64,000 bases of DNA, from NCBI GenBank assembly GCA_002501655.1, contig DANY01000043.1:1-64000 (forward strand), written 5' to 3'. The position numbers and the translations under genes are program-made. Below, one piece after another: positions 1 to 64,000 of this stretch. How positions within the stretch are numbered: position 1 is the first letter of the stretch; every line of letters starts with the position of its first letter. Under the pieces are notes generated by a model. It searched no databases. It was not told the DNA's origin and worked only from the letters and a program-made list of their open reading frames with translations. This stretch comes from Methanoculleus sp. UBA303. Lineage in GTDB: Archaea; Halobacteriota; Methanomicrobia; Methanomicrobiales; Methanoculleaceae.

Positions 1-40
1 AACTACCCCCCGCTTGCGCAGGGGTCTTCCTGCTTCAACC
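1..40 (-). repeat. IS200/IS605-type right-end hairpin
   Basis: The first 40 bases form an imperfect hairpin with a CCCC/GGGG outer stem and a CGC-TT-GCG inner stem. Read on the minus strand it follows the decayed tnpB and ends in GGGGGGTAGTT, a typical IS605-group right end. It matches the solo element at 4611-4649 at 21 of 24 core positions and shares the flanking CTTCCTGCT. In this transposon group the right end is also the 3' part of the TnpB guide RNA, but no guide RNA function is shown here. Confidence 0.65.
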
Positions 41-79
41 CCCTCCCCGCCGGGAGCGAGTCCACAGGCTCGACGGCGC

Positions 80-872
80 TCATCCGGCGCCTGCAAGTGC
101 GAATTGTTTGATATTGATCGCGGCGTTCAGGTCCCGGTCGTGACAGGTGCCGCAGTCCGGGCACGTCCACTCCCGATCCTTCAGCGTCAGATCGGCCTTC
201 CGGTACCCGCAGACCGAACAGGTCTTTGATGAGGGCTCGAAGACCCCGATCTTCAGCAGGGTTTTCCCGGCCTCCTGACATTTGTATGTCAGCATCGAAA
301 GGAACGTCCCCCAGCCGGCGTCGCTGATCGCCCGGGCCAGAGACCGGTTCTTCACCATGCCGTCCACGTTCAGGGACTCCACAGCCAGGGCTTGGTTTTC
401 GCGGACCAGTCGAGAAGAGAGCTGGTGCTGGAAGTCCTTTCGTTGATCGGCAATTTTTTGGTGACGCCGGGCAACCTTGAGCCGGGCCTTGTTCCGGTTC
501 CGGGAACCCTTCTGCTTGCGGTCGAGCCGGCGCTGGAGCACGGTTAACCGCGTCTGGGCGTTCCGGAGATACTTCGGGTTTGCCACCGCATCGCCGGCCC
601 TCGAAGAAGTTCGTGAACGCACGGGAGAGATGGATAATCGATTGCTGCAGCGATTGGGCGTTGACCTCTTTCAGCCACGGCAACTCCGCTTTGAGCGCCG
701 GAAGCTGGTTCGTGAGGTCGTATCTGGACAGGCTGATGCCCCCGTCGTGGTACGCCGTGTTCTTGAGGTTGAGGGCCCAGTTGTATACGAACCGGCAGCA
801 CCCAAGGTGCTTGGCGATCAGAGTCTTCTGATCCTCGGTCGGATACAGCCGGTACTGGTACCGCCGCAACAT
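80..872 (-). pseudogene. tnpB: tnpB (IS605 OrfB) with internal deletion
   Basis: The N-terminal part from the ATG at 870-872 reads as TnpB (RYQYRLYPTEDQK, CCRFVYNWALN) up to FFEGR near position 612. The frame then changes and TnpB resumes at NPKYLRNAQTRLTVLQRRL, running to the TGA at 80-82. The 3' part keeps the RuvC-II-like ESLNVDGM, the zinc ribbon (CSVCGY, CPDCGT) and DRDLNAAINI. About 100 codons expected between FFEGR and NPKYLR are missing, including the first RuvC aspartate motif (VGIDLG in relatives). The encoded nuclease would therefore be inactive even if the frame were restored. No tnpA lies next to it. Family membership is secure and the deletion is read directly from the sequence. 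Confidence 0.9.
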
Positions 873-943
873 ACGATAGGGTCATGGTAACTCCCCTCCG
901 GCATAAAGAATACCCGGGCGGTGTGAAAGTGAAGAAGGGGCGC

Positions 944-1014
944 CGCTTTCACCTCCCCCTTGCGGAGGGAGTCTGCCCGCTCATGCCGCCTTCAACCCCG
1001 CAGAGATAGAGGCG
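944..1014 (-). repeat. IS605-type right-end remnant
   Basis: This stretch holds an imperfect CTCCC/GGGAG hairpin followed by GCTCATGCCGCC and CCCCGCAGAGATA. The same series, slightly diverged, occurs in reverse complement at 4580-4645 next to another right-end hairpin. I infer a degenerate copy of the same element lying upstream of the tnpB remnant. Confidence 0.45.
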
Positions 1015-1055
1015 GGGCCCATAATGGACCGGAGTCCCTGAAACAAGTGATACGA

Positions 1056-1200
1056 ATGGATACCACCTGGATACTTCTCACAGGAGGAGTCCTGCTCGCG
1101 CTCCTCATTGCCCCCGCATCTGCCGTCCTTGAGAACACACCCGGTGCCGGGGCTGTGAGAGGAGGGGTTAGACCTATATTCCAGCAAGATATACCGGACC
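1056..1200 (+). pseudogene. signal-peptide fragment of a lost exported protein
   Basis: From the ATG at 1056 the sequence encodes a convincing signal peptide (MDTTWILLTGG, a hydrophobic core LLALLIAPASA, then VLENTP). After about 45 codons the reading frame runs into the start region of the lipoprotein gene at 1204 and loses any protein-like character. It is either the truncated 5' end of an exported protein gene or a chance ORF. The mobile-element debris beside it favours truncation. Confidence 0.35.
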
Positions 1201-1203
1201 TGC

Positions 1204-1668
1204 ATGTGGCGTCCCGCCGTCATCCTCCTCACGGCTGCTCTGCTCTGCAGTGCTGGCTGTGCGGTTCCTCCGCTCAAGGATCCGACCGTCACCGTCGACG
1301 GGATCGGGATCGAGAATGTTACGTGGGGGAGCACCGACCTCTCGCTCCGGCTCATCATCGATAACCCCAACCCCGTCGGCGCCACCCTGACCCGGGTCTG
1401 GTTCGACGTCCACTTTCTCGAGAGCGGGCAGGCGGTCTACCTCGCACACGGGGAGCAGGAAGGGATTGAGATCCGGCCCGACGGCGAGACCGCCGTCTCC
1501 ATCCCGGTGACCGTCGATAATCCGCCGCTCGTGCAGGCGTTCCTGCGCGGCCTGCAGGACGGGGCGATCGTGCTCCGGGTGAACGGCTCCGGGACTCTCG
1601 ACTACGGCATCGCGACGTTTGAGGTCCCCTTCAACCGGACGATCGAGGTGCGGCCGGGGCAGGGATGA
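1204..1668 (+). CDS. LEA14-like lipoprotein
   Basis: A 154-residue protein with a lipoprotein signal (hydrophobic residues 6-15 and SAGC, Cys19 as the predicted lipidated residue). It then carries one LEA-2/water-stress domain: the conserved ENVTWGSTDLSLRLIIDNPN strand, the NPVGATLTRV loop, and a second half ending in EVPFNRTIEV. Such domains form a small beta-sandwich and are common on the outer face of archaeal membranes; the exact role is unknown. It stands alone between transposon debris and the convergent phospholipid synthase gene at 1684. The fold assignment rests on the alternating strand pattern and the NPN motif. Confidence 0.75.
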   Translation: MWRPAVILLTAALLCSAGCAVPPLKDPTVTVDGIGIENVTWGSTDLSLRLIIDNPNPVGATLTRVWFDVHFLESGQAVYLAHGEQEGIEIRPDGETAVSIPVTVDNPPLVQAFLRGLQDGAIVLRVNGSGTLDYGIATFEVPFNRTIEVRPGQG

Positions 1669-1683
1669 CTCCCCCGGGAGCGA

Positions 1684-2283
1684 TCACCCCGGAGGCCGGG
1701 GGGGCCGGGACCCCGCACATCGCCGGACGTGGAGAAGCCGCCGGACGGCGGTGGCGTTCGTGGCGGCCGCAAGGATTACAAGCGCCGGGAGGACGAGCCC
1801 GGTGAGCAGTCCGGCGATCATGACCGCGATCCGCTCCGGCCGGGCGAAGATGCCGGCACGGCACGCTATTCCGAGCCCCTCGGCCCGGGCCCGGGCGTAA
1901 CTGACCATCAGCGACCCGATCGCGGCCGCAAACGCCGCAACAACGCCCCAGGGAGCTGCAGCCCACGCGTAGTGGACAAGCAGCCCGGCGTAGATCGCTG
2001 CCTCCGCGTAGCGGTCCAGGAACGAGTCGAGGAACGCACCGAAGACCGAAGCGGCACCGCTTGCCCGGGCAAGCGCCCCATCGAGCGCGTCAAAGACACA
2101 CGATACCGCGACAACGAACCCGGCGGAGAAGAACGAACCGGCGGCGCAGAGAACCCCGGCGGCCGCCATCCCGGCAAACCCGAGCAGGGTGAGGGTGTTC
2201 GGGGTCACCCCGGTCCGGGCGATGAGGTCTGCCACCCGCATGAGCGCCCCGTTCGTCCTTGCCCGGAGCCGCTCCTCGATCAC
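1684..2283 (-). CDS. CDP-alcohol phosphatidyltransferase (archaetidylinositol-phosphate synthase type)
   Basis: A 199-residue integral membrane enzyme. Residues 65-90 carry the complete CDP-alcohol transferase signature, DALDGALAR followed by GAFLDSFLD (DG-x2-AR-x8-G-x3-D-x3-D), whose aspartates bind the metal and the CDP moiety. About five or six hydrophobic segments follow the pattern of archaeal AIP synthase (PgsA-like), which joins CDP-archaeol to a polar head such as inositol phosphate; the acceptor is inferred. I chose GTG at 2281-2283 because GGGAGG lies about 9 nt upstream and the family begins close to RTNG. The longer upstream reading is proline-rich and unlike the family. It converges with the LEA lipoprotein gene, 15 bp apart. 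Confidence 0.85.
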   Translation of the reverse strand: MIEERLRARTNGALMRVADLIARTGVTPNTLTLLGFAGMAAAGVLCAAGSFFSAGFVVAVSCVFDALDGALARASGAASVFGAFLDSFLDRYAEAAIYAGLLVHYAWAAAPWGVVAAFAAAIGSLMVSYARARAEGLGIACRAGIFARPERIAVMIAGLLTGLVLPALVILAAATNATAVRRLLHVRRCAGSRPPRPPG

Positions 2284-2489
2284 CGACCCGCCTCCCGGGG
2301 GAGAAGAATCCCGGGTGCCCCCGCCCAATCCATGGCAGGGAATCGTCTCTCCCGGGAGATAAGGGTGTCTCTCCGGAGGGCGGGCAATGATCACCCATAA
2401 TCATGGAGTTCTACAGCGGGGAGCGGGAGCTCCGGTTAATGGAACACATCATCAATGCCTCCCAGTCAACTGTTTCGCCTCGCTTAGCC

Positions 2490-2527
2490 GTTCGCAAGCC
2501 CCGCCCAACAGGTGCGGGGTAGTTGAC
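2490..2527 (+). repeat. solo IS605-type right-end hairpin
   Basis: AAGCCCCGCCC and GTGCGGGGTAGTTGAC form a stem-loop with the canonical GGGGTAGTTGAC end of IS605-group elements. No transposase gene adjoins it. It abuts the 3' end of a truncated coding scrap (2528-2700), so it marks either an insertion or an excision scar. Confidence 0.6.
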
Positions 2528-2700
2528 CATAGGAGACCAAGGGCTTCCCTCCTGTAGCGCTCCCGGTAGTAGGAGAAGTCATAATACTCGGTGAGAGTCC
2601 TGCAGGCAAACTCGCAGCGCGCCCGCTCGTCGCGGGAGAGCAGGATCTCCCCCGTCCGGAGGACCATGAACGCGAACGAGAGCGGGGCCGCGGACAATAA
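2528..2700 (-). pseudogene. coding remnant truncated by right-end element
   Basis: On the minus strand this stretch reads PLSFAFMVLRTGEILL, then SRDERARCEFACRTLTEYY and DFSYYRERYRREALGLLW, which has the composition of a real helical protein. It loses sense exactly where the IS605-type right end begins. A possible start is the ATG at 2665-2667. I do not recognise the family. It could instead be a small intact gene of about 70 residues that uses the element for its last codons. Confidence 0.3.
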
Positions 2701-2749
2701 GCATCTCCTCGAGCACCATACGTCCTCTACACCCTGTCGGCGTATCCTC

Positions 2750-3928
2750 TCATGCCGGCGGTTCAGGGACGCAGGAGAGACCCTTCCCGAGGAGGAACTC
2801 GTGCGCCTCGAGCGCCGCCTTCGCCCCCTCGCCGGCGGCGACGATGATCTGCTTGGCCTTGACGCAGGTCGCATCCCCGGCCGCAAAGATCCCCGCGATG
2901 TCCGTGTGGCCGTTCTCGTCGACGAGGATCTCGCCCTGCTCGTTCAACGCCACCAGGTCCCCGAGGAACCCTGTGTTCGGCGCGAGCCCGATCGCAAGGA
3001 AGAGCCCCTCCACGTCGAGGACCGCCTCCTTCCCGGTATCCTGATCGCGGATCGTTATCCCGGTCAGGGCCGTATCACCATGGAGTTCCGTCACCTCGTG
3101 GTGGAGGAAGATCCGCACGCCCAACTCCTCTGCCCGGGCTACGTAGACCTCATCGCACCGGAGGGTGCTCCGGACGATCAGGGCCACGGAACTCGCGATC
3201 CTCGTCATCTCGATGGCGGTCTGGAGCGCCGCGTTCCCACCGCCAATGACAGCGACCGGCCTGTCGCGGAAGAGTGGGGCGTCGCAGGTCGAGCAGATGG
3301 AGACACCTCTTCCCATCAGCCGGTTCTCGCCCGGGAGCCCAAGGGTCCGGGGCTCTTTCCCGGGAGCAAGGATGACCGTCCGGCAACGGTGGGTGTTCTC
3401 CGAGACGGTCCGGACCAGGAAGATGTCACCCTCTTTCCGGATGCTCTGGACACTGTCGAGCTCAAGGACGATATCGGATCCACGGGCCTGTTCCTCGAAC
3501 TTCCGGATAAGCTCCTCGCCAGTGATTGTCGGGAACCCCATGTAATTCTCGATCGCCCAGCTCCAGGCCGCCTGGCCGCCGACATTCTCCCCTATGACGA
3601 TGGTCTTCATGAACTTTCTCGCACAGTAGACCGCAGCCGTCAGCCCGGCCGGCCCGGCACCCACAATGACCACATCGTGGACCTCATCCGTCACCGGCGG
3701 CCCGAAGAGTTCCCGGAGCCTCTTCGCATCGAACCCGACGATCATCTCATCGCCAGAGACCGTGACCGGCACCCCCCGCTGCCCCGAGACCCTGATCATC
3801 TCCCGGGCCGCCTCGCGATCCTTCCCGACGTCGACGGTCTCGTATTCGACGCCGTACTTCTTGAGGAACGCCTGGACCATCCGGCAGTAGGGGCAGTTCT
3901 CCGTCGTGTAGACCTTCACACCAGCCAT
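2750..3928 (-). CDS. glutaredoxin-thioredoxin reductase fusion protein
   Basis: A 392-residue protein that joins a glutaredoxin/NrdH-like domain to a full low-molecular-weight thioredoxin reductase. Residues 1-76 hold the CPYC redox centre (Cys12, Cys15) and the GVPVTV cis-proline loop. From about residue 84 come VVIVGAGPAGL for FAD, the redox pair in ICSTC (Cys212, Cys215), the NADPH motif VIGGGNAALQ and the closing FAD motif IAGIFAAGDAT. The reductase domain should pass NAD(P)H or deazaflavin electrons to its own tethered glutaredoxin; the true donor cannot be read from sequence. Start is the ATG at 3928, followed at once by the KVYTTENCPYC strand. Rubrerythrin lies upstream on the same strand and a stress operon nearby, consistent with redox defence. 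Confidence 0.92.
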   Translation of the reverse strand: MAGVKVYTTENCPYCRMVQAFLKKYGVEYETVDVGKDREAAREMIRVSGQRGVPVTVSGDEMIVGFDAKRLRELFGPPVTDEVHDVVIVGAGPAGLTAAVYCARKFMKTIVIGENVGGQAAWSWAIENYMGFPTITGEELIRKFEEQARGSDIVLELDSVQSIRKEGDIFLVRTVSENTHRCRTVILAPGKEPRTLGLPGENRLMGRGVSICSTCDAPLFRDRPVAVIGGGNAALQTAIEMTRIASSVALIVRSTLRCDEVYVARAEELGVRIFLHHEVTELHGDTALTGITIRDQDTGKEAVLDVEGLFLAIGLAPNTGFLGDLVALNEQGEILVDENGHTDIAGIFAAGDATCVKAKQIIVAAGEGAKAALEAHEFLLGKGLSCVPEPPA

Positions 3929-4046
3929 AAGAGGGGGTATCTCAGGACCCCTATTTAACTTGTGAGGTGGGGTTTGGGGCAGACCCCGCGGGCGGGGGGG
4001 TGGTTCGCGGAACCCCGACGCGGCGGCGCCGGACCCAAAAAAGAGA

Positions 4047-4547
4047 TTACGGGACCTCGCGGAACATGCGCTCCGGAACCCCGCAGATAGGGCACTTCTC
4101 CGGTGCCGCTCCGAGCTCAATGTTGCCGCAGACCGGGCAGAGGTAGACCTTCTCCACGTCGAGATCCTTTCCTTCCCGGACAGCCTCAAGCGCCTGGAGG
4201 TAGAGGCCCGCATGCACCTCTTCCGCCCGCATAGCGTGGGTGAAGACGATCGAGGCCTCGTTCTTCCGCTCTTCCTTCGCCTCGGCAACGAACGCGGGGT
4301 ACATCTTCGTGAACTCGTAGTTCTCCCCCTCGATCGCACCTTTCAGGTTCTCTTCAGTGCTCCCGACAGCGTTCAGGATGAAGAGGAGGCGTTTTGCATG
4401 GACAGCTTCTGCCTCGCTTGCCGCCCGGAAGAGTTTCCCGACCGCCGGGTAACCCTCGGCGGCTGCTTTCTCGGCAAAGACTGAGTATTTTCGGTTCGCC
4501 TGGGACTCCCCGGCGTACGCGTTCTGAGCGTTCTCATCAGTCGGCAT
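4047..4547 (-). CDS. rubrerythrin
   Basis: A 166-residue rubrerythrin. The ferritin-like four-helix domain (1-130) has the ExxH di-iron pairs (EAEAVH near 45-50, EEVHAG near 109-114) and an early Glu-rich helix (GESQANRKY). The C-terminal rubredoxin-like domain has CPVCG (Cys137, Cys140) and CPICG (Cys152, Cys155). Rubrerythrins reduce hydrogen peroxide in the cytoplasm of anaerobes with electrons from rubredoxin or reductases. The start ATG lies about 24 nt from a clear TATA box at 4571-4578, implying a very short or absent leader. Its neighbours are the glutaredoxin-thioredoxin reductase gene downstream and, farther right, a peroxiredoxin cluster. Confidence 0.95.
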   Translation of the reverse strand: MPTDENAQNAYAGESQANRKYSVFAEKAAAEGYPAVGKLFRAASEAEAVHAKRLLFILNAVGSTEENLKGAIEGENYEFTKMYPAFVAEAKEERKNEASIVFTHAMRAEEVHAGLYLQALEAVREGKDLDVEKVYLCPVCGNIELGAAPEKCPICGVPERMFREVP

Positions 4548-4570
4548 ATGAAATCAATTTGGGATGCCTC

Positions 4571-4587
4571 TTATTAAACCTTTTATC
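4571..4587 (-). promoter_or_regulatory. BRE/TATA promoter of rubrerythrin
   Basis: The minus strand reads GATAAAAGGTTTAATAAG, with a purine-rich BRE followed by TTTAATAA. The box is centred about 27 nt from the rubrerythrin start codon, the standard archaeal distance for a leaderless or nearly leaderless transcript. Confidence 0.6.
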
Positions 4588-4610
4588 TCTGTGGGGCTCG
4601 GCGGCGGCAT

Positions 4611-4649
4611 GAGCAGGAAGCCCCCTGCATAAGCGGGGGGTAGGTCACC
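4611..4649 (+). repeat. solo IS605-type right-end hairpin
   Basis: GAGCAGGAAG, a CCCCCTGC/GCGGGGGG stem-loop and TAGGTCACC form a right end with no transposase beside it. Its reverse complement matches positions 3-36 of the window at all but a few bases, and its flank matches 976-1012. It lies between the divergent rubrerythrin and CDF genes. Confidence 0.6.
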
Positions 4650-4698
4650 CTGTGCTCCGGAAACCCTATGCCACTGGAGGCACCATTACCGGGATTGT

Positions 4699-5565
4699 AT
4701 GCAGGGTGACCGGGTGCAGCGGGTCTTCATCATCGTCCTCATCTTAAACCTCGCCGTTGCACTTGCAAAAGCGGCCTTCGGTCTCCTCGCCGGGTCGGTG
4801 AGCATGGTAGCGGACGCCCTCCACTCGGGGTTCGACTCCTTCTCGAACATCGTCGGGATCATCGCCCTGTACCTCGCAGGAAAACCCCCCGACCCGGAGC
4901 ACCCCTACGGCCACGGCAAGATCGAGACGCTCGGGACTCTTGTCATCGGGGCGATGCTCCTCCTGACCTCCGCCGGTATCCTCTTCGAAGGCTACCGGCG
5001 GCTTGTCAATCCTGTCACCCCTGCGATCACCCCCGTCACCGTGGCGGTTATGGTCGGGACACTCATCATCAACATCGCCGTCTCCACCTACGAGCGGAGA
5101 CGGGGCGAGGAGTACCGGAGCCAGATCCTCATCGCCGACTCCCTGCACACCAGAAGTGACGTCTTCGTCTCCACCGCCGTCATCGGAGGATTCCTCGCGG
5201 TCAGACTCGGGTTCCCACAGGCCGACCCGATCATCGCCTTCGCCATCGGCCTCCTCATCGCGAGGATGGGAGTCGGGATCCTCTACGATGCCGCAGAGGT
5301 CCTCACCGACGCGATGAACCTCCCCTGCGACCCGGCGCTCATCCGGGCGGTGGTGACGGATACACCCGGGGTAGCCGGGTACCATGACTTCCGGTGCCGG
5401 GGAAAACCAGGGGAGATCTTTGCCGACATTCACATCACCGTCGACCCGGCTCTCCCCGTCGCCGGGGCCCACGCGATCTCCGACGAGGTGGAGCGGCGGC
5501 TCAAAGAGATGGTGCCGGGGCTCGCCGAGGTCGTCGTTCATATCGAGCCCGACGACTCACCCTGA
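4699..5565 (+). CDS. cation diffusion facilitator family transporter
   Basis: A 288-residue CDF protein with six predicted membrane helices and a cytoplasmic C-terminal domain (from about 205). TM2 carries the metal site in ADALHSGFDS and TM5 the matching ADSLHTRSDV. The PYGHGKIETLG loop after TM2 is also diagnostic. The C-terminal part has the ferredoxin-like dimer fold pattern (FADIHITVDPALPVAGAH, VVVHIEP). It should export a divalent cation such as Zn, Fe, Mn or Co in exchange for protons; the ion cannot be chosen from sequence. Its last 9 bp overlap the convergent flavodoxin-like gene. Confidence 0.92.
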   Translation: MQGDRVQRVFIIVLILNLAVALAKAAFGLLAGSVSMVADALHSGFDSFSNIVGIIALYLAGKPPDPEHPYGHGKIETLGTLVIGAMLLLTSAGILFEGYRRLVNPVTPAITPVTVAVMVGTLIINIAVSTYERRRGEEYRSQILIADSLHTRSDVFVSTAVIGGFLAVRLGFPQADPIIAFAIGLLIARMGVGILYDAAEVLTDAMNLPCDPALIRAVVTDTPGVAGYHDFRCRGKPGEIFADIHITVDPALPVAGAHAISDEVERRLKEMVPGLAEVVVHIEPDDSP

Positions 5566-6165
5566 GGCCCCACCGCCAGAGAGAAGCCGCCCGAGTTCGT
5601 AGCCCTTCCGATATGCCGCCTCCATCACCTCCGGCCGTGTCCTGATATCCTGGATTGTGTCCATATCGTTCTGGAGCACCTCGTCCCAGTAAGGGCAGTC
5701 GATGATCTCTCCAAACGCTCTCGCGGTCATCTTCGCGCCCTCGAAAACAGTCGGTAGGTTCATCCCCGCGATCGATAGAAAGAGCATCTTCCGTCCTCTT
5801 CGCCGCTCGGGGGTGACAAAGGACTTTCCCCGGTGGTACTTGGCCATGTAAAAGACCTGGAACCGGTCTATGAACGACTTGAGTCTCCCGGGGATCCCCA
5901 TCGTCATCACCGGAGTGGCGACGATCAGGCCGTCCATCTCCCGGAATTTGTTGTATATCTCAATCATATCGTCCCGGATCCGGCAGGTCTCGTTCTCCCT
6001 GCAGTAAAAGATCTCCATGCAGGGCGCAACGTCCAGGTGCGTGACCGCGATCTTCTCGACCTCGCATCCGGCCTCCTCCACGCCCCGGATAGCCTCATTG
6101 AGGAGGCGGGCGGTGTTCCCGTCGATGAGCGGGCTCCCGAGCAGAGCGATAACCTTCTTTGGCAT
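5557..6165 (-). CDS. NADPH-dependent FMN reductase-like flavoprotein
   Basis: A 202-residue flavodoxin-fold protein: LLGSPLIDGNTARLL binds the FMN phosphate and VATPVMTMGIPGRLKSFIDR forms the second flavin loop. It belongs to the iron-sulfur flavoprotein/FMN-reductase superfamily. The cysteine spacing (CMEIFYCRENETC) differs from the compact CX2CX2CX5C of the paralogues at 7724 and 8335, so cluster binding is uncertain. I use ATG 6163-6165. An AT-rich CTATTAATAG at 6185-6196 would place transcription start close to this codon, while a GTG 15 nt earlier is the alternative. It converges on and overlaps the CDF gene. Confidence 0.85.
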   Translation of the reverse strand: MPKKVIALLGSPLIDGNTARLLNEAIRGVEEAGCEVEKIAVTHLDVAPCMEIFYCRENETCRIRDDMIEIYNKFREMDGLIVATPVMTMGIPGRLKSFIDRFQVFYMAKYHRGKSFVTPERRRGRKMLFLSIAGMNLPTVFEGAKMTARAFGEIIDCPYWDEVLQNDMDTIQDIRTRPEVMEAAYRKGYELGRLLSGGGASG

Positions 6166-6285
6166 GTTGCAGGGTTGCACACGGCCCTATTAATAGGGTG
6201 CGGGGCTCCCGGGTGCCGGAGCCCGAGCCGGCCTTGCCGGGAGGATACTGCTAAATACCTTGAAACGATATGATCGCTCCGGTGA

Positions 6286-6531
6286 ATGCCTGTGGCCGAA
6301 CCAGGAACCAGAACAACAGCAAAAGCAGGAGAGAGGCCGGGTCCCGGCCGGTTCATCTGCATCGATTGTGGACGGGAGGTCAGGATCGGCAGCACCGACG
6401 AGGATCTCGTCAGGTGCCCGACCTGCGCCTGCGAGATGTACAACTGCCTCCCGATGACCCACATCAGGCCAGACATTAAAACACCGGAGGATGCTCTGCA
6501 TCCCCCTGAGAGGAAGGCCAAGACCGAGTAA
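6286..6531 (+). CDS. small zinc-ribbon protein
   Basis: An 81-residue protein with one zinc ribbon: CIDCG near residues 25-29 and CPTCACEMYNC near 44-54. The first 20 residues are Pro/Gly/Thr-rich and probably disordered. Similar short zinc-ribbon proteins accompany rubredoxin and desulforedoxin genes in anaerobes, and a redox or metal role is inferred from that context. It is the first gene of a tight co-directional run (desulforedoxin, CMD protein, peroxiredoxin), with 15 bp to the next start. Confidence 0.75.
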   Translation: MPVAEPGTRTTAKAGERPGPGRFICIDCGREVRIGSTDEDLVRCPTCACEMYNCLPMTHIRPDIKTPEDALHPPERKAKTE

Positions 6532-6546
6532 TATGAGGTGAGAGAA

Positions 6547-6675
6547 ATGGTGAACGTATCAGCAAAAGGGCAGGTATACCACTGCGAGATCTGCGGGAAC
6601 GTGGTCGAGGTCCTGGAAGTCGGCGGCGGGGAGTTGGTCTGTTGCGGCGAACCGATGGTGCTTGAGGGGGAATAG
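6547..6675 (+). CDS. desulforedoxin-like iron protein (42 aa)
   Basis: A very short gene encoding 42 residues that form one complete desulforedoxin/desulfoferrodoxin N-terminal domain: YHCEICGN at 11-18 and VCCGEPM at 31-37 supply the four cysteines for a mononuclear Fe(SCys)4 centre. Stand-alone versions dimerise and carry electrons. The ATG at 6547 follows GAGGTGAG by a few bases. The stop codon is 2 bp from the GTG of the CMD gene, so translational coupling is likely. Its place between a zinc ribbon and peroxide-detoxifying genes points to electron supply for oxidative defence (inference). Confidence 0.88.
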
Positions 6676-6677
6676 AC

Positions 6678-7034
6678 GTGGCAGAGGAACAGAAAAATCT
6701 GGAGGAGAAGATCGGGAAAGTGCCCGAGATCTTCAAGGAATTGAAGGAGACGGATCCCGACCTCTACAGTCAGGTTATGGGGCTTGACCAGATGATCTGG
6801 GCCGACGGCGCCCTCTCGAAGCAGACAAAGAAGATCATCGCTATCGCTATCGCCGCCGCGCTCCGGGACGGGCACGCCGTCCGGGCGCAGATGGCGGGTG
6901 CCGGGAACCTCGGCGTATCGAAGGAAGAGATCGAGGAAGGACTCAGGGTCGCGTTCCTGCTCGCGGGGATGCCGGCCTACGTTCACGGCAAGACCGCCCT
7001 CGAGGAGTACCTGGGCAACCGGCCCCGGAGATGA
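6678..7034 (+). CDS. carboxymuconolactone decarboxylase-family protein lacking CxxC
   Basis: A 118-residue all-helical protein of the CMD/AhpD family: LYSQVMGLDQMIWADGALS and KKIIAIAIAAAL are the usual first helices, and GVSKEEIEEGLRVAFLLAGMP the last. AhpD-type members have a CxxC-x3-H site after the second helix. Here that segment reads LRDGHAVRAQM, so the histidine remains but both cysteines are gone. It is therefore unlikely to be a thiol peroxidase itself and may be a decarboxylase-like or structural partner. Start is the GTG at 6678, 3 bp after the desulforedoxin stop. Confidence 0.85.
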   Translation: MAEEQKNLEEKIGKVPEIFKELKETDPDLYSQVMGLDQMIWADGALSKQTKKIIAIAIAAALRDGHAVRAQMAGAGNLGVSKEEIEEGLRVAFLLAGMPAYVHGKTALEEYLGNRPRR

Positions 7035-7037
7035 ATC

Positions 7038-7682
7038 ATGGAACCACAAGAGTTACCCCAGATGCCGGTTATCGGCGAAGCGGCGCCCGAGTTCGACGCG
7101 CTGACCACCCACGGACGCCTGAAACTCTCCGACCTCAAGGGAAAATGGGTCATCCTCTTCTCCCACCCGGCCGACTTCACGCCGGTCTGCACCACGGAGT
7201 TCATGGCGTTTGCCGGGATCGCCGACGAACTCGCGAAACTGAATGTACAGCTCGTGGGCCTCTCGATCGACAGCGTCCACTCGCACCTCGCCTGGGTCAG
7301 GAACATCAAAGAGAAGATGGGCGTCGACATCCCGTTCCCGGTCATCGCCGACCTCGACATGAAGGTTGCACGACGCTATGGGATGATCCACCCCGGGCAG
7401 AGCAACACATCCACCATCAGGACGGTCTTCTTCATTGATGACAAGGGCATCATGCGTGCCATGCTCTACTACCCGATGTCCAACGGCCGCTCCATGCCCG
7501 AGATACTCAGGCTCACGAAGGCCCTCCAGACCTCGGATAAGCACGGCGTCGCGACGCCGGCGAACTGGGAGCCCGGAGAGAAGGTTATCGTCCCGGCCCC
7601 AAAGACACCCGAAGAGATAGAGAAGAGGATGAAGGAAGGGTACGAGTGCAAAGACTGGTATCTCTGCTTCAAGAAGATCTAA
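7038..7682 (+). CDS. peroxiredoxin (archaeal Prx6-type)
   Basis: A 214-residue thioredoxin-fold peroxidase. The peroxidatic motif is PADFTPVCTTEF with Cys51. The long C-terminal extension carries Cys204 and Cys210 in YECKDWYLCF, the arrangement of the archaeal thioredoxin peroxidases (compare the Aeropyrum enzyme) that form large ring oligomers. It reduces hydrogen peroxide and alkyl peroxides in the cytoplasm, with electrons from a thioredoxin or glutaredoxin system such as the fusion encoded at 2750. It closes the run that starts at 6286, 3 bp after the CMD stop. Confidence 0.95.
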   Translation: MEPQELPQMPVIGEAAPEFDALTTHGRLKLSDLKGKWVILFSHPADFTPVCTTEFMAFAGIADELAKLNVQLVGLSIDSVHSHLAWVRNIKEKMGVDIPFPVIADLDMKVARRYGMIHPGQSNTSTIRTVFFIDDKGIMRAMLYYPMSNGRSMPEILRLTKALQTSDKHGVATPANWEPGEKVIVPAPKTPEEIEKRMKEGYECKDWYLCFKKI

Positions 7683-7723
7683 ACCCGACACTTTTTTGCC
7701 TCCGGCCGGACAGTACTCTTCAT

Positions 7724-8338
7724 ATGACCATTGACGTCCTCGCGTTTGCGACCTCGCCCCGCCGCCACGGCAACTCTGAGACCCTCCTCGACTGGGTGCT
7801 CGCGGCGATGGAGGGAGAGGGGGGGACCACGGTCGAGAAGATCGTCGTCCCGGAAGTCGATATCCGGCCCTGCCGCGGGTGCAACGCCTGCGAGAGGCTC
7901 AACCGGTGCGTCCAGCGGGACTACATGGACTACGTCAACGACCGGATCATCGCGGCCGACTGCATCGTTCTCGCGTCCCCCATCTACTGCATGGGGCTTG
8001 CGGCGCAGGCGAAGGTGCTGATAGACCGGACACAGGTCTTCCGCTCCCGGAAGTACGTCCTCCACCTCCCGGTCGTCCCGCCGGAACGGAAGGGAAAACG
8101 GACCGGGATCTTCCTCGCGACCGCCGGTCAGAACTGGAAAAATGTCTTTGATGCGGCAATCCCGTCGGTGAAGTGCTTCTTCAACGTCGTCGACGTCCGG
8201 AATAAGGATATCCGATACCTGATGGTGAACGGCGTCGACGAGAAGGGGGCGATCGAGGGCCACCCCACCGCCAGGAGCGACGCGCAAGCCCTCGGGAAGG
8301 AAGTCATCGCGCACCTCCGGGAGGTCGGGGTGACATGA
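7724..8338 (+). CDS. iron-sulfur flavoprotein (Isf family)
   Basis: A 204-residue flavoprotein. FATSPRRHGNSETLLDWVL is the FMN phosphate loop, and CRGCNACERLNRC gives the compact CX2CX2CX5C motif that in Methanosarcina Isf holds a [4Fe-4S] cluster beside FMN. LASPIYCMGLAAQAKVLIDR is the second flavin loop. Isf proteins move electrons from ferredoxin and reduce peroxide or oxygen. The start at 7724 is preferred because the FMN strand (IDVLAF) begins two residues later; an upstream in-frame extension overlaps the peroxiredoxin gene and is not family-like. It overlaps the next gene by ATGA. Confidence 0.9.
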   Translation: MTIDVLAFATSPRRHGNSETLLDWVLAAMEGEGGTTVEKIVVPEVDIRPCRGCNACERLNRCVQRDYMDYVNDRIIAADCIVLASPIYCMGLAAQAKVLIDRTQVFRSRKYVLHLPVVPPERKGKRTGIFLATAGQNWKNVFDAAIPSVKCFFNVVDVRNKDIRYLMVNGVDEKGAIEGHPTARSDAQALGKEVIAHLREVGVT

Positions 8339-8961
8339 CCGAACCCATACGGGTCCTCGGGATCTCCGGCAGCCCCCGGCGGCACGGGAACACCGAGACC
8401 CTGCTCGACGCCGTGCTCGAGGGCGCCCGGGAGGCGGGGGCCGCGGTCGAGAAGATCGTCCTCCGGCCGCTCGATTACGCCTCGTGCCGGGGGTGCAACG
8501 CCTGCCACCGGATCGGGGTCTGTGTCATCCAGGACGACCTCACGCCGGTCTTCGAGAAGATCGCCGCCGCTGACGTCATGGTCATCGCATCCCCCATCTA
8601 CTCGATGGGGATCACGGCGGAGGCGAAGGGGCTGATCGACCGGGCCCAGTACCTCTGGGCACGCAAGTTCATCCTGAAGAACCTCTACTTCGCCGCCGGG
8701 CACACCCGGCGTCATAAAGGGATCTTCGTATCGACCGCGGGGCTCGGGTGGGAGAACGTCTTTGACGCGGCGTTTCCGGCGCTCACGGCGTTCTTCAACA
8801 CCACCGGGTTTGAGTACTGGGACAACATCATAGCAAACGATCTGGACCGTTACGGTGGGATTGCGGGCCACCCCACTGCGCTCGCCGAGGCGCGGGAGAA
8901 AGGACAGAGCGTGGTCGCCCTCCTCCGGAAGATGCAGGCAGCGGGGGAATCCGGGGCCTGA
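8335..8961 (+). CDS. iron-sulfur flavoprotein (Isf family), second copy
   Basis: A 208-residue paralogue of the preceding gene: GISGSPRRHGNTETLLDAVL for FMN, CRGCNACHRIGVC (CX2CX2CX5C) for the cluster, and IASPIYSMGITAEAKGLIDR for the flavin loop. The ATG overlaps the upstream TGA (ATGA), so both subunits are probably translated together. The pair may form hetero-oligomers or serve different donors. The tandem arrangement downstream of peroxiredoxin suggests they supply reducing power to the same defence pathway (inference). Confidence 0.9.
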   Translation: MTEPIRVLGISGSPRRHGNTETLLDAVLEGAREAGAAVEKIVLRPLDYASCRGCNACHRIGVCVIQDDLTPVFEKIAAADVMVIASPIYSMGITAEAKGLIDRAQYLWARKFILKNLYFAAGHTRRHKGIFVSTAGLGWENVFDAAFPALTAFFNTTGFEYWDNIIANDLDRYGGIAGHPTALAEAREKGQSVVALLRKMQAAGESGA

Positions 8962-9154
8962 TTTTTCCCATTTAAGGCGACAGAGTTCAATTTTCTCCAT
9001 AACCCCGATGGGGGTCTGGTATCGCGAAGCGACACGGGGAACGGGATCGAAAACGTTTCCCCGGATGTGAAACCGGAACAGATTAATAGCCATTAATAAA
9101 ATCCATCATTTAACTACCTCACAGGCGCTTTTGTGGGGGACAAAAGGATCGTAT

Positions 9155-11578
9155 GTGACCCCTTTCGAACCACCAGAAGATCTCTACGGCATGCCACCGG
9201 AGTACCAGATATTTGACGACGTCGATCTAGGGATCCTCCTCGTCAGTGAAGATTTCACCGTTATCCGGGCAAACACGGCTTTCCGCCGGCTCGCCGGAGG
9301 CGAACCCATAGAGGTCCCGGGTGAGGCCGCCGGAAGGATCCGGGCGGCGGCCGGGGACGGGATCCCGGAGTTCGAGTGCCGGCTCCGCGCCCCGGACGGA
9401 AGGGAGCGGCGATACCGCTGCTCGGGCCGGAGGGTGCCGTCCGGTGTGGGCTGGCTGCTCCTCTTCCGGGAGATGCCGGGCGACTACGAGGCGATCGTCG
9501 AGTACACCGGGACGGCGACGATCCTCATCGAAGGCGACGGCACCATCTCAGTGGCGAACACGGAGTTTGAGCGGCTCTCCGGGTACACGCTCCGGGAGAT
9601 CGTCGGAATAAAACGGCTGCCCGAGTTCATCGCCTCCGAAGACGAGCGCCGGCGGATCATGGGGTACCACACTCTCCGGCGGAGGGCTCCCAGCGCCGCA
9701 CCGAAGAACTACTCCTTCACGTTTATCGACCGCTCCAGCAACCTTCACGCTGTCGAGGTTACCATCGGCCTGATCCCGGGGACCGCCCGCTCGGTGATGT
9801 CGCTCCTCGACGTGACCGAGCGGAGGCGTGCGGAGCAGGCGTTGCAGGAGAGCGAAGAGCGGCTGAACCTCGCACTCCTGGCGGCAAACGACGGGCTGGT
9901 CGACTGGGACGTCAGCACCGGCAGGATCTTCTACAGCCCCCGGAATTTCACGATGCTCGGCTACGAGCCGGGGGCGTTCGCGCTCACGATCCCCAGGATT
10001 CTCGCGCTCGTCCACCCGGAGGACCGCGGCCGCGTGGAGGCGGCGCTCGCCGACATGATCACCGGAGAGCGCGACCACTGCAAGATGGAGTTCCGAGCAC
10101 GATCCGCATCCGGGGAGTGGTTCTACGTGCTTGATCGGCTCCGGGTGGTCAAGCACGACGGTAGCGGTATGCCGCTCCGGATCGTGGGGACGCACTCCGA
10201 TATCACGGAGCGGAAGCAGGCAGAGAAAGAACTTCTGGTCCGGGAGATGGCAATGGAGTCGTCGCTCTCCGCCATCGCTATCGCCGACCTTGAGGGACGC
10301 CTGACCTACGCCAACCAGGCGCTGCTCGCGATGGGTGGGCTCACCGACCCCGGTCAGGTTCTTGGACGGAACATCTCAGAGTTCTGGGTCGAACCCGAGA
10401 GGGTCGCGGAGGTGCTCCGGACACTCGCCGAACGAGGCAGATGCACCGGAGAATTGGTCGGCCGGAGGGCCGACGGGGCGCATTTTACCGCCCATGTGAC
10501 CGTGAACGTCGTCAGTGACGGATCCGGGAGTCCGGTCTGCATCATGGCCACCGTCATCGATATCACCGAGAAGAGACGCATGGAGGAGGCGCTCCGGGAG
10601 AGCGAGGAGCGCTACCGGACGCTTGCGGAGTCGGCACCGGACATCATCTTCCTCGTCAGCACAAAAGGAGACGCTCTCTACGTGAACGGTGCTGGCGGCC
10701 GCCTGCTCGGGGTGGAGCCAGAGAGCCTCCGGGGGAAGAACCTCAGGGACCTGTTCCCGCCTGCTGTCGCGGAGCGATGGCTTGCGAAGATCCGGATCGT
10801 GGCGGAGAGAGCCGGGGGGATCCTCACCGAGGAGACCCTGCTCCCCGGGGACGGCGGCGGCACCTGGCTTGAGACGCGCCTCATCCCGATGGTGGGGAGC
10901 GACGGCATCGTCCGGAGCCTGCTCGGGATCAGCCGCGACGTCACCGGCCGGAAGCAGGCGGAAGAGCAGCTCCGGTTCCAGGCCCTGGTGCTCTCGCAGG
11001 TGGAGGATGCTGTGACCGCGTTCGGTACCGGGGGGAGGGTCACCTACATGAACCAGGCCGCGGAGCGGCTCTACGGTGTTCCTTTAAGCGAGGCCATCGG
11101 CCGGCCGGGATCGGAATTCTTCACCTGCGAATGGCTCCACCCGGACGATAATGAAGCGGTAAAAAACGCCCTCCGGGCCTCCGGGACCTGGCACGGCGTT
11201 GTCCTCCACCGGAAGAGGAACGGGGAGACCATATTCGTCGACGAGACCCTCAGCACCCTGACCGGCGAGGACGGGAAGAGCACCGGAACGCTCTGCTCCC
11301 TCCGCGATGTTACCGCACCGGGCCTCGGCTACCCGCAGCGGCAGCGGGTCCTCGTCCGGAACGCTCTGCTCCCTCCGCGATGTTACCGCACAGAGGCGGG
11401 CCGAGCTCGAACTCCGGATCAAGGATATGGCGATAGCGTCATCGCTCGATGCCGTCGCCCTCATCGACCTCGAAGGGAGGATCATCTACGTCAACCGTGC
11501 CTCTCTCGCCGTGCACGGGTGGGAGCGGGAGGAAGAGGTTATCGGGGAGCCGTTCTCGACGATCTGGGCCGACCATGA
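9155..11578 (+). CDS. multi-PAS sensor protein, 5' part of a split kinase gene
   Basis: This frame encodes 807 residues with a short PAS-like start and about five further PAS domains in series. Recognisable starts include TGTATILIEGDGTISVANTE, ANDGLVDWDVSTGRIFY, SAIAIADLEGRLTYANQALL, APDIIFLVSTKGDALYVNGA and VEDAVTAFGTGGRVTYMNQA. At 11283-11391 a 73-bp partial duplication shifts the frame, so the last 80 or so codons are nonsense and no kinase domain follows. The continuation lies in the frame from 11307. As it stands the product would be a PAS-only cytoplasmic sensor. GTG at 9155 is used as start; ATG at 9191 is an alternative. The AT-rich region 9075-9115 probably holds the promoter. Confidence 0.75.
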   Translation: MTPFEPPEDLYGMPPEYQIFDDVDLGILLVSEDFTVIRANTAFRRLAGGEPIEVPGEAAGRIRAAAGDGIPEFECRLRAPDGRERRYRCSGRRVPSGVGWLLLFREMPGDYEAIVEYTGTATILIEGDGTISVANTEFERLSGYTLREIVGIKRLPEFIASEDERRRIMGYHTLRRRAPSAAPKNYSFTFIDRSSNLHAVEVTIGLIPGTARSVMSLLDVTERRRAEQALQESEERLNLALLAANDGLVDWDVSTGRIFYSPRNFTMLGYEPGAFALTIPRILALVHPEDRGRVEAALADMITGERDHCKMEFRARSASGEWFYVLDRLRVVKHDGSGMPLRIVGTHSDITERKQAEKELLVREMAMESSLSAIAIADLEGRLTYANQALLAMGGLTDPGQVLGRNISEFWVEPERVAEVLRTLAERGRCTGELVGRRADGAHFTAHVTVNVVSDGSGSPVCIMATVIDITEKRRMEEALRESEERYRTLAESAPDIIFLVSTKGDALYVNGAGGRLLGVEPESLRGKNLRDLFPPAVAERWLAKIRIVAERAGGILTEETLLPGDGGGTWLETRLIPMVGSDGIVRSLLGISRDVTGRKQAEEQLRFQALVLSQVEDAVTAFGTGGRVTYMNQAAERLYGVPLSEAIGRPGSEFFTCEWLHPDDNEAVKNALRASGTWHGVVLHRKRNGETIFVDETLSTLTGEDGKSTGTLCSLRDVTAPGLGYPQRQRVLVRNALLPPRCYRTEAGRARTPDQGYGDSVIARCRRPHRPRREDHLRQPCLSRRARVGAGGRGYRGAVLDDLGRP
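11283..11391 (+). repeat. 36-bp direct repeat causing a +73 bp frameshift
   Basis: Positions 11283-11318 and 11356-11391 are identical over 36 bp (both contain CTCTGCTCCCTCCGCGATG). The 37-bp spacer contains CCCGC/GCGGG arms. Removing one 73-bp period would join GTLCSLRDVTA directly to QRRAELELRIKDMAIASS, the normal PAS-to-PAS linker of this protein. The duplication therefore splits one gene into two frames. Confidence 0.85.
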
Positions 11579-13283
11579 GGGAGTGGAGCGGATCCGGGAA
11601 GGGACCCTCCGGAACGGATCCTGGCTCGGGGAGATGGAGGCTCGACGGCGTGACGGAACGACCTTCCCCATGCAACTTGCTCTCTCCGTCGTCACCGACG
11701 AGTCAGGGAGGCCGCTCTGCATGATGGCCTCGGGAATCGATATCACCAGGCGGAAGCAGGCCGAGCAGGAACTCAGGATCCGCGATATGGCGATGGCATC
11801 GTCGTCGAGCGGGTTCACCATCGCGGATCTTGAAGGCCGCCTGACCCACGTCAACCAGGCCTTCCTCTCGATGTGGGGTTACACCTCGGTCTCCGAGGTT
11901 ATCGGGAGGTCAGTCACGGAGTTCTGGCAGGACGAGGAGGAGGCCGAGGCGGCTCTCCGGGCGCTCCGCGAGACGGGCAGGTACACCGGCGAGCGGGTCG
12001 GCAGACGCCGTGACGGGGCGACATTCTACGTCATCTTCTCCGGAAACCTGGTGACGAACGACACCGGAGCACCCATCTGTCTTGCGGCATCGCTCACCGA
12101 CATCACCGGTCTGAAGCGGGCCGAGACGGAGATCCAGGCACATAACCGGGAACTCTCGATCTTGAACCAGATCATCGGCGTATCGACATCTGCAAGGGAT
12201 ATCGGTGATGCGCTCGGGGGCATGCTCGGGGCGACCCTCGCCCTCCTCGACCTCCGTGGCGGCGGCATCTACCTGATCGAGCCGGGGCGGCAGAGCGCAC
12301 GACTTGTCTGCGTCCAGAACCTTCCGGAGGATCTCCTCCTGCCGCCGTGCATCCCGGATATCACGGCCCTGCCGTACGCGGAGGTGCTGGTGGCAGGAGA
12401 GCCCCTCTTCTTCGACGACCACCCGCGCCCCCGCTACCCGGGAGAGGGGAGCGGAACGCAGCACCCGTATGCCAGCATCCCGATTGTGGCGCACGAGAGG
12501 ATCATCGGGGCCCTGAACGTGGTCCTCGGGGACGGCAACCGGTTCACCGGCGACGACCGCTCCCTGCTCGTGGCCATCGGAAGGGCGGTCGGCGCCTCCG
12601 TCGAGCGCACCATGCTGATCCGGCAGTTTGAGATGGCCGAGCGGGAGGCAAACCTCTACCTCGATATCCTCAGTCACGATATAAGGAACGCGGAGAACAT
12701 ATCAAGCCTCTACACCGACATCCTCATCGATATGCTCGAGGGTGAGGCGAAAGGTTACGCGCAGAAGGTCCGGAGCAGCATCAGGAAAAGCATCGAGATC
12801 TTAAGGAATGTCTCGACGATCCGCCGGATCCATCACGAGACGGCCACGCTCGCGCCGGTCGACCTCGACCGGATGATCCGGGATGAGATCAGTGCGTTTC
12901 CAGAGATCCGGATCCACTACGACGGCACGGCGCTCGCGGTCATGGCCGACCCTCTCCTCCCCGAGATCTTCACGAACCTCATCGGGAACGCCGTCAAGTT
13001 CGGCGGGCCGGAAGTCGAGGTCACTATCGGGGTGGAGGAGAGCGCCGACGAAGTCCGGATCTCGGTCGAGGACACCGGACCGGGGGTTCCCGACACAATG
13101 AAGGAGGCCGTATTCATGCGGTTCGGGCAGAGCAGGAACCGGAAGAGCGGCCAGGGTCTCGGGCTCTCCATCACCCGGATGCTCGTTGAACGCTACGGAG
13201 GCCGGATCCGGGTCGACGACCGGGTGCCGGGCCACCCGGAATGCGGCGCGGCCTTCCGGTTCACGCTGAAGCGAGCGCCCTGA
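11307..13283 (+). CDS. PAS-GAF sensor histidine kinase, 3' part of the split gene
   Basis: This frame encodes 658 residues: two PAS domains (LDAVALIDLEGRIIYVNRAS, SSGFTIADLEGRLTHVNQAF), a GAF domain (about 275-435, GVSTSARDIGDALGGML onwards) and a histidine kinase core. The core has the H box LDILSHDIRNAENI, the N box FTNLIGNAVKFGG, G1 VEDTGPGVPD and G2 SGQGLGLSITRML. All residues needed for autophosphorylation are present. The natural protein would have begun at 9155. In this sequence the part could be made only from an internal start such as the ATG at 11307, which lies inside the repeat. No response regulator gene is adjacent. Confidence 0.8.
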   Translation: MLPHRASATRSGSGSSSGTLCSLRDVTAQRRAELELRIKDMAIASSLDAVALIDLEGRIIYVNRASLAVHGWEREEEVIGEPFSTIWADHEGVERIREGTLRNGSWLGEMEARRRDGTTFPMQLALSVVTDESGRPLCMMASGIDITRRKQAEQELRIRDMAMASSSSGFTIADLEGRLTHVNQAFLSMWGYTSVSEVIGRSVTEFWQDEEEAEAALRALRETGRYTGERVGRRRDGATFYVIFSGNLVTNDTGAPICLAASLTDITGLKRAETEIQAHNRELSILNQIIGVSTSARDIGDALGGMLGATLALLDLRGGGIYLIEPGRQSARLVCVQNLPEDLLLPPCIPDITALPYAEVLVAGEPLFFDDHPRPRYPGEGSGTQHPYASIPIVAHERIIGALNVVLGDGNRFTGDDRSLLVAIGRAVGASVERTMLIRQFEMAEREANLYLDILSHDIRNAENISSLYTDILIDMLEGEAKGYAQKVRSSIRKSIEILRNVSTIRRIHHETATLAPVDLDRMIRDEISAFPEIRIHYDGTALAVMADPLLPEIFTNLIGNAVKFGGPEVEVTIGVEESADEVRISVEDTGPGVPDTMKEAVFMRFGQSRNRKSGQGLGLSITRMLVERYGGRIRVDDRVPGHPECGAAFRFTLKRAP

Positions 13284-13301
13284 AAAGAGAGGGGTTCCCC
13301 C

Positions 13302-13910
13302 TCACAGGAGCGACCAGATGAGGATCCCGGCGGAGGCGGCCATGAGCGCCGCGAAGATGGCCGGGTTCCAGGCAAGGACTTTGCGCCCGTCGAGAACGCT
13401 GATCGGGAGCATATTGAAGGTCGCGATCATAGCGTTGACCCGGAGCCCGACGAGGCCCACGAGGCCGATGAGCCCGCCGCCGAAGATCATGAGGGCTGCG
13501 AACGGTATGCAGAGGAGGAGGTTCGTTATCGGCCCTGCCGCTGATATCCGCCCGTTTTCGGTCCGTGTGGCGTTTCCGTAGATGTAGGTCGCCCCCGGTG
13601 CCGCAAAGACGACCCCGACGAGCGCCGCCAGCACCACAGCGACGAGGAGCATCTGGTTATCCTTCTGGAATTCGGCCCAGTAGCCGTAGCGCATGGCGGC
13701 AAACTTGTGCGCCAGCTCGTGGAGGACGAAGGCGACCCCCACCGTGAGAAGGGACATCACGAAGAAGAAGAGGAGCCCGGCGACGTCCACTCCGCCCCTG
13801 ATGTAGATCAGGGTGAAGGCGATCGAGATGGCAAGCCACGCGATCAGGAGATCCCGGCGCTCGCGTGGCGGTATTCGTTCCAGCATCCGGTACCAGGTTT
13901 GTCCCGGCAT
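13302..13910 (-). CDS. M50-type site-2 protease family membrane protein
   Basis: A 202-residue membrane metalloprotease-like protein. FVLHELAHKFAAMRYG contains the HExxH zinc motif inside a membrane helix. NMLPISVLDGRKVLAW is the second motif (N-x2-P-x4-LDG), whose aspartate is the third zinc ligand. About six hydrophobic segments surround these. It is the short archaeal form without PDZ or CBS domains. Substrates are unknown. Start ATG 13908-13910 has GAAGGA 7-10 nt upstream. It is divergent from the chorismate mutase gene, with 76 bp between the starts. Confidence 0.88.
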   Translation of the reverse strand: MPGQTWYRMLERIPPRERRDLLIAWLAISIAFTLIYIRGGVDVAGLLFFFVMSLLTVGVAFVLHELAHKFAAMRYGYWAEFQKDNQMLLVAVVLAALVGVVFAAPGATYIYGNATRTENGRISAAGPITNLLLCIPFAALMIFGGGLIGLVGLVGLRVNAMIATFNMLPISVLDGRKVLAWNPAIFAALMAASAGILIWSLL

Positions 13911-13986
13911 GATAATATCCTTCGCTTCTCTGGGGGACATGGGCCAACCCATCAGGTTTATTCCCCGACCGGGGCAACTATGGAGT

Positions 13987-14271
13987 ATGTCCCTTGATGC
14001 CGTCAGGAACGAGATCCGCGAGATCGACGAGAGGATCATCGATCTGATTGCAGAACGGCAGAGACTTGCGGCGAGGATCGCCCGCCTCAAGCAGGAGGAC
14101 GGCCTCCCCATCCGTGATGGACCGCAGCGGAAGGCGGTCCTCGACCGGGTCTTCACCCACGCCGTCGAGAGCCGTATCGACCCGGTCGCCGTCCGGAACA
14201 TCTTTGAAATCCTGATCGATATGAACGAAGAGCGGCAGCGGGAGTGCAGTGGGGACGGCAACCTACCCTGA
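13987..14271 (+). CDS. chorismate mutase (AroQ type)
   Basis: A 94-residue all-helical chorismate mutase: VRNEIREIDERIIDLIAERQ is the long first helix with the catalytic arginine, ARIARLKQEDGLPIRDGPQR supplies the lysine and the second arginine region, and FEILIDMNEERQRE closes the fold. It converts chorismate to prephenate on the way to phenylalanine and tyrosine. The length fits the monofunctional archaeal form. A TATA-like GGTTTATTCC lies about 35 nt upstream of the start. It converges on argB, with 7 bp between the stops. Confidence 0.92.
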   Translation: MSLDAVRNEIREIDERIIDLIAERQRLAARIARLKQEDGLPIRDGPQRKAVLDRVFTHAVESRIDPVAVRNIFEILIDMNEERQRECSGDGNLP

Positions 14272-14278
14272 AAAAGGG

Positions 14279-15148
14279 TTATAAAGAGAGCATCGTGCCG
14301 ACGCCCTCGTCGGTGAAGAGCTCGAGGAGCAGGTTGTGCTCCCGGTTACCGTTCACGACATGGGCGCTCACGACACCGCTCCTGACCGCCTTCATACACC
14401 CTTCAAGTTTCGGGATCATACCGCCGGCTATCGTCCCGTCGCCGATCATCCCCTCAGCCTCGGAGAGCGCGAGGCGATGGTAGACCTGGGTCCGGTCGGC
14501 GTTCATCACCCCGTCGACGTCTGTCAGGTTGATCAACTTAAACGCCCCGAGAGCGATAGCGATCTCGGCTGCCGCGGTATCGGCGTTGATGTTCAGGCTG
14601 CCGCCCTGCCGGTCGAGAGCCATCGGCGCCACCACCGGGATGTAGCCCTGGGCGAGGAGGCAGTGGAGCACCTCGGGGTCGACTTCCTCGATCTCGCCGA
14701 CCCGGCCGAGATCCACCTCCTGGACGACATCCCCCACCTTCACCCGCTGGGGATCCATCTTCCGGGCTATGAGGAGGTTGCCGTCGTTGCCGGAGATCCC
14801 GACTGCCCGGGTGCCGCAGTTCGCTATGAGGGAGACGATCCCATCGTTGATCTTCCCGACAAGGACCATCTGGGCGATCTCCAGGGTCTCGAGATCCGTA
14901 ATTCGCAGTCCACCGACGAACTTCGGCTCTTTGCCCATCGCCTGCATCTTTGCGGTGATCTCGGGGCCCCCGCCGTGCACCAGGACGACCTTCATCCCCA
15001 CGTAGCGGAGGAGGACGGCATCTCGTATCACCGTCTCGAGGATGCCCTGGTCGACCATCGCATGGCCGCCGAGTTTGATCACGATCGTCTTGCCGTGAAA
15101 CTTCTGGATATAGGGGAGTGCCTCCATCAGCACATCTTCTCGTTTCAT
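14279..15148 (-). CDS. argB: acetylglutamate kinase
   Basis: A 289-residue amino-acid kinase: VIKLGGHAM and [10 protein letters not shown] bind the phosphates, [10 protein letters not shown] and [15 protein letters not shown] contact acetylglutamate and ATP, and [18 protein letters not shown] is the family's C-terminal signature. It phosphorylates N-acetyl-L-glutamate, the second step of arginine synthesis. ATG 15146-15148 overlaps the argJ stop (ATGA) and fits the family start. It is the last gene of the argC-CBS-argJ-argB operon. Confidence 0.96.
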
Positions 15149-16296
15149 GTCGTATACTTCCCGTTGATCTCGACGTATTTCTCGGTGAGGTCGCATCCCC
15201 ACGCCGTCGCCTTCCCATCACCCGTAGCGAGGTCAAGGTCGAATGCGACGGTACCACCGCGCATCGCGGCCTTCGCCGCTCCGAGGTCGGCGACGATCTC
15301 GCCGCGGATGACGAGTGGCGTCCGCCCGGCCCCCTCGCCCACAGAGAGTGAGACCGCGTAGGGGTCGAACTCGGCGCCCGACCGGCCTGCGGCCGCAACC
15401 ACCCGGCCCCAGTTCGGGTCCTCGCCGTAGATGGCGGTCTTGACAAGCGGGGAGGCGACGATCGTCCGCGCCACGGCGGCGGCCTCATCCTCGTCGACGG
15501 CGCCCCGGACTGTGACCGCGAGAAGCTTCGTCGCTCCCTCGCCGTCGCGGGCGATCTGGACCGCAAGGTTGCGGCAGACGGCCTCGACGGCTCTCGCAAG
15601 TTCTTCGCGGTCCACCCGGCCCGCGGCGCCGGTCGCAGTGCAGAGGGCCACGTCGTTCGTGCTCGTATCCCCGTCGACCACGACCCGGTTGAACGACCGC
15701 CGGGTCGCCTGCCGGAGGATATCGTGGAGGACCGGGGCCTCGACCTCCGCATCGGTGTAGAGGAACGCGAGCATCGTCCCCATGTTCGGGGCGATCATCC
15801 CGCTCCCCTTGGTGATCCCGCCGACAGAGAATGACTCCGTCTCGACGAGGGCATGCTTCGGGAAGGTGTCGGTGGTCATTATCGCCCGGGCCGCTGCGTC
15901 CTCGGCGTCGCCGTTCCGGGCAAGGTGCGGGGCCGCCCGCTCACACTGGTCCCTGATGAGCGGGAGGTCGAGGTAGCGGCCGATCACACCGGTGCTCGCG
16001 ACACCGACTGACTCCGGCTCGAGCCCGAGCGGGGCGGCAGCGACGGCGCACATCTCCACCGCGTCGCGGTATCCCCGCTCGCCGGTGTAGGCGTTCGCAC
16101 ACCCGCTGTTCACGACGACAGCGTCGAGCGTTCCTTTGCGCATCCGGTCCATCATCACATCGACCGGGGCCGCCCGCATTTTATTTGAGGTGAAAACGCC
16201 AGCCGCTGTCCCGCTCGCACGGATCAGCGCAAGCCCGAACTTTCCTTCCTTGATCCCCGAGGCACTGACGCCTCCTACTGCACAGATACTCTTCAT
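15145..16296 (-). CDS. argJ: bifunctional glutamate/ornithine acetyltransferase
   Basis: A 383-residue ArgJ. The autocleavage site and nucleophile lie in [15 protein letters not shown], where the threonine after MG becomes the N-terminus of the beta chain. The family motifs [28 protein letters not shown] and [13 protein letters not shown] are intact. It transfers acetyl from N-acetylornithine to glutamate and may also use acetyl-CoA. No separate argE or argA type gene is visible here, consistent with the cyclic pathway. It starts inside the end of the CBS gene (ATGA overlap at 16293-16296). Confidence 0.96.
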
Positions 16297-16787
16297 GCTT
16301 CTTCCTCCTCGACAGGTGCCCCGATGCCCCTGACGATATCGGCCCGGGTGACGATCCCGACCAGTCTTCCGTCTCGGAGCACCGGGAGGCGCGCTATCCT
16401 CTCACGGAGCATCAGAGAGGCTGCATCGGTGAGATCCGACTCCTCGTCGATGGTGAAGACCGGGCTGCTCATCACCTGCCGCACTTCCATATCGCTGATA
16501 TCAGCAAGCGCCCGCTTCGTCTTCTCCCAGTTGATGAACTCCCTGACCGGGACCTCGATAACCTCAAGCGGCGACGGGAGCCAGAGGTCGCTCGAGAGGT
16601 CGCCGGTATCGAGAAGCGATATGATATCGGTCTCGGTGACGATTCCCGCCACCCGCTCACCCTCCATAACGGGAAGCCCGCCGATATGGTACTTCCGGAG
16701 CAGCCCTGCCGCCTCACGCACCGGTGAGTCGACCCGGACGGTCACGGGGTCCGGTGTCATAACATCCCTGACCAGCACCACTGTCAC
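16293..16787 (-). CDS. CBS-domain pair protein inside the arginine operon
   Basis: A 164-residue protein made of two CBS domains. The first starts at VRDVMTPDPVTVRVDSPVRE and ends GIVTETDII; the second starts at VRQVMSSPVFTIDEESDL and ends GIVTRADIVRGI. They are separated by an insert of about 40 residues. CBS pairs bind adenosyl ligands such as AMP, ATP or SAM and usually regulate an attached or partner protein. There is no enzymatic domain. Its tight position between argC (1 bp) and argJ (4-bp overlap) suggests a nucleotide-sensing role in arginine synthesis or simply co-expression; the former is inference. Confidence 0.88.
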   Translation of the reverse strand: MTVVLVRDVMTPDPVTVRVDSPVREAAGLLRKYHIGGLPVMEGERVAGIVTETDIISLLDTGDLSSDLWLPSPLEVIEVPVREFINWEKTKRALADISDMEVRQVMSSPVFTIDEESDLTDAASLMLRERIARLPVLRDGRLVGIVTRADIVRGIGAPVEEEEA

Positions 16788-16788
16788 C

Positions 16789-17775
16789 TCAGGGGAGCAT
16801 CCCCGCGCTGCGGAGACCGTCGTTCTCGGCGAACCCGCACATCAGGTTCATGTTCTGGATCGCCTGGCCGCTTGCGCCCTTGACCAGGTTGTCGATCGCC
16901 GAGACCGCAACGACCCGGTCGCCCTCGCTCTCCACCGCCACGTCGCAGAAGTTGGTTCCCCGCACGGCGGCAAGGCTCGGCTTCTGGTAGCGGACGAAGA
17001 ACTCGTTCTCGTAGAACTTCCGGTAGAGAGCCTCGGCCTCTTTCTGCTCCATCGGCTCGCGGAGGAGGATGTGGGCCGTCGTGAGGATCCCCCGGTTCAC
17101 CGGGAGGAGGTGCGGCGTGAAGTAGCACCGGGCGTCCGAGCCGAGCCGGGCAGCTTCCTGCTTCATCTCCGCAAGGTGGCGGTGGTTCGTCCACTTGTAG
17201 GCGCTGAAGTTGTCGCCGACGTTCGGGTAATGCGTGGTCGCGGAGGGCGAATTTCCGGCCCCTGAGACCCCGGTCTTTGAGTCGTAGATGATGGTGTGGG
17301 CGTATTTGGCGAGCGGTGCCGCCGCGAGCGTCGCCCCGGTCGGGAAGCATCCCGGGTTCGCGACGAAGGACGCGCCCCTGATCTCGTCCCGGTGGAGTTC
17401 GGTGAGGCCGTAGGGGACCTTGAAGTAGGCCTCGTGGGACACGCCGTAGGTCTTTTCGTAGACATCCTTCGCGAGCCGGTAGTCGGCCGAGAGGTCGACG
17501 GTCTTGATTCCCCGCTCCACCAGTGTCCCGGCCACCTTCATCGCCGCAGTGTGCGGTACGGCGAGGAAGGCAAAGTCGGCATCGATATCGCCGGCTTCGG
17601 TATTCCGGAACACAAGATCGGTCAGCCCCCGGAGGTGGGGGTGGATTGAGGCGACACTGACCCCATCCAACTTTCGGGATGTCGCAGCGACGACATCCGC
17701 GGACGAGTGGTGCAGCAGGAGCCGCATCAACTCGCCGCCGGTGTATCCGGATGCACCGATGATCGCAATTTCCAT
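16789..17775 (-). CDS. argC: N-acetyl-gamma-glutamyl-phosphate reductase
   Basis: A 328-residue NADPH-dependent reductase: [16 protein letters not shown] is the dinucleotide fold, [15 protein letters not shown] carries catalytic Cys143, and [15 protein letters not shown] and [10 protein letters not shown] are family motifs. It reduces N-acetylglutamyl phosphate to the semialdehyde, the third step of arginine synthesis. It is the first gene of the operon. A TATA box (TCTATAAA on the minus strand, 17791-17798) lies about 20 nt from the ATG, implying a nearly leaderless mRNA. Confidence 0.96.
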
Positions 17776-17787
17776 AAGGAAGATGTG

Positions 17788-17804
17788 TCTTTTATAGAAT
17801 CTTA
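17788..17804 (-). promoter_or_regulatory. TATA promoter of the arg operon
   Basis: The minus strand reads AAGATTCTATAAAAGAC upstream of argC, a good archaeal TATA box about 20 nt from the start codon. It lies just in front of the 3' end of the upstream ADP-ribosylglycohydrolase gene, so the arg operon has its own promoter. Confidence 0.6.
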
Positions 17805-18707
17805 AGGCTTTGTGGTGTATCGTTCGTAGAGCCGGGCCGCCATCGACTCGATCTCATCCTTTCCTTCGAGTCCTTCGAGGAGATCCCCTGGCAGCGCGGT
17901 TTTCCCGTAGACCGCACCCGCGTAGGCGCCGCAGATGAACGCGATGGTGTCGGTGTTCCCGCCGACGTGCGCAGCAACGGTGAGGAGACTTGTGACGTCT
18001 TTGATGCGATAAATCAGGAAGAATGCGAGTGGGACAGTCTGGTAGACGGTTACGTCGTTCCCGATAACAGAAAGGGCGCTCTCTAGGCTGATACCTTCGT
18101 TTGCAAGGCGGACGGCGTCGTGGATCTTGTTGCCGAGGGCAACGTCTTCGAGGCTCGCGTGCTTCTCGGCGAGGGAGAGTGCGTCGGATCGGCCGCGGAC
18201 GGCGTAGTGGACGAGCATCGCGACGGTGACCGCACCGGCGTGCGCCGCCGGGTGGGTATGGGTGATGCTGCAGGCCTGGACCACCCGTTCGGTCACATCG
18301 ACCGGGTCGCCGTAGGCGAGCGCGAACGGGATGGAGATGCTGATGCAACCGGCGGTGTTGGAGGCGACCCCACCCGGCTTCTTCCCGGAGAGAAGGAGGT
18401 GCCGGCACGCGGCGTCCACGGCGCCATCGGGAAACCGGAGCTCGTCGTTCATGTACATCCGGGCAAGGGCGGCCGCATACCCCTGCTCCGAGTAGGTGCC
18501 GTCGGTGAGCAGCCCGGCGACAAGAAGCATCATCTGGGTATCGTCGGTGAACTGCCCGGGTTTTAACCCGGCGTTCGGGTGTCCCCGCCACGCCCGGCGG
18601 TATCCCTCATGGAGGCGCTGGAAGTCGGGCGGGGTGCTCTCCCGCGCCATGCCGAGCGCATCCCCGATGGCGGCCCCGAGAAGACAGCCCTTGAACTGAT
18701 CGAGCAT
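17802..18707 (-). CDS. ADP-ribosylglycohydrolase family protein
   Basis: A 301-residue DraG-like protein. [32 protein letters not shown] and [19 protein letters not shown] are the three conserved segments that supply the aspartates binding the two magnesium ions in the ADP-ribose pocket. It should remove ADP-ribose from protein side chains or hydrolyse related ADP-ribosyl compounds. No DraT or nitrogenase gene is in view, so the substrate is open. It is a single gene with its own start at 18707, and its 3' end abuts the arg promoter. Confidence 0.9.
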
Positions 18708-18814
18708 TTAAGTAGTATCTCTCGTAAGATCCGCCTTAAGGATTGTCATTCAGCGTGCAGGGGAAGCGGGGGGAGACGGTCACGGCGATGCTGCCGTCCG
18801 GGGGACCGGAGATC

Positions 18815-18848
18815 GCTTATATCGTGACGGCGAACCCTCCAATCAGGA
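18815..18848 (+). promoter_or_regulatory. promoter of M28 peptidase, copy A
   Basis: GCTTATATC (18815-18823) is a TATA box, followed by CGGCGAACCCTCCAATCAGGA. The copy-B peptidase gene has CTTATAAC and CCCTCTAATCAGGA at the same places (25003-25036), so the promoter was part of the duplicated block. Confidence 0.6.
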
Positions 18849-18866
18849 TACCCGGGAAAGAGAACC

Positions 18867-20591
18867 ATGCAACAACTATCGATACGGGCGGTCGCCGCCG
18901 TGCTTCTGATCGTGATCGCCGGGATCGCGCCAGCGGCCGCACTCGACGATCACACGGCCGATCCTGCACGGATCGAGGAGATGACCCGCGACCTCTGCAC
19001 GTTCGAGCGGGCGTTGGGGTCGGAAGAGCGGACGGCGGCCGCGGCCTATATCACCACCGCGATGGAAGAGCGCGGGCTCTCGGTCAACACCGCGAGGTTT
19101 GCGTATGCCAACTGTTACTTCGACCCGCCGCTTGCCCTCTCCTCAAACATCATCGGCGTCAGGAAGGGGGCGACCGACCGGATCGTCGTCATCTCTGCGC
19201 ACTACGACACTGCCGTCCCGGAAACGCCCGGCGCCGACGACAACGCTGCGGGCGTGGCGACGATGCTCGAAGTCGCCCGGATCCTCAACGCCACCCCCCT
19301 GAACCGGACGGTCTATTTCATCGCCTTCGGCGGCGAGGAGACCGGGCTTGACGGGAGCAGGCGGTGGCTCTCCGACAACCCGGACCTCCACGACCGGATC
19401 GTCGTCGCGATCAACCTCGACTGCGTGGCATCCGGGGACCGTCTGCTGGCCACGGTGCTCCCCCAGCACCGGTGGATCCTTGACGCGCTCCCGCCGTCGG
19501 CGTGCATCGAGGAGACGCCGGCCCGGCTGCTTGACGCTGCACGGGGGGACGAACATGCCTTCCGTGCCGCCGGGATACCGACGATCCGGCTCTACGAGCG
19601 CGACAGTCATGCAATCATCCATACCCCCGACGACCGGCCGGAGCGGCTCAACTACACCCTTGCCGCAGAGTGTGCAGAGATCGTCACCGGGACGGTTGTG
19701 GGGCTTGACGCGGGCGGTGACGGGCCGGGAATCGACCTTTCGGTCGAGAACGGGACAGTCATCTTCACAACTCTGAATGACGCACCGATCGAGGTGATCG
19801 TCGACGGCACCAGCCTCGGGGTGCTCCCGTCGGGGTCGGTCACCCTCCCGAAAGGTCCGCACGTTGTGCAGGCAGCCACCTACGGCCCCACCGGGGCGAA
19901 AGCGGTTGCGACGGTCATGGGGGAGGGGGTAGAGATCGTGCCGCCGACGGTATCGGGGAGCGCCGTCACCATCCCCTGGGGAGCTGACCCTGGCGAAGAC
20001 CCAATGATCCACCTCACCTTTGCGGCCGTCCCGCTCTCCTACCGCCTCGACCGCCCGGAAGAGGTCGCCCGTGTCGACGGTTACTTTGACGGGGTCCTGA
20101 TCCGGGATCTCAATAACGGCCAGGGGGTGATCCCAGTCCGGGGGCCGCACTCCTTCACAGTCGTGGCCTACGGAGCCGACGGCTCGGTCCTCGGGACCGA
20201 CCGGACCGACTTCTTCCTCCAGCAGTTCGGGATGGTTAACCTCGACGGCGGGCTCCTGCGGGTCGATGAGACCGGCGGGGTTACCTGCTCCGCGTCGGCC
20301 CGCACCTACACCTACAACTACACTCCCGGTGAGATCTACGATATCGTGGGGGGGTGCGACTACCGGGACACTGCGGATGTATTCCTGCAGACGGCGGAGT
20401 TCCGGGTGGACGGCCCCGGCGGCCGGAAGTGTGAACGCCGCTTCTTTGATGTGCCGGTCCTCAACGACACCCAACGACAGGAGATCGGTTTCTGGCTGGA
20501 ACCGGAGGGGCCCGGAGTCTATCGCTGGACCATCTCCTGCAGCGAGGGCGACCGCAGGGCTGCGGAGACCGGGAGCCTCGTCCTCAACTGA
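18867..20591 (+). CDS. secreted M28-family aminopeptidase, copy A
   Basis: A 574-residue exported metallopeptidase. Residues 1-25 are a signal peptide (AVLLIVIAGIAPAAA). The catalytic domain runs to about residue 290 with the M28 zinc ligands in ISAHYDTAV, PGADDNAAGVATML, GGEETGLDG (catalytic Glu pair), INLDCVASGD and AIIHTPDD. The C-terminal half is beta-rich: one PEGA-like segment (IEVIVDGTSLGVLPSG) and two further sandwich-like domains, without a membrane anchor. It is nearly the same as the gene at 25081 through its whole length, promoter included. A convergent exported-protein gene follows 49 bp later. The target is probably extracellular peptides. Confidence 0.92.
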   Translation: MQQLSIRAVAAVLLIVIAGIAPAAALDDHTADPARIEEMTRDLCTFERALGSEERTAAAAYITTAMEERGLSVNTARFAYANCYFDPPLALSSNIIGVRKGATDRIVVISAHYDTAVPETPGADDNAAGVATMLEVARILNATPLNRTVYFIAFGGEETGLDGSRRWLSDNPDLHDRIVVAINLDCVASGDRLLATVLPQHRWILDALPPSACIEETPARLLDAARGDEHAFRAAGIPTIRLYERDSHAIIHTPDDRPERLNYTLAAECAEIVTGTVVGLDAGGDGPGIDLSVENGTVIFTTLNDAPIEVIVDGTSLGVLPSGSVTLPKGPHVVQAATYGPTGAKAVATVMGEGVEIVPPTVSGSAVTIPWGADPGEDPMIHLTFAAVPLSYRLDRPEEVARVDGYFDGVLIRDLNNGQGVIPVRGPHSFTVVAYGADGSVLGTDRTDFFLQQFGMVNLDGGLLRVDETGGVTCSASARTYTYNYTPGEIYDIVGGCDYRDTADVFLQTAEFRVDGPGGRKCERRFFDVPVLNDTQRQEIGFWLEPEGPGVYRWTISCSEGDRRAAETGSLVLN

Positions 20592-20640
20592 ACCGGCTAC
20601 CCAGGGGCCGGTCGGTACCCCCGCACCAGCGCCCACTCAG

Positions 20641-21543
20641 TCATCGGGCTCTTCCCGGCCTCATAGCGTCGATCAGGCTCTTTGAAAAGCTTGCAACCCG
20701 GCTCCCGGTAACATCCGGAGAACCCTCGGCCCCATCCGACAGCACGCAGCGATCGGTCGCCAGAGGCCAGAATTTCGGGATGACGTCCCGCTCATCGTAG
20801 ATGACATGCACGATTCTCTGCTCCCCGCCGATCTCGACGGTCCCTGCCTGGGCGATAACGAGCGACATCGTATTACTCTTGATCGTCCCGAGGATCACGT
20901 CGCCGCCGACCGTGAAAGATGCGGAACTCTCCGGGCTCCCGGCGACCGTCCCCTCGAAGAACCAGATGCGGGGGAGGGCGACGGCAAACGTGCCCGACTC
21001 GTTCTTAACGAAGGCCCGGGCGCCTTCTGCGACGGGACCCAGCACCGGTTCAAGGTCGAGCACGAACTCTTGACCACGGAGGCGGAGCGCTACCTGGCTC
21101 CCCGAACCCGCGTCTGCGATGAATGCCCCCGGATCGGCGGTCATGAGGTCGTACTTCCGGAGGGGCGGGAGGTTTGTGAGGTTCACCTTGCCGGCCGGCG
21201 GGACCGGGGTGAAGTAGCCTGAGTCGGTCACGACCACCTGCGCCGTTGGGCCGGACGGCAGGCCCGATACCGTCACAGACTCACATTCGGGGAACGTCAC
21301 GTTCTCCCCGAGCAGGATCAGGCCGGGGTACTTCTCGGCCAGTTCTGGGCCCGGGCGCACCGGTTTTTCCGTAACTATCGGTTTGTTGTACATCGACATA
21401 TCCCGGGGTGTGACCCACTCGTCGAAGGTATCAAGCCAGTTTGTGTTCTCCCCACCGGCAGAGACCACCGGGATGAAGAACGCCCCGATGAGCACTGATG
21501 CCAGCAGCAGGCCAGGCAGCCGCACTTTGATGCTGTTCATCAT
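20641..21543 (-). CDS. exported protein with HVIYDE motif, function unknown
   Basis: A 300-residue protein with a signal peptide (LLLASVLIGAFFIPVVSA). The central part has a beta-rich pattern (RKYDLMTADPGAFIADAG, WFFEGTVAGSPE, GGDVILGTI) ending in IVHVIYDERDVIPKF. The same order of motifs (KRYDVVTFD, YEGTIVGVDG, LLTTGKNVLVGSI, LHVIYSSKD) occurs in the protein at 62056, so the two share a domain I cannot name. Its start overlaps the stop of the gene at 21552, so both form an operon driven by repeated promoter 1. GTG 21555 and ATG 21543 or 21540 are possible starts. A decayed copy lies at 27009-27545. Confidence 0.7.
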   Translation of the reverse strand: MMNSIKVRLPGLLLASVLIGAFFIPVVSAGGENTNWLDTFDEWVTPRDMSMYNKPIVTEKPVRPGPELAEKYPGLILLGENVTFPECESVTVSGLPSGPTAQVVVTDSGYFTPVPPAGKVNLTNLPPLRKYDLMTADPGAFIADAGSGSQVALRLRGQEFVLDLEPVLGPVAEGARAFVKNESGTFAVALPRIWFFEGTVAGSPESSASFTVGGDVILGTIKSNTMSLVIAQAGTVEIGGEQRIVHVIYDERDVIPKFWPLATDRCVLSDGAEGSPDVTGSRVASFSKSLIDAMRPGRAR

Positions 21544-21551
21544 CTCCCGAA

Positions 21552-22493
21552 TCACTCCCCTGCATCAGCAAAGACGTATTCGATATACGGTTCAGGAGCA
21601 CCGCCCCGGACCGCGATTCCGGAAAACGCATACACCGGCCGGACCAGATCCTGCACGACACCTCTCGGCTCCATCCAGTAACCGATCGTGACATTCTCAA
21701 TCGTGATCTGATCATACTCCCCACCCACGTGAGGGCGGACGGTCCTTGCTGCGCGAAGATCCTCATATGCCTCCTTGGGGGATCGGAGGCTGACATTCCC
21801 GTCCGGCGTCACCTCACGCCAGGTCTTCACGAGCCCGACGACCTCGCCGCCGTCACCCAGGATCACCGCAAATTCGTCGCCATAGACCGGCTGCCCGTCG
21901 AACGACCGGCCGAACCGGACCGCTTTCGTCACATCGTACGACACCTCCGGTTCGCTCCCGCCTGCTTTCCAGACCTCCTGCTTCTGGTTCACCTCGGTCT
22001 TCACAACCCGGGCATCCGGCGACTGCATGCCGGTCTTCTCAAGGAATGCAAGAGCAATCTTCTCTGCCTCCGCGTCCGCGGGAAGGGCTGGCTGCCGGGT
22101 CACTTCGGTCGGGAACTCTTTGTCAAGGATGTGGTAGGCCACGGAGCCGGAATGTGCATACACCGATACCTGCTCCTCCGGGTCCTTCGAGGCATCGATG
22201 AGGAGGAACTCACCAGTCGCCTCGCTGGCCGCTTTCGGTTCTCCCGAGAGCCCGAATTGTTCTGCAATCTTCCGGACCTGCTCTTCCGTGATGGCGGCAG
22301 GGACTACCCGGTAGAGCGTATATGAGTCACGCACCTCTGGGAACTCGGCAGTGAGAGAGTACTTCTCTTCACCTGCGCCCGCCACGGCGGGAAGAGGATT
22401 CGCCGGGGTCTGGCACGGACCAAGAACCCATGCGCACCCGGCTATGATCGCGAGAGCGAGACAGACAAGCACACCAACCTTTTTTAGTGCCAT
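21552..22493 (-). CDS. exported lipoprotein-like protein, PepSY-like segments
   Basis: A 313-residue secreted protein. The signal is VGVLVCLALAIIAGCAW, with a possible lipidated Cys20. The rest alternates short alpha/beta segments resembling PepSY-type folds (AEAEKIALAFLEKTGM, SYDVTKAVRFGRSFDGQPVY, VRPVYAFSGIAV). I cannot assign a function. It is the first gene behind repeated promoter 1 (TATA at 22579-22587, about 90 nt upstream) and is coupled to the gene at 20641 by overlapping stop and start codons. Confidence 0.7.
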   Translation of the reverse strand: MALKKVGVLVCLALAIIAGCAWVLGPCQTPANPLPAVAGAGEEKYSLTAEFPEVRDSYTLYRVVPAAITEEQVRKIAEQFGLSGEPKAASEATGEFLLIDASKDPEEQVSVYAHSGSVAYHILDKEFPTEVTRQPALPADAEAEKIALAFLEKTGMQSPDARVVKTEVNQKQEVWKAGGSEPEVSYDVTKAVRFGRSFDGQPVYGDEFAVILGDGGEVVGLVKTWREVTPDGNVSLRSPKEAYEDLRAARTVRPHVGGEYDQITIENVTIGYWMEPRGVVQDLVRPVYAFSGIAVRGGAPEPYIEYVFADAGE

Positions 22494-22561
22494 ATTAAGA
22501 CCTCGATTTAATTACATTGGTACAGCCACCGGTAGATTCACTGTCAACAGTATCCACGCAT

Positions 22562-22620
22562 GAGAACTCAACGTACTGCTATATCCCTTTTCTGTGACAC
22601 GCGTCTACACGTCGGGTCTG
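22562..22620 (-). promoter_or_regulatory. repeated envelope promoter, copy 1
   Basis: On the minus strand: upstream box CAGACCCGACGTGTAGACGC, then GTGTCACAGAAAAGG (BRE), GATATAG (TATA, 22579-22587) and ACGTTGAG downstream. It lies about 90 nt upstream of the exported-protein gene starting at 22493. It is one of ten near-identical copies in the window (see findings). Confidence 0.85.
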
Positions 22621-22712
22621 TCCGATCGCTTCGCTACCGAAAAACAGTCGGCAAGAGCCCGGGGCCGAGCCGAACGGCGGAGATCAGATCCTCCCGGCGG
22701 GACCGCGGTCGT

Positions 22713-22970
22713 TCAGTCCCCCGGAGTGGCCGGGGAGGGCCTCCCGACCCGGATTGCGAGCACCCCGCAGGAGAGCGCCGCTGCTGCAGAGAGAGCACCG
22801 AAACCCGGCGCGGCGACAGCCGGGTCGTCCGGGGCCGCCACGAAGATGTCGTCTCCATCGCTCACTGCGATTGCCCGCCCGTCGGGGGACCAGTACGGAA
22901 AACCGTCCAACTCGGGAGTATCGGTGAGCCGGAAGACCTCGGCCGCGGCTGCGGTTCCCTCAGTAAGGCT
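22713..22970 (-). pseudogene. internally deleted TolB-like protein gene
   Basis: The minus strand encodes AAAAEVFRLTDTPELDGFPY and then a single WSPDG repeat running straight into AIAVSDGDDIFVAAPDDPA, the C-terminal PGFG motif and a hydrophobic anchor (GVLAIRVGR). The full-length relative at 58856 starts and ends almost identically but has seven propeller repeats between. I infer recombination between the first and last WSPDG repeats. The signal peptide is also lost, because the frame runs into the preceding exported-protein remnant. Confidence 0.75.
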
Positions 22971-22981
22971 TGTTCGTAGCA

Positions 22982-23527
22982 TCAGTCCACCAATGATCGG
23001 TCTACAGCGACTAGAACGGCTCTCGGGGGGATAGTTATCGAGTTCAAAGAGCGGGGATGAGATGAACTTGACCGGAAGGTTGCTGATACCCATCGCCCTT
23101 CCCCGGCTCTCGAGTGTCCCGTACAGGTTATCCATCGCTTCGGGATCCATCGTCCGGTTTTCAGCGATGGAGACGAACACGTAACCTTCAATATCATAAC
23201 CGAAACCGTGAATCGGACCGTCAGGATAGTACCAAGGCTTGATATCGCACCTGGCATCGGCCACAAACTTATCGAGGCCATCTAGGTGCGCCGCATCTCC
23301 GCGTCTTTGAGGACGGGTAGTGCCCCATACCTGCGAAGAACAAGATCATGCGCATTCAGGTACTCGACACCAGCCTGAATGTCAGCCTGAGAGATCTCCT
23401 CTACAGGCGTTTCTTCAACCACTGGCGTACCAGGACCGATCGGTGTTGCAGAAACCGTACCAGCAGATACTAGCACAAATAGTATCAGTGCTGCCAAAAA
23501 CAGTGGGAACCCAAAGCCCGCCTTCAT
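22982..23527 (-). pseudogene. frameshifted exported protein gene
   Basis: From ATG 23525-23527 a signal peptide (LFLAALILFVLVSAGTVSA) and a mature part (ISQADIQAGVEYLNAHDLVL, YGALPVLKDAEMRRT) end at a TAG at 23282-23284. One frame over, the sequence continues as DGLDKFVADARCDIKPWYYP and YDIEGYVFVSIAENRTMDPE, with no start of its own. The two halves read as one protein of about 170 residues, so a single indel near 23285 broke it. The 81-residue N-terminal product could still be secreted. It is served by repeated promoter 2, about 190 nt upstream. Function is unknown. Confidence 0.65.
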
Positions 23528-23666
23528 TCTTCTGTTACCTCCATTGTTCGCTACACAAACAGAGGAAGAAAGGACCGTATCCGCAAGTGCGTACTAACTT
23601 CCTCGGTATCCAGGGTGCGTCATCCGGGACGTCAGACCTGGGGATGGGCGCCCCCCGCGCATCTCA

Positions 23667-23686
23667 GGATACCGATTTCGGTATCC
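23667..23686 (-). promoter_or_regulatory. hairpin in the mRNA leader
   Basis: GGATACCGA, a TT loop and TCGGTATCC form a perfect 9-bp stem in the leader transcribed from repeated promoter 2. The same hairpin with one mismatch lies at 60929-60948 in the leader of copy 9. With only two loop bases the DNA may act as a palindrome rather than the RNA as a hairpin. Confidence 0.5.
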
Positions 23687-23692
23687 ACGCAT

Positions 23693-23751
23693 GAGAAGTC
23701 AACGTACTTCTATATACCTTTTCTGCGGCACGCGTCTACATATCGGGTCTG
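23693..23751 (-). promoter_or_regulatory. repeated envelope promoter, copy 2
   Basis: On the minus strand: CAGACCCGATATGTAGACGC, GTGCCGCAGAAAAGG, TATATAG (TATA at 23710-23718) and ACGTTGAC. It drives a leader of about 165 nt before the exported-protein gene at 23527. About 150 bp around it resemble copy 9 (60850-61014). Confidence 0.88.
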
Positions 23752-23860
23752 TTAGTTCGATTTGATACCAAAAAGCAGCCGTCAAGAGCCCGGAACCCGG
23801 GCCGTGCCGAACGGCAGAGATAGGATCCCCGCCCCGGCAGGGCCGCGGCCGCTCCGGTCA

Positions 23861-24340
23861 TCACTCGCCGATCGATGCGGCGACCTTCGTTATCTCACCT
23901 GCGGGGAGTCGCCCCGTCATGCAGAAGGAGGCATCGTTCCAGTTCCACCGGAGCAACCAGAGAGAGCCATCCGAGGGATCGTCACCCTCGTAGACCAACC
24001 GGCCCTCGATGCCGTCGCCCTGGACGATCCGTTTCTCGTTCCCGGCGACCGTCGGGCCGGGGCACGGGGCGTCCGGGGACGAGAGCCTTGTGACTCGGAG
24101 GTCGCCGGCGGTGCTGGTGTAGATGAGCGTGACGCTGCCGTCAGAAGAGCAGGTGGCGTTTGCAAAGACGTAGCCTTCAGGGAGGTAGGACGGCACGGGA
24201 ATGTCGGGGCCGAAGACCTCGCGGGCCTCATCGAGCGTGCCTGCGTATTCAGGCGTGACCGCCGCCGGCTCCGTGCCGGTGCACCCGGCAGCGGCAATGA
24301 AGCAGCAGAGCAGGATAATGGGAGGGAGAATGGGTTTCAT
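23861..24340 (-). CDS. DUF4367-like lipoprotein
   Basis: A 159-residue lipoprotein with signal IILLCCFIAAAGC (Cys20 lipidated). The mature part resembles DUF4367 domains: VPSYLPEGYVFANATC at the start, LRVTRLSS in the middle, and GRLPAGEITKVAASIGE as the closing helix. Such domains occur in envelope lipoproteins and anti-sigma-like proteins; the function is unknown. ATG 24338-24340 is the natural start of the signal peptide. Repeated promoter 3 lies about 120 nt upstream. Confidence 0.78.
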   Translation of the reverse strand: MKPILPPIILLCCFIAAAGCTGTEPAAVTPEYAGTLDEAREVFGPDIPVPSYLPEGYVFANATCSSDGSVTLIYTSTAGDLRVTRLSSPDAPCPGPTVAGNEKRIVQGDGIEGRLVYEGDDPSDGSLWLLRWNWNDASFCMTGRLPAGEITKVAASIGE

Positions 24341-24440
24341 AACGATTCCTCGGTGCGGATGCCCGGAGTTGCGCGGCCGACCATGGAGGGAAGAGAGAGG
24401 CATGCTCCCCTGTAGGGGGCCGGCTCCGGCATCCGCACAG

Positions 24441-24500
24441 TGAGGCTTTCGCCCCGACCTATATACCTTTTCTGTGTCGGGGACATGCATATCGGGCCGG
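24441..24500 (-). promoter_or_regulatory. repeated envelope promoter, copy 3
   Basis: On the minus strand: GGCCCGATATGCATG, CCGACACAGAAAAGG, TATATAGG (TATA at 24460-24468). The downstream ACGTTGAC is not conserved here. It lies against the stop codon of the hemerythrin gene and serves the lipoprotein gene at 24340. Confidence 0.8.
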
Positions 24501-24908
24501 TCAGGAGAGGCCGTGCTCATGGAAGCAGTCGGTGTAGCGCGTATCCGACCCCCGGATGTGAGTCGCCACCCACTGGCTGAGGAAGTTCATGACCTGAATC
24601 GAGAGGCCGAGCCTGCCTTCCTCGAACCCCTGCGCAAACTCGCCGACCTTCGCGACAAAGGCCTGGTGCTCACGCCGATGCGCGGCAAGGCCGGCATAGC
24701 CGAACTTCTGCATGTACTGCTCCTCGGCCGAGAAATGATACTGCGTGTAGGCGGCAAGATCCGCAAGCACCTTACCGAGAACATCTTTCCCGCGTTTTGC
24801 AAGCATCGCATCGTGGAGGTCGTTGATGAGCGATACAAGCCGCTGGTGCTGGCCGTCGATCTCTTTGACGCCGACGGAGAGGTCGTCGGACCACTTCATG
24901 AATGTCAT
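24501..24908 (-). CDS. bacteriohemerythrin
   Basis: A 135-residue hemerythrin domain with the di-iron ligands spread as in the family: GQHQRLVSLIN, YTQYHFSAEEQYM (HxxxE), HRREHQAFV and ATHIRGSDTRY. The fold binds oxygen reversibly and in anaerobes acts as oxygen sensor, carrier or scavenger. I use ATG 24908 (MTFMKWSDDLSVG), which matches the usual family start; a start at 24935 would add nine residues. An inverted repeat lies upstream at 24941-24958. It is monocistronic, with promoter copy 3 just beyond its stop. Confidence 0.9.
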   Translation of the reverse strand: MTFMKWSDDLSVGVKEIDGQHQRLVSLINDLHDAMLAKRGKDVLGKVLADLAAYTQYHFSAEEQYMQKFGYAGLAAHRREHQAFVAKVGEFAQGFEEGRLGLSIQVMNFLSQWVATHIRGSDTRYTDCFHEHGLS

Positions 24909-24940
24909 GATCTGGGATGGTGCCTCCCTCCGCATAAATT

Positions 24941-24958
24941 GTTCGCTTTTTTACGAAC
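24941..24958. promoter_or_regulatory. inverted repeat upstream of hemerythrin
   Basis: GTTCG and CGAAC flank an 8-bp CTTTTTTA core, 33-50 bp upstream of the hemerythrin start. The place and dyad form suggest an operator. No regulator is identified. Confidence 0.35.
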
Positions 24959-25002
24959 ATAGAGACGATGAACACCAACCATCGCCCATCAAGCCGGTGA
25001 TC

Positions 25003-25036
25003 ACTTATAACACGGCGGCGGACCCTCTAATCAGGA
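25003..25036 (+). promoter_or_regulatory. promoter of M28 peptidase, copy B
   Basis: CTTATAAC (TATA) and CCCTCTAATCAGGA repeat the copy-A promoter at 18815-18848. The leader is about 20 bp longer than in copy A. Confidence 0.55.
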
Positions 25037-25080
25037 CACCGGCCGCGTAATGGATTCCGCGCAGCCGGGGAGACGATACC

Positions 25081-26829
25081 ATGCAGCAACTATCAATACG
25101 GACGGCCGGTGCCGTGCTCCTGATCGTGCTCGCCGGGATCGCACCGGCGGCCGCTCTCGATGAACCGACAGCCGATCCCGCAAGGATCGAGGAGATGACC
25201 CGCGACCTCTGCACGTTCGAGCGAGCAGAAGGGTCGGAAGAGCGAACGGCGGCGGCGACCTATATCGCCGGTGCGATGGAGGAACTTGGGCTCTCGGTCG
25301 ACACCGCGAGGTTTGCATATACCAACTGTTACTTTGACCCGCCGCTCAGTCTCTCCTCAAACATCATCGGCGTCAGGGAGGGATCGACCGACCGGATCGT
25401 CGTCGTATCCGCACACTACGACACCGCCACACCGTACGACACCGCCGGCCCGGAGACGCCCGGCGCCGACGACAACGCTGCAGGCGTCGCGACGATGCTT
25501 GAGGTCGCCCGGCTCCTCGACGACATCCCCTTGAACCAGACGGTCTACTTCATCGCCTTCGGCGGCGAGGAGACCGGGCTTGACGGGAGCAGGCGGTGGC
25601 TCTCCGACAACCCGGACCTCCACGACCGGATCGTCGTCGCGATAAACCTCGATTGCATCGCCTCCGGAGACCGGCTGCAGGCGACGGCGCTCCCTCAGCA
25701 CCGGTGGATCCTCGATGCGCTCCCGCCGTCGGCGTGCCTCGGGGAGACGCCTGCGCAGTCGCTGGCCGAGGCACAGGGAGACGAGCACGCTTTCCGTCTC
25801 GCCGGGATACCGGCGCTCCGGATCTACGAGCGGGACAGTCACCTGATCACCCATACCCCCGAAGACCGGCCGGAGCGGCTCAACTACACCCTCGCCGCCG
25901 AGTGCGCACGGGTCGTCGCCGGGACGGTTGTGGGGCTTGATGCGGCCGGCGACGAGCCTGAGATCAATCTTTGGGTCGAGAACGGGACGGTGACGTTCAC
26001 GGCCACGGACAACGCCTTGGTTGAGGTGATCGTCGACGGCACCAGCCTCGGGATGCTCCTGTCCGGGTCGGTGACCCTCCCGGGAGGGTCACACGTCGTG
26101 CAGGCGGTCACCTACGGCCCCACCGGGACGAAAGCGGTCGCGACGGTCATGGGGGAGGGGGTGGAGATCGTGCCGCCGGCGGCATCCGGGAGCGGCATCG
26201 CTATTCCTTTTGGGAGCATAGCCGAACCCGGCGAAGAACCTCCGTTCCACTTCGGATATGCGCCAACCCTGCTTTCATACCACCTCGACCGGCCGGACGA
26301 GGTCGCCAGGGTTGACGGTTACTTTGACGGGGTCCTGATCCGGGATCTCGAAAACGACCATGCGGTGATCCCGGTCGCAGGGCCGCACTCCTTCACGGCC
26401 GTGGCCTACGGAGCCGACGGCGCGGTGCTCGGGGCCGACCGGGACGACTTCGCACTGCAGGGTTTCAGGAGCGCGCATCTCGACGGCGGGCTCCTGGAGG
26501 TCAATGAGACCGGCGGGGTTACCTGTTCCGCGTCGGCCCGCACCTACACCTACACCTACAATCCCGACGAGCGGTATTATATCGTGGTGGGATGCGACTA
26601 CCGGGACACCGCGGACGTGTTTCTGCAGATGGCGGCGTTTCAGGTGGAACGTCCCGACGGTTATAAGGATGACCGCCGTTTCTTTGACATGCCAGTCCTC
26701 AACGACTCCCGGAGGGAGGAGAAAACGGTCATCCTGGACCCGGAGGGGCCGGGCACCTACCACTGGACCGTCTCCTGCAGCGAGGGGGACGGAAGGGCCG
26801 CGGAGACCGGGAGCCTCGTCCTCCGGTGA
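25081..26829 (+). CDS. secreted M28-family aminopeptidase, copy B
   Basis: A 582-residue paralogue of the peptidase at 18867 with the same layout: signal peptide (AVLLIVLAGIAPAAA), zinc ligands in VSAHYDTAT, PGADDNAAGVATML, GGEETGLDG, INLDCIASGD and LITHTPED, then a PEGA-like segment and beta-sandwich domains. It differs mainly by an 8-residue insertion after HYDTATP that repeats part of that loop, and by scattered substitutions. The active site is intact, so both copies should work. The partner gene that converges on it (27009-27545) has decayed, unlike in block A. Confidence 0.92.
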   Translation: MQQLSIRTAGAVLLIVLAGIAPAAALDEPTADPARIEEMTRDLCTFERAEGSEERTAAATYIAGAMEELGLSVDTARFAYTNCYFDPPLSLSSNIIGVREGSTDRIVVVSAHYDTATPYDTAGPETPGADDNAAGVATMLEVARLLDDIPLNQTVYFIAFGGEETGLDGSRRWLSDNPDLHDRIVVAINLDCIASGDRLQATALPQHRWILDALPPSACLGETPAQSLAEAQGDEHAFRLAGIPALRIYERDSHLITHTPEDRPERLNYTLAAECARVVAGTVVGLDAAGDEPEINLWVENGTVTFTATDNALVEVIVDGTSLGMLLSGSVTLPGGSHVVQAVTYGPTGTKAVATVMGEGVEIVPPAASGSGIAIPFGSIAEPGEEPPFHFGYAPTLLSYHLDRPDEVARVDGYFDGVLIRDLENDHAVIPVAGPHSFTAVAYGADGAVLGADRDDFALQGFRSAHLDGGLLEVNETGGVTCSASARTYTYTYNPDERYYIVVGCDYRDTADVFLQMAAFQVERPDGYKDDRRFFDMPVLNDSRREEKTVILDPEGPGTYHWTVSCSEGDGRAAETGSLVLR

Positions 26830-26857
26830 ACCTACCTGAACTCCGATGCCGGTAACA

Positions 26858-26893
26858 GTCCAATATATCGGACATATGTCCAAAAGTTTGGAC
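26858..26893. promoter_or_regulatory. 36-bp nested palindrome
   Basis: A perfect 12-bp palindrome GGACATATGTCC (26870-26881) sits exactly at the centre of a wider dyad whose ends are GTCCAA (26858-26863) and TTGGAC (26888-26893). In all, 28 of 36 positions are symmetric. It lies 29 bp after the peptidase stop in an otherwise gene-free stretch. It looks like a regulator or recombinase site rather than a terminator. Confidence 0.5.
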
Positions 26894-27008
26894 GCTCGGG
26901 GGGAGCACCTCAGGGGGCCCTCCCCTCGTTATCATATTGCAATCAGGCGCAACCATACATGCCCGGGCGAGCCCCCATGTCGCGGGTGTTTAAGGTCTTC
27001 CTCCGCCG

Positions 27009-27545
27009 CTAAGCCCTACTCGATCTCATAGCACCAATCAGGCCCTTTACGAGGCTTGCAACCCGGCTTCCGGTAACATCCGGAGAGCCCTCGGTCCCGT
27101 CAGGCATTACGCGTCGGTCGCCAGAGGCCAGAACTTCGGGATGATGTCCCGCTCATCATAGATGACATGCACGATCTTCTGCACTCCGTCGATCTCGACG
27201 GTCCCGGCTTGGGCGATGACGAGCGACGTCGTGCCGCACCGGACCGTCCCGAGGATCACGCCGCCGCCGACCGAGAAGGATGCGGAACTCCCGGGTTCCC
27301 CGGCGACCGTCCCCTCGAAGAACCAGATACGGGGCAGGGCGGCAGCGAATGTGCCCGACTCATTCTTAACGAAGGCCCGGGCGCCTTCGGCAACAGGGCC
27401 CGGCACCGGTTCGATGTCGAGCACGAACTCCCGGCCGGAGAGGCGGGAGGTTTGTGAGGGTCACCTCGCCGGCCGGCGGGACCGGGCTGAAATACGCAGG
27501 ATCGGCCACGGCCACGTGTGTCGTAGGGCCGGCCGGCATCCGCTC
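27009..27545 (-). pseudogene. decayed copy of the HVIYDE exported protein
   Basis: The minus strand matches the protein at 20641 in pieces: GPTTHVAVADPAYFSPVPPA, then, after loss of about 30 codons and a frame change, EFVLDIEPVPGPVAEGARAF to HVIYDERDIIPKFWPLATD, then a 4-bp deletion and a further frame change into EGSPDVTGSRVASL. The N-terminal signal region is missing because transposon sequence begins at about 27546. It is clearly non-functional. Confidence 0.85.
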
Positions 27546-27735
27546 TCGATCTTCTCTCACCATGACCACCGCAGGACCCAGCAGGTCTACAAGAGACAGG
27601 TCAGAATCCTGCTCCAGAACCTGGAACAGTGGGAGGAGTTCGTGGCCAGCCGATCCCGGATCGAGGATGGCTTCAAGGTGGCCAAAGAAGCGTTCTCGTT
27701 ACGGAGATTACACCGCTATTCAAGACACTCAGTCG
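27546..27735 (+). pseudogene. DDE transposase C-terminal fragment
   Basis: The plus strand reads VYKRQVRILLQNLEQWEEFV and ASRSRIEDGFKVAKEAFSLR, then RLHRYSRHSV. This resembles the end of IS4-type DDE transposases, in which IED-x-FK carries the catalytic glutamate. Both ends are cut: the left by the exported-protein remnant, the right by the IS605-type right end. Confidence 0.6.
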
Positions 27736-27772
27736 TGACTGCTCCCCCTCCTCTCGTCGGGGGCGTCTTGGG
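27734..27772 (-). repeat. right-end hairpin of the second tnpB element
   Basis: GCCCCCGACGAG and GGGGGAGCAGTC (minus strand) form a stem-loop directly behind the tnpB stop codon, the place of an IS605-group right end. Confidence 0.55.
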
Positions 27773-28792
27773 TTATCCCTGAGATTGCAGTCCCAATCTC
27801 ATAATATTGATCGCTGCGTTCTGATCCCGATCCATCACCAACCCACAATGCGGGCAGGAATGAACACGATCAGAAAGCGTCTTTGCGACGACCATTCCAC
27901 ATCGGGAACACTGCTGAGACGTGTTTCTGGGGTTCACCAGGATCACGCGCGAGCCAGCCTCTTCCGCTTTGCTCTCAGTGATCGAGATGAACATCGTCCA
28001 GGCGACATCGGCAATGCTTTTTGCCAGGCTGTGGTTTTTCTGCATGTTTGCGATATTCAGATCCTCGAACACAATCGTCCCGAACCGATCCACCAACTTC
28101 CGGGAGGTCTGGTGAGCAAAATTGAGCCGTCTGTTGGCGATCCGTTCGTGAACGTGCGCGACGATCTACCGGGCTTTCTTCCGTTCTGGAGTACCTTTCT
28201 CCGCTTTTGAGAGCCTTCTCTGTGCTTTTGCAAGGGCTTTCTCGTCCGTGCGGAAGAACCGTAGATTCTCGATCTTTTCTCCGTTCGAGAGGGTGGCAAA
28301 GGATTCGAGACCAACATCGATCCCGACTGTGGTCTCCTTCCGTGGTGCAGGCGTGGGATCGTACTCGACCGAGAAGCAGGCATACCACTTCCCGGTCGAT
28401 GACCGCCAGATCGTGAGCGTCTTGATTGTCCCTTCAACCGGGCGATGAAGGACGACCCTCACGTCTCCGATCTTCGAGAGATGGAGGTGGTTTCCATCGA
28501 GGTTGAACCCATACTGAGGATAGGTGAAACTGTCGTATCGCCCCTTCCCCTTGAACCGAGGGTATCCAAGGGTTTCTCCTGCCTTTACGCGCCGGAAGAA
28601 GGCTTTGAAGGCAAGATCAACGCGCATCTGAACATTCTGAAGAACCTGAGAATGAACCTGGTTTAGATCGGGTCGCTCCTTTTTCCATTGGGTCAGGATC
28701 TTGTTGGTTTCATAGAGAGAAATGGGACGCTGCTCCTGCTCCCACGCGTTCTTTCGCAATGCGTAATAAGGGTGCCGGAGGACGGCATTCAT
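27773..28792 (-). pseudogene. tnpB: tnpB (IS605 OrfB) with in-frame TAG, 5' truncated
   Basis: One frame of 340 codons encodes a TnpB nuclease with a single in-frame TAG at 28166-28168. Before it lie HSQVLQNVQMRVDLAFKAFF, GYPRFKGKGRYDSFTYPQ and TTVGIDVGLESFATLSNGEK (RuvC-I aspartate). After it lie IVAHVHERIANRRLNFAHQT, IVFEDLNIANMQ (RuvC-II glutamate), the zinc ribbon CSRCGM and CPHCGL, and DRDQNAAINI (RuvC-III). All three RuvC motifs survive. The first 30 or so family residues (KYRLYP segment) are replaced by MNAVLRHPYYAL, which follows another right-end hairpin. Premature termination would abolish the nuclease unless the TAG is read through. Confidence 0.88.
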
Positions 28793-28816
28793 CCCCCACT
28801 AAAGTGGGGGGCCTTC
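28787..28816 (-). repeat. right-end hairpin abutting the tnpB 5' end
   Basis: On the minus strand CCCCCCACT, TTA and AGTGGGGG form a near-perfect hairpin that runs into the apparent start codon of the truncated tnpB. It looks like the right end of a different IS605-type copy and marks the truncation point. Confidence 0.5.
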
Positions 28817-29128
28817 TGCCTGTTTTCTTCGTAAAAGTCGTCGTGGTGAATGTACTTCTGGTAGGGGCGACAATAGCAGCGGGAGTTAACGAAAAGAAGA
28901 AATTACAGAGGGTCGCGGAGTGGTGAGGCGGGGAGGGGGCTAATCTTCTTGCTTTTGATGTGTAGCCGCCTGTTCTACATACCCTGGAGATGATTTTCGT
29001 AACTGTTGAAATACCGGCAATGCTCAACACCGCGCGCAAGCCCGTCGACCCCTTGCGCAGCCAGGCCACGAGGGAGCGTACAGGATCCGGCAGTTCTACG
29101 AGGCGAAGCGGAAACCTGCCCCGCTTCG
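28817..29128. other. gene-free stretch with coding debris
   Basis: I find no complete gene. On the plus strand one frame near 29050-29150 reads GHEGAYRIRQFYEAKRKPAP in protein-like fashion, without start or family match. The rest is low-complexity spacer next to the tnpB element. Confidence 0.3.
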
Positions 29129-30967
29129 TTACGGGGGTTTCAGGGACAACCGATAATCGGTGACCGATCCGGTTTCGCGTATCCGCCAGGCTTTGGGGGG
29201 TACTAAGATCTCAAATCTTGCTCCTTTCCCTTCCTCACCGGTCTCCTCGATTGTGATACCTGTGATGCTGAGAATCTCCCTGGCTAGAAATAGACCATAT
29301 CCGGTATTCTTCCCGACGCCCCTGTAGAAGATCCTTTTCTTCATCTCCTGAGGGACACCAGTCCCGTTGTCCTCGATAATAATGACACCGGAACCATCCA
29401 TCTCCCGGAACGACACCGTAATCTCCGTCGCCCTTCCCCCATGACGAACGGTGTCGTCTATCAGATTGAAGAACACCCGCTCAAGGAGCGGATCCGCATA
29501 GACCTCCAACGGACCCACGGCAATATCCAGGTGGACCCCTTCAAGTGGGGCGCTCTTCGCCGCTTCCTGCACCACCCGACCCACGCACTGCCACGTGGCG
29601 GTCTTCATCCCCATATCCTGATAATCGCGGGTGAACATGATCTGTGCCTGGATAGCCCTGACCGCCCTCATCACGCCCTTGAGATTCTCCTCTGCGGTCG
29701 AGCCGGGGGACACCCCCTCTTTGAGGAGTTCGAGATCCCACGTAACCGCCATGATACTGTTCAGGATATCGTGCCGCGTAATGGACGACAGCAGGTTCAG
29801 TTTTTTATTGACCTCGCGGAGCGAGCGGCGGTACTGTTGCATCTCCGTAACGTCCTTGGAGATCCCGACGCAACGGACGGGGCGACCGGACGGATCCCAT
29901 TTGGTTACCTCACCCCTGGAGTACACTCCAATCCACTGGCCGGTCGTGCCCCGGATGCGGTATTCGACATCGAAACAGGGGATTTTTCCGGCAAGGTGTT
30001 CATCGAGCGCCTGCGTGACCCGATGAACATCGTCCGGGTGTATGAGTCCGAACCAGGCATTCCGGAAGCCGCCTGCTTCATCGGGAGAAATGCGGACCTG
30101 ATCAACCCAGGAACTGTTCAGGACCGCCCTGTCGGCCGCGATATCCCAGTCCCAGACAGACAGATCCGCCCCTTTCATAGCAAGGTTCAGGCGCTCTTCA
30201 CTTTCTCTGAGCGCTTTTTCCATACTCTTCCGCTCAGTGACATCAACGCACGAAAACAGGATGCAGAGGGGATTGCCGGACTTATCGGCGACAAGGTGCA
30301 CAGAGACCTGAGCGTCGATACCCGATCCCTGTGCCTCCAGGACCGTCGATTCGCCGATCCAGCTGCCTTCGTTGAGCACGGTACGCAATATTTTCGGGGT
30401 ATCGTCGTCAAACGTGATGAGATCGCCAATCGGCCTGCCAAGCAAATCCGCTTCGTTGCACCCTGTCAGCTTGAGAAACGACCCGTTCACACACGTGATG
30501 GTCCCTGCAAGGTCCGTCGTCGCGATGCCCTCAAGGGACGAGGCAATGGCGTATTCGTGTATCCGTAACACTCGTTCCAGTTGTTTGCGTTCAATTGCGT
30601 AGTGGATAACCCGCGACAGCCTATCGCTGTCGAGGTTCCCCTTGATGAGGTAGTCCTGAGCGCCTTCCTTCACGGCCTCAAGGGCCATAGATTCAACGTC
30701 GAACCCGGAGAGCACGATGATCGGAATTTCCGCCGTCTGGTTGAACACCCTTCTGAACGTATCCAGCCCCCAGCTGTCGGGCAGGGCAAGGTCGGTGATC
30801 ACGATATCAAACTGTCCTATCTGTATCTGCGCCATCCCTTCGGAGAGACGTTCCACCCATACGAGATCGAACCGTTTTTCTTCGAACGCATTCAGTATCT
30901 CCCGGATCAGCAACGCATCGGATGGGTTATCCTCGATAAGAAGCACTCTGAGGGGGTACCGGATCAT
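29129..30967 (-). CDS. hybrid receiver-PAS-PAS sensor histidine kinase
   Basis: A 612-residue cytoplasmic protein: an N-terminal receiver domain (VLLIEDNPSDALLI, phosphoacceptor in DIVITDLALPDSWG, lysine in DYLIKGNLD), two PAS domains (EGIATTDLAGTITCVNGSFL, ADLSVWDWDIAADRAV) and a kinase core with H box LSSITRHDILNSIMA, N box FFNLIDDTVRHGG and G1 EDNGTGVPQ. The G2 box is short (GKNTGYGLFLARE). This is the common archaeal type in which the receiver comes first. ATG 30965-30967 follows the preceding gene's stop by 4 bp. It is the last gene of a three-gene signalling operon, and its base composition is visibly less GC-rich than the flanks. Confidence 0.88.
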   Translation of the reverse strand: MIRYPLRVLLIEDNPSDALLIREILNAFEEKRFDLVWVERLSEGMAQIQIGQFDIVITDLALPDSWGLDTFRRVFNQTAEIPIIVLSGFDVESMALEAVKEGAQDYLIKGNLDSDRLSRVIHYAIERKQLERVLRIHEYAIASSLEGIATTDLAGTITCVNGSFLKLTGCNEADLLGRPIGDLITFDDDTPKILRTVLNEGSWIGESTVLEAQGSGIDAQVSVHLVADKSGNPLCILFSCVDVTERKSMEKALRESEERLNLAMKGADLSVWDWDIAADRAVLNSSWVDQVRISPDEAGGFRNAWFGLIHPDDVHRVTQALDEHLAGKIPCFDVEYRIRGTTGQWIGVYSRGEVTKWDPSGRPVRCVGISKDVTEMQQYRRSLREVNKKLNLLSSITRHDILNSIMAVTWDLELLKEGVSPGSTAEENLKGVMRAVRAIQAQIMFTRDYQDMGMKTATWQCVGRVVQEAAKSAPLEGVHLDIAVGPLEVYADPLLERVFFNLIDDTVRHGGRATEITVSFREMDGSGVIIIEDNGTGVPQEMKKRIFYRGVGKNTGYGLFLAREILSITGITIEETGEEGKGARFEILVPPKAWRIRETGSVTDYRLSLKPP

Positions 30968-30971
30968 GACA

Positions 30972-31421
30972 TTACGCTCCACCCGGCAGCGTAACAACGT
31001 GCAACCAGAAGTGCTCAATCGACTGGACCACGCAGATGAACTGCTCCCAGTCGACAGGTTTGGTGATGTAGCAGTTCGCGGCGAGTTTATACATCCGGAG
31101 AATGTCTTCGTCCGCTTTTGAGGTCGTCAGAACGACGACCGGGATGCATTTTAAGTTATCATCCGCCCGTATCTCCTCAAGAACTTCCCTGCCGTCCTTT
31201 TTAGGCAGGTTCAGGTCAAGCAGGATGAGATCCGGACGGGGTGCCTGTGCATACCGGCCCTCGCGGTGCAAAAATGCCATCGCTTCCACACCATCCCGGG
31301 TAATATGCAGTTGGTTGTGGACTTTCCCTTCTTTAAAGGCCTCTTCCGTCAGGGATATGTCGCTTTCGCTGTCCTCGACAAGAAGTATCTCGATTGGACG
31401 AAACATCGCATTTGCTGTCAT
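30972..31421 (-). CDS. single-domain response regulator (Rcp1-like)
   Basis: A 149-residue receiver protein: [18 protein letters not shown] supplies the acidic pocket, [20 protein letters not shown] the phosphoacceptor aspartate, [13 protein letters not shown] the conserved Thr/Ser, and [13 protein letters not shown] the lysine. The [20 protein letters not shown] segment is typical of Rcp1-type partners of phytochrome-like and PAS kinases. There is no output domain, so it should act by phosphotransfer or protein contact. It overlaps the upstream kinase gene by ATGA and is followed within 4 bp by the second kinase. Confidence 0.93.
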
Positions 31422-34400
31422 ACATTATCTCCTAAATTCTTTGCAACGGTAAAAGAGAACGTCGAGCCCTCTCCCGGTTTCGATTCAACGGATATGCTCC
31501 CTCCGTGCCGTTCGGCGATGCGTTTACAGATAGCAAGCCCAAGGCCGGTTCCGGGATACTCCGAACGGGTGTGGAGGCGCTGGAAGATCACGAATATCCG
31601 TTCGAAGAACTGTGGATCAATGCCGATCCCGTTATCCCGGACGGAGAACTCCCATGCATCGGGGAGCTCACGCGCAGAGACCCGGATCTGCTGGGTCCGA
31701 TCTCCGCGGAATTTCAGTGCATTTTCGATCAGGTTCTGGAAGATCTGCCCAAACTGCGTTGCATCGCCCATCACCGTCGGGAGGGGATCATGGGAAATGA
31801 CGGCTGAACTCTCCTGAATTTTTACCTGAAGATACTTCAGGACGTTGTTCAAAACAGCCTCGCAATCCGTCGGTTCGAACGGTTTTCCATGAGTTTGCAC
31901 CCGTGAATACATCAGGAGGTCGTCGATCAACTGCTTCATCCGGCTGGCTCCATCGACGACGAACGACATGTGCTTCTCGGCGTCGGGACTGAGCTGATCC
32001 ATGTAGCGTTTTGCCAGGATCTGGGTGTGGCTTGCAACGGCCCGAAGCGGCTCCTGCAGGTCGTGCGAGGCGACGTATGCGAAATGCTCCAGTTCCTGAT
32101 TGCTCCGCTTCAAATCCTGTGCGTATTTCACCAGCTGCTTCTCGGATAGTTTCCATTCGGTGATGTCCAGCAGTGACGCCACACCCCGTTTTGTTCCCGG
32201 TATGAGCCCGATAACCAGCACGACATCCCTGATCTCCCCGTTGCCCCGTACGATCTGCGCCTCGTAACTTCGCGCGACTGATTTAGGCTCGTTCCTCCTC
32301 CGACGAAGATACTCCTCGACCCTCTCGATACTGTCCCCTTTGAAATACCCGCTCAACTGTTTCCCTTCTATTCCAGCGGCCGGGATGCCCAGCAACTCCT
32401 CCAGCCTCGTGTTTGCGAGGAGTATTGTCCCGTCATCCTCGAATATCGCCATTGCCGTCCCGGTATGCTCAAAGACAGTCCGGTAGGTCTCTTCGGATTC
32501 CAGTAGTTTGCTCTCGATCCTCTTCACATCGGTGACGTTGCGGATCGACTGGATCGCTCCGACCTCCGTCCCCGTACTGTCGTAGAGGGGCGATGCCTTC
32601 AGCCAGAAGTGGGCACCTCCCCCGCTAAAGACATAGGGGACAAATGTCTCGCCATAGAGCGTCTCTCCCTTTCTCTGGAGACCGGCATAGCGTTGCGGGA
32701 CGGCAGACACGTCAAGACCTACGTAGTCGATGAGGCAGGGCTTTCTTTCGTTGTAGAACGGGAGCGCGTACTCATGGTTGCCCTTCCCAATGATCTCCGC
32801 CTTCGGCACCCCGGTCAGGTTTTCCAGAGCCCGGTTCCAGGCGATGACCACACCGTCCGAGTCTATGACAAAGGTGGCGTCGGGGAGGAACTCGATGATA
32901 TCCCGATACTTATGGTGTGCTTCTATGATCGCTTTCTCCGCCTTCTTCATCTCGCTAATTTCATGAAATACAAGGACTATCCCGAAGATATTCCCGTCTG
33001 CATCCCGGATCGGTGCGGCGCTGTCATCAATCGGCCATACGGTTCCGTCCCGCGAGAGGAGTTCGGTATGGTTCGCAAGGCCGACGATAATACCTTCCTG
33101 AAGGACCTTTCTCACAGGGGTTTCCACTGCTTCACCGGTCTCCTCGTTCCGGATGACAAAGATCTCCTCAAGCGGCTTTCCCTGGGCCTCTACATCCAGC
33201 CACCCGATCAGCCGTTCGGCAACAGGATTCATAAAGATGACGAGGCCCTGACTGTCGGTTGCGATCACGGCATCCCCGATACTCCGGAGCGTTATGGAAA
33301 GCCACTCCTTCTGCTCCTCCAGCGCCAGTCCTATCAGTACCTTTTCGGTAATGTCACGGAAAACCGCCGAAAAACCGAAAATAACTCCATCCTCATCTTT
33401 GAGTGGCGACAAGGTCAATGACACATGAATCCGGCTGCCGTTTTTTTTCAGGCGGATAGTCTCAAAGTTCCCGACGGATTCTCCTTTCAGGATCTTCTCG
33501 ATAATTCCGGCGGTCTCATTCCGCCGGTCGGGAGGCGCCAATACGGATATATGATGACCGATGATCTCGCCGGCGGTGTATCCGTATACCTGCTCTGCGC
33601 CCCGGTTCCAGCTGCTGATGAAGCCATCCGGCGTTATACCGAGGATCGCATCGTTAGAGGTTTCGACGATGGATTCAAGCAGGGTTTTTGCTTCTCCGGC
33701 CAGGCTCTCTCCCGTAACATCCCGGAAAACCAGCACCGCGCCATCAATATTCCCGCCTGTATCACGGATCGGCGCACCGCTGTCGGCGATCAGCCTCTCT
33801 GTACCGTCACGGGCGATCAGCACCGTACGGTCGGCGAGCCCGACGACATTCCCGCTCCGGACGACCATGTCAACCGGATTCTGGTGCGGTTCGTGTGTTT
33901 TCTCGTTGACGATGCGGAATACGTCGATAAGGTCGCGGCCGATCGCTTCGCCTTCGCGCCAGCCGGTAAGATTCTCTGCAACTCTGTTCAGCAGCGTCAC
34001 TCTACTGTCCCTGTCGGTGACGATGACACCATCACCGATCGAATGAAGGGTGACGTTCAGGCGCTCCCGCTCAGTTTCAAGCGCTCTTTCCACCCGGATC
34101 CAATCCGATACATCGATGAGGGACAACACCTGTTTGTCCGTACCAGGAACTATGACATTCGTAACCAGAACGTCTCTCACGTCTCCATTTCGCCTGACGA
34201 AGCGGAATTGATGACTTCTCGAAGTTTCCTCATGATGTGCGTATCGTTTCCCGAATAGTTCCTTAATCCGTTCGAGATCGCCAGGGGCGATGAAGTCCAT
34301 CCACATCATCGATGCAAGCTGCTCCCGAGCGTATCCGGAGAACTCTTCGAACCGCTTGTTTGCAAATGCTATTGTTCCTTTTTTATCCAGAAGCACCGTG

Positions 34401-34843
34401 GCCGCGTCGGAATTCTCAAAGAGTGACCGATATCGTTTTTCAAATTCACCGTTTGCCGTGACCGCCTGACGCTCTCCTGCGAACCGTCGGACAACCGTAT
34501 CGAGCTCTGCGAGCACAGTTTCGGAATATTCACCTTTCCAGAGATAGTAATTCGCACCATGGTTCAGCGCGTCGATGACGATCTCTTTATCTTCGTCGGC
34601 AGTGAACAGGATGAACGGTGTTTCGTTCCCGGACGCCCTCAGCGTCTTCAAAAACTCGATCCCGTTTATCCCGGGTATACCATGATCGGATATGACGACG
34701 TCGTACATTCCGTTCACTAATTTTTCCAGACCTGCTTCCGTAGAATTTACGGCTTCAACGGTAATGCCTTTGAAATTCTGAAAATGAGCCTGTAAGACAC
34801 GCGGTAACGTTGAGTCGTCACCGATGAACAGCACTGAACTCAT
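31418..34843 (-). CDS. receiver-multi-PAS sensor histidine kinase
   Basis: An 1141-residue cytoplasmic kinase. Residues 1-125 form a receiver-like domain ([34 protein letters not shown]). Six or so PAS domains follow, with starts such as [75 protein letters not shown] and [19 protein letters not shown]. The C-terminal core has H box [20 protein letters not shown] box [14 protein letters not shown]1 [11 protein letters not shown] and G2 [16 protein letters not shown]. It resembles phytochrome-like bacterial kinases in its core. It is the first gene of the operon. An AT-rich promoter region lies at 34850-34960 with several TATA-like stretches. Confidence 0.92.
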
Positions 34844-34849
34844 AAATGC

Positions 34850-35673
34850 CTTTCACAGCTGGCTTTACAATTTAGTCGACTTATAGTTATCGAAAGTGCA
34901 TTGAACTTTTAATGTTTCAATATTGATATTTAAACGTCAGGAGTCCCTGTTATCAGGATACCCACGTTTTTATTCGGTACACCGCGCATTATGCGTGACA
35001 GTGGCGACAGGGGCGCGACCTGCCGCGGCCTAATGCTGACGCAGTCTCTCTGTCATTTAGGCAAGTCTATACAGAACAATGTGGTAGTCCGGTTAGAGAG
35101 CAGATATCCCGGGGTCCTGTGGTATTTCTGGCCTGAGTTTAAATCCCATGGGGCACGTCTGTTTTCTGTACTATCGAGAATTTCGAATAACCTTCTCTTT
35201 TTCAAGGTACTTTATAGTCTCCGATCAATCTTTTCTCATGAGTAGAGCCCATCAAATCAGAGGGGGATCATAATTTGACGACATGCCTCTCGGCATGGCT
35301 GCCCCTGTTACTCTATCAAGTTGCTCTTTCTGGCTCTCTACCCTTTTCCCGCTCTCTTCCCTCATTTTGAAGGTGCCGTCTTGGCACTCGACCAAACCGA
35401 GGTCCGCCGCAAGAAATGGTTGCTCCGCTCATTTTGCCGGACCTCTCTGTTCTTTCGAGCGTTGCCGCTCAGATCAGCGCACTCAGTACACTCGGGTTCT
35501 CGATCCCTGCCCTACACCCGACCGGACACACAGACGCTGACATGGGTGGTGACGTTGAAAGGCGAGCTGGAGGGCAATGTCCTCCAGGGAGGGCTCGTCG
35601 TCGATGCACGGGCAGGAGAAGTGCTGGTGGTGAGCCCATACCTCTAAATCACTCCTTTTCCTAAGTGGGAACA
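34850..35673. other. AT-rich intergenic region with gene remnants
   Basis: The left part (34850-34980) holds the AT-rich promoter region of the kinase operon. From about 35280 to 35647 on the plus strand protein-like scraps appear, the clearest being TWVVTLKGELEGNVLQGGLV and VDARAGEVLVVSPYL just before a stop at 35645-35647. These read as the C-terminal end of a PepSY-like secreted protein, with its N-terminal half scrambled. No intact gene is seen. Confidence 0.35.
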
Positions 35674-36417
35674 ATGCACTCGATGATGTGGGTATGGGCT
35701 AGTCTTTGCGCCGTTCTCGTCCTTGCTGCGGCGAACCTCACCCTGCTCGCCGCCTTCCCACCGGAGCAGGGACACGTGCAGGAACCGCTCAAGCGGGCGG
35801 ACTGGGTACTGCCGTTCGGGCCGGGGTTCGAGTACCCCGGCCCCTACGAAAGCCCGATCCTCACCTACGACGCCGATAACGAGACCTGGCACCTGCGGAA
35901 CGCTACCTCCTACAACCAGGCAATCAACCTCGGCGAACGCTACAGCCTCGACCCGACTCACCCGGAGGATATCCGGTACACCCCTGATATCACAATCGAG
36001 GGCGACTAAATCAGCCTCGACTTCTTCATCCGGAACCTTGCGGGCGAAGACTGCGCCCGCGCCGATCTTGCCGTGACGACGGGGACCGAAAGCCTGAACG
36101 CCACCACTGGGTCCCCGGAGGGGGACATCCTCCCCGGCATCGCGACGACGCTGCCCATCGATAACCTCGCCGCCGGTGAGTGGCGGGAGGTGCGGGTGAC
36201 AGCAGATCTTCCAAGACCTGGGCTGGAGGAACTCCTCTACCTGACGATAAGTCTTGCCGCCCCGTACGCCTTCACAACCCCGAACGGCGCGCCGGTCACC
36301 TTTGACTTCCGGCGGGTGAGCGTCGTCGAGTCCGGTGCCACCCCCACCGGCGGGGGCGGGATCGACCCCGGCTACAACAGGGCCCGTCTTCCTCGTGCGT
36401 CGGCGGCTTTATCGTAG
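35674..36417 (+). pseudogene. exported protein gene interrupted by in-frame TAA
   Basis: One frame runs from ATG 35674 to a stop at 36415-36417 with a single TAA at 36007-36009. The first part has a signal-anchor (MWVWASLCAVLVLAAANL) and mature segments WVLPFGPGFEYPGPYES and NETWHLRNATSYNQAI. After the TAA the frame continues sensibly as ISLDFFIRNLAGEDCARADL and LLYLTISLAAPYAFTTPNG. I infer a nonsense mutation in a gene for an exported beta-rich protein of unknown function. The 111-residue N-terminal part may still be made. Confidence 0.6.
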
Positions 36418-36539
36418 CGGGGAGAGATGCACCCGAACTGGTCCCGCCGCCGACCCTCCGGGCGGGGTGACGGGGAAACAGCACACCCTTTTTACGAAAC
36501 CCGGGGTTCCGGAACGCTTTTCTTTCCCGACAAAAGAAT

Positions 36540-36971
36540 ACCTGATCGTCTCGGGCCAGGCCCGCTGACGGAGAGATTTCGAAATATAGAAGAAACTGCG
36601 CTCGACCGGGGCGACATCGCTGCTCTCTCCTCCGACGTCCGGGTCGCAATCCTCAAAGCGCTTGATTCCCGGCCCATGACGACGAGCGAGCTCGCCGACG
36701 GGCTCGGTCTTGGCCGGTCGACCGTTCGCGAGCACCTCGCCGTCCTTACCGATGCGGACCTGGTGACGCACGGAAATGGCGAGGTTACACCCTGACAAAG
36801 AGAGCCCAGCGGATCCTTCATCCCAGAAAGGACCACCGGAACACCTTCCTCCGCGGTTTTGCCGTCTAGGGGGGAAGCGTCGTCCGAGATCCCCATCTCC
36901 TCTACGCGGGAGAGGCGCTCCTCGGCGTGACGCTCGTGCTCTGGTACCTCGCGGTGCGGTGCCGGTGGTGA
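36540..36971 (+). pseudogene. winged-helix transcriptional regulator, frameshifted
   Basis: The plus strand encodes an ArsR-like winged helix: GDIAALSSDVRVAILKALDS, MTTSELADGLGLGRSTVREH, LAVLTDADLVTHGNGEV, then a stop at 36793-36795. In the next frame the protein continues as TKRAQRILHPRKDHRNTFLR, meets a TAG at 36867-36869, and goes on with a membrane-like tail (EALLGVTLVLWYLAVRC) to a TGA at 36969-36971. The intact family has such a C-terminal membrane segment. No good start codon lies close to the domain, so the gene is degenerate at several points. Confidence 0.65.
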
Positions 36972-36989
36972 CGGTCGGGTTTCCCCTGC

Positions 36990-37388
36990 TCACTCCCCGC
37001 TCCCGAACAACCCCCGGAACTGCTCCGCAAGGTCCATCGCCGCCGCCTCCTTGGGCACGACCCAAGTGTAGTCCTCGTGCTCCGGACTGAGGCTGACCTC
37101 GGTCCTGTCGGCATCGCAGGCCATGACCAGATAGGCGATCCTCTTCGTTGGAAGGTCGAGTTCTCCGGCGCCCGCGACGTGCCTGAGGGTGACCCGCATC
37201 CCGGTCTCTTCCCGGGCCTCCCTCCTGAGGGCACGGTCGAAGGTCTCCCCGGGGTCGAGCGTCCCTCCGGGAAGGTCCCACTTTCCCGGGTTGATGGGGT
37301 CGTCGGCGGCACGCTTCAGGAGGAGGACCTTCCCTGTGCCGTCCTGGATGAGCGCCGAGACGGCGAGGTAGAACGGTCTTTCCGGCAT
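36990..37388 (-). CDS. Nudix hydrolase
   Basis: A 132-residue Nudix protein. The complete Nudix box is GGTLDPGETFDRALRREARE followed by ETGMRV (GX5EX7REUXEEXGU), on a fold starting FYLAVSALIQDGTGKVLLLK. The KWDLPGG lead-in and ARPYLVM-like strand (IAYLVMACDADRTEVSLSPE) resemble the MutT/ADP-ribose group. It hydrolyses a nucleoside diphosphate linked to another moiety; the substrate cannot be assigned. ATG 37386-37388 is the family-like start, with a TATA-like GGTATTTTTGCC about 30 nt upstream. Confidence 0.9.
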   Translation of the reverse strand: MPERPFYLAVSALIQDGTGKVLLLKRAADDPINPGKWDLPGGTLDPGETFDRALRREAREETGMRVTLRHVAGAGELDLPTKRIAYLVMACDADRTEVSLSPEHEDYTWVVPKEAAAMDLAEQFRGLFGSGE

Positions 37389-37491
37389 ACGGCAAGATAG
37401 ATCCCTACCGGCAAAAATACCTCCCCCACGGCAGAACCGTAAAGAGTCATCAGAACCCACACTTGTGGGTCAAGAGGGAGCGCTTCTATTC

Positions 37492-38424
37492 ATGAGTGGG
37501 ATGGCCACGGATTTTCTGGTAGTTGCAGACCAGATCTTCATCTTGGTGCTGTTGATCGCCGCTGGCTACGTCGCCGTCTCCACAAAGATCATGGATCCCC
37601 GGGCCACCCGGGGGCTCTCCGGACTCCTCATCAACATCACCATCCCGGCGTTGATCGTCGCATCCATGCAGGTGCCCTTCACCCCCGCACGCCTCGCCGG
37701 CGCCGAGACCCTGCTCCTCGCAACCGGGGTTTTCTATGTCTTCTCGTTCGCCGTTGCCTGGGCGGTCTCGAAAGCCATGCGGGTCCCGCCTGCAAAGGAG
37801 GGTGTTCTCCAATTCGCGATCGTCTTCGGGAACGTGGGGTTCATGGGGTTCCCGGTCGCCCAGACGCTCTTCGGCGCCGACTCCCTCTTCTACGTCGCCA
37901 TCTTCAACCTCGTCTTCAACCTCCTCGCCTTCTCGGTCGGGATAGCGATGCTCACCGGAGGAGACAGGAAGGGATTCGATCCGTGGCTGCTTGCGAACCC
38001 CGGGATCGCGGCCTCCGTCGCCGGGTTCCTCCTCTTCCTCGGGTCGGTGGAGATCCCAAGCCCGTTCATCGACTCGATCGCCCTCCTCGGCGGGGTGACC
38101 ACGCCGCTTGCGATGATCATCGTCGGGGCGATGCTCGCGACGTTCCCGGCACGTGAAATGATCGGGAACTGGCGGGTCTGGGCGGCAAGCGCCGTCCTCC
38201 TCCTCGCGGTCCCGGTGGCCTACCGCTACCTCTTCTCTCCGGTCTTCTCAGACCCCCTCATCAACGGCGTCATGATCACGATGGCCGCGATGCCGGCCGC
38301 CGCAAACACCGTTATCTTCGCGGAGCAGTACGGCGCCGACTCCCGCCTCGCGTCGCAGATCGTCTTCGTCTCGACGATCGGGTCGCTTGTTACGATTCCG
38401 CTGATGACGACGGTGCTGTTGTAG
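37492..38424 (+). CDS. auxin efflux carrier (AEC) family transporter
   Basis: A 310-residue permease with about ten membrane helices in two repeats of five. Typical segments are ILVLLIAAGYVAVSTKIMD at the N-terminus, LINITIPALIVASMQVPF, and FAIVFGNVGFMGFPVAQTLF, with the helix break (GNVGFMGFP) of this fold. The second half ends with AAMPAAANTVIFAEQYGAD and SIGSLVTIPLM-like residues. Prokaryotic members move carboxylates such as malate or malonate, or amino acids; the substrate here is unknown. It is divergent from the Nudix gene. Confidence 0.92.
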   Translation: MSGMATDFLVVADQIFILVLLIAAGYVAVSTKIMDPRATRGLSGLLINITIPALIVASMQVPFTPARLAGAETLLLATGVFYVFSFAVAWAVSKAMRVPPAKEGVLQFAIVFGNVGFMGFPVAQTLFGADSLFYVAIFNLVFNLLAFSVGIAMLTGGDRKGFDPWLLANPGIAASVAGFLLFLGSVEIPSPFIDSIALLGGVTTPLAMIIVGAMLATFPAREMIGNWRVWAASAVLLLAVPVAYRYLFSPVFSDPLINGVMITMAAMPAAANTVIFAEQYGADSRLASQIVFVSTIGSLVTIPLMTTVLL

Positions 38425-38672
38425 GGCGGGAGAACGCACGGACTGGTGGGAGGTCGACTCCAAACTGGCCTGTCCGGGCTCTTCGACCGGGCCGGATTCT
38501 CCACCGGGACCTGCACAGAGCCCGCACCCGGTGCGTAGAGGAGGAGCAGGGGCCGCGGTCGCGCCGATCAGCGCTTACCAACCGCTGCGGCGACCTTTAG
38601 CGGTCTCGATCGAGAGGTTCCGGCCTCCCATCGCCACCCTGCAGCGTTGGCCTCTTCCCGTCATTCCTTGTC
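38425..38672. other. intergenic region with an exported-protein remnant
   Basis: On the minus strand positions of about 38470-38580 resemble the 5' part of the gene at 39881: CTGCACAG, CCGCACCCGGTGC and GGAG blocks recur in the same order, and one frame reads VQVPVENPARSKSPDRP. I take it as a decayed partial duplicate. No intact gene is present. Confidence 0.3.
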
Positions 38673-39098
38673 TTAATCGAGCAATCGCCTGATCTGATCC
38701 ACTACCACGCTCGCCGATGCCACCACGTCGCGGGCATCGGCTTCTGAGTAAACGCAGCCATAATCCGCGCCTTCCCGCGTGCGCATGGCGAAGTTGAAGT
38801 CTTCGAGTATCGATGCCGGAAGAAGGCCTTCGTCAACGTAGAGAGCCTCTATGGCATACCTGAGGCACGAATGGCTCTTCTCATGGTATCCTCCAGAGAA
38901 GACAAGGGCGCGTAGGGCGTGAAACTGCGCATAGTAGCCCTGGATGATTGCCCACTTTATATTCTCCTCTGTGAGAGAATGCTCTGCAACAGCCAGATCC
39001 CGCTCCGCTTCCCGCAGTTCCTTTGCGACCAGTTCATGGTCGACCGGGATGCGGACAATCTTTCCCCGTTGCAGGCACTGTTCAAACCGATACTTCAT
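38673..39098 (-). CDS. HEPN domain protein of an MNT/HEPN pair
   Basis: A 141-residue helical HEPN protein: VAKELREAERDLAVAEHSL, WAIIQGYYAQFHALRALVFS and HSCLRYAIEALYVDEGLL are the conserved helices, and MRTREGADYGCVYSEADARD the C-terminal signature of the COG1895-like group. The RX4-6H ribonuclease motif of HepT-type toxins is not evident, so nuclease activity is doubtful. Its ATG overlaps the stop of the nucleotidyltransferase gene by 4 bp, the usual arrangement of this two-gene module. The role may be toxin-antitoxin or phage defence (inference from the family). Confidence 0.85.
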   Translation of the reverse strand: MKYRFEQCLQRGKIVRIPVDHELVAKELREAERDLAVAEHSLTEENIKWAIIQGYYAQFHALRALVFSGGYHEKSHSCLRYAIEALYVDEGLLPASILEDFNFAMRTREGADYGCVYSEADARDVVASASVVVDQIRRLLD

Positions 39099-39640
39099 CG
39101 TTCCTCCTCGATCAGGACCTTTCCCGCAAGAATCCGCTCGTAGAGAGCCGGATCGGTCGCCTTCAGGGACCGAAACTCTCCGGGCGTGAGGATGAGCGGC
39201 GATATCTCGCGGTCGAGCCCGGCCTCGACCACGGCGATGCTCTCTGCTGCAGCCCTTGCATCACCCGTCTCGATGAGGAGATCGATATCGCTCTCATGGG
39301 TATCGTCGCCGGTCGCCGTGCTCCCGAAGAGGATCACCCTCGTTACGTCGCCCCGCAGGCGAAGGATCAGCGGGTTGAGTTCGATGAGTGTGGCACAGAT
39401 CTTCACTTCGCGGAGGAGCGGGCTCTCCATCGCTGCCCGATAGACCACAAGGCGCCCACGCTCTTCGCGGTGCACCAGACCCGCCTCCGCCAGGCGGGTA
39501 AGCGTCTCACTGGCCGAACCCACTCCTATCCCGAGCAGCCGGGCGAGCTCGCGGACATAGTAGCCGTCGTGATAGTGCCTGCCCAGGAACCGGAGAATCG
39601 TGAACGAGGCTCCGGAGAGTATGTTCATATCATCGAACAT
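39095..39640 (-). CDS. HTH-MNT nucleotidyltransferase
   Basis: A 181-residue protein with an N-terminal winged helix (FTILRFLGRHYHDGYYVREL, GVGSASETLTRLAEAGLVHR) and a minimal nucleotidyltransferase domain with VILFGSTATGDDTHESDIDL (GSX10DXD, metal aspartates present) near residues 103-122. Such enzymes AMPylate the HEPN partner and neutralise it. The fused HTH would let the same protein autoregulate. ATG 39638-39640 lies inside a GAACATATGTTC palindrome; ATG 39626-39628 is an equally plausible start that would leave the palindrome in the promoter. Confidence 0.88.
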   Translation of the reverse strand: MFDDMNILSGASFTILRFLGRHYHDGYYVRELARLLGIGVGSASETLTRLAEAGLVHREERGRLVVYRAAMESPLLREVKICATLIELNPLILRLRGDVTRVILFGSTATGDDTHESDIDLLIETGDARAAAESIAVVEAGLDREISPLILTPGEFRSLKATDPALYERILAGKVLIEEER

Positions 39641-39658
39641 ATGTTCAGATTTTTGAAC
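39635..39658. promoter_or_regulatory. palindromic operator at the MNT/HEPN start
   Basis: GAACATATGTTC (39635-39646) is a perfect 12-bp palindrome, followed by a further TGAAC at 39654-39658, giving repeated GTTC/GAAC half-sites around the start of the HTH-MNT gene. This is the expected place for autorepression by the HTH domain. Confidence 0.5.
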
Positions 39659-39880
39659 GATTGCCTATGTTAACCTGCCGGTGCGACCCTCAGGTCCGCG
39701 GGAACTTACCTGCACAGCAGTCACACCCCTGCCCGTCAACGGGGGACCAACCCGCTCACGCAGGCAATAAGCCCCCTGGCCCGGGTGATTTTCCGACCCG
39801 ACAAAGGTCATCCGGGTCCGGTGAACCCCCAGGAAAGGGGCTGCCTGCCGGGGCGGCAGAGCCTCGCCGGGCTGGGTTCT

Positions 39881-40342
39881 TCAGCTGTTACGGGGCTCGG
39901 TTCCTTCGGTTGCCTCAACCAGGTAATACCCGAGTCTCCTGAGCAGGTCATCCTGCTCTCCTTGCGAAAGCGTTGACTCCCCGGCGTAGATCTCTCTGAT
40001 CTCTGTAACAAACCGGGTCTTCTCTTCCTCTGAAAGATTCGTGGCGGAATCCCCGATAAAAGCCCAATCCTCTTCAGTTGGTTCGCATTTCTCTGGTTCA
40101 ATGTCCCTCCAGGACGAGGGAATCGGGACGCCCTGCGGCGATTCCAGGTCTCCAGTTATCACGATGACGGTCATCTTTCCGGCCTGCCCGGGCTCTTTGG
40201 CTGGGGTTTGGTCGGGGTCCGGGGTCGATATCTCTACCGAGCCCTGCACAGCGGCCGCACCCGGTGCATGGAGGAGCAGCAGGCCCACGAGCAGCGCCGC
40301 CAGGAGCGGGAGGAGGAACCATGTTGCCGCTCTTCTTTTCAT
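39881..40342 (-). CDS. exported protein, function unknown
   Basis: A 153-residue protein with a strong signal peptide (FLLPLLAALLVGLLLLHAPG AAA region) and a mostly hydrophilic mature part: VEISTPDPDQTPAKEPGQAG, MTVIVITGDLESPQGVPIP, and a helical end LSEEEKTRFVTEIREIYAG. The C-terminal residues resemble an EF-hand-like or helical bundle segment but no calcium motif is clear. No family is recognised. It lies 62 bp downstream of the small membrane protein gene at 40405 and may share repeated promoter 4. Confidence 0.65.
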   Translation of the reverse strand: MKRRAATWFLLPLLAALLVGLLLLHAPGAAAVQGSVEISTPDPDQTPAKEPGQAGKMTVIVITGDLESPQGVPIPSSWRDIEPEKCEPTEEDWAFIGDSATNLSEEEKTRFVTEIREIYAGESTLSQGEQDDLLRRLGYYLVEATEGTEPRNS

Positions 40343-40404
40343 CTTACCTCCCTCCTCAGATCGTACTCATCCTGCATCATAGACCGTCTTTCCCCCGCAC
40401 ACGA

Positions 40405-40704
40405 TCACGGCAGCGGGTGTCCGTAATAGGTCATCAGGAAACCCCCAACAGCGGTAAGAACTGTCACTGTGGTCCCGTAGAGACGTACAGCGCCAGGACT
40501 GGCATTGGCAGCAACTTTGATGAAAAATCGTGAGGACAGGACCAGGAGAACTACGGGAACGGAGGCCAGCCCGGCCAATATCGATGATACCAGGTGTGCC
40601 GGACCTATATACCCCGGATACCAGAGCAGCGCGGTGTACCGGATGGCCGTAGCGACTATAAAAAGCACCAAAAAAATGAGAAACAATCCGATTTTTCTTT
40701 TCAT
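40405..40704 (-). CDS. small three-helix membrane protein
   Basis: A 99-residue protein with three predicted membrane helices: IGLFLIFLVLFIVATAI, LVSSILAGLASVPVVLLVLS and TTVTVLTAVGGFLMTYYG. The N-terminus MKRKIG is positively charged, so it faces the cytoplasm. No known family. Repeated promoter 4 lies upstream (TATA 40835-40844), with an IS605-type right-end hairpin lodged in the leader between promoter and gene. Confidence 0.65.
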   Translation of the reverse strand: MKRKIGLFLIFLVLFIVATAIRYTALLWYPGYIGPAHLVSSILAGLASVPVVLLVLSSRFFIKVAANASPGAVRLYGTTVTVLTAVGGFLMTYYGHPLP

Positions 40705-40724
40705 CTCTTCTGCCTCCTAGTTTG

Positions 40725-40764
40725 GTGAACTACCCCAGCCTGAAGACCGGGAGACTTTCCGTTC
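40725..40764 (-). repeat. solo IS605-type right-end hairpin
   Basis: On the minus strand GGAAAGTCTCCCGGTCTTC and GGCTGGGGTAGTTCAC form an imperfect stem-loop that ends with the canonical GGGGTAGTTCAC. No transposase is adjacent. It sits between repeated promoter 4 and the gene at 40704, so it would be transcribed in that leader. Confidence 0.55.
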
Positions 40765-40817
40765 CGCCCCCGCAAGTTAGCAAGTTAAAGTGCTCGGGGA
40801 AACGAGCGGCATAGAGT

Positions 40818-40875
40818 GAGGAGTCAACGTTCTCCTATAAATCCTTTGTGATACGCATCTACGTATCGGACCTGC
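40818..40875 (-). promoter_or_regulatory. repeated envelope promoter, copy 4
   Basis: On the minus strand: CAGGTCCGATACGTAGATGC, GTATCACAAAGG, ATTTATAGG (TATA 40835-40844) and ACGTTGAC. The BRE is slightly different from copies 1-3 but the upstream and downstream boxes are kept. Confidence 0.83.
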
Positions 40876-41030
40876 TACATCAACTCCTGACCGGAACCGA
40901 CCGCCACGAACCCGGTACCGGGGAACCGGAAAACTATCCACGATACAGGCAGCCCTTAAGATATCCCCGTACTGCCACTCCCGGTCGCACCAATCAATCC
41001 GGGCTCACCCCGCAGACGGGCCGTCAGTTT

Positions 41031-41603
41031 TCAGTCCACTCCCCCGGGTGCACGCCGCCGTTCCCAGAGATAGAGGACGGGAAATGATGCGATACCGACA
41101 AGCACGATTGCCTGGAGGAGAGGAAGAGCGGGATACCCCAGCACCAGGTAGCGCAGAAGGAGAATCGCGGAGGCTATGACGTAGAAGACGACCGATCGTG
41201 CTAAAGTGATGCGGCGCTCGCCGCCGTCGATGAAGACAATCCGCGCCAGGAGTATGCCGAGGACGACAAGAACAGGGAACCAGAAGGCCTGGCTGATAGA
41301 GGATGCAAGGGACGCGTAGAGATAAATCAGGAGGATTACAGCGATGAGAACGGCATCGACCGCTTTTTCGACGAACCTTCTCTGCTTCTTTTCCCCTTCT
41401 CCGTATTCCCCCGACCGGAGGACATGGCGGAGGATACTCGCGGGGTTTGGGTCATCCAGGTTTTCCTTTCGCCTGTACCACACCATGATGAGAAAGTGCG
41501 CCACAGTTGGTACCAACGCCAGGGGAAATATGTAGGAGAGCGGTACCGGGAGGTAGTCGTTCATGATGAGAATGCTGATGGTGATAAATGATATCGAGGT
41601 CAT
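41031..41603 (-). CDS. multi-helix membrane protein, function unknown
   Basis: A 190-residue protein with about six hydrophobic segments (ISFITISILIMNDYLP, LSYIFPLALVPTVAHFLIMV, AVLIAVILLIYLYASLASS, FWFPVLVVLGILLARIVFI, and two more) and a charged loop after the second (YRRKENLDDPNPASILRHVL). No family recognised. ATG 41601-41603 has AGAGGGA about 8 nt upstream. A 10-bp GC hairpin lies 17 bp before the start. It has no copy of the repeated promoter directly upstream. Confidence 0.6.
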   Translation of the reverse strand: MTSISFITISILIMNDYLPVPLSYIFPLALVPTVAHFLIMVWYRRKENLDDPNPASILRHVLRSGEYGEGEKKQRRFVEKAVDAVLIAVILLIYLYASLASSISQAFWFPVLVVLGILLARIVFIDGGERRITLARSVVFYVIASAILLLRYLVLGYPALPLLQAIVLVGIASFPVLYLWERRRAPGGVD

Positions 41604-41619
41604 CCCAAAATCCCTCTGT

Positions 41620-41642
41620 CGGGAGGGGGACACCCCCTCCCG
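41620..41642. other. GC-rich perfect hairpin
   Basis: CGGGAGGGGG, ACA and CCCCCTCCCG give a perfect 10-bp stem just upstream of the membrane protein gene at 41603. It may be a transcription stop for the upstream operon or a leader structure. Confidence 0.4.
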
Positions 41643-41737
41643 GTCCCTCCCCCGCGTTGCGATACCCGGTGGGAAGCCGTGTCAGTGATTTGGCGCTAAG
41701 ATCCGGCCCAATTCTCTGGGAATTTGCGTAAGAATGC

Positions 41738-41854
41738 TCAGAATCGTGGGGATATTAGATCATCGAACACTTTTGGGACGACCTCATCCAATAGGTTGCC
41801 CCAATTGAGCGCCAGAATTCCTCTTTGACGATAGAATCGATCTTCATCAGAGCC
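41738..41854 (-). pseudogene. coding scrap behind the exported-protein gene
   Basis: The minus strand reads SDEDRFYRQRGILALNWGNL and LDEVVPKVFDDLISPRF to a stop at 41738. The composition is protein-like, yet there is no start and it overlaps the last codons of the gene at 41847. I do not recognise it. Probably the tail of a lost gene. Confidence 0.25.
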
Positions 41855-42581
41855 TGAACCCCCCTGCAATAACCTGGTATTCAGCCGGAACCGGGATGAA
41901 CCCAGACTCTGTGCCTGGCACGGTCGCATTCACCGTCGTTGTCCAGGTATTCTCCGCAATAAACCGCCTCATACCCCCCTCTCCCCGATACTCAAGGCTG
42001 AACGAGACCGGGGCTGTTTCTCCCGGCGACGGGAAGAAGCCGTCGAGGAAGACGACCGTGGTGTAGGTGCCGTTTGGTAACCGGCAGAATTCATCGAGAC
42101 TCGTGTTTTCGGGCATCGCGAGCACGGGCACGAGCAGCCGCGGCTCCCTTTTCATCTCCCATGCAGTCAGGTTGGTAGGCCGCAAGTGCAGGGGCACCCG
42201 CCGCAGTTCGTCTTCCGTCTGCCACTCATCAAACGATACGGAGATGTCCGGCGCGTAGCCGTCCGTCGTCGTGAATGCCAGCATCTTCCCGTAGGGTGTC
42301 TCCCGCACCGCCGCCCGCCACCCGAAGACTCGCTGGCTGGAGAACACTTCCTCCGAGATCACCGGTTCGCCTTCTGCATTCGCAGGGATAGGAACCATGA
42401 CCGTGGCGGTGCCGTTCACGGCAAGACCGGATAGATCGGTGATCTCGATCACGTAGGAGTTGCCCGGCAGGATGGTCTCGGTGAACGCGGGAGCAAAGAG
42501 GAAGATCGCCACGACGAGGATGCAGACCGCGACGAGCACGGCCAGTATAGTTTTCCGGGTTCTCTTACGTTGTTCGTCCAT
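41847..42581 (-). CDS. TM-anchored exported protein, family of two
   Basis: A 244-residue protein anchored by one N-terminal helix (TILAVLVAVCILVVAIFLFA) after MDEQRKRTRK. The outer part is beta-rich: YVIEITDLSGLAVNGTATVM, VPIPANAEGEPVISEEVFSS, WRAAVRETPYGKMLAFTTTD and FIPVPAEYQVIAGG. It is a close paralogue of the frameshifted gene at 43663-44348. Function unknown; the opening resembles a periplasmic-binding or Ig-like domain only vaguely. It closes a four-gene minus-strand operon behind repeated promoter 5 (30 bp from the next gene). Confidence 0.68.
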   Translation of the reverse strand: MDEQRKRTRKTILAVLVAVCILVVAIFLFAPAFTETILPGNSYVIEITDLSGLAVNGTATVMVPIPANAEGEPVISEEVFSSQRVFGWRAAVRETPYGKMLAFTTTDGYAPDISVSFDEWQTEDELRRVPLHLRPTNLTAWEMKREPRLLVPVLAMPENTSLDEFCRLPNGTYTTVVFLDGFFPSPGETAPVSFSLEYRGEGGMRRFIAENTWTTTVNATVPGTESGFIPVPAEYQVIAGGFRL

Positions 42582-42611
42582 CTTCTCACCAAAGGGGGGT
42601 CCGGTCGACGT

Positions 42612-43058
42612 TCATGGCCATGTCGTCAGGACCACGTAGTACGCACCCTCGTACTCCACGAGCGGGTACAGCCCCCTCTCCCCTTGGGGACCGTAGGCAT
42701 CGTGGAGCGCCTTGCTCTCCCGGTACGAGACGTTAGTTCCCCCGATGACGCGCTGATCCCGGTAGCCCCACTCCCACGCCGACGGGTTGCGCTCCTCGCC
42801 CCGGATGACTGCGTCGAGTGCGGGATGCCGTTCGAAGTCCCGCTCGGTCAGGGGGACGACCATGCTCTCTCCCGGCTCCGCTCTCTCCATGACGTAGAAC
42901 ATCGGCTGTCCGCCCGAGTTCTCGTAGGCGTAGACGATGAGGGCGTCGGCGAGCATGAAGCCGAGGACGACGGCGACAACGCCAACGAGGCCGCATGCGA
43001 GAACGAGCCCCGCTGTCTTGAGCCGGTTCCGGGATTTCGGATTCGTATCTTCTTCCAT
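42612..43058 (-). CDS. single-TM exported protein, HPALD family
   Basis: A 148-residue protein with one N-terminal membrane helix (GLVLACGLVGVVAVVLGFML) after a charged MEEDTNPKSRN. The outer domain has YENSGGQPMFYVMERAEPGE, VPLTERDFERHPALDAVIRG and a closing YPLVEYEGAYYVVLTTWP. It is closely similar to the protein at 61145 over its whole length and more distantly to those at 43086, 57027 and 61619. Function is unknown. It lies between family members in the operon behind repeated promoter 5. Confidence 0.72.
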   Translation of the reverse strand: MEEDTNPKSRNRLKTAGLVLACGLVGVVAVVLGFMLADALIVYAYENSGGQPMFYVMERAEPGESMVVPLTERDFERHPALDAVIRGEERNPSAWEWGYRDQRVIGGTNVSYRESKALHDAYGPQGERGLYPLVEYEGAYYVVLTTWP

Positions 43059-43085
43059 TCCAATAGCACCTGTTTTGACCCGACC

Positions 43086-43535
43086 CTAGGGTATCAGGAT
43101 GAGAAAGTAGTAATACGCACCGTCATATTCGATGTACGGCTGGTTTCTCGCCTCGACATCGGGGCCAAACGACTCGATAAGTACTTCCCGTTCCAGGTAT
43201 GTCACCGGGGCGCTCCCTATCGTTCGCTCGTCGAGGACACCGTACGGTGTGTCTCCCGAATACCAGGCTCCGGGACCCCGGTTGTCGCCCCGGATTGTGG
43301 AGTCGAGCGCCGGGTGCTGCTTGAAGTCTTTCTCGGTCAGGTGGATGATCGATGCATTTTCCGGCGGCAGTTTGCCCCTGATCTCCCAGACGTCCAATCT
43401 CGGGGATCCACCGCTTGCTTCGAGCCAGGTGAAGAAGGCGGTGCACGTGAGCACAACCGTCGCGACGAGGAGGATGACGCCGATGAACGCCAGAACCCGC
43501 ACGATAATCAAACGTCTGTCGGGTTTCGATTCCAT
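43086..43535 (-). CDS. single-TM exported protein, HPALD family
   Basis: A 149-residue protein: MESKPDRRL, a membrane helix (VRVLAFIGVILLVATVVLTC), then IIHLTEKDFKQHPALDSTIR and the closing PYIEYDGAYYYFLILIP. It is nearest to the protein at 61619 (MESGNNKRM, HLTDRDLKQHPVLASAIR). The shared core motif is I-x-LTE-x-DF-x3-HPALD-x3-RG. Function unknown. It is 27 bp upstream of its paralogue at 42612 in the same operon. Confidence 0.72.
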   Translation of the reverse strand: MESKPDRRLIIVRVLAFIGVILLVATVVLTCTAFFTWLEASGGSPRLDVWEIRGKLPPENASIIHLTEKDFKQHPALDSTIRGDNRGPGAWYSGDTPYGVLDERTIGSAPVTYLEREVLIESFGPDVEARNQPYIEYDGAYYYFLILIP

Positions 43536-43662
43536 ATGACCTCCTTTATCACCCGAGCCTGCTAGAAGGAGAACGCTCTACCCATTCCTCGCCTCTGACG
43601 CATGTTGGCCCTGATTTCCGCGGCCCCAAACCCATCGGTAACTTTTCGCCGGGACTCATCCA

Positions 43663-44348
43663 TCAAAGATAGATACCCCCGGCAATAACATGGTATTCGG
43701 CCGGGACCGGGATGAACCCAGACGCTGTGCTCGGAACGGTTGCATTCACCGTCGCCGTCCAGACGTTCTCTTTTATCAGGTGTTTCATGCCTCCGCCTCC
43801 CTGGTATCTGAGGTTGAATATGATCGGGGTAGCATTCTCCTCCGGCGGGACGAAGCCATCGAGGAAGACGACCGTGGTGTAGGTCCCGCCCGACGTTCGG
43901 CTGAATTCTTCGACGCTCATGTTCTCGGGCGTCGCAAGCACGGGCACGAGCAGCCGGGGTTCTTCTTTCGTCTCGAACTCCCCGAACGGCACGGAGATGC
44001 TTGGCGCGTAGTCGTCCGTGGTCGTGAACGCAAGCATCTTCCCGTACGGCGTCTCCCGGACCGCCGTCCGCCACCCAAAGACCTGCTTGCTGGAGAATAC
44101 CTCCGACATCACCGGTTCACCCTCTGCGTTCGCCGGAACCGGGATCATGACCGTGGCGGTGCCGTTCACGTCAAGATTGCCAATGCCGGTGATCTCGATT
44201 ATATAGGCGTTGTTCGGTGTAGTCGTCTCGACGAACCCAACAGCAAGGAAGATGAGGAAGATCATCAGGACGACCACCACGGCGAGGATGCAGAGTGCTA
44301 TGAGCAGGTTCTTGACCTGCTTTCGGGTTGTTGATGTTTTTCATCCAT
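43663..44348 (-). pseudogene. TM-anchored exported protein with a poly-A frameshift
   Basis: Paralogue of the protein at 41847: AYIIEITGIGNLDVNGTATV, WRTAVRETPYGKMLAFTTTD and FIPVPAEYHVIAGGIYL match it closely. The natural start is ATG 44346-44348 (MDEK), but after GAAAAAC the frame is off by one. Adding one A would give KTSTTRKQVKNLLIALCILA and the membrane helix. In the actual sequence translation from the ATG stops after about 16 codons. Either a real one-base deletion, a sequencing error, or programmed slippage on the A run explains this. First gene behind repeated promoter 5. Confidence 0.7.
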
Positions 44349-44433
44349 TCGCTCACCAGAGGGGGCCGATCTGCAGCACACCCGATCATACCCTCAACCA
44401 CACAGGCGCACCGCGTTGAGCGGCCATACAATG

Positions 44434-44492
44434 ACCTGGGCGTTCTGGCATATACCTTTTCTGTCACAATCCTCTACACTTCCAGGGATGTG
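44434..44492 (-). promoter_or_regulatory. repeated envelope promoter, copy 5
   Basis: On the minus strand: AAGTGTAGAGGATTG, TGACAGAAAAGG, TATATGCC (TATA 44448-44456) and GAACGCCC. It has the BRE/TATA and upstream box in diverged form, 90 nt upstream of the ATG at 44348. Confidence 0.75.
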
Positions 44493-44830
44493 CCCAAAAA
44501 TGAAGGAACAGAACCCCGGTAAGAAACAAAAAGAACAAGGAGGCCTGTTCGGCTGCAGTGGATAGTGTGCCAGGAGCAGCAGCACCGATAGCTGCAGTCA
44601 TAGTTCTTTAGACAACCCGGAGCAACCCTGTGGTCAATGGAAAGTAGGTGATCTCCTCGAAAGGAGGGTTCCTCCAGAGCCGCACTCATGTAAAGGTTAT
44701 GCCCGGTTCCTGGCAACGGAGGACTCTGCAGACCAAACAGGGCCCGTAAAGCAAGTACGCAAGTCCTATCATCCGTGACAACGGTACCATCAACCATTGA
44801 GACTGCGCATCCTGGTCCAGGAGCCCAATA
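44493..44830. other. gene-free stretch
   Basis: Between repeated promoter 5 and the plus-strand gene at 44831 I find no convincing gene. It contains a short CTCCTCGAAAGGAG hairpin near 44650 and presumably the promoter of the downstream gene, which I cannot place exactly. Confidence 0.35.
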
Positions 44831-45517
44831 ATGAAAAAGATCCCGCTCATCGTCTGGATAATCCTCATCTGCCTCGTCCTCGTGCACTACTTCTACACGC
44901 CCGAAAAACCTGAGATCGTCACGGGAGCGATGAGGATCGACCTAGGGGAGCATCAGCCCGATCTCGTGAACCTCTGGGACGCACTGGTACGTGAACAGAG
45001 GTTCGCGAACGAGTCGGCCATACTCATTCAGTTGAACCAGTTTATCGATAAGGATGGAGCGGTGCAGTGCACCCAGGTCTACTACACCGGGGACGTGGAC
45101 GAAGGGCAGCACTTTTATGAGGTATACGCCTATCCAGGCGGCAATGCGCTCTACAAAGACCAGGTACTCGAGTTCCCCCTCCAGGGAGCGCATCCTCTTG
45201 CCATCTTCCGTGAAGCAACCCTGATCAATTTTGCCGACCTCACCCGGGGAGAATGCAATCTAACGCTTCAGACACTCAAACATGAGAAAGAGCGAAGATA
45301 TAACGAAACCCACGGCGACCTCTGCGTCCTCTCGGAAGGCTCGCTCCGTCCCCTGAAAGAAGCGGCGTTCTCTCACGGCACCTGCTGGTACACGATTGAG
45401 ATCGTCCCGGAGGTTCCGCAGCCGGAAGGGAACGCGACCACCGACAGCGTGCCCAATCGCCTCATCCTCTTCACCGAACAGGATATCGCCCTGGCCGATA
45501 CGGTAATTTATGCATGA
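44831..45517 (+). CDS. membrane-anchored exported protein, function unknown
   Basis: A 228-residue protein with an N-terminal signal-anchor (MKKIPLIVWIILICLVLVHY). The outer part has ESAILIQLNQFIDKDGAVQC, FADLTRGECNLTLQTLKHEK, four cysteines in total and a closing LILFTEQDIALADTVIYA. No family recognised. AGGAG lies about 9 nt before the ATG. It is one of the few plus-strand genes in the 40-48 kb exported-protein region and does not use the repeated promoter. Confidence 0.65.
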   Translation: MKKIPLIVWIILICLVLVHYFYTPEKPEIVTGAMRIDLGEHQPDLVNLWDALVREQRFANESAILIQLNQFIDKDGAVQCTQVYYTGDVDEGQHFYEVYAYPGGNALYKDQVLEFPLQGAHPLAIFREATLINFADLTRGECNLTLQTLKHEKERRYNETHGDLCVLSEGSLRPLKEAAFSHGTCWYTIEIVPEVPQPEGNATTDSVPNRLILFTEQDIALADTVIYA

Positions 45518-45559
45518 TGCGGATGCTCAACCCGACCGGTTCCAATTTTGGGAGAGGTA

Positions 45560-46378
45560 TCATCCCGAATCCCTAGATCCCCGGAGCTTCACGGCAGCGT
45601 AAGGTGCCTGCTTCCCCGCCTCAGGGTGTGCGCAGGAATTCCACGGTTCATGGTCCTCTAGATACTCATCCACATCCGGGCAGAGATAATGTCGCATATT
45701 TCGCCCGTCCCTCTCGTTTCGGATGATACCATCCCAGATCAACGACTTCATATGGCAGGTGACATTCGGGCCCGACATGATGAGCCTGAACGCGATATCC
45801 TTTCTCGTGCATCCCGGGTGCCGCAGGACAAAGCGTAATATCCGGCTCTTCTGGTGATCATGGAGATATCCGGCGATCTTCCTCTCCAGGTCGGAGAAAG
45901 GATCTGCATTGACAAAATAACTCACTCCTCCGGAGTTCTGCTCCGGGAAAACCTTACCCACCCTGCATAACACTTCCACGTGGTATCTGGTGGTCCCGAT
46001 GTTCATACAGAGCACCCGGGAGAGAGCTTTCATAAGGATTCCAGGGTTCTCCTGTATGCACATATACACCGCATTTCGGTTTTCGTTGTCCAGGACGTTC
46101 CGGTACGTGACTCTTTTCTGGCCGAGGCGCAGCCATATGGAGAGCGAGAAGAGGATCTGTATCGGGATGAAGAGCGCCGGGGCGGATACGCACACGAATT
46201 CAATGGTAAGGATGTTCAGGGGAACATTCCAGATATACAGCGGAGTCGGATCCGAAGGTAACTGCTCCGGGTATGGGCCATGAACTGGCTGAATGGGAGT
46301 GGCGCACGCGACAGACGGCAGTAGCAGGATGCAGAAGACAATCAGAGCAATTCTGGCAATCCGTGACCCTGGAGCCAT
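45560..46378 (-). CDS. membrane-bound tandem winged-helix regulator
   Basis: A 272-residue protein with a signal-anchor (IARIALIVFCILLLPSVACA), a second membrane segment (FVCVSAPALFIPIQILFSLS) and two cytoplasmic winged helices: AVYMCIQENPGILMKALSRV with NIGTTRYHVEVLCRVGKV, and ILRFVLRHPGCTRKDIAFRL with SGPNVTCHMKSLIWDGII. This layout is common in Methanomicrobiales and suggests a membrane-tethered transcription factor that senses the envelope. ATG 46376-46378 sits about 24 nt from a good TATA box. Its place between exported-protein operons makes it a candidate regulator of the repeated promoters (inference only). Confidence 0.82.
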   Translation of the reverse strand: MAPGSRIARIALIVFCILLLPSVACATPIQPVHGPYPEQLPSDPTPLYIWNVPLNILTIEFVCVSAPALFIPIQILFSLSIWLRLGQKRVTYRNVLDNENRNAVYMCIQENPGILMKALSRVLCMNIGTTRYHVEVLCRVGKVFPEQNSGGVSYFVNADPFSDLERKIAGYLHDHQKSRILRFVLRHPGCTRKDIAFRLIMSGPNVTCHMKSLIWDGIIRNERDGRNMRHYLCPDVDEYLEDHEPWNSCAHPEAGKQAPYAAVKLRGSRDSG

Positions 46379-46399
46379 GGAGTTACATAAAACTAGTGG

Positions 46400-46418
46400 C
46401 AATAAAAATGTTTAGTTT
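46400..46418 (-). promoter_or_regulatory. BRE/TATA promoter of the membrane wHTH gene
   Basis: The minus strand reads AAACTAAACATTTTTATTGC, with the TATA part at 46401-46410, about 25-30 nt from the ATG at 46378. It implies a leaderless transcript and is unlike the ten repeated promoters. Confidence 0.55.
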
Positions 46419-46419
46419 C

Positions 46420-46714
46420 AGAAAATAGTTAAATGCATTCGGTTGAATCCCGGCCACATCCTCTCCGCAGACCTTAAATTTCCAGAGCCCGGGCACAGGG
46501 TTGGGTATCCCAAAACGGATCTGCCCATCTGGGGGTCACGACCGTCATCGCCACAAAGTATGACCCCAAATGGATACCGCGTTCGATCTATCTCGTCGTG
46601 GCGAATATCCGCGTCAGCGATAAAGTTGCTTGACCAACCAAGGTCACGTGTATCTCCACTTAACCTGCATCTCCCCTCCATTCCGGAACAACCAGACATC
46701 GACCGAATGATCCG
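46420..46714. other. gene-free stretch
   Basis: I see no convincing gene. Open frames exist on both strands but none has a signal peptide, motif or plausible start. It holds the upstream part of the wHTH promoter and the 3' spacer of the small membrane gene at 46715. Confidence 0.35.
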
Positions 46715-46945
46715 CTAACGGTGGTACAAACGACGGTAAAAGCGCCGGATGACCAGTAGAACCAGGCCGACAAAACAGAATATAAGAAGTATCGCGAGAA
46801 CAAGACCGGCAAGCTGACCAAAGATCATGAAAAAGGGATCGAACTCCGGATAAAACCCCTTAATGGTGTGATAAAAGAGTAAGAGGAAGAGCATCACGGC
46901 AAACAACCCCGTTAAAATTGAGTCTATTGATACCTCTTGCCGCAT
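46715..46945 (-). CDS. small two-helix membrane protein
   Basis: A 76-residue protein with two membrane helices (ILTGLFAVMLFLLLFYHTI and IFGQLAGLVLAILLIFCFVG) and a basic C-terminal tail (IRRFYRRLYHR), so both ends probably face the cytoplasm. No known family. It lies 117 bp downstream of the exported gene at 47063 and may be co-transcribed from repeated promoter 6. Confidence 0.55.
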   Translation of the reverse strand: MRQEVSIDSILTGLFAVMLFLLLFYHTIKGFYPEFDPFFMIFGQLAGLVLAILLIFCFVGLVLLVIRRFYRRLYHR

Positions 46946-47062
46946 GCTTCATCCACCTGTTATGAAACCGTTACCGTAAACCGAACACTGTCCCAAACCG
47001 GAACTCCAGAAAGTATCTTCAGTTCGTCACTCGAAGAGATAAAATCTGGGAACCCCACCGCA

Positions 47063-47371
47063 TTACGGCGCATCCTTCCTGCGATGCATTCGGATGAGAT
47101 AGTACCCCACCAAGAGCACGATCATGGCCCCCAGAGCAACCCCCAGAAGCACAGGATTATAGAATACACTGAATACACTTTCAGATCCCTGATACGCCAC
47201 CGTATCTGCGGGTTCTTCGAGCATGGTCTGCTGGGCACCCTCTGTATCAACTGACAATGCCTCGCCATTTGTCGGATCAATCTGAGCGGATGCATGCGCT
47301 ATGCTGCTGCCAGCAAGGATGAAGAGCAGCAGGACAACACAGAACAACCGCCCCCTACCGATAACATTCAC
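47063..47371 (-). CDS. small exported protein with C-terminal anchor
   Basis: A 102-residue protein with a signal peptide (LFCVVLLLFILAGSSIAHA), a short acidic mature part (IDPTNGEALSVDTEGAQQTM) and a C-terminal membrane helix (VLLGVALGAMIVLLVGYYLI) ending in RMHRRKDAP. Both helices make it a type I membrane protein with a 40-residue outer loop. No known family. Served by repeated promoter 6, about 95 nt upstream. Confidence 0.65.
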   Translation of the reverse strand: MNVIGRGRLFCVVLLLFILAGSSIAHASAQIDPTNGEALSVDTEGAQQTMLEEPADTVAYQGSESVFSVFYNPVLLGVALGAMIVLLVGYYLIRMHRRKDAP

Positions 47372-47440
47372 GTCTTATCTTCCTCCAGATGGGGGGAACC
47401 CCACAAACTATTGCGGACGCATCACCGGGCGCCCCCACAA

Positions 47441-47505
47441 TGACTTGAACAGAACTCCACTTATAAATTCTGTCCCATTCCTTTACACGTTCTGGGGCTG
47501 TTATC
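47441..47505 (-). promoter_or_regulatory. repeated envelope promoter, copy 6 (diverged)
   Basis: On the minus strand: CAGAACGTGTAAAGG, GGGACAGAATTTATAAG (TATA 47460-47470) and GGAGTTCTG. Spacing between boxes equals that of the other copies, but the sequence is the least conserved of the ten. Confidence 0.6.
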
Positions 47506-47599
47506 AAAACTGCCGAAAACAAATCCTCTTCCTGAGTTAGAAGCACAGGAGATCATTCTTCTTGCGACGGTGTGTGCAACCGTTTCCGGCTGGCAACCC

Positions 47600-48253
47600 T
47601 CAAGGGATGCGATGAGGAACAGGATACTGGAAAAGTTCCGCTGCCTGACATGACCAGCGGAAAAAAGAGGGTGTACTCAATCCCCACAGGAACGAGCTGG
47701 AATATCGCGCGTTCTGCCACCGCTTTCGGACGCTTACGATCTGCCGGAGCGGAACGAGAATCCCGAGGAACGGGAGCAGGACGTCGAGCCCGAGTATATA
47801 CGCCCAGGCCTCGATAGTCGGGAAGAACGAGGCGTGCAGGTAGAACAGAACGAGGGACCCGGTACCGAACCAGGAGAGTATCAGTAACGGCAGGCAGAAG
47901 ACGATCACGGCAAACCAGGCATACTCCCGTATCGGGATGCTTCCTCCGGTGGAGAACGGTCGAAAGAACCGGGCGAAGAGAACGGCGATGGAAAGGGCGG
48001 TCAGGGAATATATCCCCCACAGAGAGAGGCTGAGCCAGCGGAGCGGGATCGGCATGGAAAAGAGAACGGCACCGAAGGCGACCAAGACATACTCCTTTGT
48101 CGTGATCCGCCCCCGATCCCGACTGGTGAGGCGGGGCCAGGCGTACCAGAGAAGGAGAACAACAGCGAACGTACAGAGAAGGAAGAAATATACCGGAACC
48201 ATGAACACCATGGTCTCCAGAAAGATGGCCAGAAATGAAACGCCTTCAGTCAT
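47600..48253 (-). CDS. multi-helix membrane protein, function unknown
   Basis: A 217-residue protein with about six membrane helices (MVFMVPVYFFLLCTFAVVLL, EYVLVAFGAVLFSMPIPLRW, ISLTALSIAVLFARFF-like, YAWFAVIVFCLPLLILSWFG and more) and a basic tail (PLRQIVSVRKRWQNARYSSS). No family recognised. ATG 48251-48253 (MTEGVSF) is the natural start. It lies 16 bp downstream of the small gene at 48270, both behind repeated promoter 7. Confidence 0.6.
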   Translation of the reverse strand: MTEGVSFLAIFLETMVFMVPVYFFLLCTFAVVLLLWYAWPRLTSRDRGRITTKEYVLVAFGAVLFSMPIPLRWLSLSLWGIYSLTALSIAVLFARFFRPFSTGGSIPIREYAWFAVIVFCLPLLILSWFGTGSLVLFYLHASFFPTIEAWAYILGLDVLLPFLGILVPLRQIVSVRKRWQNARYSSSFLWGLSTPSFFRWSCQAAELFQYPVPHRIP

Positions 48254-48269
48254 GCCCCCATGGGTACGA

Positions 48270-48476
48270 TCACCCACTTATGCTTCGCAATCTCAGGCCA
48301 AAATAAATAAACGACAGCGTCAACGCCGAAGCATAAACTGCTCCGATCAAAAGCCGTGGGTCAGGCTCGATCCAGATTTTCAGTGAAGAGATAACCATCC
48401 ACAGAGGGAAGAACGCCAGGACGATGACCGGCACCGAAGAGGCTCTCAAAAGTTGGTTGGACTTATCTTCATCCAT
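48270..48476 (-). CDS. small two-helix membrane protein
   Basis: A 68-residue protein with a charged start (MDEDKSNQ) and two membrane helices (VPVIVLAFFPLWMVISSL and LIGAVYASALTLSFIYFGL). No known family. It is the first gene behind repeated promoter 7, 65-73 nt downstream of its TATA box, and is probably co-transcribed with the six-helix protein at 47600. Confidence 0.6.
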   Translation of the reverse strand: MDEDKSNQLLRASSVPVIVLAFFPLWMVISSLKIWIEPDPRLLIGAVYASALTLSFIYFGLRLRSISG

Positions 48477-48523
48477 GAGAACTCCTCCAGAGAAGTAAGC
48501 CGTTTACACCGGGATTCATGGTA

Positions 48524-48592
48524 GAGGGGTCAACGTCCTTCTATATACCGTTTCTGTGCCGCACGTTTACACATCGGGCCTGCCCAATCGAC
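48524..48592 (-). promoter_or_regulatory. repeated envelope promoter, copy 7
   Basis: On the minus strand: CAGGCCCGATGTGTAAACGT, GCGGCACAGAAACGG, TATATAG (TATA 48541-48549) and ACGTTGAC. Close to consensus. Confidence 0.87.
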
Positions 48593-48658
48593 TTTGTGCC
48601 AAAAAACACCCTCTAGGGGCTTGGATCCAGCGCCGCGCCGAGTGGCAAAACTATAAAA

Positions 48659-49780
48659 TCACCCCCGAACCGCCCGCATAAACCGCTCCCGGATCTCCCC
48701 GGGGGCGAGGGGAATATTCGGGACCGGTGCATTCCCGGGGGCGAGCACAACGTGGATAAAGTTCGGCCCCCGTCCCCGGCTCTCCCAGGCCTCTTTGAGT
48801 TCCCCCTCGTCCTGCACCTTGCACGTATTCCGGATCCCGGCGGCACGGGCGAGGAGTTCCATGTCCACCTGCCCGGAGGCCGGGGTGGGCTGGTTTCCCG
48901 TGCTCCCGAAGGCCCCGTTGTCCAGGCAGACGATCGTGAGGTTCTCCGGCGCCTCCGCCGCCACCACCGGGAGGACGGCGGTCCCGAGCAGGCTCCCGTC
49001 GCCGTCGAGGACGACAACGTCCTTACTCGTCGCCAGCGAGAGCCCAAGCCCGATCGGGGTCGCCTGGGTGTAACTCCCGAGCATGTAGAAGTTCAGGTTC
49101 CGGTCGCGGGCCGCGTAGAGCTCCTTTGAGGGGACCCCGATGTTTGCAACCACCGCCTCACTGTCGAGGGCGGCCGCGATCACGCGGATCGCGTCGTTCC
49201 TGGTCATCACCGGGTCGCGGAACGTCCGTTGGTAGGCAAGCGCCGACTCCCGGGCCCGGGTCGGAAACATCCGCTCCGGCAGGCAGGCCTCCTCTTCCCC
49301 CTCCCAGAACGAGGGGAGGATCAGCCCCACGTGCGGCCGCATGGAGTCGTAGGCGTCGCGGACGACCGTATCGATTAATTCCTCATCCGATGGATCGCGG
49401 ATGATCGTGAAGGGTATCCCGAGCGCAGCAAGCATCTCCGGGACCGCACGGTTGAACGGCACCTGGGCCGGGATCACCTCCCGGTAGACCCCCCGCCAGC
49501 TCGCGAGGAGGGGGAGGGGGAGGCCGAAGGTGACGGTGAGCGACATGATGGCATTCAGGGAGTTCCCGAGCCCCGAACTCTGCATGTGGAGCACCGATCG
49601 TGCTCCCGCCATCGCGAGTCCGGCGCAGATCCCGACACCGTCTTCCTCCCGGGTGAGGTTCACTGCACGGAACCGCTCCGGAATCAGGGCGCAGAGGTCC
49701 TGCGTCCTGTCGCAGGGGAGCGACGCCACGGTATCGACCCCGAGGGCCCCGAGGCGGTCGAGGACACAGCCCTCACGCAT
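48659..49780 (-). CDS. comDE: sulfopyruvate decarboxylase, fused ComD-ComE
   Basis: A 373-residue thiamine-diphosphate enzyme that decarboxylates sulfopyruvate to sulfoacetaldehyde in coenzyme M synthesis. Residues 1-165 are the ComD (pyrimidine-binding) half (VNLTREEDGVGICAGLAMAG with the catalytic glutamate, LHMQSSGLGNSLNAIMSL). From about 185 lies the ComE half (VVANIGVPSKELYAARDRNL, then VVVLDGDGSLLGT to LDNGAFGSTG, the GDG-to-N thiamine motif). In Methanocaldococcus the halves are separate subunits; fusion is usual in Methanosarcina-type methanogens. ATG 49778-49780 overlaps the end of the cysteate synthase gene by 8 bp. Last gene of the operon. Confidence 0.93.
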   Translation of the reverse strand: MREGCVLDRLGALGVDTVASLPCDRTQDLCALIPERFRAVNLTREEDGVGICAGLAMAGARSVLHMQSSGLGNSLNAIMSLTVTFGLPLPLLASWRGVYREVIPAQVPFNRAVPEMLAALGIPFTIIRDPSDEELIDTVVRDAYDSMRPHVGLILPSFWEGEEEACLPERMFPTRARESALAYQRTFRDPVMTRNDAIRVIAAALDSEAVVANIGVPSKELYAARDRNLNFYMLGSYTQATPIGLGLSLATSKDVVVLDGDGSLLGTAVLPVVAAEAPENLTIVCLDNGAFGSTGNQPTPASGQVDMELLARAAGIRNTCKVQDEGELKEAWESRGRGPNFIHVVLAPGNAPVPNIPLAPGEIRERFMRAVRG

Positions 49781-51062
49781 AGGCCGCCACTTCCTGCTCC
49801 GCAAGCCAGGCCCCGATATCATCCCTGAGGTCCCCGTCGAGGGTCGATCCGGCCGCGACGCGGAGGAAGGGCTCGACCGGGTAGCGATCGAGGTCCTCGG
49901 CCGCACGTTGATACCCCCCGCCGGTAACGTTCAGGAGCACCTGCTTCTTTTGGTCGATGAACCCCTCCTCCACCGCCCGGGCGAGCGACGCGACCGCGAC
50001 CGCGGCGGCAGGATCGAGGTCGATCTCCTCGGTCTCGGCAAAAAGCCTCCCGGCGCTCCGGGCACCCTCGTTTGCGACCGCATACATCCGACCCCCCGAA
50101 GCCAAAAGTGCGTCGCGGACACCGCCCCGGATCCCCCAGGGCGGGTGGCGGTTCGTCAGGACATCGGCGTAGACCCGGGCGATCGAGGCTTCAGCGTCGG
50201 GCATATCCTCAGCCACGATCGTCCTCCTCCCCGCCTCCCAGGCCCTGACCATCGGGACGAAGGGGAGGTTCTGGGAGAGGTGGAGTTCCGGGAGGCGGGA
50301 ACCGAACCGGCCATCGGCGGCGAGCCGCTCCGCGGCCTCCCACGCGGCGATCCCCCCGGTCCCGCTCCCGACCGCCTGGAAGTAGTAGTCCGGGAGCCGG
50401 CCGGCGGCGAGAGCCCCATCGAGCATCACCGTCCCCATCCCGTCCCGGCGGGCGACGTTCTTCGCCCCGCCTTCAGGGACGATTCCCGGGAGAGAGCAGA
50501 CCTCCCTCCCGAATGCTATGGAGTCCGAGTAGTCGCCGTCCACCGTGATGAGGCAGACGTTCTCTGCCGGGACGGTCGTCCAGAGCCGGCCGGCGGCGGC
50601 CGTCGGGACCACCACCACGACCGGGGTCCCGGTCAGGCCCGAGACCTGGCAGAACGCCCGGCCGGTGTTCCCCGCTGACGAGACCTGGATGACCCCCGCT
50701 CCCTTCTCCCGGAGGCGCAGGGCTGTCGGCTGGGCTTCGAGTTCCTTGAACGAGCAGGTCTCCATCCCTCCGCCCCGCTCGGGCCAGTAGCCGGAGAAGG
50801 TGACGGTGAGGTTCGAGAGGCCGAGTTCCCGGGCGAGGCCGACGCTCTCGTAGGAGACCGGGCCGGCATCGACCTTGAGGTGGCCCTCGACCGGGAGCCA
50901 ATCCTTGTAGCGGAAGACCCCGGGAAGGCTCCGGGGGGTGAGCCGGCGCTCCGCGTAGACCGTCCGGAGAAGGACGTCGCATCCCGAGGGGCAGTCAAGG
51001 GTGTAGCGGTCGGGGAAGGACCGGCCGCATCCCGGACACCGGAGGAGGTATTTCCCATTCAC
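49773..51062 (-). CDS. cysteate synthase
   Basis: A 429-residue PLP enzyme of the threonine-synthase fold. An N-terminal zinc-ribbon-like part (LLRCPGCGRSF, LDCPSGCDVLL) precedes METCSFKELEAQPTALRLRE, whose lysine should hold PLP, and VSSAGNTGRAFCQVSGL, the phosphate-binding loop. FQAVGSGTGGIAAWEAAERL is the second glycine loop. In Methanosarcina the paralogue makes L-cysteate from O-phosphoserine and sulfite, feeding ComDE through sulfopyruvate. Its position directly before comDE supports that assignment over threonine synthase. Start is GTG 51060-51062, which overlaps the stop of the upstream gene (GTGA). Confidence 0.9.
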   Translation of the reverse strand: MNGKYLLRCPGCGRSFPDRYTLDCPSGCDVLLRTVYAERRLTPRSLPGVFRYKDWLPVEGHLKVDAGPVSYESVGLARELGLSNLTVTFSGYWPERGGGMETCSFKELEAQPTALRLREKGAGVIQVSSAGNTGRAFCQVSGLTGTPVVVVVPTAAAGRLWTTVPAENVCLITVDGDYSDSIAFGREVCSLPGIVPEGGAKNVARRDGMGTVMLDGALAAGRLPDYYFQAVGSGTGGIAAWEAAERLAADGRFGSRLPELHLSQNLPFVPMVRAWEAGRRTIVAEDMPDAEASIARVYADVLTNRHPPWGIRGGVRDALLASGGRMYAVANEGARSAGRLFAETEEIDLDPAAAVAVASLARAVEEGFIDQKKQVLLNVTGGGYQRAAEDLDRYPVEPFLRVAAGSTLDGDLRDDIGAWLAEQEVAAYA

Positions 51063-52300
51063 CGCATCCCGCCCCCCGTGAAGGTGAACCGGCGGTCGAG
51101 AACCATCTCTTTTAAGTCCCGGCAGAGGTCTTCGGCGAGCGTCCGGCCCGACTGGCGGAGGGTGATCGGGACCTTCCGTCCCCTGACCCGGAGCGAGCCC
51201 TCGCCGGCCTCGAGGGCGTCGTTCGGGCAGGCGGAAAGACAGGCGGTGCAGGCAAGACAGCGGTCGGGGTCGATACCGGTCTCGCGGGAGAACGCACCCG
51301 TGGGGCAGACGGCGGCCACAACACAGGTCGAGCACTCCTCACACCACTCAGGGAAATAGGTCACCTCACGGTCGGGCCGCTGCCAGATGTCGGCGTAGGT
51401 CGCCTCCCCGAGGACGGCCCGGGTGTTGATGTCGGCGACCGGGAGGGGGATCTCCTCGTCGAGAACGCGGAGCCCCGCGACCTGCCGGTCGTCGAGGACC
51501 GGGATGGCGACGCCGAGGCTCGTGATGCACTCGGGCCCGGCGGAAGTCCTGAACCCGCCCATGTAGCGGGGCTGCATCCCGGCCATATCGGCTATGACCG
51601 TGAGGTTGGGCCGGGCCGGGGTGCTCCGGGTCCCTTCGCCGGTCACCATGCCGACGGAGCCGTTCAGGAGGACCGGGGTCCCGGCACTGACCGCGAGCCC
51701 GAGCGGGTCGTTCTGGAGGGGGTTGATCTCGCCGCACCCGCTGACCGAAACCTCCCGGCAGGGCCCTTCGAGCCCCTCGATAGAGAAGATCGTCTTTATC
51801 CGGGTCGGCTGGGTGTTGACGTAGGCGGTGTAGTTCCGGTAGGCGCTCCGGGTGGTGAAGAGCCGGGCGTAGGAGAAGTCGTCGATGGTCACCCGTGCCT
51901 CGACCGAGCGGTCGGCGGCCTCCGCCACCACCTCGATTTCGCGGCCCTCGACGATATCGCGGAAGAGGTGCCCGCCCCCGTAGCCGGCCCCGGCGTGAGC
52001 GGTCCCGGAGACGATCAAGTCGAGGAGCCCGAGCCGCTCGTTCGGGCAGGGGCCGGGCATGCAGGGGACACCGTTCGCCCAGACCCGCTCTGCCCGCTCA
52101 AACGTCCCCGGCTCAGCGACCGGCACCGAGAGGATCGCCGCGGTCCCCGACATCACCCCCGAGGTCCCGGTGGTGACCACGTCCACGTCCGCAGCCGAGA
52201 CCTCCGCACCCTCGCGGATGAGGCGCTTGAACTCCGCAGCGGTGTAGACGACCGCCGAACCGTTCCGGATCTTCTCGTCAATCTCTCTCATCGTCTTCAT
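51059..52300 (-). CDS. DUF39/ferredoxin protein (methanogenesis marker 16 type)
   Basis: A 413-residue protein. The N-terminal 340 residues form a DUF39 (HcyBio) domain: MREIDEKIRNGSAVVYTAAE, VDVVTTGTSGVMSGTAAILS, and FSIEGLEGPCREVSVSGCGE with a conserved cysteine. The C-terminus has two ferredoxin clusters (CEECSTCVVAAVCPTG and CLACTACLSACPNDALE). This single-chain form is the methanogenesis-marker-16 architecture. Relatives (MA1821 with MA1822) convert aspartate semialdehyde to homocysteine with sulfide. A related sulfur-transfer step is likely, and its place in a coenzyme M operon suggests a link to sulfur supply (inference). Overlaps the next gene by ATGA. Confidence 0.88.
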   Translation of the reverse strand: MKTMREIDEKIRNGSAVVYTAAEFKRLIREGAEVSAADVDVVTTGTSGVMSGTAAILSVPVAEPGTFERAERVWANGVPCMPGPCPNERLGLLDLIVSGTAHAGAGYGGGHLFRDIVEGREIEVVAEAADRSVEARVTIDDFSYARLFTTRSAYRNYTAYVNTQPTRIKTIFSIEGLEGPCREVSVSGCGEINPLQNDPLGLAVSAGTPVLLNGSVGMVTGEGTRSTPARPNLTVIADMAGMQPRYMGGFRTSAGPECITSLGVAIPVLDDRQVAGLRVLDEEIPLPVADINTRAVLGEATYADIWQRPDREVTYFPEWCEECSTCVVAAVCPTGAFSRETGIDPDRCLACTACLSACPNDALEAGEGSLRVRGRKVPITLRQSGRTLAEDLCRDLKEMVLDRRFTFTGGGMR

Positions 52301-52917
52301 AACAACCTGATATCCTCCACCCGCACATGGAGACCCGAGGACTGTGCGAGGACCATGTTCACGACACCCGTATGTGCGAGGTTCATCATGCAGTAGCCGG
52401 GCAGGAACCGCTGCCGCATCCCGAAAGTAGGTTCGCGCCGCACCGTCCGGCAAATCCCCTCGAAACCGACGATGTGGTAGGCCTCAATGTCCTTAAATCC
52501 TCCGCCCCGCGAGGCCTGCGGGCCGACGACCAGGCAGGTGAGAAGACCGCTCACCGGGCTTGCATGGATGACCGAGAGGACGTGCTGGACCGGACAGCCC
52601 GCACCTGCCGGCCTCCCGACGACGATATCCCCGGCTGTGATCCCCCACTTTTCCACGAGGTCCGGGCGGAAGGGGAGGATGATCTTCCGGGCCGAGACCT
52701 CGCCCGGGAGGGGCTCGATGATGAAGTCGTACTCAACACCAAGGATGTCCCGGCCGGAATGGAGGGCCTCGCCCTCGAACCGGGAGGGGGCGGTCCCGGT
52801 GCGGTAGAAGACGCAGTCGGGGAGATCCTTCTTTCCCTGCCGGATCAGGGTGAGGAACGCCTCGCAGGTCGGGGCGCCGCAGGCCCCGCAGTCCTTCCCG
52901 GGCGGTTTCCACGCCAT
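52297..52917 (-). CDS. Fe-S domain protein of the coenzyme M operon
   Basis: A 206-residue protein. The first 40 residues carry CGACGAPTCEAFLTLIRQGK and a distal cysteine (LPDCVFY), the four-cysteine [4Fe-4S] motif known from the corrinoid-iron-sulfur and acetyl-CoA synthase proteins. The rest (VEYDFIIEPLPGEVSARKII, GITAGDIVVGRPAGAGCPVQ, YHIVGFEGICRTVRREP) belongs to no family I can name. It probably passes electrons to, or scaffolds, the marker-16 protein encoded next, with which it overlaps. It starts 3 bp after the GTPase stop. Confidence 0.8.
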   Translation of the reverse strand: MAWKPPGKDCGACGAPTCEAFLTLIRQGKKDLPDCVFYRTGTAPSRFEGEALHSGRDILGVEYDFIIEPLPGEVSARKIILPFRPDLVEKWGITAGDIVVGRPAGAGCPVQHVLSVIHASPVSGLLTCLVVGPQASRGGGFKDIEAYHIVGFEGICRTVRREPTFGMRQRFLPGYCMMNLAHTGVVNMVLAQSSGLHVRVEDIRLL

Positions 52918-52920
52918 CGG

Positions 52921-53628
52921 TCAGTCACCCCGGTAGAGGTAGTCGGCGCCCTCGAGTCTCCGGATGACCCCAAAGTGGTGCTGCCACCCGATCTCCGTCT
53001 TCCCGATGCAGATGGTGCAGACCCCGAGCGGCGGGGCACCCCGGAGCACGATGGCGTCCGGGTCGGTTATCGTGGGACATTCCTCGATGGCCCGGAGGAG
53101 GTAGCGCATCCCGGTCCCCTGGAGGGCGTTTGTCTCCACGATATCGAGAGCGGGGTTCACCTCCCTGATCCGCTCCCGGAAGACTTCCTTCTCGGCCTGC
53201 GAGACGAGGTCGATCCTGGTCACGACGGCGATGTCGGCGAGGGCGAGCATCGCGGCCATCTTCAGGGGCGTGTTCGTCCCCGAGATCGCGGAGAGGACGG
53301 CGACACCGAGCCCCTGTGTGGTGTAGGGGGAGCAGCGGAGGCAGAGCCCGGCGCTCTCGACCAGGAGAAGGTCGGCTTCCTCACCCTCGGCCCAGGCGAT
53401 GGCGTCCCGCATCACCATCACCCCGGCGTGGTCAGGGCAGAGGTCGCCGGAGTAGACCTTCCGCGCCGGGATCCCGAACTCGGCCGCGAGTTCCTCGTCC
53501 TCGAACGCCCGGACGACATCGATCTTGAGGTAGGCGATCCGGTGGCGGTCCTGGAGGGCACGGATGGCCTGCCGGACGACAGCGGTCTTCCCGGCAGACG
53601 GCGGCCCCGCGACGACGGCGAGCCTCAT
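52921..53628 (-). CDS. HypB/UreG-like P-loop GTPase
   Basis: A 235-residue P-loop protein: VVAGPPSAGKTAVVRQAI is the Walker A loop, LLVESAGLCLRCSPYTTQG contains the Walker B/G3-like strand, and VVTRIDLVSQAEKEVF the base-specifying motif. This is the SIMIBI class to which the metal chaperones HypB, UreG and CooC belong. CPDHAGVMV, CLRC and the C-terminal GVCTICIGKTEIG supply cysteines that might bind a metal or cluster. No hydrogenase or urease gene is near, so it may mature the Fe-S or metal site of an operon product (inference). Overlaps the ABC ATPase gene by 4 bp. Confidence 0.82.
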   Translation of the reverse strand: MRLAVVAGPPSAGKTAVVRQAIRALQDRHRIAYLKIDVVRAFEDEELAAEFGIPARKVYSGDLCPDHAGVMVMRDAIAWAEGEEADLLLVESAGLCLRCSPYTTQGLGVAVLSAISGTNTPLKMAAMLALADIAVVTRIDLVSQAEKEVFRERIREVNPALDIVETNALQGTGMRYLLRAIEECPTITDPDAIVLRGAPPLGVCTICIGKTEIGWQHHFGVIRRLEGADYLYRGD

Positions 53629-54404
53629 GCCCCGACCGGTTCCGTGATCAGGTTGCCGGCCCGGATCTCCTCCCGCATCTGCCGGAGGATGCCGTCGAGA
53701 CGGAGGGCCTCCCGGAGGGCCCCGTTCTCCCGGCCGTCCGGCTCGATGACCCGCTCGACCGCCCCGTCCCGCATGACGATCCGCCGGGCCGAGAGGAGGG
53801 AGACAAGGGGGTCGTGCGTGACGAAGATGACCGCCTTCCCCCCGGCCCGGAGGACTTCGATCACCCGCTCCTTGAAGATCCCGGCGTTCTCCACCTCGTC
53901 GAGGAGGAGGACCGGCGCTGCCGCGACCATGACCGCGTCCGCCACCAGGAGCGACCGGGTCTGCCCGCCGGAGAGCGCGGTCATCCGGGCGTCCGGCCGG
54001 ATCGCCTCGCCCGTGAACTCGTTTGCAAGGTCGATCGTCCGACCGACGATGCCCTCGTCATCGATCTTCCGGGACCGGACGTGCATCGCGAGAAACTCCG
54101 CGACCGTGAGGTCGGCGAGACACCTGGTGTTCTGGGTGATCAGGGCGACGGGTTTGTGCGCCGGGTCGCGAATGAACTCTTCCGGCGGGTAGGCACCGTT
54201 GACGAGGACCGTCCGTCCCGTGGCGGTGTCGTTCCTGGCGAAGACCTCGATATCGTTGATGAAGGCGCTCTTTCCGGAGCCGGTGGGGCCGACGATGGAT
54301 ATCGTGTCGCCCGGGCGGATGGTGATCTCCTCGAACCGTTCCGGCTCGCCGCTCCGGCTCCGGCCGGGGAGGACCGCGATCTCATGGATGGGTTGGGGGT
54401 TCAT
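53625..54404 (-). CDS. orphan ABC ATPase of the coenzyme M operon
   Basis: A 259-residue soluble ABC protein: SIVGPTGSGKSAFINDIEVF (Walker A), QNTRCLADLTVAEFLAMH (Q loop), MTALSGGQTRSLLVADAVM (signature), APVLLLDEVENAGIFKERV (Walker B) and VIFVTHDPLVSLL (H loop). No membrane subunit or binding protein is encoded nearby, so it is unlikely to be a transporter subunit. Lone ABC proteins of this sort often drive assembly or release steps, such as AtwA in methyl-CoM reductase activation; here the target is unknown. First gene of the operon, with a divergent regulator 102 bp away. Confidence 0.83.
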   Translation of the reverse strand: MNPQPIHEIAVLPGRSRSGEPERFEEITIRPGDTISIVGPTGSGKSAFINDIEVFARNDTATGRTVLVNGAYPPEEFIRDPAHKPVALITQNTRCLADLTVAEFLAMHVRSRKIDDEGIVGRTIDLANEFTGEAIRPDARMTALSGGQTRSLLVADAVMVAAAPVLLLDEVENAGIFKERVIEVLRAGGKAVIFVTHDPLVSLLSARRIVMRDGAVERVIEPDGRENGALREALRLDGILRQMREEIRAGNLITEPVGA

Positions 54405-54427
54405 AAAGGGAAGTCGTCGCAGGTCAT

Positions 54428-54481
54428 GATAAGATTTGCCTTATGCCAGGGAATATCTAACCATAATAGGAAAATCTTATC
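54428..54481. promoter_or_regulatory. symmetric divergent promoter/operator
   Basis: GATAAGATTT (54428-54437) and AAATCTTATC (54472-54481) are perfect 10-bp inverted arms. Read outward, each places AAATCTTATC 24-26 nt upstream of a start codon (54404 minus, 54507 plus). They could be the two TATA elements, twin operator sites, or both, and would let the XRE protein control its own gene and the coenzyme M operon together. Confidence 0.6.
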
Positions 54482-54506
54482 TTTAATATGATACTATAGT
54501 AGAGTA

Positions 54507-54992
54507 ATGCTTTCGAGAAGGATCTTCGAGACCGAGTTTGCCGGGGCGCTCCAGGAGGAACTCGCCCGGCAGGATATGAGCGTCCGGGACCTTGCCGACC
54601 GGGCGGGGATCCCGCCCGCCACCCTCTACAAACTCACGTCGGGAAAGGCCGATCCGCGCCTCTCCACCGTCCGGCGGATCGTCAGCGTCCTCGAGCCCCG
54701 GGAGAAGAGTTTCATCGCGGTGATCGCGGCGCGGTTCCTGCTCGACGACCTCGACAACCGCGATCTCACGATCGGTGATCGGAAGTACCGTATCCGGGGC
54801 TACTCGGCAAACTCCCTCGAAGAGTGCATCGTCGCCGCGGCGCGGGCGGACAAGGAGGGAGCGCTCGGGATCATCTGCGCCCCCATCCTTGCGCCGATCG
54901 TGGAGAAGATCGTCGACTGCCCGGTGGCGATCATCAAACCGCAACAGCAGACGCTGATCGAGGCGATCGAGACGATAGCAAAGAGGGTTTAG
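54507..54992 (+). CDS. XRE-type transcriptional regulator with ligand-like domain
   Basis: A 161-residue regulator. Residues 10-70 form the Cro/CI helix-turn-helix (LARQDMSVRDLADRAGIPPA, TLYKLTSGKADPRLSTVRRI). Residues 75-161 form an alpha/beta domain (FIAVIAARFLLDDLD, EECIVAAARADKEGALGIIC, VDCPVAIIKPQQQTLIEAIE) that may bind a small ligand or mediate dimers. Archaea have a family with this layout and unclear ligands. It is divergent from the coenzyme M operon across a symmetric intergenic region, so control of that operon is the natural hypothesis. Confidence 0.85.
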   Translation: MLSRRIFETEFAGALQEELARQDMSVRDLADRAGIPPATLYKLTSGKADPRLSTVRRIVSVLEPREKSFIAVIAARFLLDDLDNRDLTIGDRKYRIRGYSANSLEECIVAAARADKEGALGIICAPILAPIVEKIVDCPVAIIKPQQQTLIEAIETIAKRV

Positions 54993-55115
54993 GGGAGGCC
55001 GGGACTTGGCGCGGTCTGGGGGCCGCCCCGCTACCAGGATTGAAGAGTCGGCTCTCCTGATGGCCCATGAATACCTGCGGCTCTAAGACCACCAGAAAAC
55101 GAGCCCTGGGTGAGA

Positions 55116-55712
55116 TCAGTCAAGTATTCCCTCCATGTTGATGATCGAGTACGACGGATAGAGATAGAAGATCGTCGTGTCGTTGTAGATCATGGCCATC
55201 CGCTTGTTCCGTTCGTCGAACACATGGTTGGTATTCGTGAGTTTATCCGTCGCCTGGTGATAGCCCTCGGGAAGGGGTCCCGAGACCGGTGTCGACAGCC
55301 ACCATTCAGCCCCGCAACGCCCGTCGAGCGTCCGGCGGGCCGTTTCGTCGACCCCGATGAAGAACGACAGTCCATCGTGCCGGAACTCCACTTCGGCATA
55401 CGTCCGGTTCGGGTCATCCTCTTCGGAGGCCATCCGAACCGAGGTGATGTTCCACCCGTTCTCAAGCAGAATCCCAGCCCGCTGGTCGGCCAGAAGGGTT
55501 TCGAGCACCGTCGTGAGATTGGCGGTGAAATTTCCGGGATCGTTCACGGTAATCTCCGGGAGGCTGAGGGCGATCGAGGTAGTTCCCTGCTCGTAGTAGA
55601 GGGGTGGGGCAGGCGTGATGTTCTCCGATGCGTTAACCTCCACGGAATCGGTGCAACCGGCCCCGAACACCAGAAGGATCACAATAAACAAGAAAAGGGA
55701 GGTCTGTTTCAC
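55116..55712 (-). CDS. exported lipoprotein, function unknown
   Basis: A 198-residue lipoprotein: signal FLFIVILLVFGAGC (Cys20 lipidated), then TSIALSLPEITVNDPGNFTA, TTVLETLLADQRAGILLENG and a closing MIYNDTTIFYLYPSYSIINM with EGILD. Remnants of the same C-terminus lie at 58785-58892 (MIYNSTAFFYLYSSYSIIDM), and the lipoprotein at 58143 ends with a similar IVYNKTALLYL. These form a small family. No known domain. It follows the gene at 55770 by 57 bp on the same strand. Confidence 0.68.
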   Translation of the reverse strand: MKQTSLFLFIVILLVFGAGCTDSVEVNASENITPAPPLYYEQGTTSIALSLPEITVNDPGNFTANLTTVLETLLADQRAGILLENGWNITSVRMASEEDDPNRTYAEVEFRHDGLSFFIGVDETARRTLDGRCGAEWWLSTPVSGPLPEGYHQATDKLTNTNHVFDERNKRMAMIYNDTTIFYLYPSYSIINMEGILD

Positions 55713-55769
55713 GCTATCACCATCAGAGCATGGTATCGCGCCGGGATTGCCGGGCCTTCATGCATCATT

Positions 55770-56888
55770 TCACCACCTCTTCCGGCCGATGAGGAGCAAC
55801 GCCTCCGTGAGCGAGAGAACCCCGACTGCGGGACCGAACCCCGGGGCCGTCCGTGGCAGCGGTTCCAGTTCCAGGTCGAGTTCGTTCGTCAGGTTCTCGA
55901 AGACAACCTCGCGCCGGAGGGGTGAATAACCCTCCTTTTCGACCGTGATCGTCTGCCGGTACCCGGGCGCGCCCTCTATCAGGTAACCGCCGTCATCTTC
56001 CGTCGCGGTTGTCACCAAGAGAGGTTCGCCATCCAGCGTCAGTACCGACTCGAACCGCACCGATGCACCGGGGACCGGGCTGCCGTCGATATCCGTCACC
56101 CTGCCCGAGACGACGATCGCCGGGGGCGACGGTATGCCGATATGGACGGTCACGTTCACGGTCTTCTCGGCCCGGTGCCTGCGGTTGTCCCATGCCACGA
56201 CGGTGATCGCGTTCTCTCCGGGAAAGACTGACACGAAGCAGGCGAACTCTGTCCCGTTCCCGCACCGGATCCCCTCCGTTCCGCTCAGGATATTCACGCT
56301 CCGCACGCCCAGAGGGGCGTGGACCTCCACGGAGACGATGATATGGGGCGGAACGACGTCGATCCAGCATTCGGCACCCTCACCCGGGGAGGTGATGTTG
56401 ATGGTGATCGGATCCTCATCGGACGGCGGATGCTCGTTGATGACGGTCAGGATGAGGTTCCCGGCAGTATCGAGGACGAAATTCCCGTTGTCGCGGTGAT
56501 ACACCCGGGAGTCGTTCGGGAGCTGGTGCAACCAGGTACAGGGTTTCTCGACGCCGCCGGGGGTGGGGACTTTTGCGGAGAGGTCGTCGCTGATGGAGAG
56601 CAGGTGGTTGCCGTCCTTATCAAAGACCAGCGTCCTCCCGTCTGCCGTATGGACGATGATCGAACCGAACGGTATCCCGGTGGTCCCGCTCCCATCCCAT
56701 TCAGGCTGAAGGGTCAACACCCCGGAGACGGCGATCGTCTCGATCGACTCGTTCTCCTTCAGGTCGGGGACGACGTACCGGTCGAGGTCGATCCCTCCGC
56801 CCGCCCCTGCCGCCGGTACCGCTATTCCGCTCGCCAGCAGCATTGCTAGGAGGAGGAAGAACGCCAGTATTTCGATTTTTTCACTCAT
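55770..56888 (-). CDS. exported protein with carboxypeptidase-regulatory-like domain and PGFG tail
   Basis: A 372-residue secreted protein: signal peptide (FFLLLAMLLASGIAVPAAGA), a first domain with WDGSGTTGIPFGSIIVHTAD and FDKDGNHLLSISDDL, an Ig-like part (ITSPGEGAECWIDVVPPHII, NAITVVAWDNRRHRAEKTVN), then a carboxypeptidase-regulatory-like domain (VVSGRVTDIDGSPVPGASVR, GGYLIEGAPGYRQTITVEKE). The C-terminus is TAPGFGPAVGVLSLTEALLL followed by IGRKRW: a PGF motif, a hydrophobic helix and basic residues, as in archaeosortase substrates. It is therefore probably anchored outside the membrane. Upstream lies a leader-like sequence without its promoter. Confidence 0.75.
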   Translation of the reverse strand: MSEKIEILAFFLLLAMLLASGIAVPAAGAGGGIDLDRYVVPDLKENESIETIAVSGVLTLQPEWDGSGTTGIPFGSIIVHTADGRTLVFDKDGNHLLSISDDLSAKVPTPGGVEKPCTWLHQLPNDSRVYHRDNGNFVLDTAGNLILTVINEHPPSDEDPITINITSPGEGAECWIDVVPPHIIVSVEVHAPLGVRSVNILSGTEGIRCGNGTEFACFVSVFPGENAITVVAWDNRRHRAEKTVNVTVHIGIPSPPAIVVSGRVTDIDGSPVPGASVRFESVLTLDGEPLLVTTATEDDGGYLIEGAPGYRQTITVEKEGYSPLRREVVFENLTNELDLELEPLPRTAPGFGPAVGVLSLTEALLLIGRKRW

Positions 56889-56944
56889 TTGCTTTCCTCA
56901 GGTTTTATCACGGCGTAGGTATCCCCCGGATGCACTGAGCCCCT

Positions 56945-57002
56945 TTGCCTCCGGATACGCGGGATGCATCAACCGGGAACGGGTGGACCCACGCAGAAGA
57001 GC
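56945..57002 (-). promoter_or_regulatory. promoterless copy of the regulon leader
   Basis: TTGCCTCCGG, TGCATCA, CCGGGA and ACCCACGCAGAAGAG match, in order, leader blocks of repeated promoters 8 and 9. The similarity stops exactly where the promoter would begin. It sits upstream of the exported-protein gene at 56888, which probably now depends on read-through from the gene at 57027. Confidence 0.5.
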
Positions 57003-57026
57003 CGGCCTCAATCCCCCCCGGCCACA

Positions 57027-57458
57027 TCAATCCCGGTAAATCGTCCCGACCCGGTAGTACCGGCCCTCGTACTCGAAGTACTTCCGCTTGCCGGTCTCGT
57101 TATCGAAGATGTAGGCATCGATCGTTCCCTGACCGATCTTCTCCGGGTACTCCACGCTCCCCACCAGCCGGATGTCGCCGGGCATATACGGGCCTCCCCC
57201 GGTGTTGTGCCCCTCGCCGCGGAGGATTGCGTCCAGAACCGGCAGCCCCCTGAACGTCTCTTCGTCGAGGCGGATGACGATACCCTCCCGGGCTGTCTCC
57301 TCGGTGACTTCATAGAGCAGGAGATCGTCGGGCGGGATGGTCGCAGCGATGTAGGAGGCAACAGCAGCGTAGCAGCCGAGCAGGAGGAGCCCGGCGACCA
57401 CGAACATGATGAGGTATCGCTTCAGCCGGGTGCTCTTTTCAGGGTGAGACGGAGTCAT
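57027..57458 (-). CDS. single-TM exported protein, HPALD family (divergent)
   Basis: A 143-residue protein with one membrane helix (LIMFVVAGLLLLGCYAAVAS) after MTPSHPEKSTRLKR. The outer part reads IVIRLDEETFRGLPVLDAIL, RGEGHNTGGGPY and YFEYEGRYYRVGTIYRD, the same order of motifs as its paralogues at 42612, 43086, 61145 and 61619 but with P-V-L-D in place of HPALD. Function unknown. Repeated promoter 8 lies about 115 nt upstream. Confidence 0.7.
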   Translation of the reverse strand: MTPSHPEKSTRLKRYLIMFVVAGLLLLGCYAAVASYIAATIPPDDLLLYEVTEETAREGIVIRLDEETFRGLPVLDAILRGEGHNTGGGPYMPGDIRLVGSVEYPEKIGQGTIDAYIFDNETGKRKYFEYEGRYYRVGTIYRD

Positions 57459-57550
57459 CGGTTCCCCTCACGAACAGTTGCATCTTCATCCATTTGTCCT
57501 CCTCCGGGGTGTTCGGTCCTCGGTGGACCCCGCACGGGTGTACCCACGCG

Positions 57551-57612
57551 GAAGAGGTCGACGTACTCCTATAAACGATTTCTGTGACGCGCATCTACAC
57601 GTCGGGCCTGCC
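57551..57612 (-). promoter_or_regulatory. repeated envelope promoter, copy 8
   Basis: On the minus strand: CAGGCCCGACGTGTAGATGC, GCGTCACAGAAATCG, TTTATAGG (TATA 57568-57577) and ACGTCGAC. The TATA core is TTTATA, as in copies 4 and 10. Confidence 0.87.
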
Positions 57613-57672
57613 GGAGCGGTCCCGATCCTGAAACGGCCCCCTGTGGGCAGGAAACCCGGGGCGCGCCCGCCC

Positions 57673-58140
57673 TCATAGGACGAGCATCACCTCGCCGTTA
57701 TGGACGACGTAGGTCGCATTATAGACCGTATGCAAGAGATATCCAGGCGGAACCTCGACAGAGGTCTTCTCGATACGCGTGCAGTCGGTGTTGACGAGGA
57801 AGTCGATCGTCATCTCCCCGTACCTGACGCGAACCGCAGGGTAGCACCCCGGGCCCACGGGTTCGGACGCGGCGGACGGCGGACATGCGATAACGACACC
57901 CACGATCTCGCCCCGTCGGAGAGGAGCCCGCTTGCGGTGGGGTTCTCCCGGACGAGGTCGAAGAGCCCGCCGACGGCCTCGACGAACTCCCCAGTCTTCG
58001 AGTAATCCTCGCAGGGTTCGTGGGTGGGACCGGTGCCGATCTCCCCGGACGGGTGGGCCGACCGGTACCGCGCCACGACCCCGTCGAGATCGGAGAGGTT
58101 CTCTGTTGGAACGGCACCCCCTTCCGGCCCGGCCGAGCAG
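57673..58140 (-). pseudogene. headless, frameshifted lipoprotein gene
   Basis: Directly after the TAA of the lipoprotein gene at 58143 the minus strand reads GCSAGPEGGAVPTENLSDLD, that is, from a lipobox-like Gly-Cys onward with no signal peptide. It continues through DYSKTGEFVEAVGGLFDLVR to GLLSDG, shifts frame at a GGGG run near 57905, and resumes as EIVGVVIACPPSAASEPVGP to VYNATYVVHNGEVMLVL. The end resembles that of the gene at 58143 (IIVYNKTALLYL). It is a tandem duplicate that lost its 5' end and frame. Confidence 0.65.
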
Positions 58141-58142
58141 CC

Positions 58143-58661
58143 TTACGACTCGTTCAGGTACAGGAGCGCTGTCTTGTTGTAGACTATGATCGGGGCGTCT
58201 CCCAGGTAGACGGTATCGGTCCCGGTCGAGAGATCGTGGGTCTTATAATACGTCGGGGAGGGCGTGTTCGGCACGAGCGCGGAGCCGCCGAGCACCGTCC
58301 CGGCTGCCTCGTCGACGGTGACGGCAAACCGGATCTCCCCGTAGCGGATGACGAGGCTCGGATCAAGGTTGCAGTACGGGTCGTTTCGCGGGCACGAGTG
58401 GAAGAGCACGGCAATCGATTCGGGTTTGCCGCCGTGCCGGATGAGAGCCCGTGCCCGCTCGTCGCCGAGCGCAATCCCGGCGATGTACGAGCCGTTGGTC
58501 CGGATAAGTTCCGGGGTGGCTACCGGGATTTCCGATACGTTGATTTCGGGGAGCTGCTGCGCCGACGTCTTCTGCACGTCGTCGGCCCCCCCATCGGTGC
58601 AACAGCCCACGACACAGACCGGGACAAACAGCAAAAGAACGATGAGTGGAGCATTCCTCAT
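58143..58661 (-). CDS. exported lipoprotein, function unknown
   Basis: A 172-residue lipoprotein: signal LIVLLLFVPVCVVGCC (Cys20 or 21 lipidated), mature part with INVSEIPVATPELIRTNGSY, CPRNDPYCNLDPSLVIRYGE and IRFAVTVDEAAGTVLGGSAL, ending PIIVYNKTALLYLNES. Four cysteines lie in the mature part. It belongs with the proteins at 55116 and 57673 by its C-terminal strand pair. No known domain. It follows the TolB-like gene at 58856 on the same strand and could be read from repeated promoter 9. Confidence 0.68.
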   Translation of the reverse strand: MRNAPLIVLLLFVPVCVVGCCTDGGADDVQKTSAQQLPEINVSEIPVATPELIRTNGSYIAGIALGDERARALIRHGGKPESIAVLFHSCPRNDPYCNLDPSLVIRYGEIRFAVTVDEAAGTVLGGSALVPNTPSPTYYKTHDLSTGTDTVYLGDAPIIVYNKTALLYLNES

Positions 58662-58784
58662 CTCTCAATCCTCCTGACCGTCGATGCGCACCCCGGACCC
58701 CGCGGAGTTTCCACGCACCACACGGTTCCGTTCACGCACTCCCACAACTTCCCCGGCGAGGGGCGACACCCCAGCATGAGAGCA

Positions 58785-58892
58785 GTCAAGTCTCCCCTCC
58801 ATGTCAATGATCGAGTACGACGAATAGAGGTAGAAGAACGCCGTGCTGTTATAGATCATAACGACCCTCTCGTTTTGGTCATCGAAGACATG
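58785..58892 (-). pseudogene. C-terminal remnant of a lipoprotein gene
   Basis: The minus strand reads HVFDDQNERVVMIYNSTAFF and YLYSSYSIIDMEGRLD, matching the last 36 residues of the lipoprotein at 55116 (HVFDERNKRMAMIYNDTTIF onward). Its first 11 codons overlap, in another frame, the last residues of the TolB-like protein. It marks a recombination junction. Confidence 0.7.
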
Positions 58893-60127
58893 TCACCATC
58901 CCTGCGGGGCGTCCGGATACGCCACAACTGCCTCCCGGCCCGGATTGCAAGCGCACCGATAGAAAACGCCGCGACAGCAGAGATTATCCCGAAGCCAGGA
59001 GTAGCAGCAGCCGGGCTGTCCGGAACCGCCACGAAGATGTCGTTTCCGTCGCTTACCGCAATCTTCTGCCCATCGGGAGACCAACGGTGCATCCGGAAGG
59101 TCAGATACCCCGGAGCAAGAGGCTGTAGGTCGGAACCCCCGGTGTCCATCACCCAGATCGACGACGGGGGACGAGACTGCGAGTAGAACGCGATCTTCTC
59201 CCCGTCCGGGGACCAGACCGGTGCGGTGTCGACGTTCCCCGAGGTCAGGTGCCGCAGGCTGCTCCCGTCGGCGTTCACGATCCGGACCCCGAACGAGACA
59301 TTGTCGGAGATGGGGTCGTAGGTCTGCACGGCATAGAGGATCTTACGCCCGTCGGGAGACCAGGAGAACTGCAGGACATCTTCCCCATCAGGAGTCACCT
59401 GCAGTTCACCCGACCCGTCGAGGTTCATCACCCAGACCACGGCCGTGCCGGAGGCCCGGGAGAGGTAGGCGATCCTATCGCCCCCCGGGTGCCACCGGGG
59501 CATCAGGGCATCGCCCGAGGAGGTGAGCCCCCGTCCTCCGCTGCCGTCGGGGTTGATAACCCAGATGTCGGCCTCTTTACGGATCTCCGAGAAGTTGATA
59601 TTCATCGAAGCACGACCGCCATGCTCATCGGCAGTTGCCTCCCTGATATCCGCGCCTCCGAAGAGGCACGACGTATACGCGATCATCCTGCCGTCCGGGC
59701 TCCACTCCGCCTCGCAACCCCGAGGGCCGTGCAGCCAGGGGACGACGTTTGTCCCGTTGGTCACCTGCACCGGACCGGTTCCGTCGGCGTTCATCACCCA
59801 GAGGTCGTATGAGCCCGATCTGTCGGATATAAATAAGATCTCCTTTCCGTCGGGGGACCAGGGGTTCGTGACGAAGAAGTCCCGCGACCCGGCCGGAGTC
59901 AGGTCCGTCCCGGCGGTCCCGTCGGCGGCCATCACCCGGATGGTCATATCCCCGGTGACGGGGTCGAACGAAGTGTACGCGATCCGTTCCCCGTCGGGAG
60001 ACCAGAAGGGAAACCCGTCCAACTCAGGGGTATCGGTGAGCTGGAGAACCTCGGCCGCGGCTGCGGCTCCCGGAAAGAGGAGGAGGCAGATCACGAACGG
60101 GATGATGCAGAGCCTTTTGAAGTTCAT
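58856..60127 (-). CDS. exported TolB-like beta-propeller protein
   Basis: A 423-residue protein: signal peptide (IPFVICLLLFPGAAAAAEV), then seven propeller repeats, each with a W-x-PDG-x2-IA-x-S core (FWSPDGERIAYTS, PWSPDGKEILFIS, EWSPDGRMIAYTS, RWHPGGDRIAYLS, SWSPDGRKILYAV, VWSPDGEKIAFYS, RWSPDGQKIAVS). The C-terminus has TPGFGIISAVAAFSIGALAI and RAGR, a PGF-type sorting tail. The final 11 residues come from an out-of-frame lipoprotein remnant. GAGG lies about 9 nt before the ATG. Such propellers bind partner proteins outside the cell membrane; the partner is unknown. An internally deleted copy is at 22713. Confidence 0.85.
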   Translation of the reverse strand: MNFKRLCIIPFVICLLLFPGAAAAAEVLQLTDTPELDGFPFWSPDGERIAYTSFDPVTGDMTIRVMAADGTAGTDLTPAGSRDFFVTNPWSPDGKEILFISDRSGSYDLWVMNADGTGPVQVTNGTNVVPWLHGPRGCEAEWSPDGRMIAYTSCLFGGADIREATADEHGGRASMNINFSEIRKEADIWVINPDGSGGRGLTSSGDALMPRWHPGGDRIAYLSRASGTAVVWVMNLDGSGELQVTPDGEDVLQFSWSPDGRKILYAVQTYDPISDNVSFGVRIVNADGSSLRHLTSGNVDTAPVWSPDGEKIAFYSQSRPPSSIWVMDTGGSDLQPLAPGYLTFRMHRWSPDGQKIAVSDGNDIFVAVPDSPAAATPGFGIISAVAAFSIGALAIRAGRQLWRIRTPRRDGDMSSMTKTRGSL

Positions 60128-60140
60128 GCTCTATGCCTCT

Positions 60141-60554
60141 TCAAGGAGTGATTATACAGGAACACGTAGCCTCCTCGGTCAGTATCGGCACACCGCTGAT
60201 GCAATAGCACTTGGCCTGGGTCGTAACCTCGACCGTGTAGGAGGGGGGAGGAGACGGAGACGAAGCGCCTATGTCTACCGAGCCCGCCTGTGTCGAAGTG
60301 CCGGGATAATGATATTCATACCGTCCATACTGACCGTCCCAGCTGGCCTTCACGATCACCGTCAGGTCGCAGCTGTAGCCCGGCCCGCGACACTCTTTCT
60401 CATGGAACGTGAAGCAACCGTTTGCAGACCATTCCACCGTAATGTATCGCGTACCGTCCGTCCTCTGGTATAATTTTGCGGAGATAATTTTTGCTAATGC
60501 ATTATACTTGAGTGTATGGACGGGACCACATGAACCAAGAAGTTGATCCGCCAT
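60141..60554 (-). CDS. cysteine-containing protein, function unknown
   Basis: A 137-residue protein without a signal peptide. It reads LLGSCGPVHTLKYNALAKII, YQRTDGTRYITVEWSANGCF, HEKECRGPGYSCDLTVIVKA and YTVEVTTQAKCYCISGVPIL, ending EEATCSCIITP. Eight or so cysteines are spread through a beta-rich sequence with a short Ser/Pro linker (SSPSPPPSY). This resembles small disulfide-rich secreted or virion-like proteins more than a cytoplasmic enzyme. It lies 13 bp before the TolB-like gene in the operon behind repeated promoter 9. Confidence 0.6.
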   Translation of the reverse strand: MADQLLGSCGPVHTLKYNALAKIISAKLYQRTDGTRYITVEWSANGCFTFHEKECRGPGYSCDLTVIVKASWDGQYGRYEYHYPGTSTQAGSVDIGASSPSPPPSYTVEVTTQAKCYCISGVPILTEEATCSCIITP

Positions 60555-60613
60555 AGTTAGTCCCTCCGCGAGAGAACCGGGTCTTCGATCTTCTCATATC
60601 TACATTTCAGCGG

Positions 60614-60790
60614 ATTTTCGTCCGGCCGTCTCAACGAGACTCGTCCGTGAAGAACATCTCGATCAGCGGCATCAGGTCCCCATCTCTTGCCGATTCCTTC
60701 ACATCCTGCCGCTCGGGGTCGCATACTCACACACTTGAGAGCAGCACTAGGGCCACCAAGGAGTGACCTCGCTTTGATGTTTCTGTTCAT
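60614..60790 (-). pseudogene. degenerate small lipoprotein gene
   Basis: Within the stretch after repeated promoter 9 the minus strand reads SLVALVLLSSV, an in-frame TGA at 60727-60729, then VCDPERQDVKESARDGDLMP and LIEMFFTDESR. If the TGA was once a cysteine codon this is a lipoprotein with a lipobox. The ATG at 60788-60790 (MNRNIKARS) is in a neighbouring frame, so a small indel also separates start and body. Alternatively the frame from that ATG (77 codons, arginine-rich) is used, which I think less likely. Confidence 0.4.
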
Positions 60791-60849
60791 CTACTTTCCT
60801 CCGTCTAATTATCCGGAGGTGAACGGAGCATACATTCAAGTACAGAGAA

Positions 60850-61014
60850 CGCATACATCCTCTTGCCTCCGGGCATGCGGGGTGCCTCATCCGGGCGTCA
60901 ACCGGGGATGGGCGGTCCCCGCATTTCGGGATACCGATTTCAGTATCCACGATGGAGAAGTCAACGTTCTTCTATATACCTTTTCTGTGACACGTATCTA
61001 CATGTCGGGCCTGG
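60850..61014 (-). promoter_or_regulatory. repeated envelope promoter, copy 9, with long leader
   Basis: The promoter proper (60955-61014, minus strand): CAGGCCCGACATGTAGATAC, GTGTCACAGAAAAGG, TATATAG (TATA 60972-60980) and ACGTTGAC. The leader that follows (to about 60850) matches that of copy 2 nearly throughout, including the GGATACCGA hairpin (60929-60948). Confidence 0.88.
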
Positions 61015-61144
61015 TAAATTGAATCAAACTGAGAAAACGCCACACCAACCCGGGAATCAGCACCGCGCAGATTGGTCCGGGGCAACCCGGACAATTGGCC
61101 CGCGGCCGGAGGGCAAGTGCCCTGTCGCCGGGACAATACTCCTT

Positions 61145-61591
61145 TCACGGCCACGTCGTCACAACCATGTAGTACGCCCCTTCGTACTCCAGGTGCGGGT
61201 GCACCCACGCCTCCCGGTCGGGGCCGTAGGCATCCTGGAGCGCCCGGCTCTCCGCATACGAGACGTTAGCGCCCCCGATGAAGCGCCGATCGCTGGAGCC
61301 CCACTCCCACGCCGACGGGTTACGCTCCTCGCCACGGATGACCGCATCGAGCGCCGGGTGGTCGACAAAGTCCTTCTCGGTCAGGCGAACGACCACGTTC
61401 TCTCCCGGCTCCACCCTCTCCATGACGTAGAGCATCGGCTGCCCGCCCGAACTCTCGTAGGCGTAGAGTATGAGGGCATCGGCGAGCATGAAGCCGAGCG
61501 CGACGGCGACGATGCCGGCAAGAACGCAGGCGAGAATAAGCCCCACCGTTTTGAATTGGTTGCCGGGTTCCGGTTTCCTATCTTCTTCCAT
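61145..61591 (-). CDS. single-TM exported protein, HPALD family
   Basis: A 148-residue protein: MEEDRKPEPGNQ, a membrane helix (VGLILACVLAGIVAVALGFM), YESSGGQPMLYVMERVEPGE, VRLTEKDFVDHPALDAVIRG and HPHLEYEGAYYMVVTTWP. It is nearly collinear with the protein at 42612, so the two clusters share a recent common origin. Function unknown. Third gene of the operon behind repeated promoter 10 (27 bp after the gene at 61619). Confidence 0.72.
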   Translation of the reverse strand: MEEDRKPEPGNQFKTVGLILACVLAGIVAVALGFMLADALILYAYESSGGQPMLYVMERVEPGENVVVRLTEKDFVDHPALDAVIRGEERNPSAWEWGSSDRRFIGGANVSYAESRALQDAYGPDREAWVHPHLEYEGAYYMVVTTWP

Positions 61592-61618
61592 TCCTGTTGC
61601 ACCTGTTTTGACCCGATC

Positions 61619-62023
61619 TTAGTGGAGTAGAACGCGGGTGGCGTAGTACACTCCGTCGTACTCGAGGTATGGCGCGCCCTTTGTATACACACCACAGGAC
61701 TCGGTGAGCACGAGGCATTCGACCCCCGTCATCGGGACCGACGCGTATTTCGGCATGTTGGGGTTGCTGTTGGCCTCCCGGATCGCGGAGGCAAGCACCG
61801 GGTGCTGCTTGAGATCCCGGTCGGTCAGGTGGATGGCGGGTGCATTCTGCAGATCCTCTTCCCCGACTACTTCCACAGTCAACTCCTGCGGAAGACCATC
61901 GATTCCCGTGATCAGGGCAACGAGGGCGGTATATACGAGCACAACCGTCACAACGAGGAGGACGACGCCGATGACGGCGGCAACCCCTACAGCAATCATG
62001 CGCTTGTTGTTTCCAGACTCCAT
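61619..62023 (-). CDS. single-TM exported protein, HPALD family
   Basis: A 134-residue protein: MESGNNKRM, a membrane helix (VAAVIGVVLLVVTVVLVYTA), AIHLTDRDLKQHPVLASAIR and a closing YLEYDGVYYATRVLLH. It pairs with the protein at 43086 just as 61145 pairs with 42612, and the gene order is the same in both clusters. The motif is slightly diverged (HPVLASAI). Function unknown. It lies 32 bp downstream of the gene at 62056. Confidence 0.7.
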   Translation of the reverse strand: MESGNNKRMIAVGVAAVIGVVLLVVTVVLVYTALVALITGIDGLPQELTVEVVGEEDLQNAPAIHLTDRDLKQHPVLASAIREANSNPNMPKYASVPMTGVECLVLTESCGVYTKGAPYLEYDGVYYATRVLLH

Positions 62024-62055
62024 ATGATCGTCACACCGGAATATTCCATGGGGCC

Positions 62056-62628
62056 CTAATCTATCGGAACGGGGGGTCCCGCAGGACAGAGCACATCCTT
62101 TGAACTGTATATGACGTGCAATGGGGACTCCGACTGCTCGGCGCGCGCACGGGGCTCGATCGGGACGATCCAGAACGTCTCGTTGCCGGAGGCTATGCTC
62201 CCGACGAGGACATTTTTCCCGGTCGTCAGGAGGATATCGCTTCCGTCAACGCCGACGATCGTTCCTTCGTAGGTGTTGATACCGTCATCGATCTGCTCGA
62301 AACTCATTCCGTGCTGCTCGGCCCGATACGCCGTACCGTGGATAGAAAGCGGGAGTCCATCCCGGATCTCTCGCGAGAGGGCAGCGTGGTCGAACGTCAC
62401 AACGTCGTACCGCTTGATGCCCTTCGGGATCTGCAGCTCTTCCGGCGCCGGGATCCCGGCGGCCGCGAGATCGGAGACCGACGTGGCGCCCGCGACGAGC
62501 ACGTTCATAGAGTCGCCGATGACCAGGATCGGTTCGTCGTCGGAACCCGGGGCATTTGCGCCCAGCGCGATCGCCGCTGCGATCAGGCATACCAGGAGAG
62601 CGATGCCTACGATGGGGGATCGTTTCAT
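62056..62628 (-). CDS. exported protein with HVIY motif
   Basis: A 190-residue protein with a signal peptide (IVGIALLVCLIAAAIALGAN). ILVIGDSMNVLVAGATSVSD is followed by KRYDVVTFDHAALSREIRDG, YEGTIVGVDGSDILLTTGKN, VLVGSIASGNETFWIVPIEP and LHVIYSSKDVLCP. The last four segments align in order with the protein at 20641, indicating a shared beta-rich domain. Function unknown. First gene behind repeated promoter 10, only about 50 nt from its TATA box. Confidence 0.7.
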   Translation of the reverse strand: MKRSPIVGIALLVCLIAAAIALGANAPGSDDEPILVIGDSMNVLVAGATSVSDLAAAGIPAPEELQIPKGIKRYDVVTFDHAALSREIRDGLPLSIHGTAYRAEQHGMSFEQIDDGINTYEGTIVGVDGSDILLTTGKNVLVGSIASGNETFWIVPIEPRARAEQSESPLHVIYSSKDVLCPAGPPVPID

Positions 62629-62659
62629 CCCGCTTCATCCTCCGGATCGTCCATGGGGG

Positions 62660-62717
62660 AGAGGTCGACCTTCTCCTATAAACGATTTCTGTCACAATCA
62701 TCTACACGTTGGGCCGC
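62660..62717 (-). promoter_or_regulatory. repeated envelope promoter, copy 10
   Basis: On the minus strand: CGGCCCAACGTGTAGATG, ATTGTGACAGAAATCG, TTTATAGG (TATA 62676-62684) and AGGTCGAC. It shares the TTTATA core with copies 4 and 8 and the ATTGTGACAG block with copy 5. Confidence 0.82.
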
Positions 62718-62812
62718 TTCGAGCCTGTTTGCTCCCGGAGCGTGGCGCGGCGGGCCGAAGGGCGGTCGTGGTGAAAGAGGGGGGGGTGCCCGAACCCGGG
62801 CATGAAGGAGGG

Positions 62813-64000
<1,188 letters not shown>

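Follow-up and report, generated by a model that had tools for sequence, protein, structure and literature searches.

The locus analyzed here raises the question of why one promoter should recur ten times in a single stretch of an archaeal genome, and what its copies regulate. In the window, i.e. the whole 64,000-nt stretch of Methanoculleus sp. UBA303 DNA that was analyzed, a sequence-only reading had described ten near-identical promoter copies. All were said to read to the minus strand and to precede small exported or membrane protein genes, and a dedicated regulator, possibly the membrane-bound winged-helix (wHTH) protein encoded at 45560, was proposed to act at their upstream box.

Promoter copies and the genes behind them

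Every copy is present where it had been reported and on the minus strand (Table 1). Eight copies (22562, 23693, 24441, 40818, 48524, 57551, 60955 and 62660) form class I, and the copy at 47441, together in part with that at 44434, represents a sister class with the 3' end GTCATTGT. The six best copies have matrix scores of 73.6-90.3 bits; the 24441 copy has kept the BRE/TATA and part of the box, and the 40818 copy is matched by the model and missed by the ungapped matrix. The copies lie in clusters, and the window contains duplicated parts. The uniform orientation holds inside the window but not beyond it, where weaker plus-strand sites are present on the own-genome contig C37. A frame for an exported or membrane protein follows nine copies. 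Behind 60955, the signal peptide is out of frame, and the gene behind 23693 looks split; 77-aa frames like the one at the 60955 locus are also found in L118, L121 and L125.

Table 1. Coordinates of promoter copies, leader RNAs and genes in the window and of further promoter sites in the same genome
Feature	Position	Strand	Evidence or remark
Class I promoter copy (box, BRE, TATA, ACGTTGA..TCTC)	22555..22622	-	model E 1.2e-18; 82.5 bits
Class I promoter copy, leader RNA directly after	23686..23753	-	model E 2.4e-18; 81.3 bits
Class I promoter copy, box degenerate	24435..24502	-	model E 2.6e-12; 29.5 bits
Class I promoter copy, 2-nt deletion	40811..40876	-	model E 1.4e-14
Promoter copy intermediate between classes I and Ib, end GTCATTGT	44424..44491	-	model E 3.2e-12; 58.6 bits
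Class Ib promoter copy	47433..47500	-	model E 0.09; 34.6 bits; class Ib in relatives
Class I promoter copy	48517..48584	-	model E 2.6e-17; 73.6 bits
Class I promoter copy	57545..57612	-	model E 1.1e-18; 85.1 bits
Class I promoter copy, leader RNA directly after	60948..61015	-	model E 9.1e-20; 90.3 bits
Class I promoter copy	62652..62719	-	model E 1.5e-16; 88.2 bits
Leader RNA	60812..60950	-	132 bits, E 2.3e-24; P1 hairpin, P2 hairpin, P3
Leader RNA, degenerate copy	23559..23688	-	57.6 bits, E 1.8e-9
First frame after leader 60812, 77 aa	60557..60790	-	signal peptide not in this frame
Exported protein behind promoter 22562	21552..22493	-	hydrophobic N-terminus
Membrane protein behind promoter 57551	57027..57458	-	
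Exported protein behind promoter 62660	62056..62628	-	
Small membrane protein behind promoter 48524	48270..48476	-	
Tandem winged-helix protein, putatively membrane-anchored, subfamily A, proposed regulator	45560..46402	-	
New promoter sites beyond the window, same contig	C37:70213, C37:72799, C37:75472		model scan
New promoter sites, other contigs/positions	C11:3343; C9:279; C52:42916; C43:78731		model scan
Weaker promoter sites	C37:75650, 76890, 78280, 79657	+	model scan

A promoter model built from sequence only, using nine window copies (47441 was left out), finds 16 sites in the own genome at E<1e-8, i.e. the nine training copies and seven new sites. A second scan used a matrix refined on its own matches with a threshold of 18 bits and covered 491 kb, made up of the window, six own loci and 20 stretches from seven relatives. 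It returned 98 matches, and none in the reversed sequence. Because an SD-led frame lies within 450 nt of 84 of these 98 matches, we rejected the idea that the repeat is the end of an insertion element; the only transposase-like frames recognised by eye (27773-28792) lie ~3 kb from the copy closest to them. The first gene encodes an exported or membrane protein behind 72 of 84 promoters, compared with 154 of 779 random positions. Thus, the scan of own and related genomes proposed earlier bears out a promoter set for exported and membrane proteins, and this set is conserved over the genus (34/35 Methanoculleus genomes).

In relatives, look-alikes of the products of 57027..57458 (in L066, L074, L079 and L082) and of 48270..48476 (in L074, L077, L079 and L082) are encoded behind the same promoter. 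Of ten exported proteins, two have Pfam matches, to a transglutaminase-like core and to DUF6345, and there is one sub-threshold metallopeptidase match; NCBIfam gives nothing above its cut-offs for eight. PDB sequence matches to phospholipase C (E 0.068), a capsid protein (E 0.11), an antibody (E 0.16) and matrix metalloproteases (E 0.17 and weaker) are weak and were not taken as evidence.

A leader RNA and a common signal peptide

The sequence-only reading had passed over a second conserved part, a ~140-nt leader RNA with three hairpins, and the signal peptide that comes after it. The leader is present behind 16 of the 98 class I matches, and in these copies leader and signal peptide together make the conserved unit ~240 bp longer. 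In the leader at 60812..60950, P3 (CCGGAGG..CCUCCGG) is followed by the SD GGAGG and an ATG at 60790. A promoter match of at least 20 bits precedes 54 leaders, 52 of which start 64-66 nt after the start of the 68-nt match, at the expected transcription start site (TSS).

Leader matches are found at E<=1 in at least 32 of 35 Methanoculleus genomes and at E<=0.01 in 51 of 199 genomes and 11 of 37 genera of the class; one of the 51 genomes (G068) looks false. The survey of other genera covers 29 of 30 loci (L169 was left out), and L158, which looks false, was dropped. Judged by these matches, the leader is spread over the order Methanomicrobiales. By comparison with Rfam, it is no catalogued RNA family: there were 0 matches in the window at the gathering score and 0 in eight loci at E<=1, and the best match of the leader region had E 6.5, with scores far under threshold.

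The leader sequences point to a conserved structure. Over 24 pairs in the 150 matches listed, 91.1% of cells are paired and 21 of 24 pairs have two-sided changes versus 5-13 when slid, counts obtained on an alignment that was itself fitted to the model. At fixed positions and alignment-free, P1 is 78.6% paired versus 30-48% when slid. Folding of 72 of the 77 genus leaders and 27 of the 28 from other genera gave z below -2 for the whole leader in 62/72 and 20/27, for the P1 segment alone in 46/72 and 12/27, and for the P2 segment alone in 36/72 and 12/27, respectively. When 135 leaders were aligned plainly with MAFFT, mutual information did not single out the helices. In having a conserved structured domain upstream of the gene, the leader resembles riboswitches, a likeness of structure and not of ligand binding.

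A hydrophobic N-terminus follows 65 of 87 leaders and, in other genera, 22 of 26 (from 28 leaders, two cut at contig ends being left out). A shared form of the signal peptide is recognisable in 10 of 16 protein groups that have no similarity in their mature parts, and, compared across groups, identity is 42% over the first 28 residues and 14% over a control stretch. As read from these translations, the leader usually precedes a common signal peptide on proteins with unlike mature parts. Because the targets are exported and their mature parts unlike, no metabolic ligand suggests itself.

The computed mean probability of the SD being unpaired goes from 0.57 at 37 °C to 0.65 at 55 °C; with so little change, we rejected an RNA thermometer. 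When CCGGAGG is held unpaired in the computation, pairing of CCUCC with the SD rises above 0.5 in 52 of 61 leaders (of 77 in the genus) compared with 14/61 for a control block, and in 19 of 23 leaders from other genera (of 26) compared with 3/23, a flip that partly follows from the ability of any CCUCC to pair with any GGAGG.

Promoter classes and putatively membrane-anchored winged-helix proteins

The promoter classes differ in the upstream box: class I has GACGTGTAGA..ACAGAAA, class II TTCGG-N6-CCGAA and class III GGTGTTTGTCC, and Ib and Ic are further classes. Several of them precede one and the same leader type; 33 leaders have no promoter match of at least 20 bits, and these include 26 of class II and 6 of class III. 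Two TFIIB repeat matches are present in each of 24 other Methanoculleus genomes, and hence one TFB per genome; the own draft genome has no such match, presumably because of a gap. The earlier argument that the box exceeds what a basal promoter needs is upheld, since leaders of genes of the same kind also stand behind promoters that have no such box, although each of the 24 genomes has one TFB.

Which proteins could read the boxes? Pfam matches the protein at 45560..46402 to HTH_HVO_0163_N (1.2e-12) and HTH_24 (9.6e-11), both domains are found in all three family members scanned, and two hydrophobic stretches per protein were read by eye in three translations. In the genus, 36 of 89 wHTH genes lie near a leader, compared with 1.65 expected, and 53 of 89 are more than 5 kb from any listed leader (150 leader and 89 wHTH matches listed, one genome length of 2.3 Mb). 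In 18 genomes of other genera (G068 left out), 11 of 65 wHTH genes lie beside a leader. The promoter class agrees with the subfamily of the adjacent wHTH protein for all 32 nearest neighbours, against a mean of 9 and a maximum of 20 under permutation, an agreement that comes from orthologous loci and amounts to about four independent pairs. This set comprises 32 of 35 pairs, three proteins lying outside the fetched DNA, and the 35 come from 36 near pairs, a second wHTH gene beside the same leader being left out; classes were assigned by motif, by which G009:C3 is Ib and not II, as a loose expression had it. The promoter count also rises with the size of the wHTH family (Spearman 0.67, n=35).

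The guess at a membrane-bound wHTH protein was therefore good in kind, in that the family adjoins leaders far above chance, and the role of regulator is that of a candidate. The particular protein at 45560 goes instead with the sister class, the Ib copy at 47433..47500 being upstream of frames of which the last is the wHTH gene, and we rejected a role for it in regulating the eight class I copies. Its paralogue wHTH-B (C37:73588-74379) is encoded beside class I leaders. However, wHTH-B is absent from 9 of 24 genomes that are at least 90% complete, and G003, G005, G010, G029 and G032 keep 7-17 promoters without it, which contradicts one regulator per class in the case of class I.

A proposed two-layer model and its relation to known systems

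Based on these findings, we suggest a two-layer module, of DNA and RNA, for the expression of exported proteins in Methanomicrobiales. In the first layer, promoter classes with a common TATA/TSS geometry and different upstream boxes would be chosen by membrane-anchored tandem wHTH proteins, which most likely read the boxes from the membrane and many of which are encoded beside a leader gene, often divergently. In the second layer, which would apply to a minority of class I targets and also behind other classes, the transcript would start at the three-hairpin leader. In P3, the SD-like strand CCGGAGG is predicted to pair with a CCUCCGG that immediately precedes the true SD. This fold would leave the SD mostly free; if a ribosome or factor occupied CCGGAGG, CCUCC would pair with the SD and close it. 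In this way, the leader may set translation through an exposed or hidden SD. We give the model a little better than even odds (roughly 0.57), a confidence lowered by the 82 of 98 class I matches without a leader, i.e. by two layers that overlap only in part.

Alternatively, the promoters may be strong and constitutive, with the box as an activator site that ensures high expression of surface proteins and the 5' hairpins as stabilisers that protect the mRNA or hold a ribosome on standby, and with no switching. We consider this doubtful but worth serious attention: leaders fold stably, the computed ground state leaves the SD mostly free (0.57) and the CCGGAGG strand resembles an SD, whereas several boxes before the same leader suggest separate regulation and GCCCGGAGGC is conserved more strictly than a stabilising hairpin requires. 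Control by a leader peptide, in which the first GGAGG would serve a short ORF ahead of the gene as its SD and translation of that ORF would govern P3 formation, appears unlikely. Such an ORF was first favoured as the conserved element. ATG, GTG or TTG lies 4-12 nt past the first GGAGG in 90 of 127 leaders, with ~35% expected from a codon-frequency estimate, and the frame enters the main gene in some copies (L085 16626, L069 15836); however, 37 of 127 leaders lack a start codon at this distance and, by eye, neither frame nor length is conserved, and we came to favour the ORF less.

It is very improbable that promoter, leader and signal peptide are alike merely through recent duplication and conversion of a gene cassette, with the RNA unselected. 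The clustering of copies and the duplicated parts of the window would fit such a history, but in other families of the order the leader retains its pairing despite many changes of stem letters. Finally, the position of the BRE inside the conserved part might suggest that an alternative TFB, and not a regulator at the box, sets the promoter class; as the 24 other genomes have a single TFB each, we rejected such a regulon and give this explanation hardly any weight.

A bolder form of the two-layer module is put forward tentatively: the leader could be a new class of archaeal regulatory RNA over Methanomicrobiales, a translation switch that acts on much of the secretome by way of a single common leader and signal peptide, with membrane-anchored regulators picking interchangeable promoter classes. 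Export would then be linked to control at the level of DNA and RNA, possibly with secretion or ribosome state as the sensed signal. To our knowledge, archaea offer few examples of structured regulatory leaders. Here, one ~140-nt RNA precedes many kinds of exported proteins in many genomes of an important methanogen order. The module would be a compact, testable case of archaeal translational control, proposes target genes for membrane-bound regulators that are numerous in Methanomicrobia and offers a route to list the regulated secretome from sequence.

A search by title and start of abstract, covering mostly freely accessible literature, found no paper describing the promoter or the leader. 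The main text of Weinberg 2010 (PMC2864571), as far as accessible, contains no mention of Methanomicrob- or Methanoculleus, and the available part of PMC4158269 describes archaeal islands of small exported proteins and not a promoter-leader unit.

In translational riboswitches and other SD-masking leaders, alternative pairing in the 5' leader can hide the SD. The leader described here would resemble them in its predicted alternative pairing and differs in that it has no Rfam match, is archaeal and precedes exported proteins without mature similarity.

Transmembrane transcription regulators (TTRs) unite a DNA-binding domain with a predicted membrane part in one protein and are enriched in Methanomicrobia, according to PMC10269533. 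The wHTH protein at 45560 and its paralogues are similar in having a DNA-binding domain and hydrophobic segments that may lie in the membrane. What goes beyond TTRs is the proposed set of targets near the regulators, made up of promoter boxes, the leader RNA and exported proteins; at two wHTH loci, the gene immediately upstream encodes a small exported protein. For ArnR/ArnR1 of Sulfolobus, we know of no common leader RNA. These are membrane-bound one-component archaeal regulators of surface structures, as described in PMC6396743, and differ in lineage and in targets, i.e. archaellum and pili.

We also know of no common structured leader RNA for the YSIRK/GXXS proteins of Gram-positives. Among these, one conserved signal peptide is found on different surface proteins, as stated in PMC5962339 and PMC11898559. 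The signal peptide linked to the archaeal leader differs in sequence and belongs to another domain of life, but follows the same theme of one conserved form on different surface or exported proteins.

Promoter copies and the genes behind them

All ten promoter sites named in the sequence-only reading are present in the window where it had placed them, and its description of them as near-identical holds for most copies but fails for 47441 and, in part, for 44434, which carry the differing sequence of a sister class, Ib (GTGTAAAGGAATGGGACAGAATTTATAAG..GTCATTGT). A sequence model of 68 positions, built on nine of the ten copies with 47441 omitted, detected 16 sites at E<1e-8 in the own genome, a 2.67-Mb Methanoculleus draft, i.e. 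the nine training copies, three sites farther along the same contig (C37, whose positions 1-64000 are the window) and four on different contigs. At E<=0.01, 34/35 Methanoculleus genomes have matches, and 29 of these carry 5 to 30; outside the genus, 9/46 genomes have 1 to 6 matches, mostly weak. A refined matrix, trained on its own matches and run over 491 kb (the window with six loci of its own genome, plus 20 stretches from seven related genomes), gave 98 matches of at least 18 bits versus none in the reversed sequence. We regard the existence of the promoter set itself as almost certain.

The same reading had placed these promoters before genes for exported or membrane proteins, and this is borne out. 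An SD (Shine-Dalgarno)-led frame of at least 55 codons lies within 450 nt of 84/98 matches, and 72 of these 84 frames have a strongly hydrophobic segment; by contrast, 1500 random positions in the same loci gave 779 SD-led frames, of which 154 have such a segment. Read by eye, an ABC-transporter ATPase lies behind the match at C43:78731 and an ABC-transporter permease family behind the promoter at C37:75650 and its relatives.

A leader RNA and the proteins it precedes

Several promoter copies are alike far beyond the promoter itself when the sequence is read downstream. A structure model built from 10 sequences of this shared 5' leader, an RNA of ~140 nt with three hairpins upstream of the SD, found it in 32/35 genomes of the genus at E<=1, one of which holds as many as 28 copies. 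With the threshold at E<=0.01, 51/199 class genomes have it, covering 11/37 genera and including other families of the order; the match in one of the 51 (G068) looks false. In 52/54 genus leaders with a promoter match of at least 20 bits, the leader starts 64-66 nt past the start of the 68-nt match, and by archaeal promoter geometry the TATA box of such a promoter should start transcription at this point. The leader lies behind only 16/98 promoter matches. Where a frame was found, most copies carry the SD and start codon in a stretch of about 14-31 nt after P3. UACUU, in the 3' half at the P3 loop region, is kept in 87/134 distinct leaders and in 18/28 leaders from other genera, and is a possible contact site.

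Features of the window and of the leader
Feature	Position	Strand	Description
Leader RNA	60812-60950	-	structure model match
Leader RNA	23559-23688	-	structure model match
P1 hairpin	5' end of leader		GGAUACC/GGUAUCC and variants
P2 hairpin	leader		GCGGGG/CCCCGC enclosing an inner helix, CAUCC/GGAUG or CACCC/GGGUG, excluded from the pairing tests
P3 hairpin	leader		base is near-invariant CCGGAGG paired with CCUCCGG
wHTH gene	45560-46402	-	tandem winged helices behind two hydrophobic segments (segments by eye)
Frame after main leader	60557-60790		77 aa, signal peptide out of frame
Two frames	22713-23527		81 and 183 aa, resembling (by eye) parts of one protein
Duplicated stretches	18851-21052 and 25065-27413		over about 2.2 kb, 80-91% identity
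Two frames	27773-28792	-	resembling IS605-type TnpB (by eye)

Among the best 150 of 152 leader matches (137 distinct), in an alignment fitted to the structure model, standard pairs fill 91.1% of cells and 21/24 pairs have two-sided changes, compared with 36-54% paired and 5-13 such pairs when the partner is slid by 1-3 columns. P1, taken at fixed positions without alignment in 112 distinct ends, is 78.6% paired with 106 two-sided cells, and sliding by 1-4 gives 30-48% and 24-65 cells. Relative to dinucleotide shuffles, the folding z of the whole leader is below -2 in 62/72 genus and 20/27 other-genera leaders; the signal is clear for the P3 segment (64/72 and 23/27) and less clear for P1 (46/72 and 12/27) and P2 (36/72 and 12/27). 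Mutual information, scanned over a plain MAFFT alignment whose centre is misaligned and whose sequences are related, did not recover the helices. Rfam gave no match in the window at gathering score, none at E<=1 in eight loci and a best E of 6.5 for the leader region alone. We hold it highly likely (about 0.9) that the leader is a conserved structured RNA.

Behind 65/87 genus leaders and 22/26 leaders from other genera lies a frame whose N-terminus is strongly hydrophobic. The 47 distinct leader proteins of at least 120 residues sort into 16 groups whose mature parts show no similarity at E<=1e-3, and their first 28 residues have a mean identity of 42% between groups versus 14% in a control stretch. 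Representatives of 10/16 groups share a signal peptide near MNGKIGMRAFSVLLAVLLVSVVMVPAVSA (45-86% identity to the consensus); it is doubtful in two (38 and 42%), and four have a different N-terminus (19-27%). The recurrence of one signal peptide across ten groups of dissimilar mature proteins argues that leader and signal peptide are one 5' unit on many different proteins. Frames similar to the 77-aa frame of the window follow leaders in three other DNA stretches (L118, L121 and L125), and its frame shift would therefore be old or functional. The apparent counterpart of the 81- and 183-aa frames in another stretch, L072, is a single 233-aa exported protein behind a leader; the window copy looks split.

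Promoter classes and wHTH proteins

A promoter match of at least 20 bits precedes 54/87 genus leaders. The other 33 have a class II promoter with the palindrome TTCGG-N6-CCGAA or a close variant (26), a class III promoter, GGTGTTTGTCCCA(G/T)AAA (six), or are truncated by a contig end (one); GACGTGTAGCTGATTGGGCCGGAAAA defines a further variant, class Ic. Class Ib precedes leaders in relatives, with a nearby wHTH gene from the same subfamily as that of the window. The class II palindrome was seen before the same leader in L067, L071, L073, L077, L080, L120, L126 and others, as well as in L142-L144. The best argument that the upstream boxes may be operator-like is that the rest of the leader unit stays the same behind different promoter classes. 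A change of general factor as the cause of these classes is unlikely because the 24 other Methanoculleus genomes searched show one TFB apiece.

The sequence-only reading had proposed the membrane-bound wHTH of the window, which has an 87% identical relative in Ca. Methanoculleus thermohydrogenotrophicum, as one candidate regulator. This proposal gains from the clustering of its family near leaders, but its own subfamily accompanies class Ib. Of the 89 family members listed for the genus, 36 have a listed leader no more than 5 kb away, where uniform placement would give 1.65. For 18 genomes from other genera the count is 11/65 against an expectation of at most 0.98, and all 11 belong to other families of the order; both expectations take no account of orthology. 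Of the 36 near pairs, 20 are divergent; in the others the leader gene lies downstream on the same strand (14) or upstream (two). The wHTHs adjoining leaders are on average 72-77% identical within a promoter class versus 29-45% between classes, and nearest neighbours among these wHTHs agree in the promoter class of their leaders in 32/32 cases (permuted labels: mean 9, maximum 20), corresponding to an independent sample of about four because the loci are orthologous.

A scheme with one regulator for each promoter class is countered by the distribution of wHTH-B, the paralogue neighbouring class I leaders. It was not found in 9/24 genomes at least 90% complete, and five of these nine (G003, G005, G010, G029 and G032) keep 7-17 promoters. 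Promoter number follows wHTH family size (Spearman 0.67 in 35 genomes, 0.62 in the 24 at least 90% complete) and is higher in genomes with wHTH-B (p 0.011); the four genomes that lack the family altogether carry 0-2 promoters, though each of them is 80-87% complete.

At two loci that were read throughout, C37:73140 and C50:18048, the gene just before the wHTH gene encodes a small exported protein; the one at C50:18048 has a PPC match just under the cut-off. The upstream ends seen at other loci suggest the same arrangement there. No such gene was seen upstream of the window's own wHTH. The pair of small exported protein and wHTH-B at C37:73140-74379 (L031:11141-12380), ~9 kb past the window end, is transcribed away from a class I leader gene.

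A possible RNA switch and known systems

The computed mean probability that the SD is unpaired is 0.57 over 61 genus leaders. With CCGGAGG held unpaired, the computed CCUCC-SD pairing exceeds 0.5 in 52/61 leaders versus 14/61 with the same block placed in P1, and in 19 versus 3 of 23 leaders from other genera, a pairing expected in part because GGAGG, CCUCC and GGAGG stand in a row. The unusual feature is the retention of this order across families. If a ribosome or protein were to occupy CCGGAGG of P3, CCUCC would be free to pair with the SD. We tentatively suggest such closing of the SD, at somewhat less than even odds, as the likeliest way for the RNA layer to act.

Leaders that mask the SD are already known. 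The literature searched, which took in few subscription journals, yielded no description of the promoter set or the leader. Membrane-bound one-component regulators are likewise known and are reported to be common in Methanomicrobia (PMC10269533). Compared with these known kinds of system, the module is built around an RNA matching no Rfam family.
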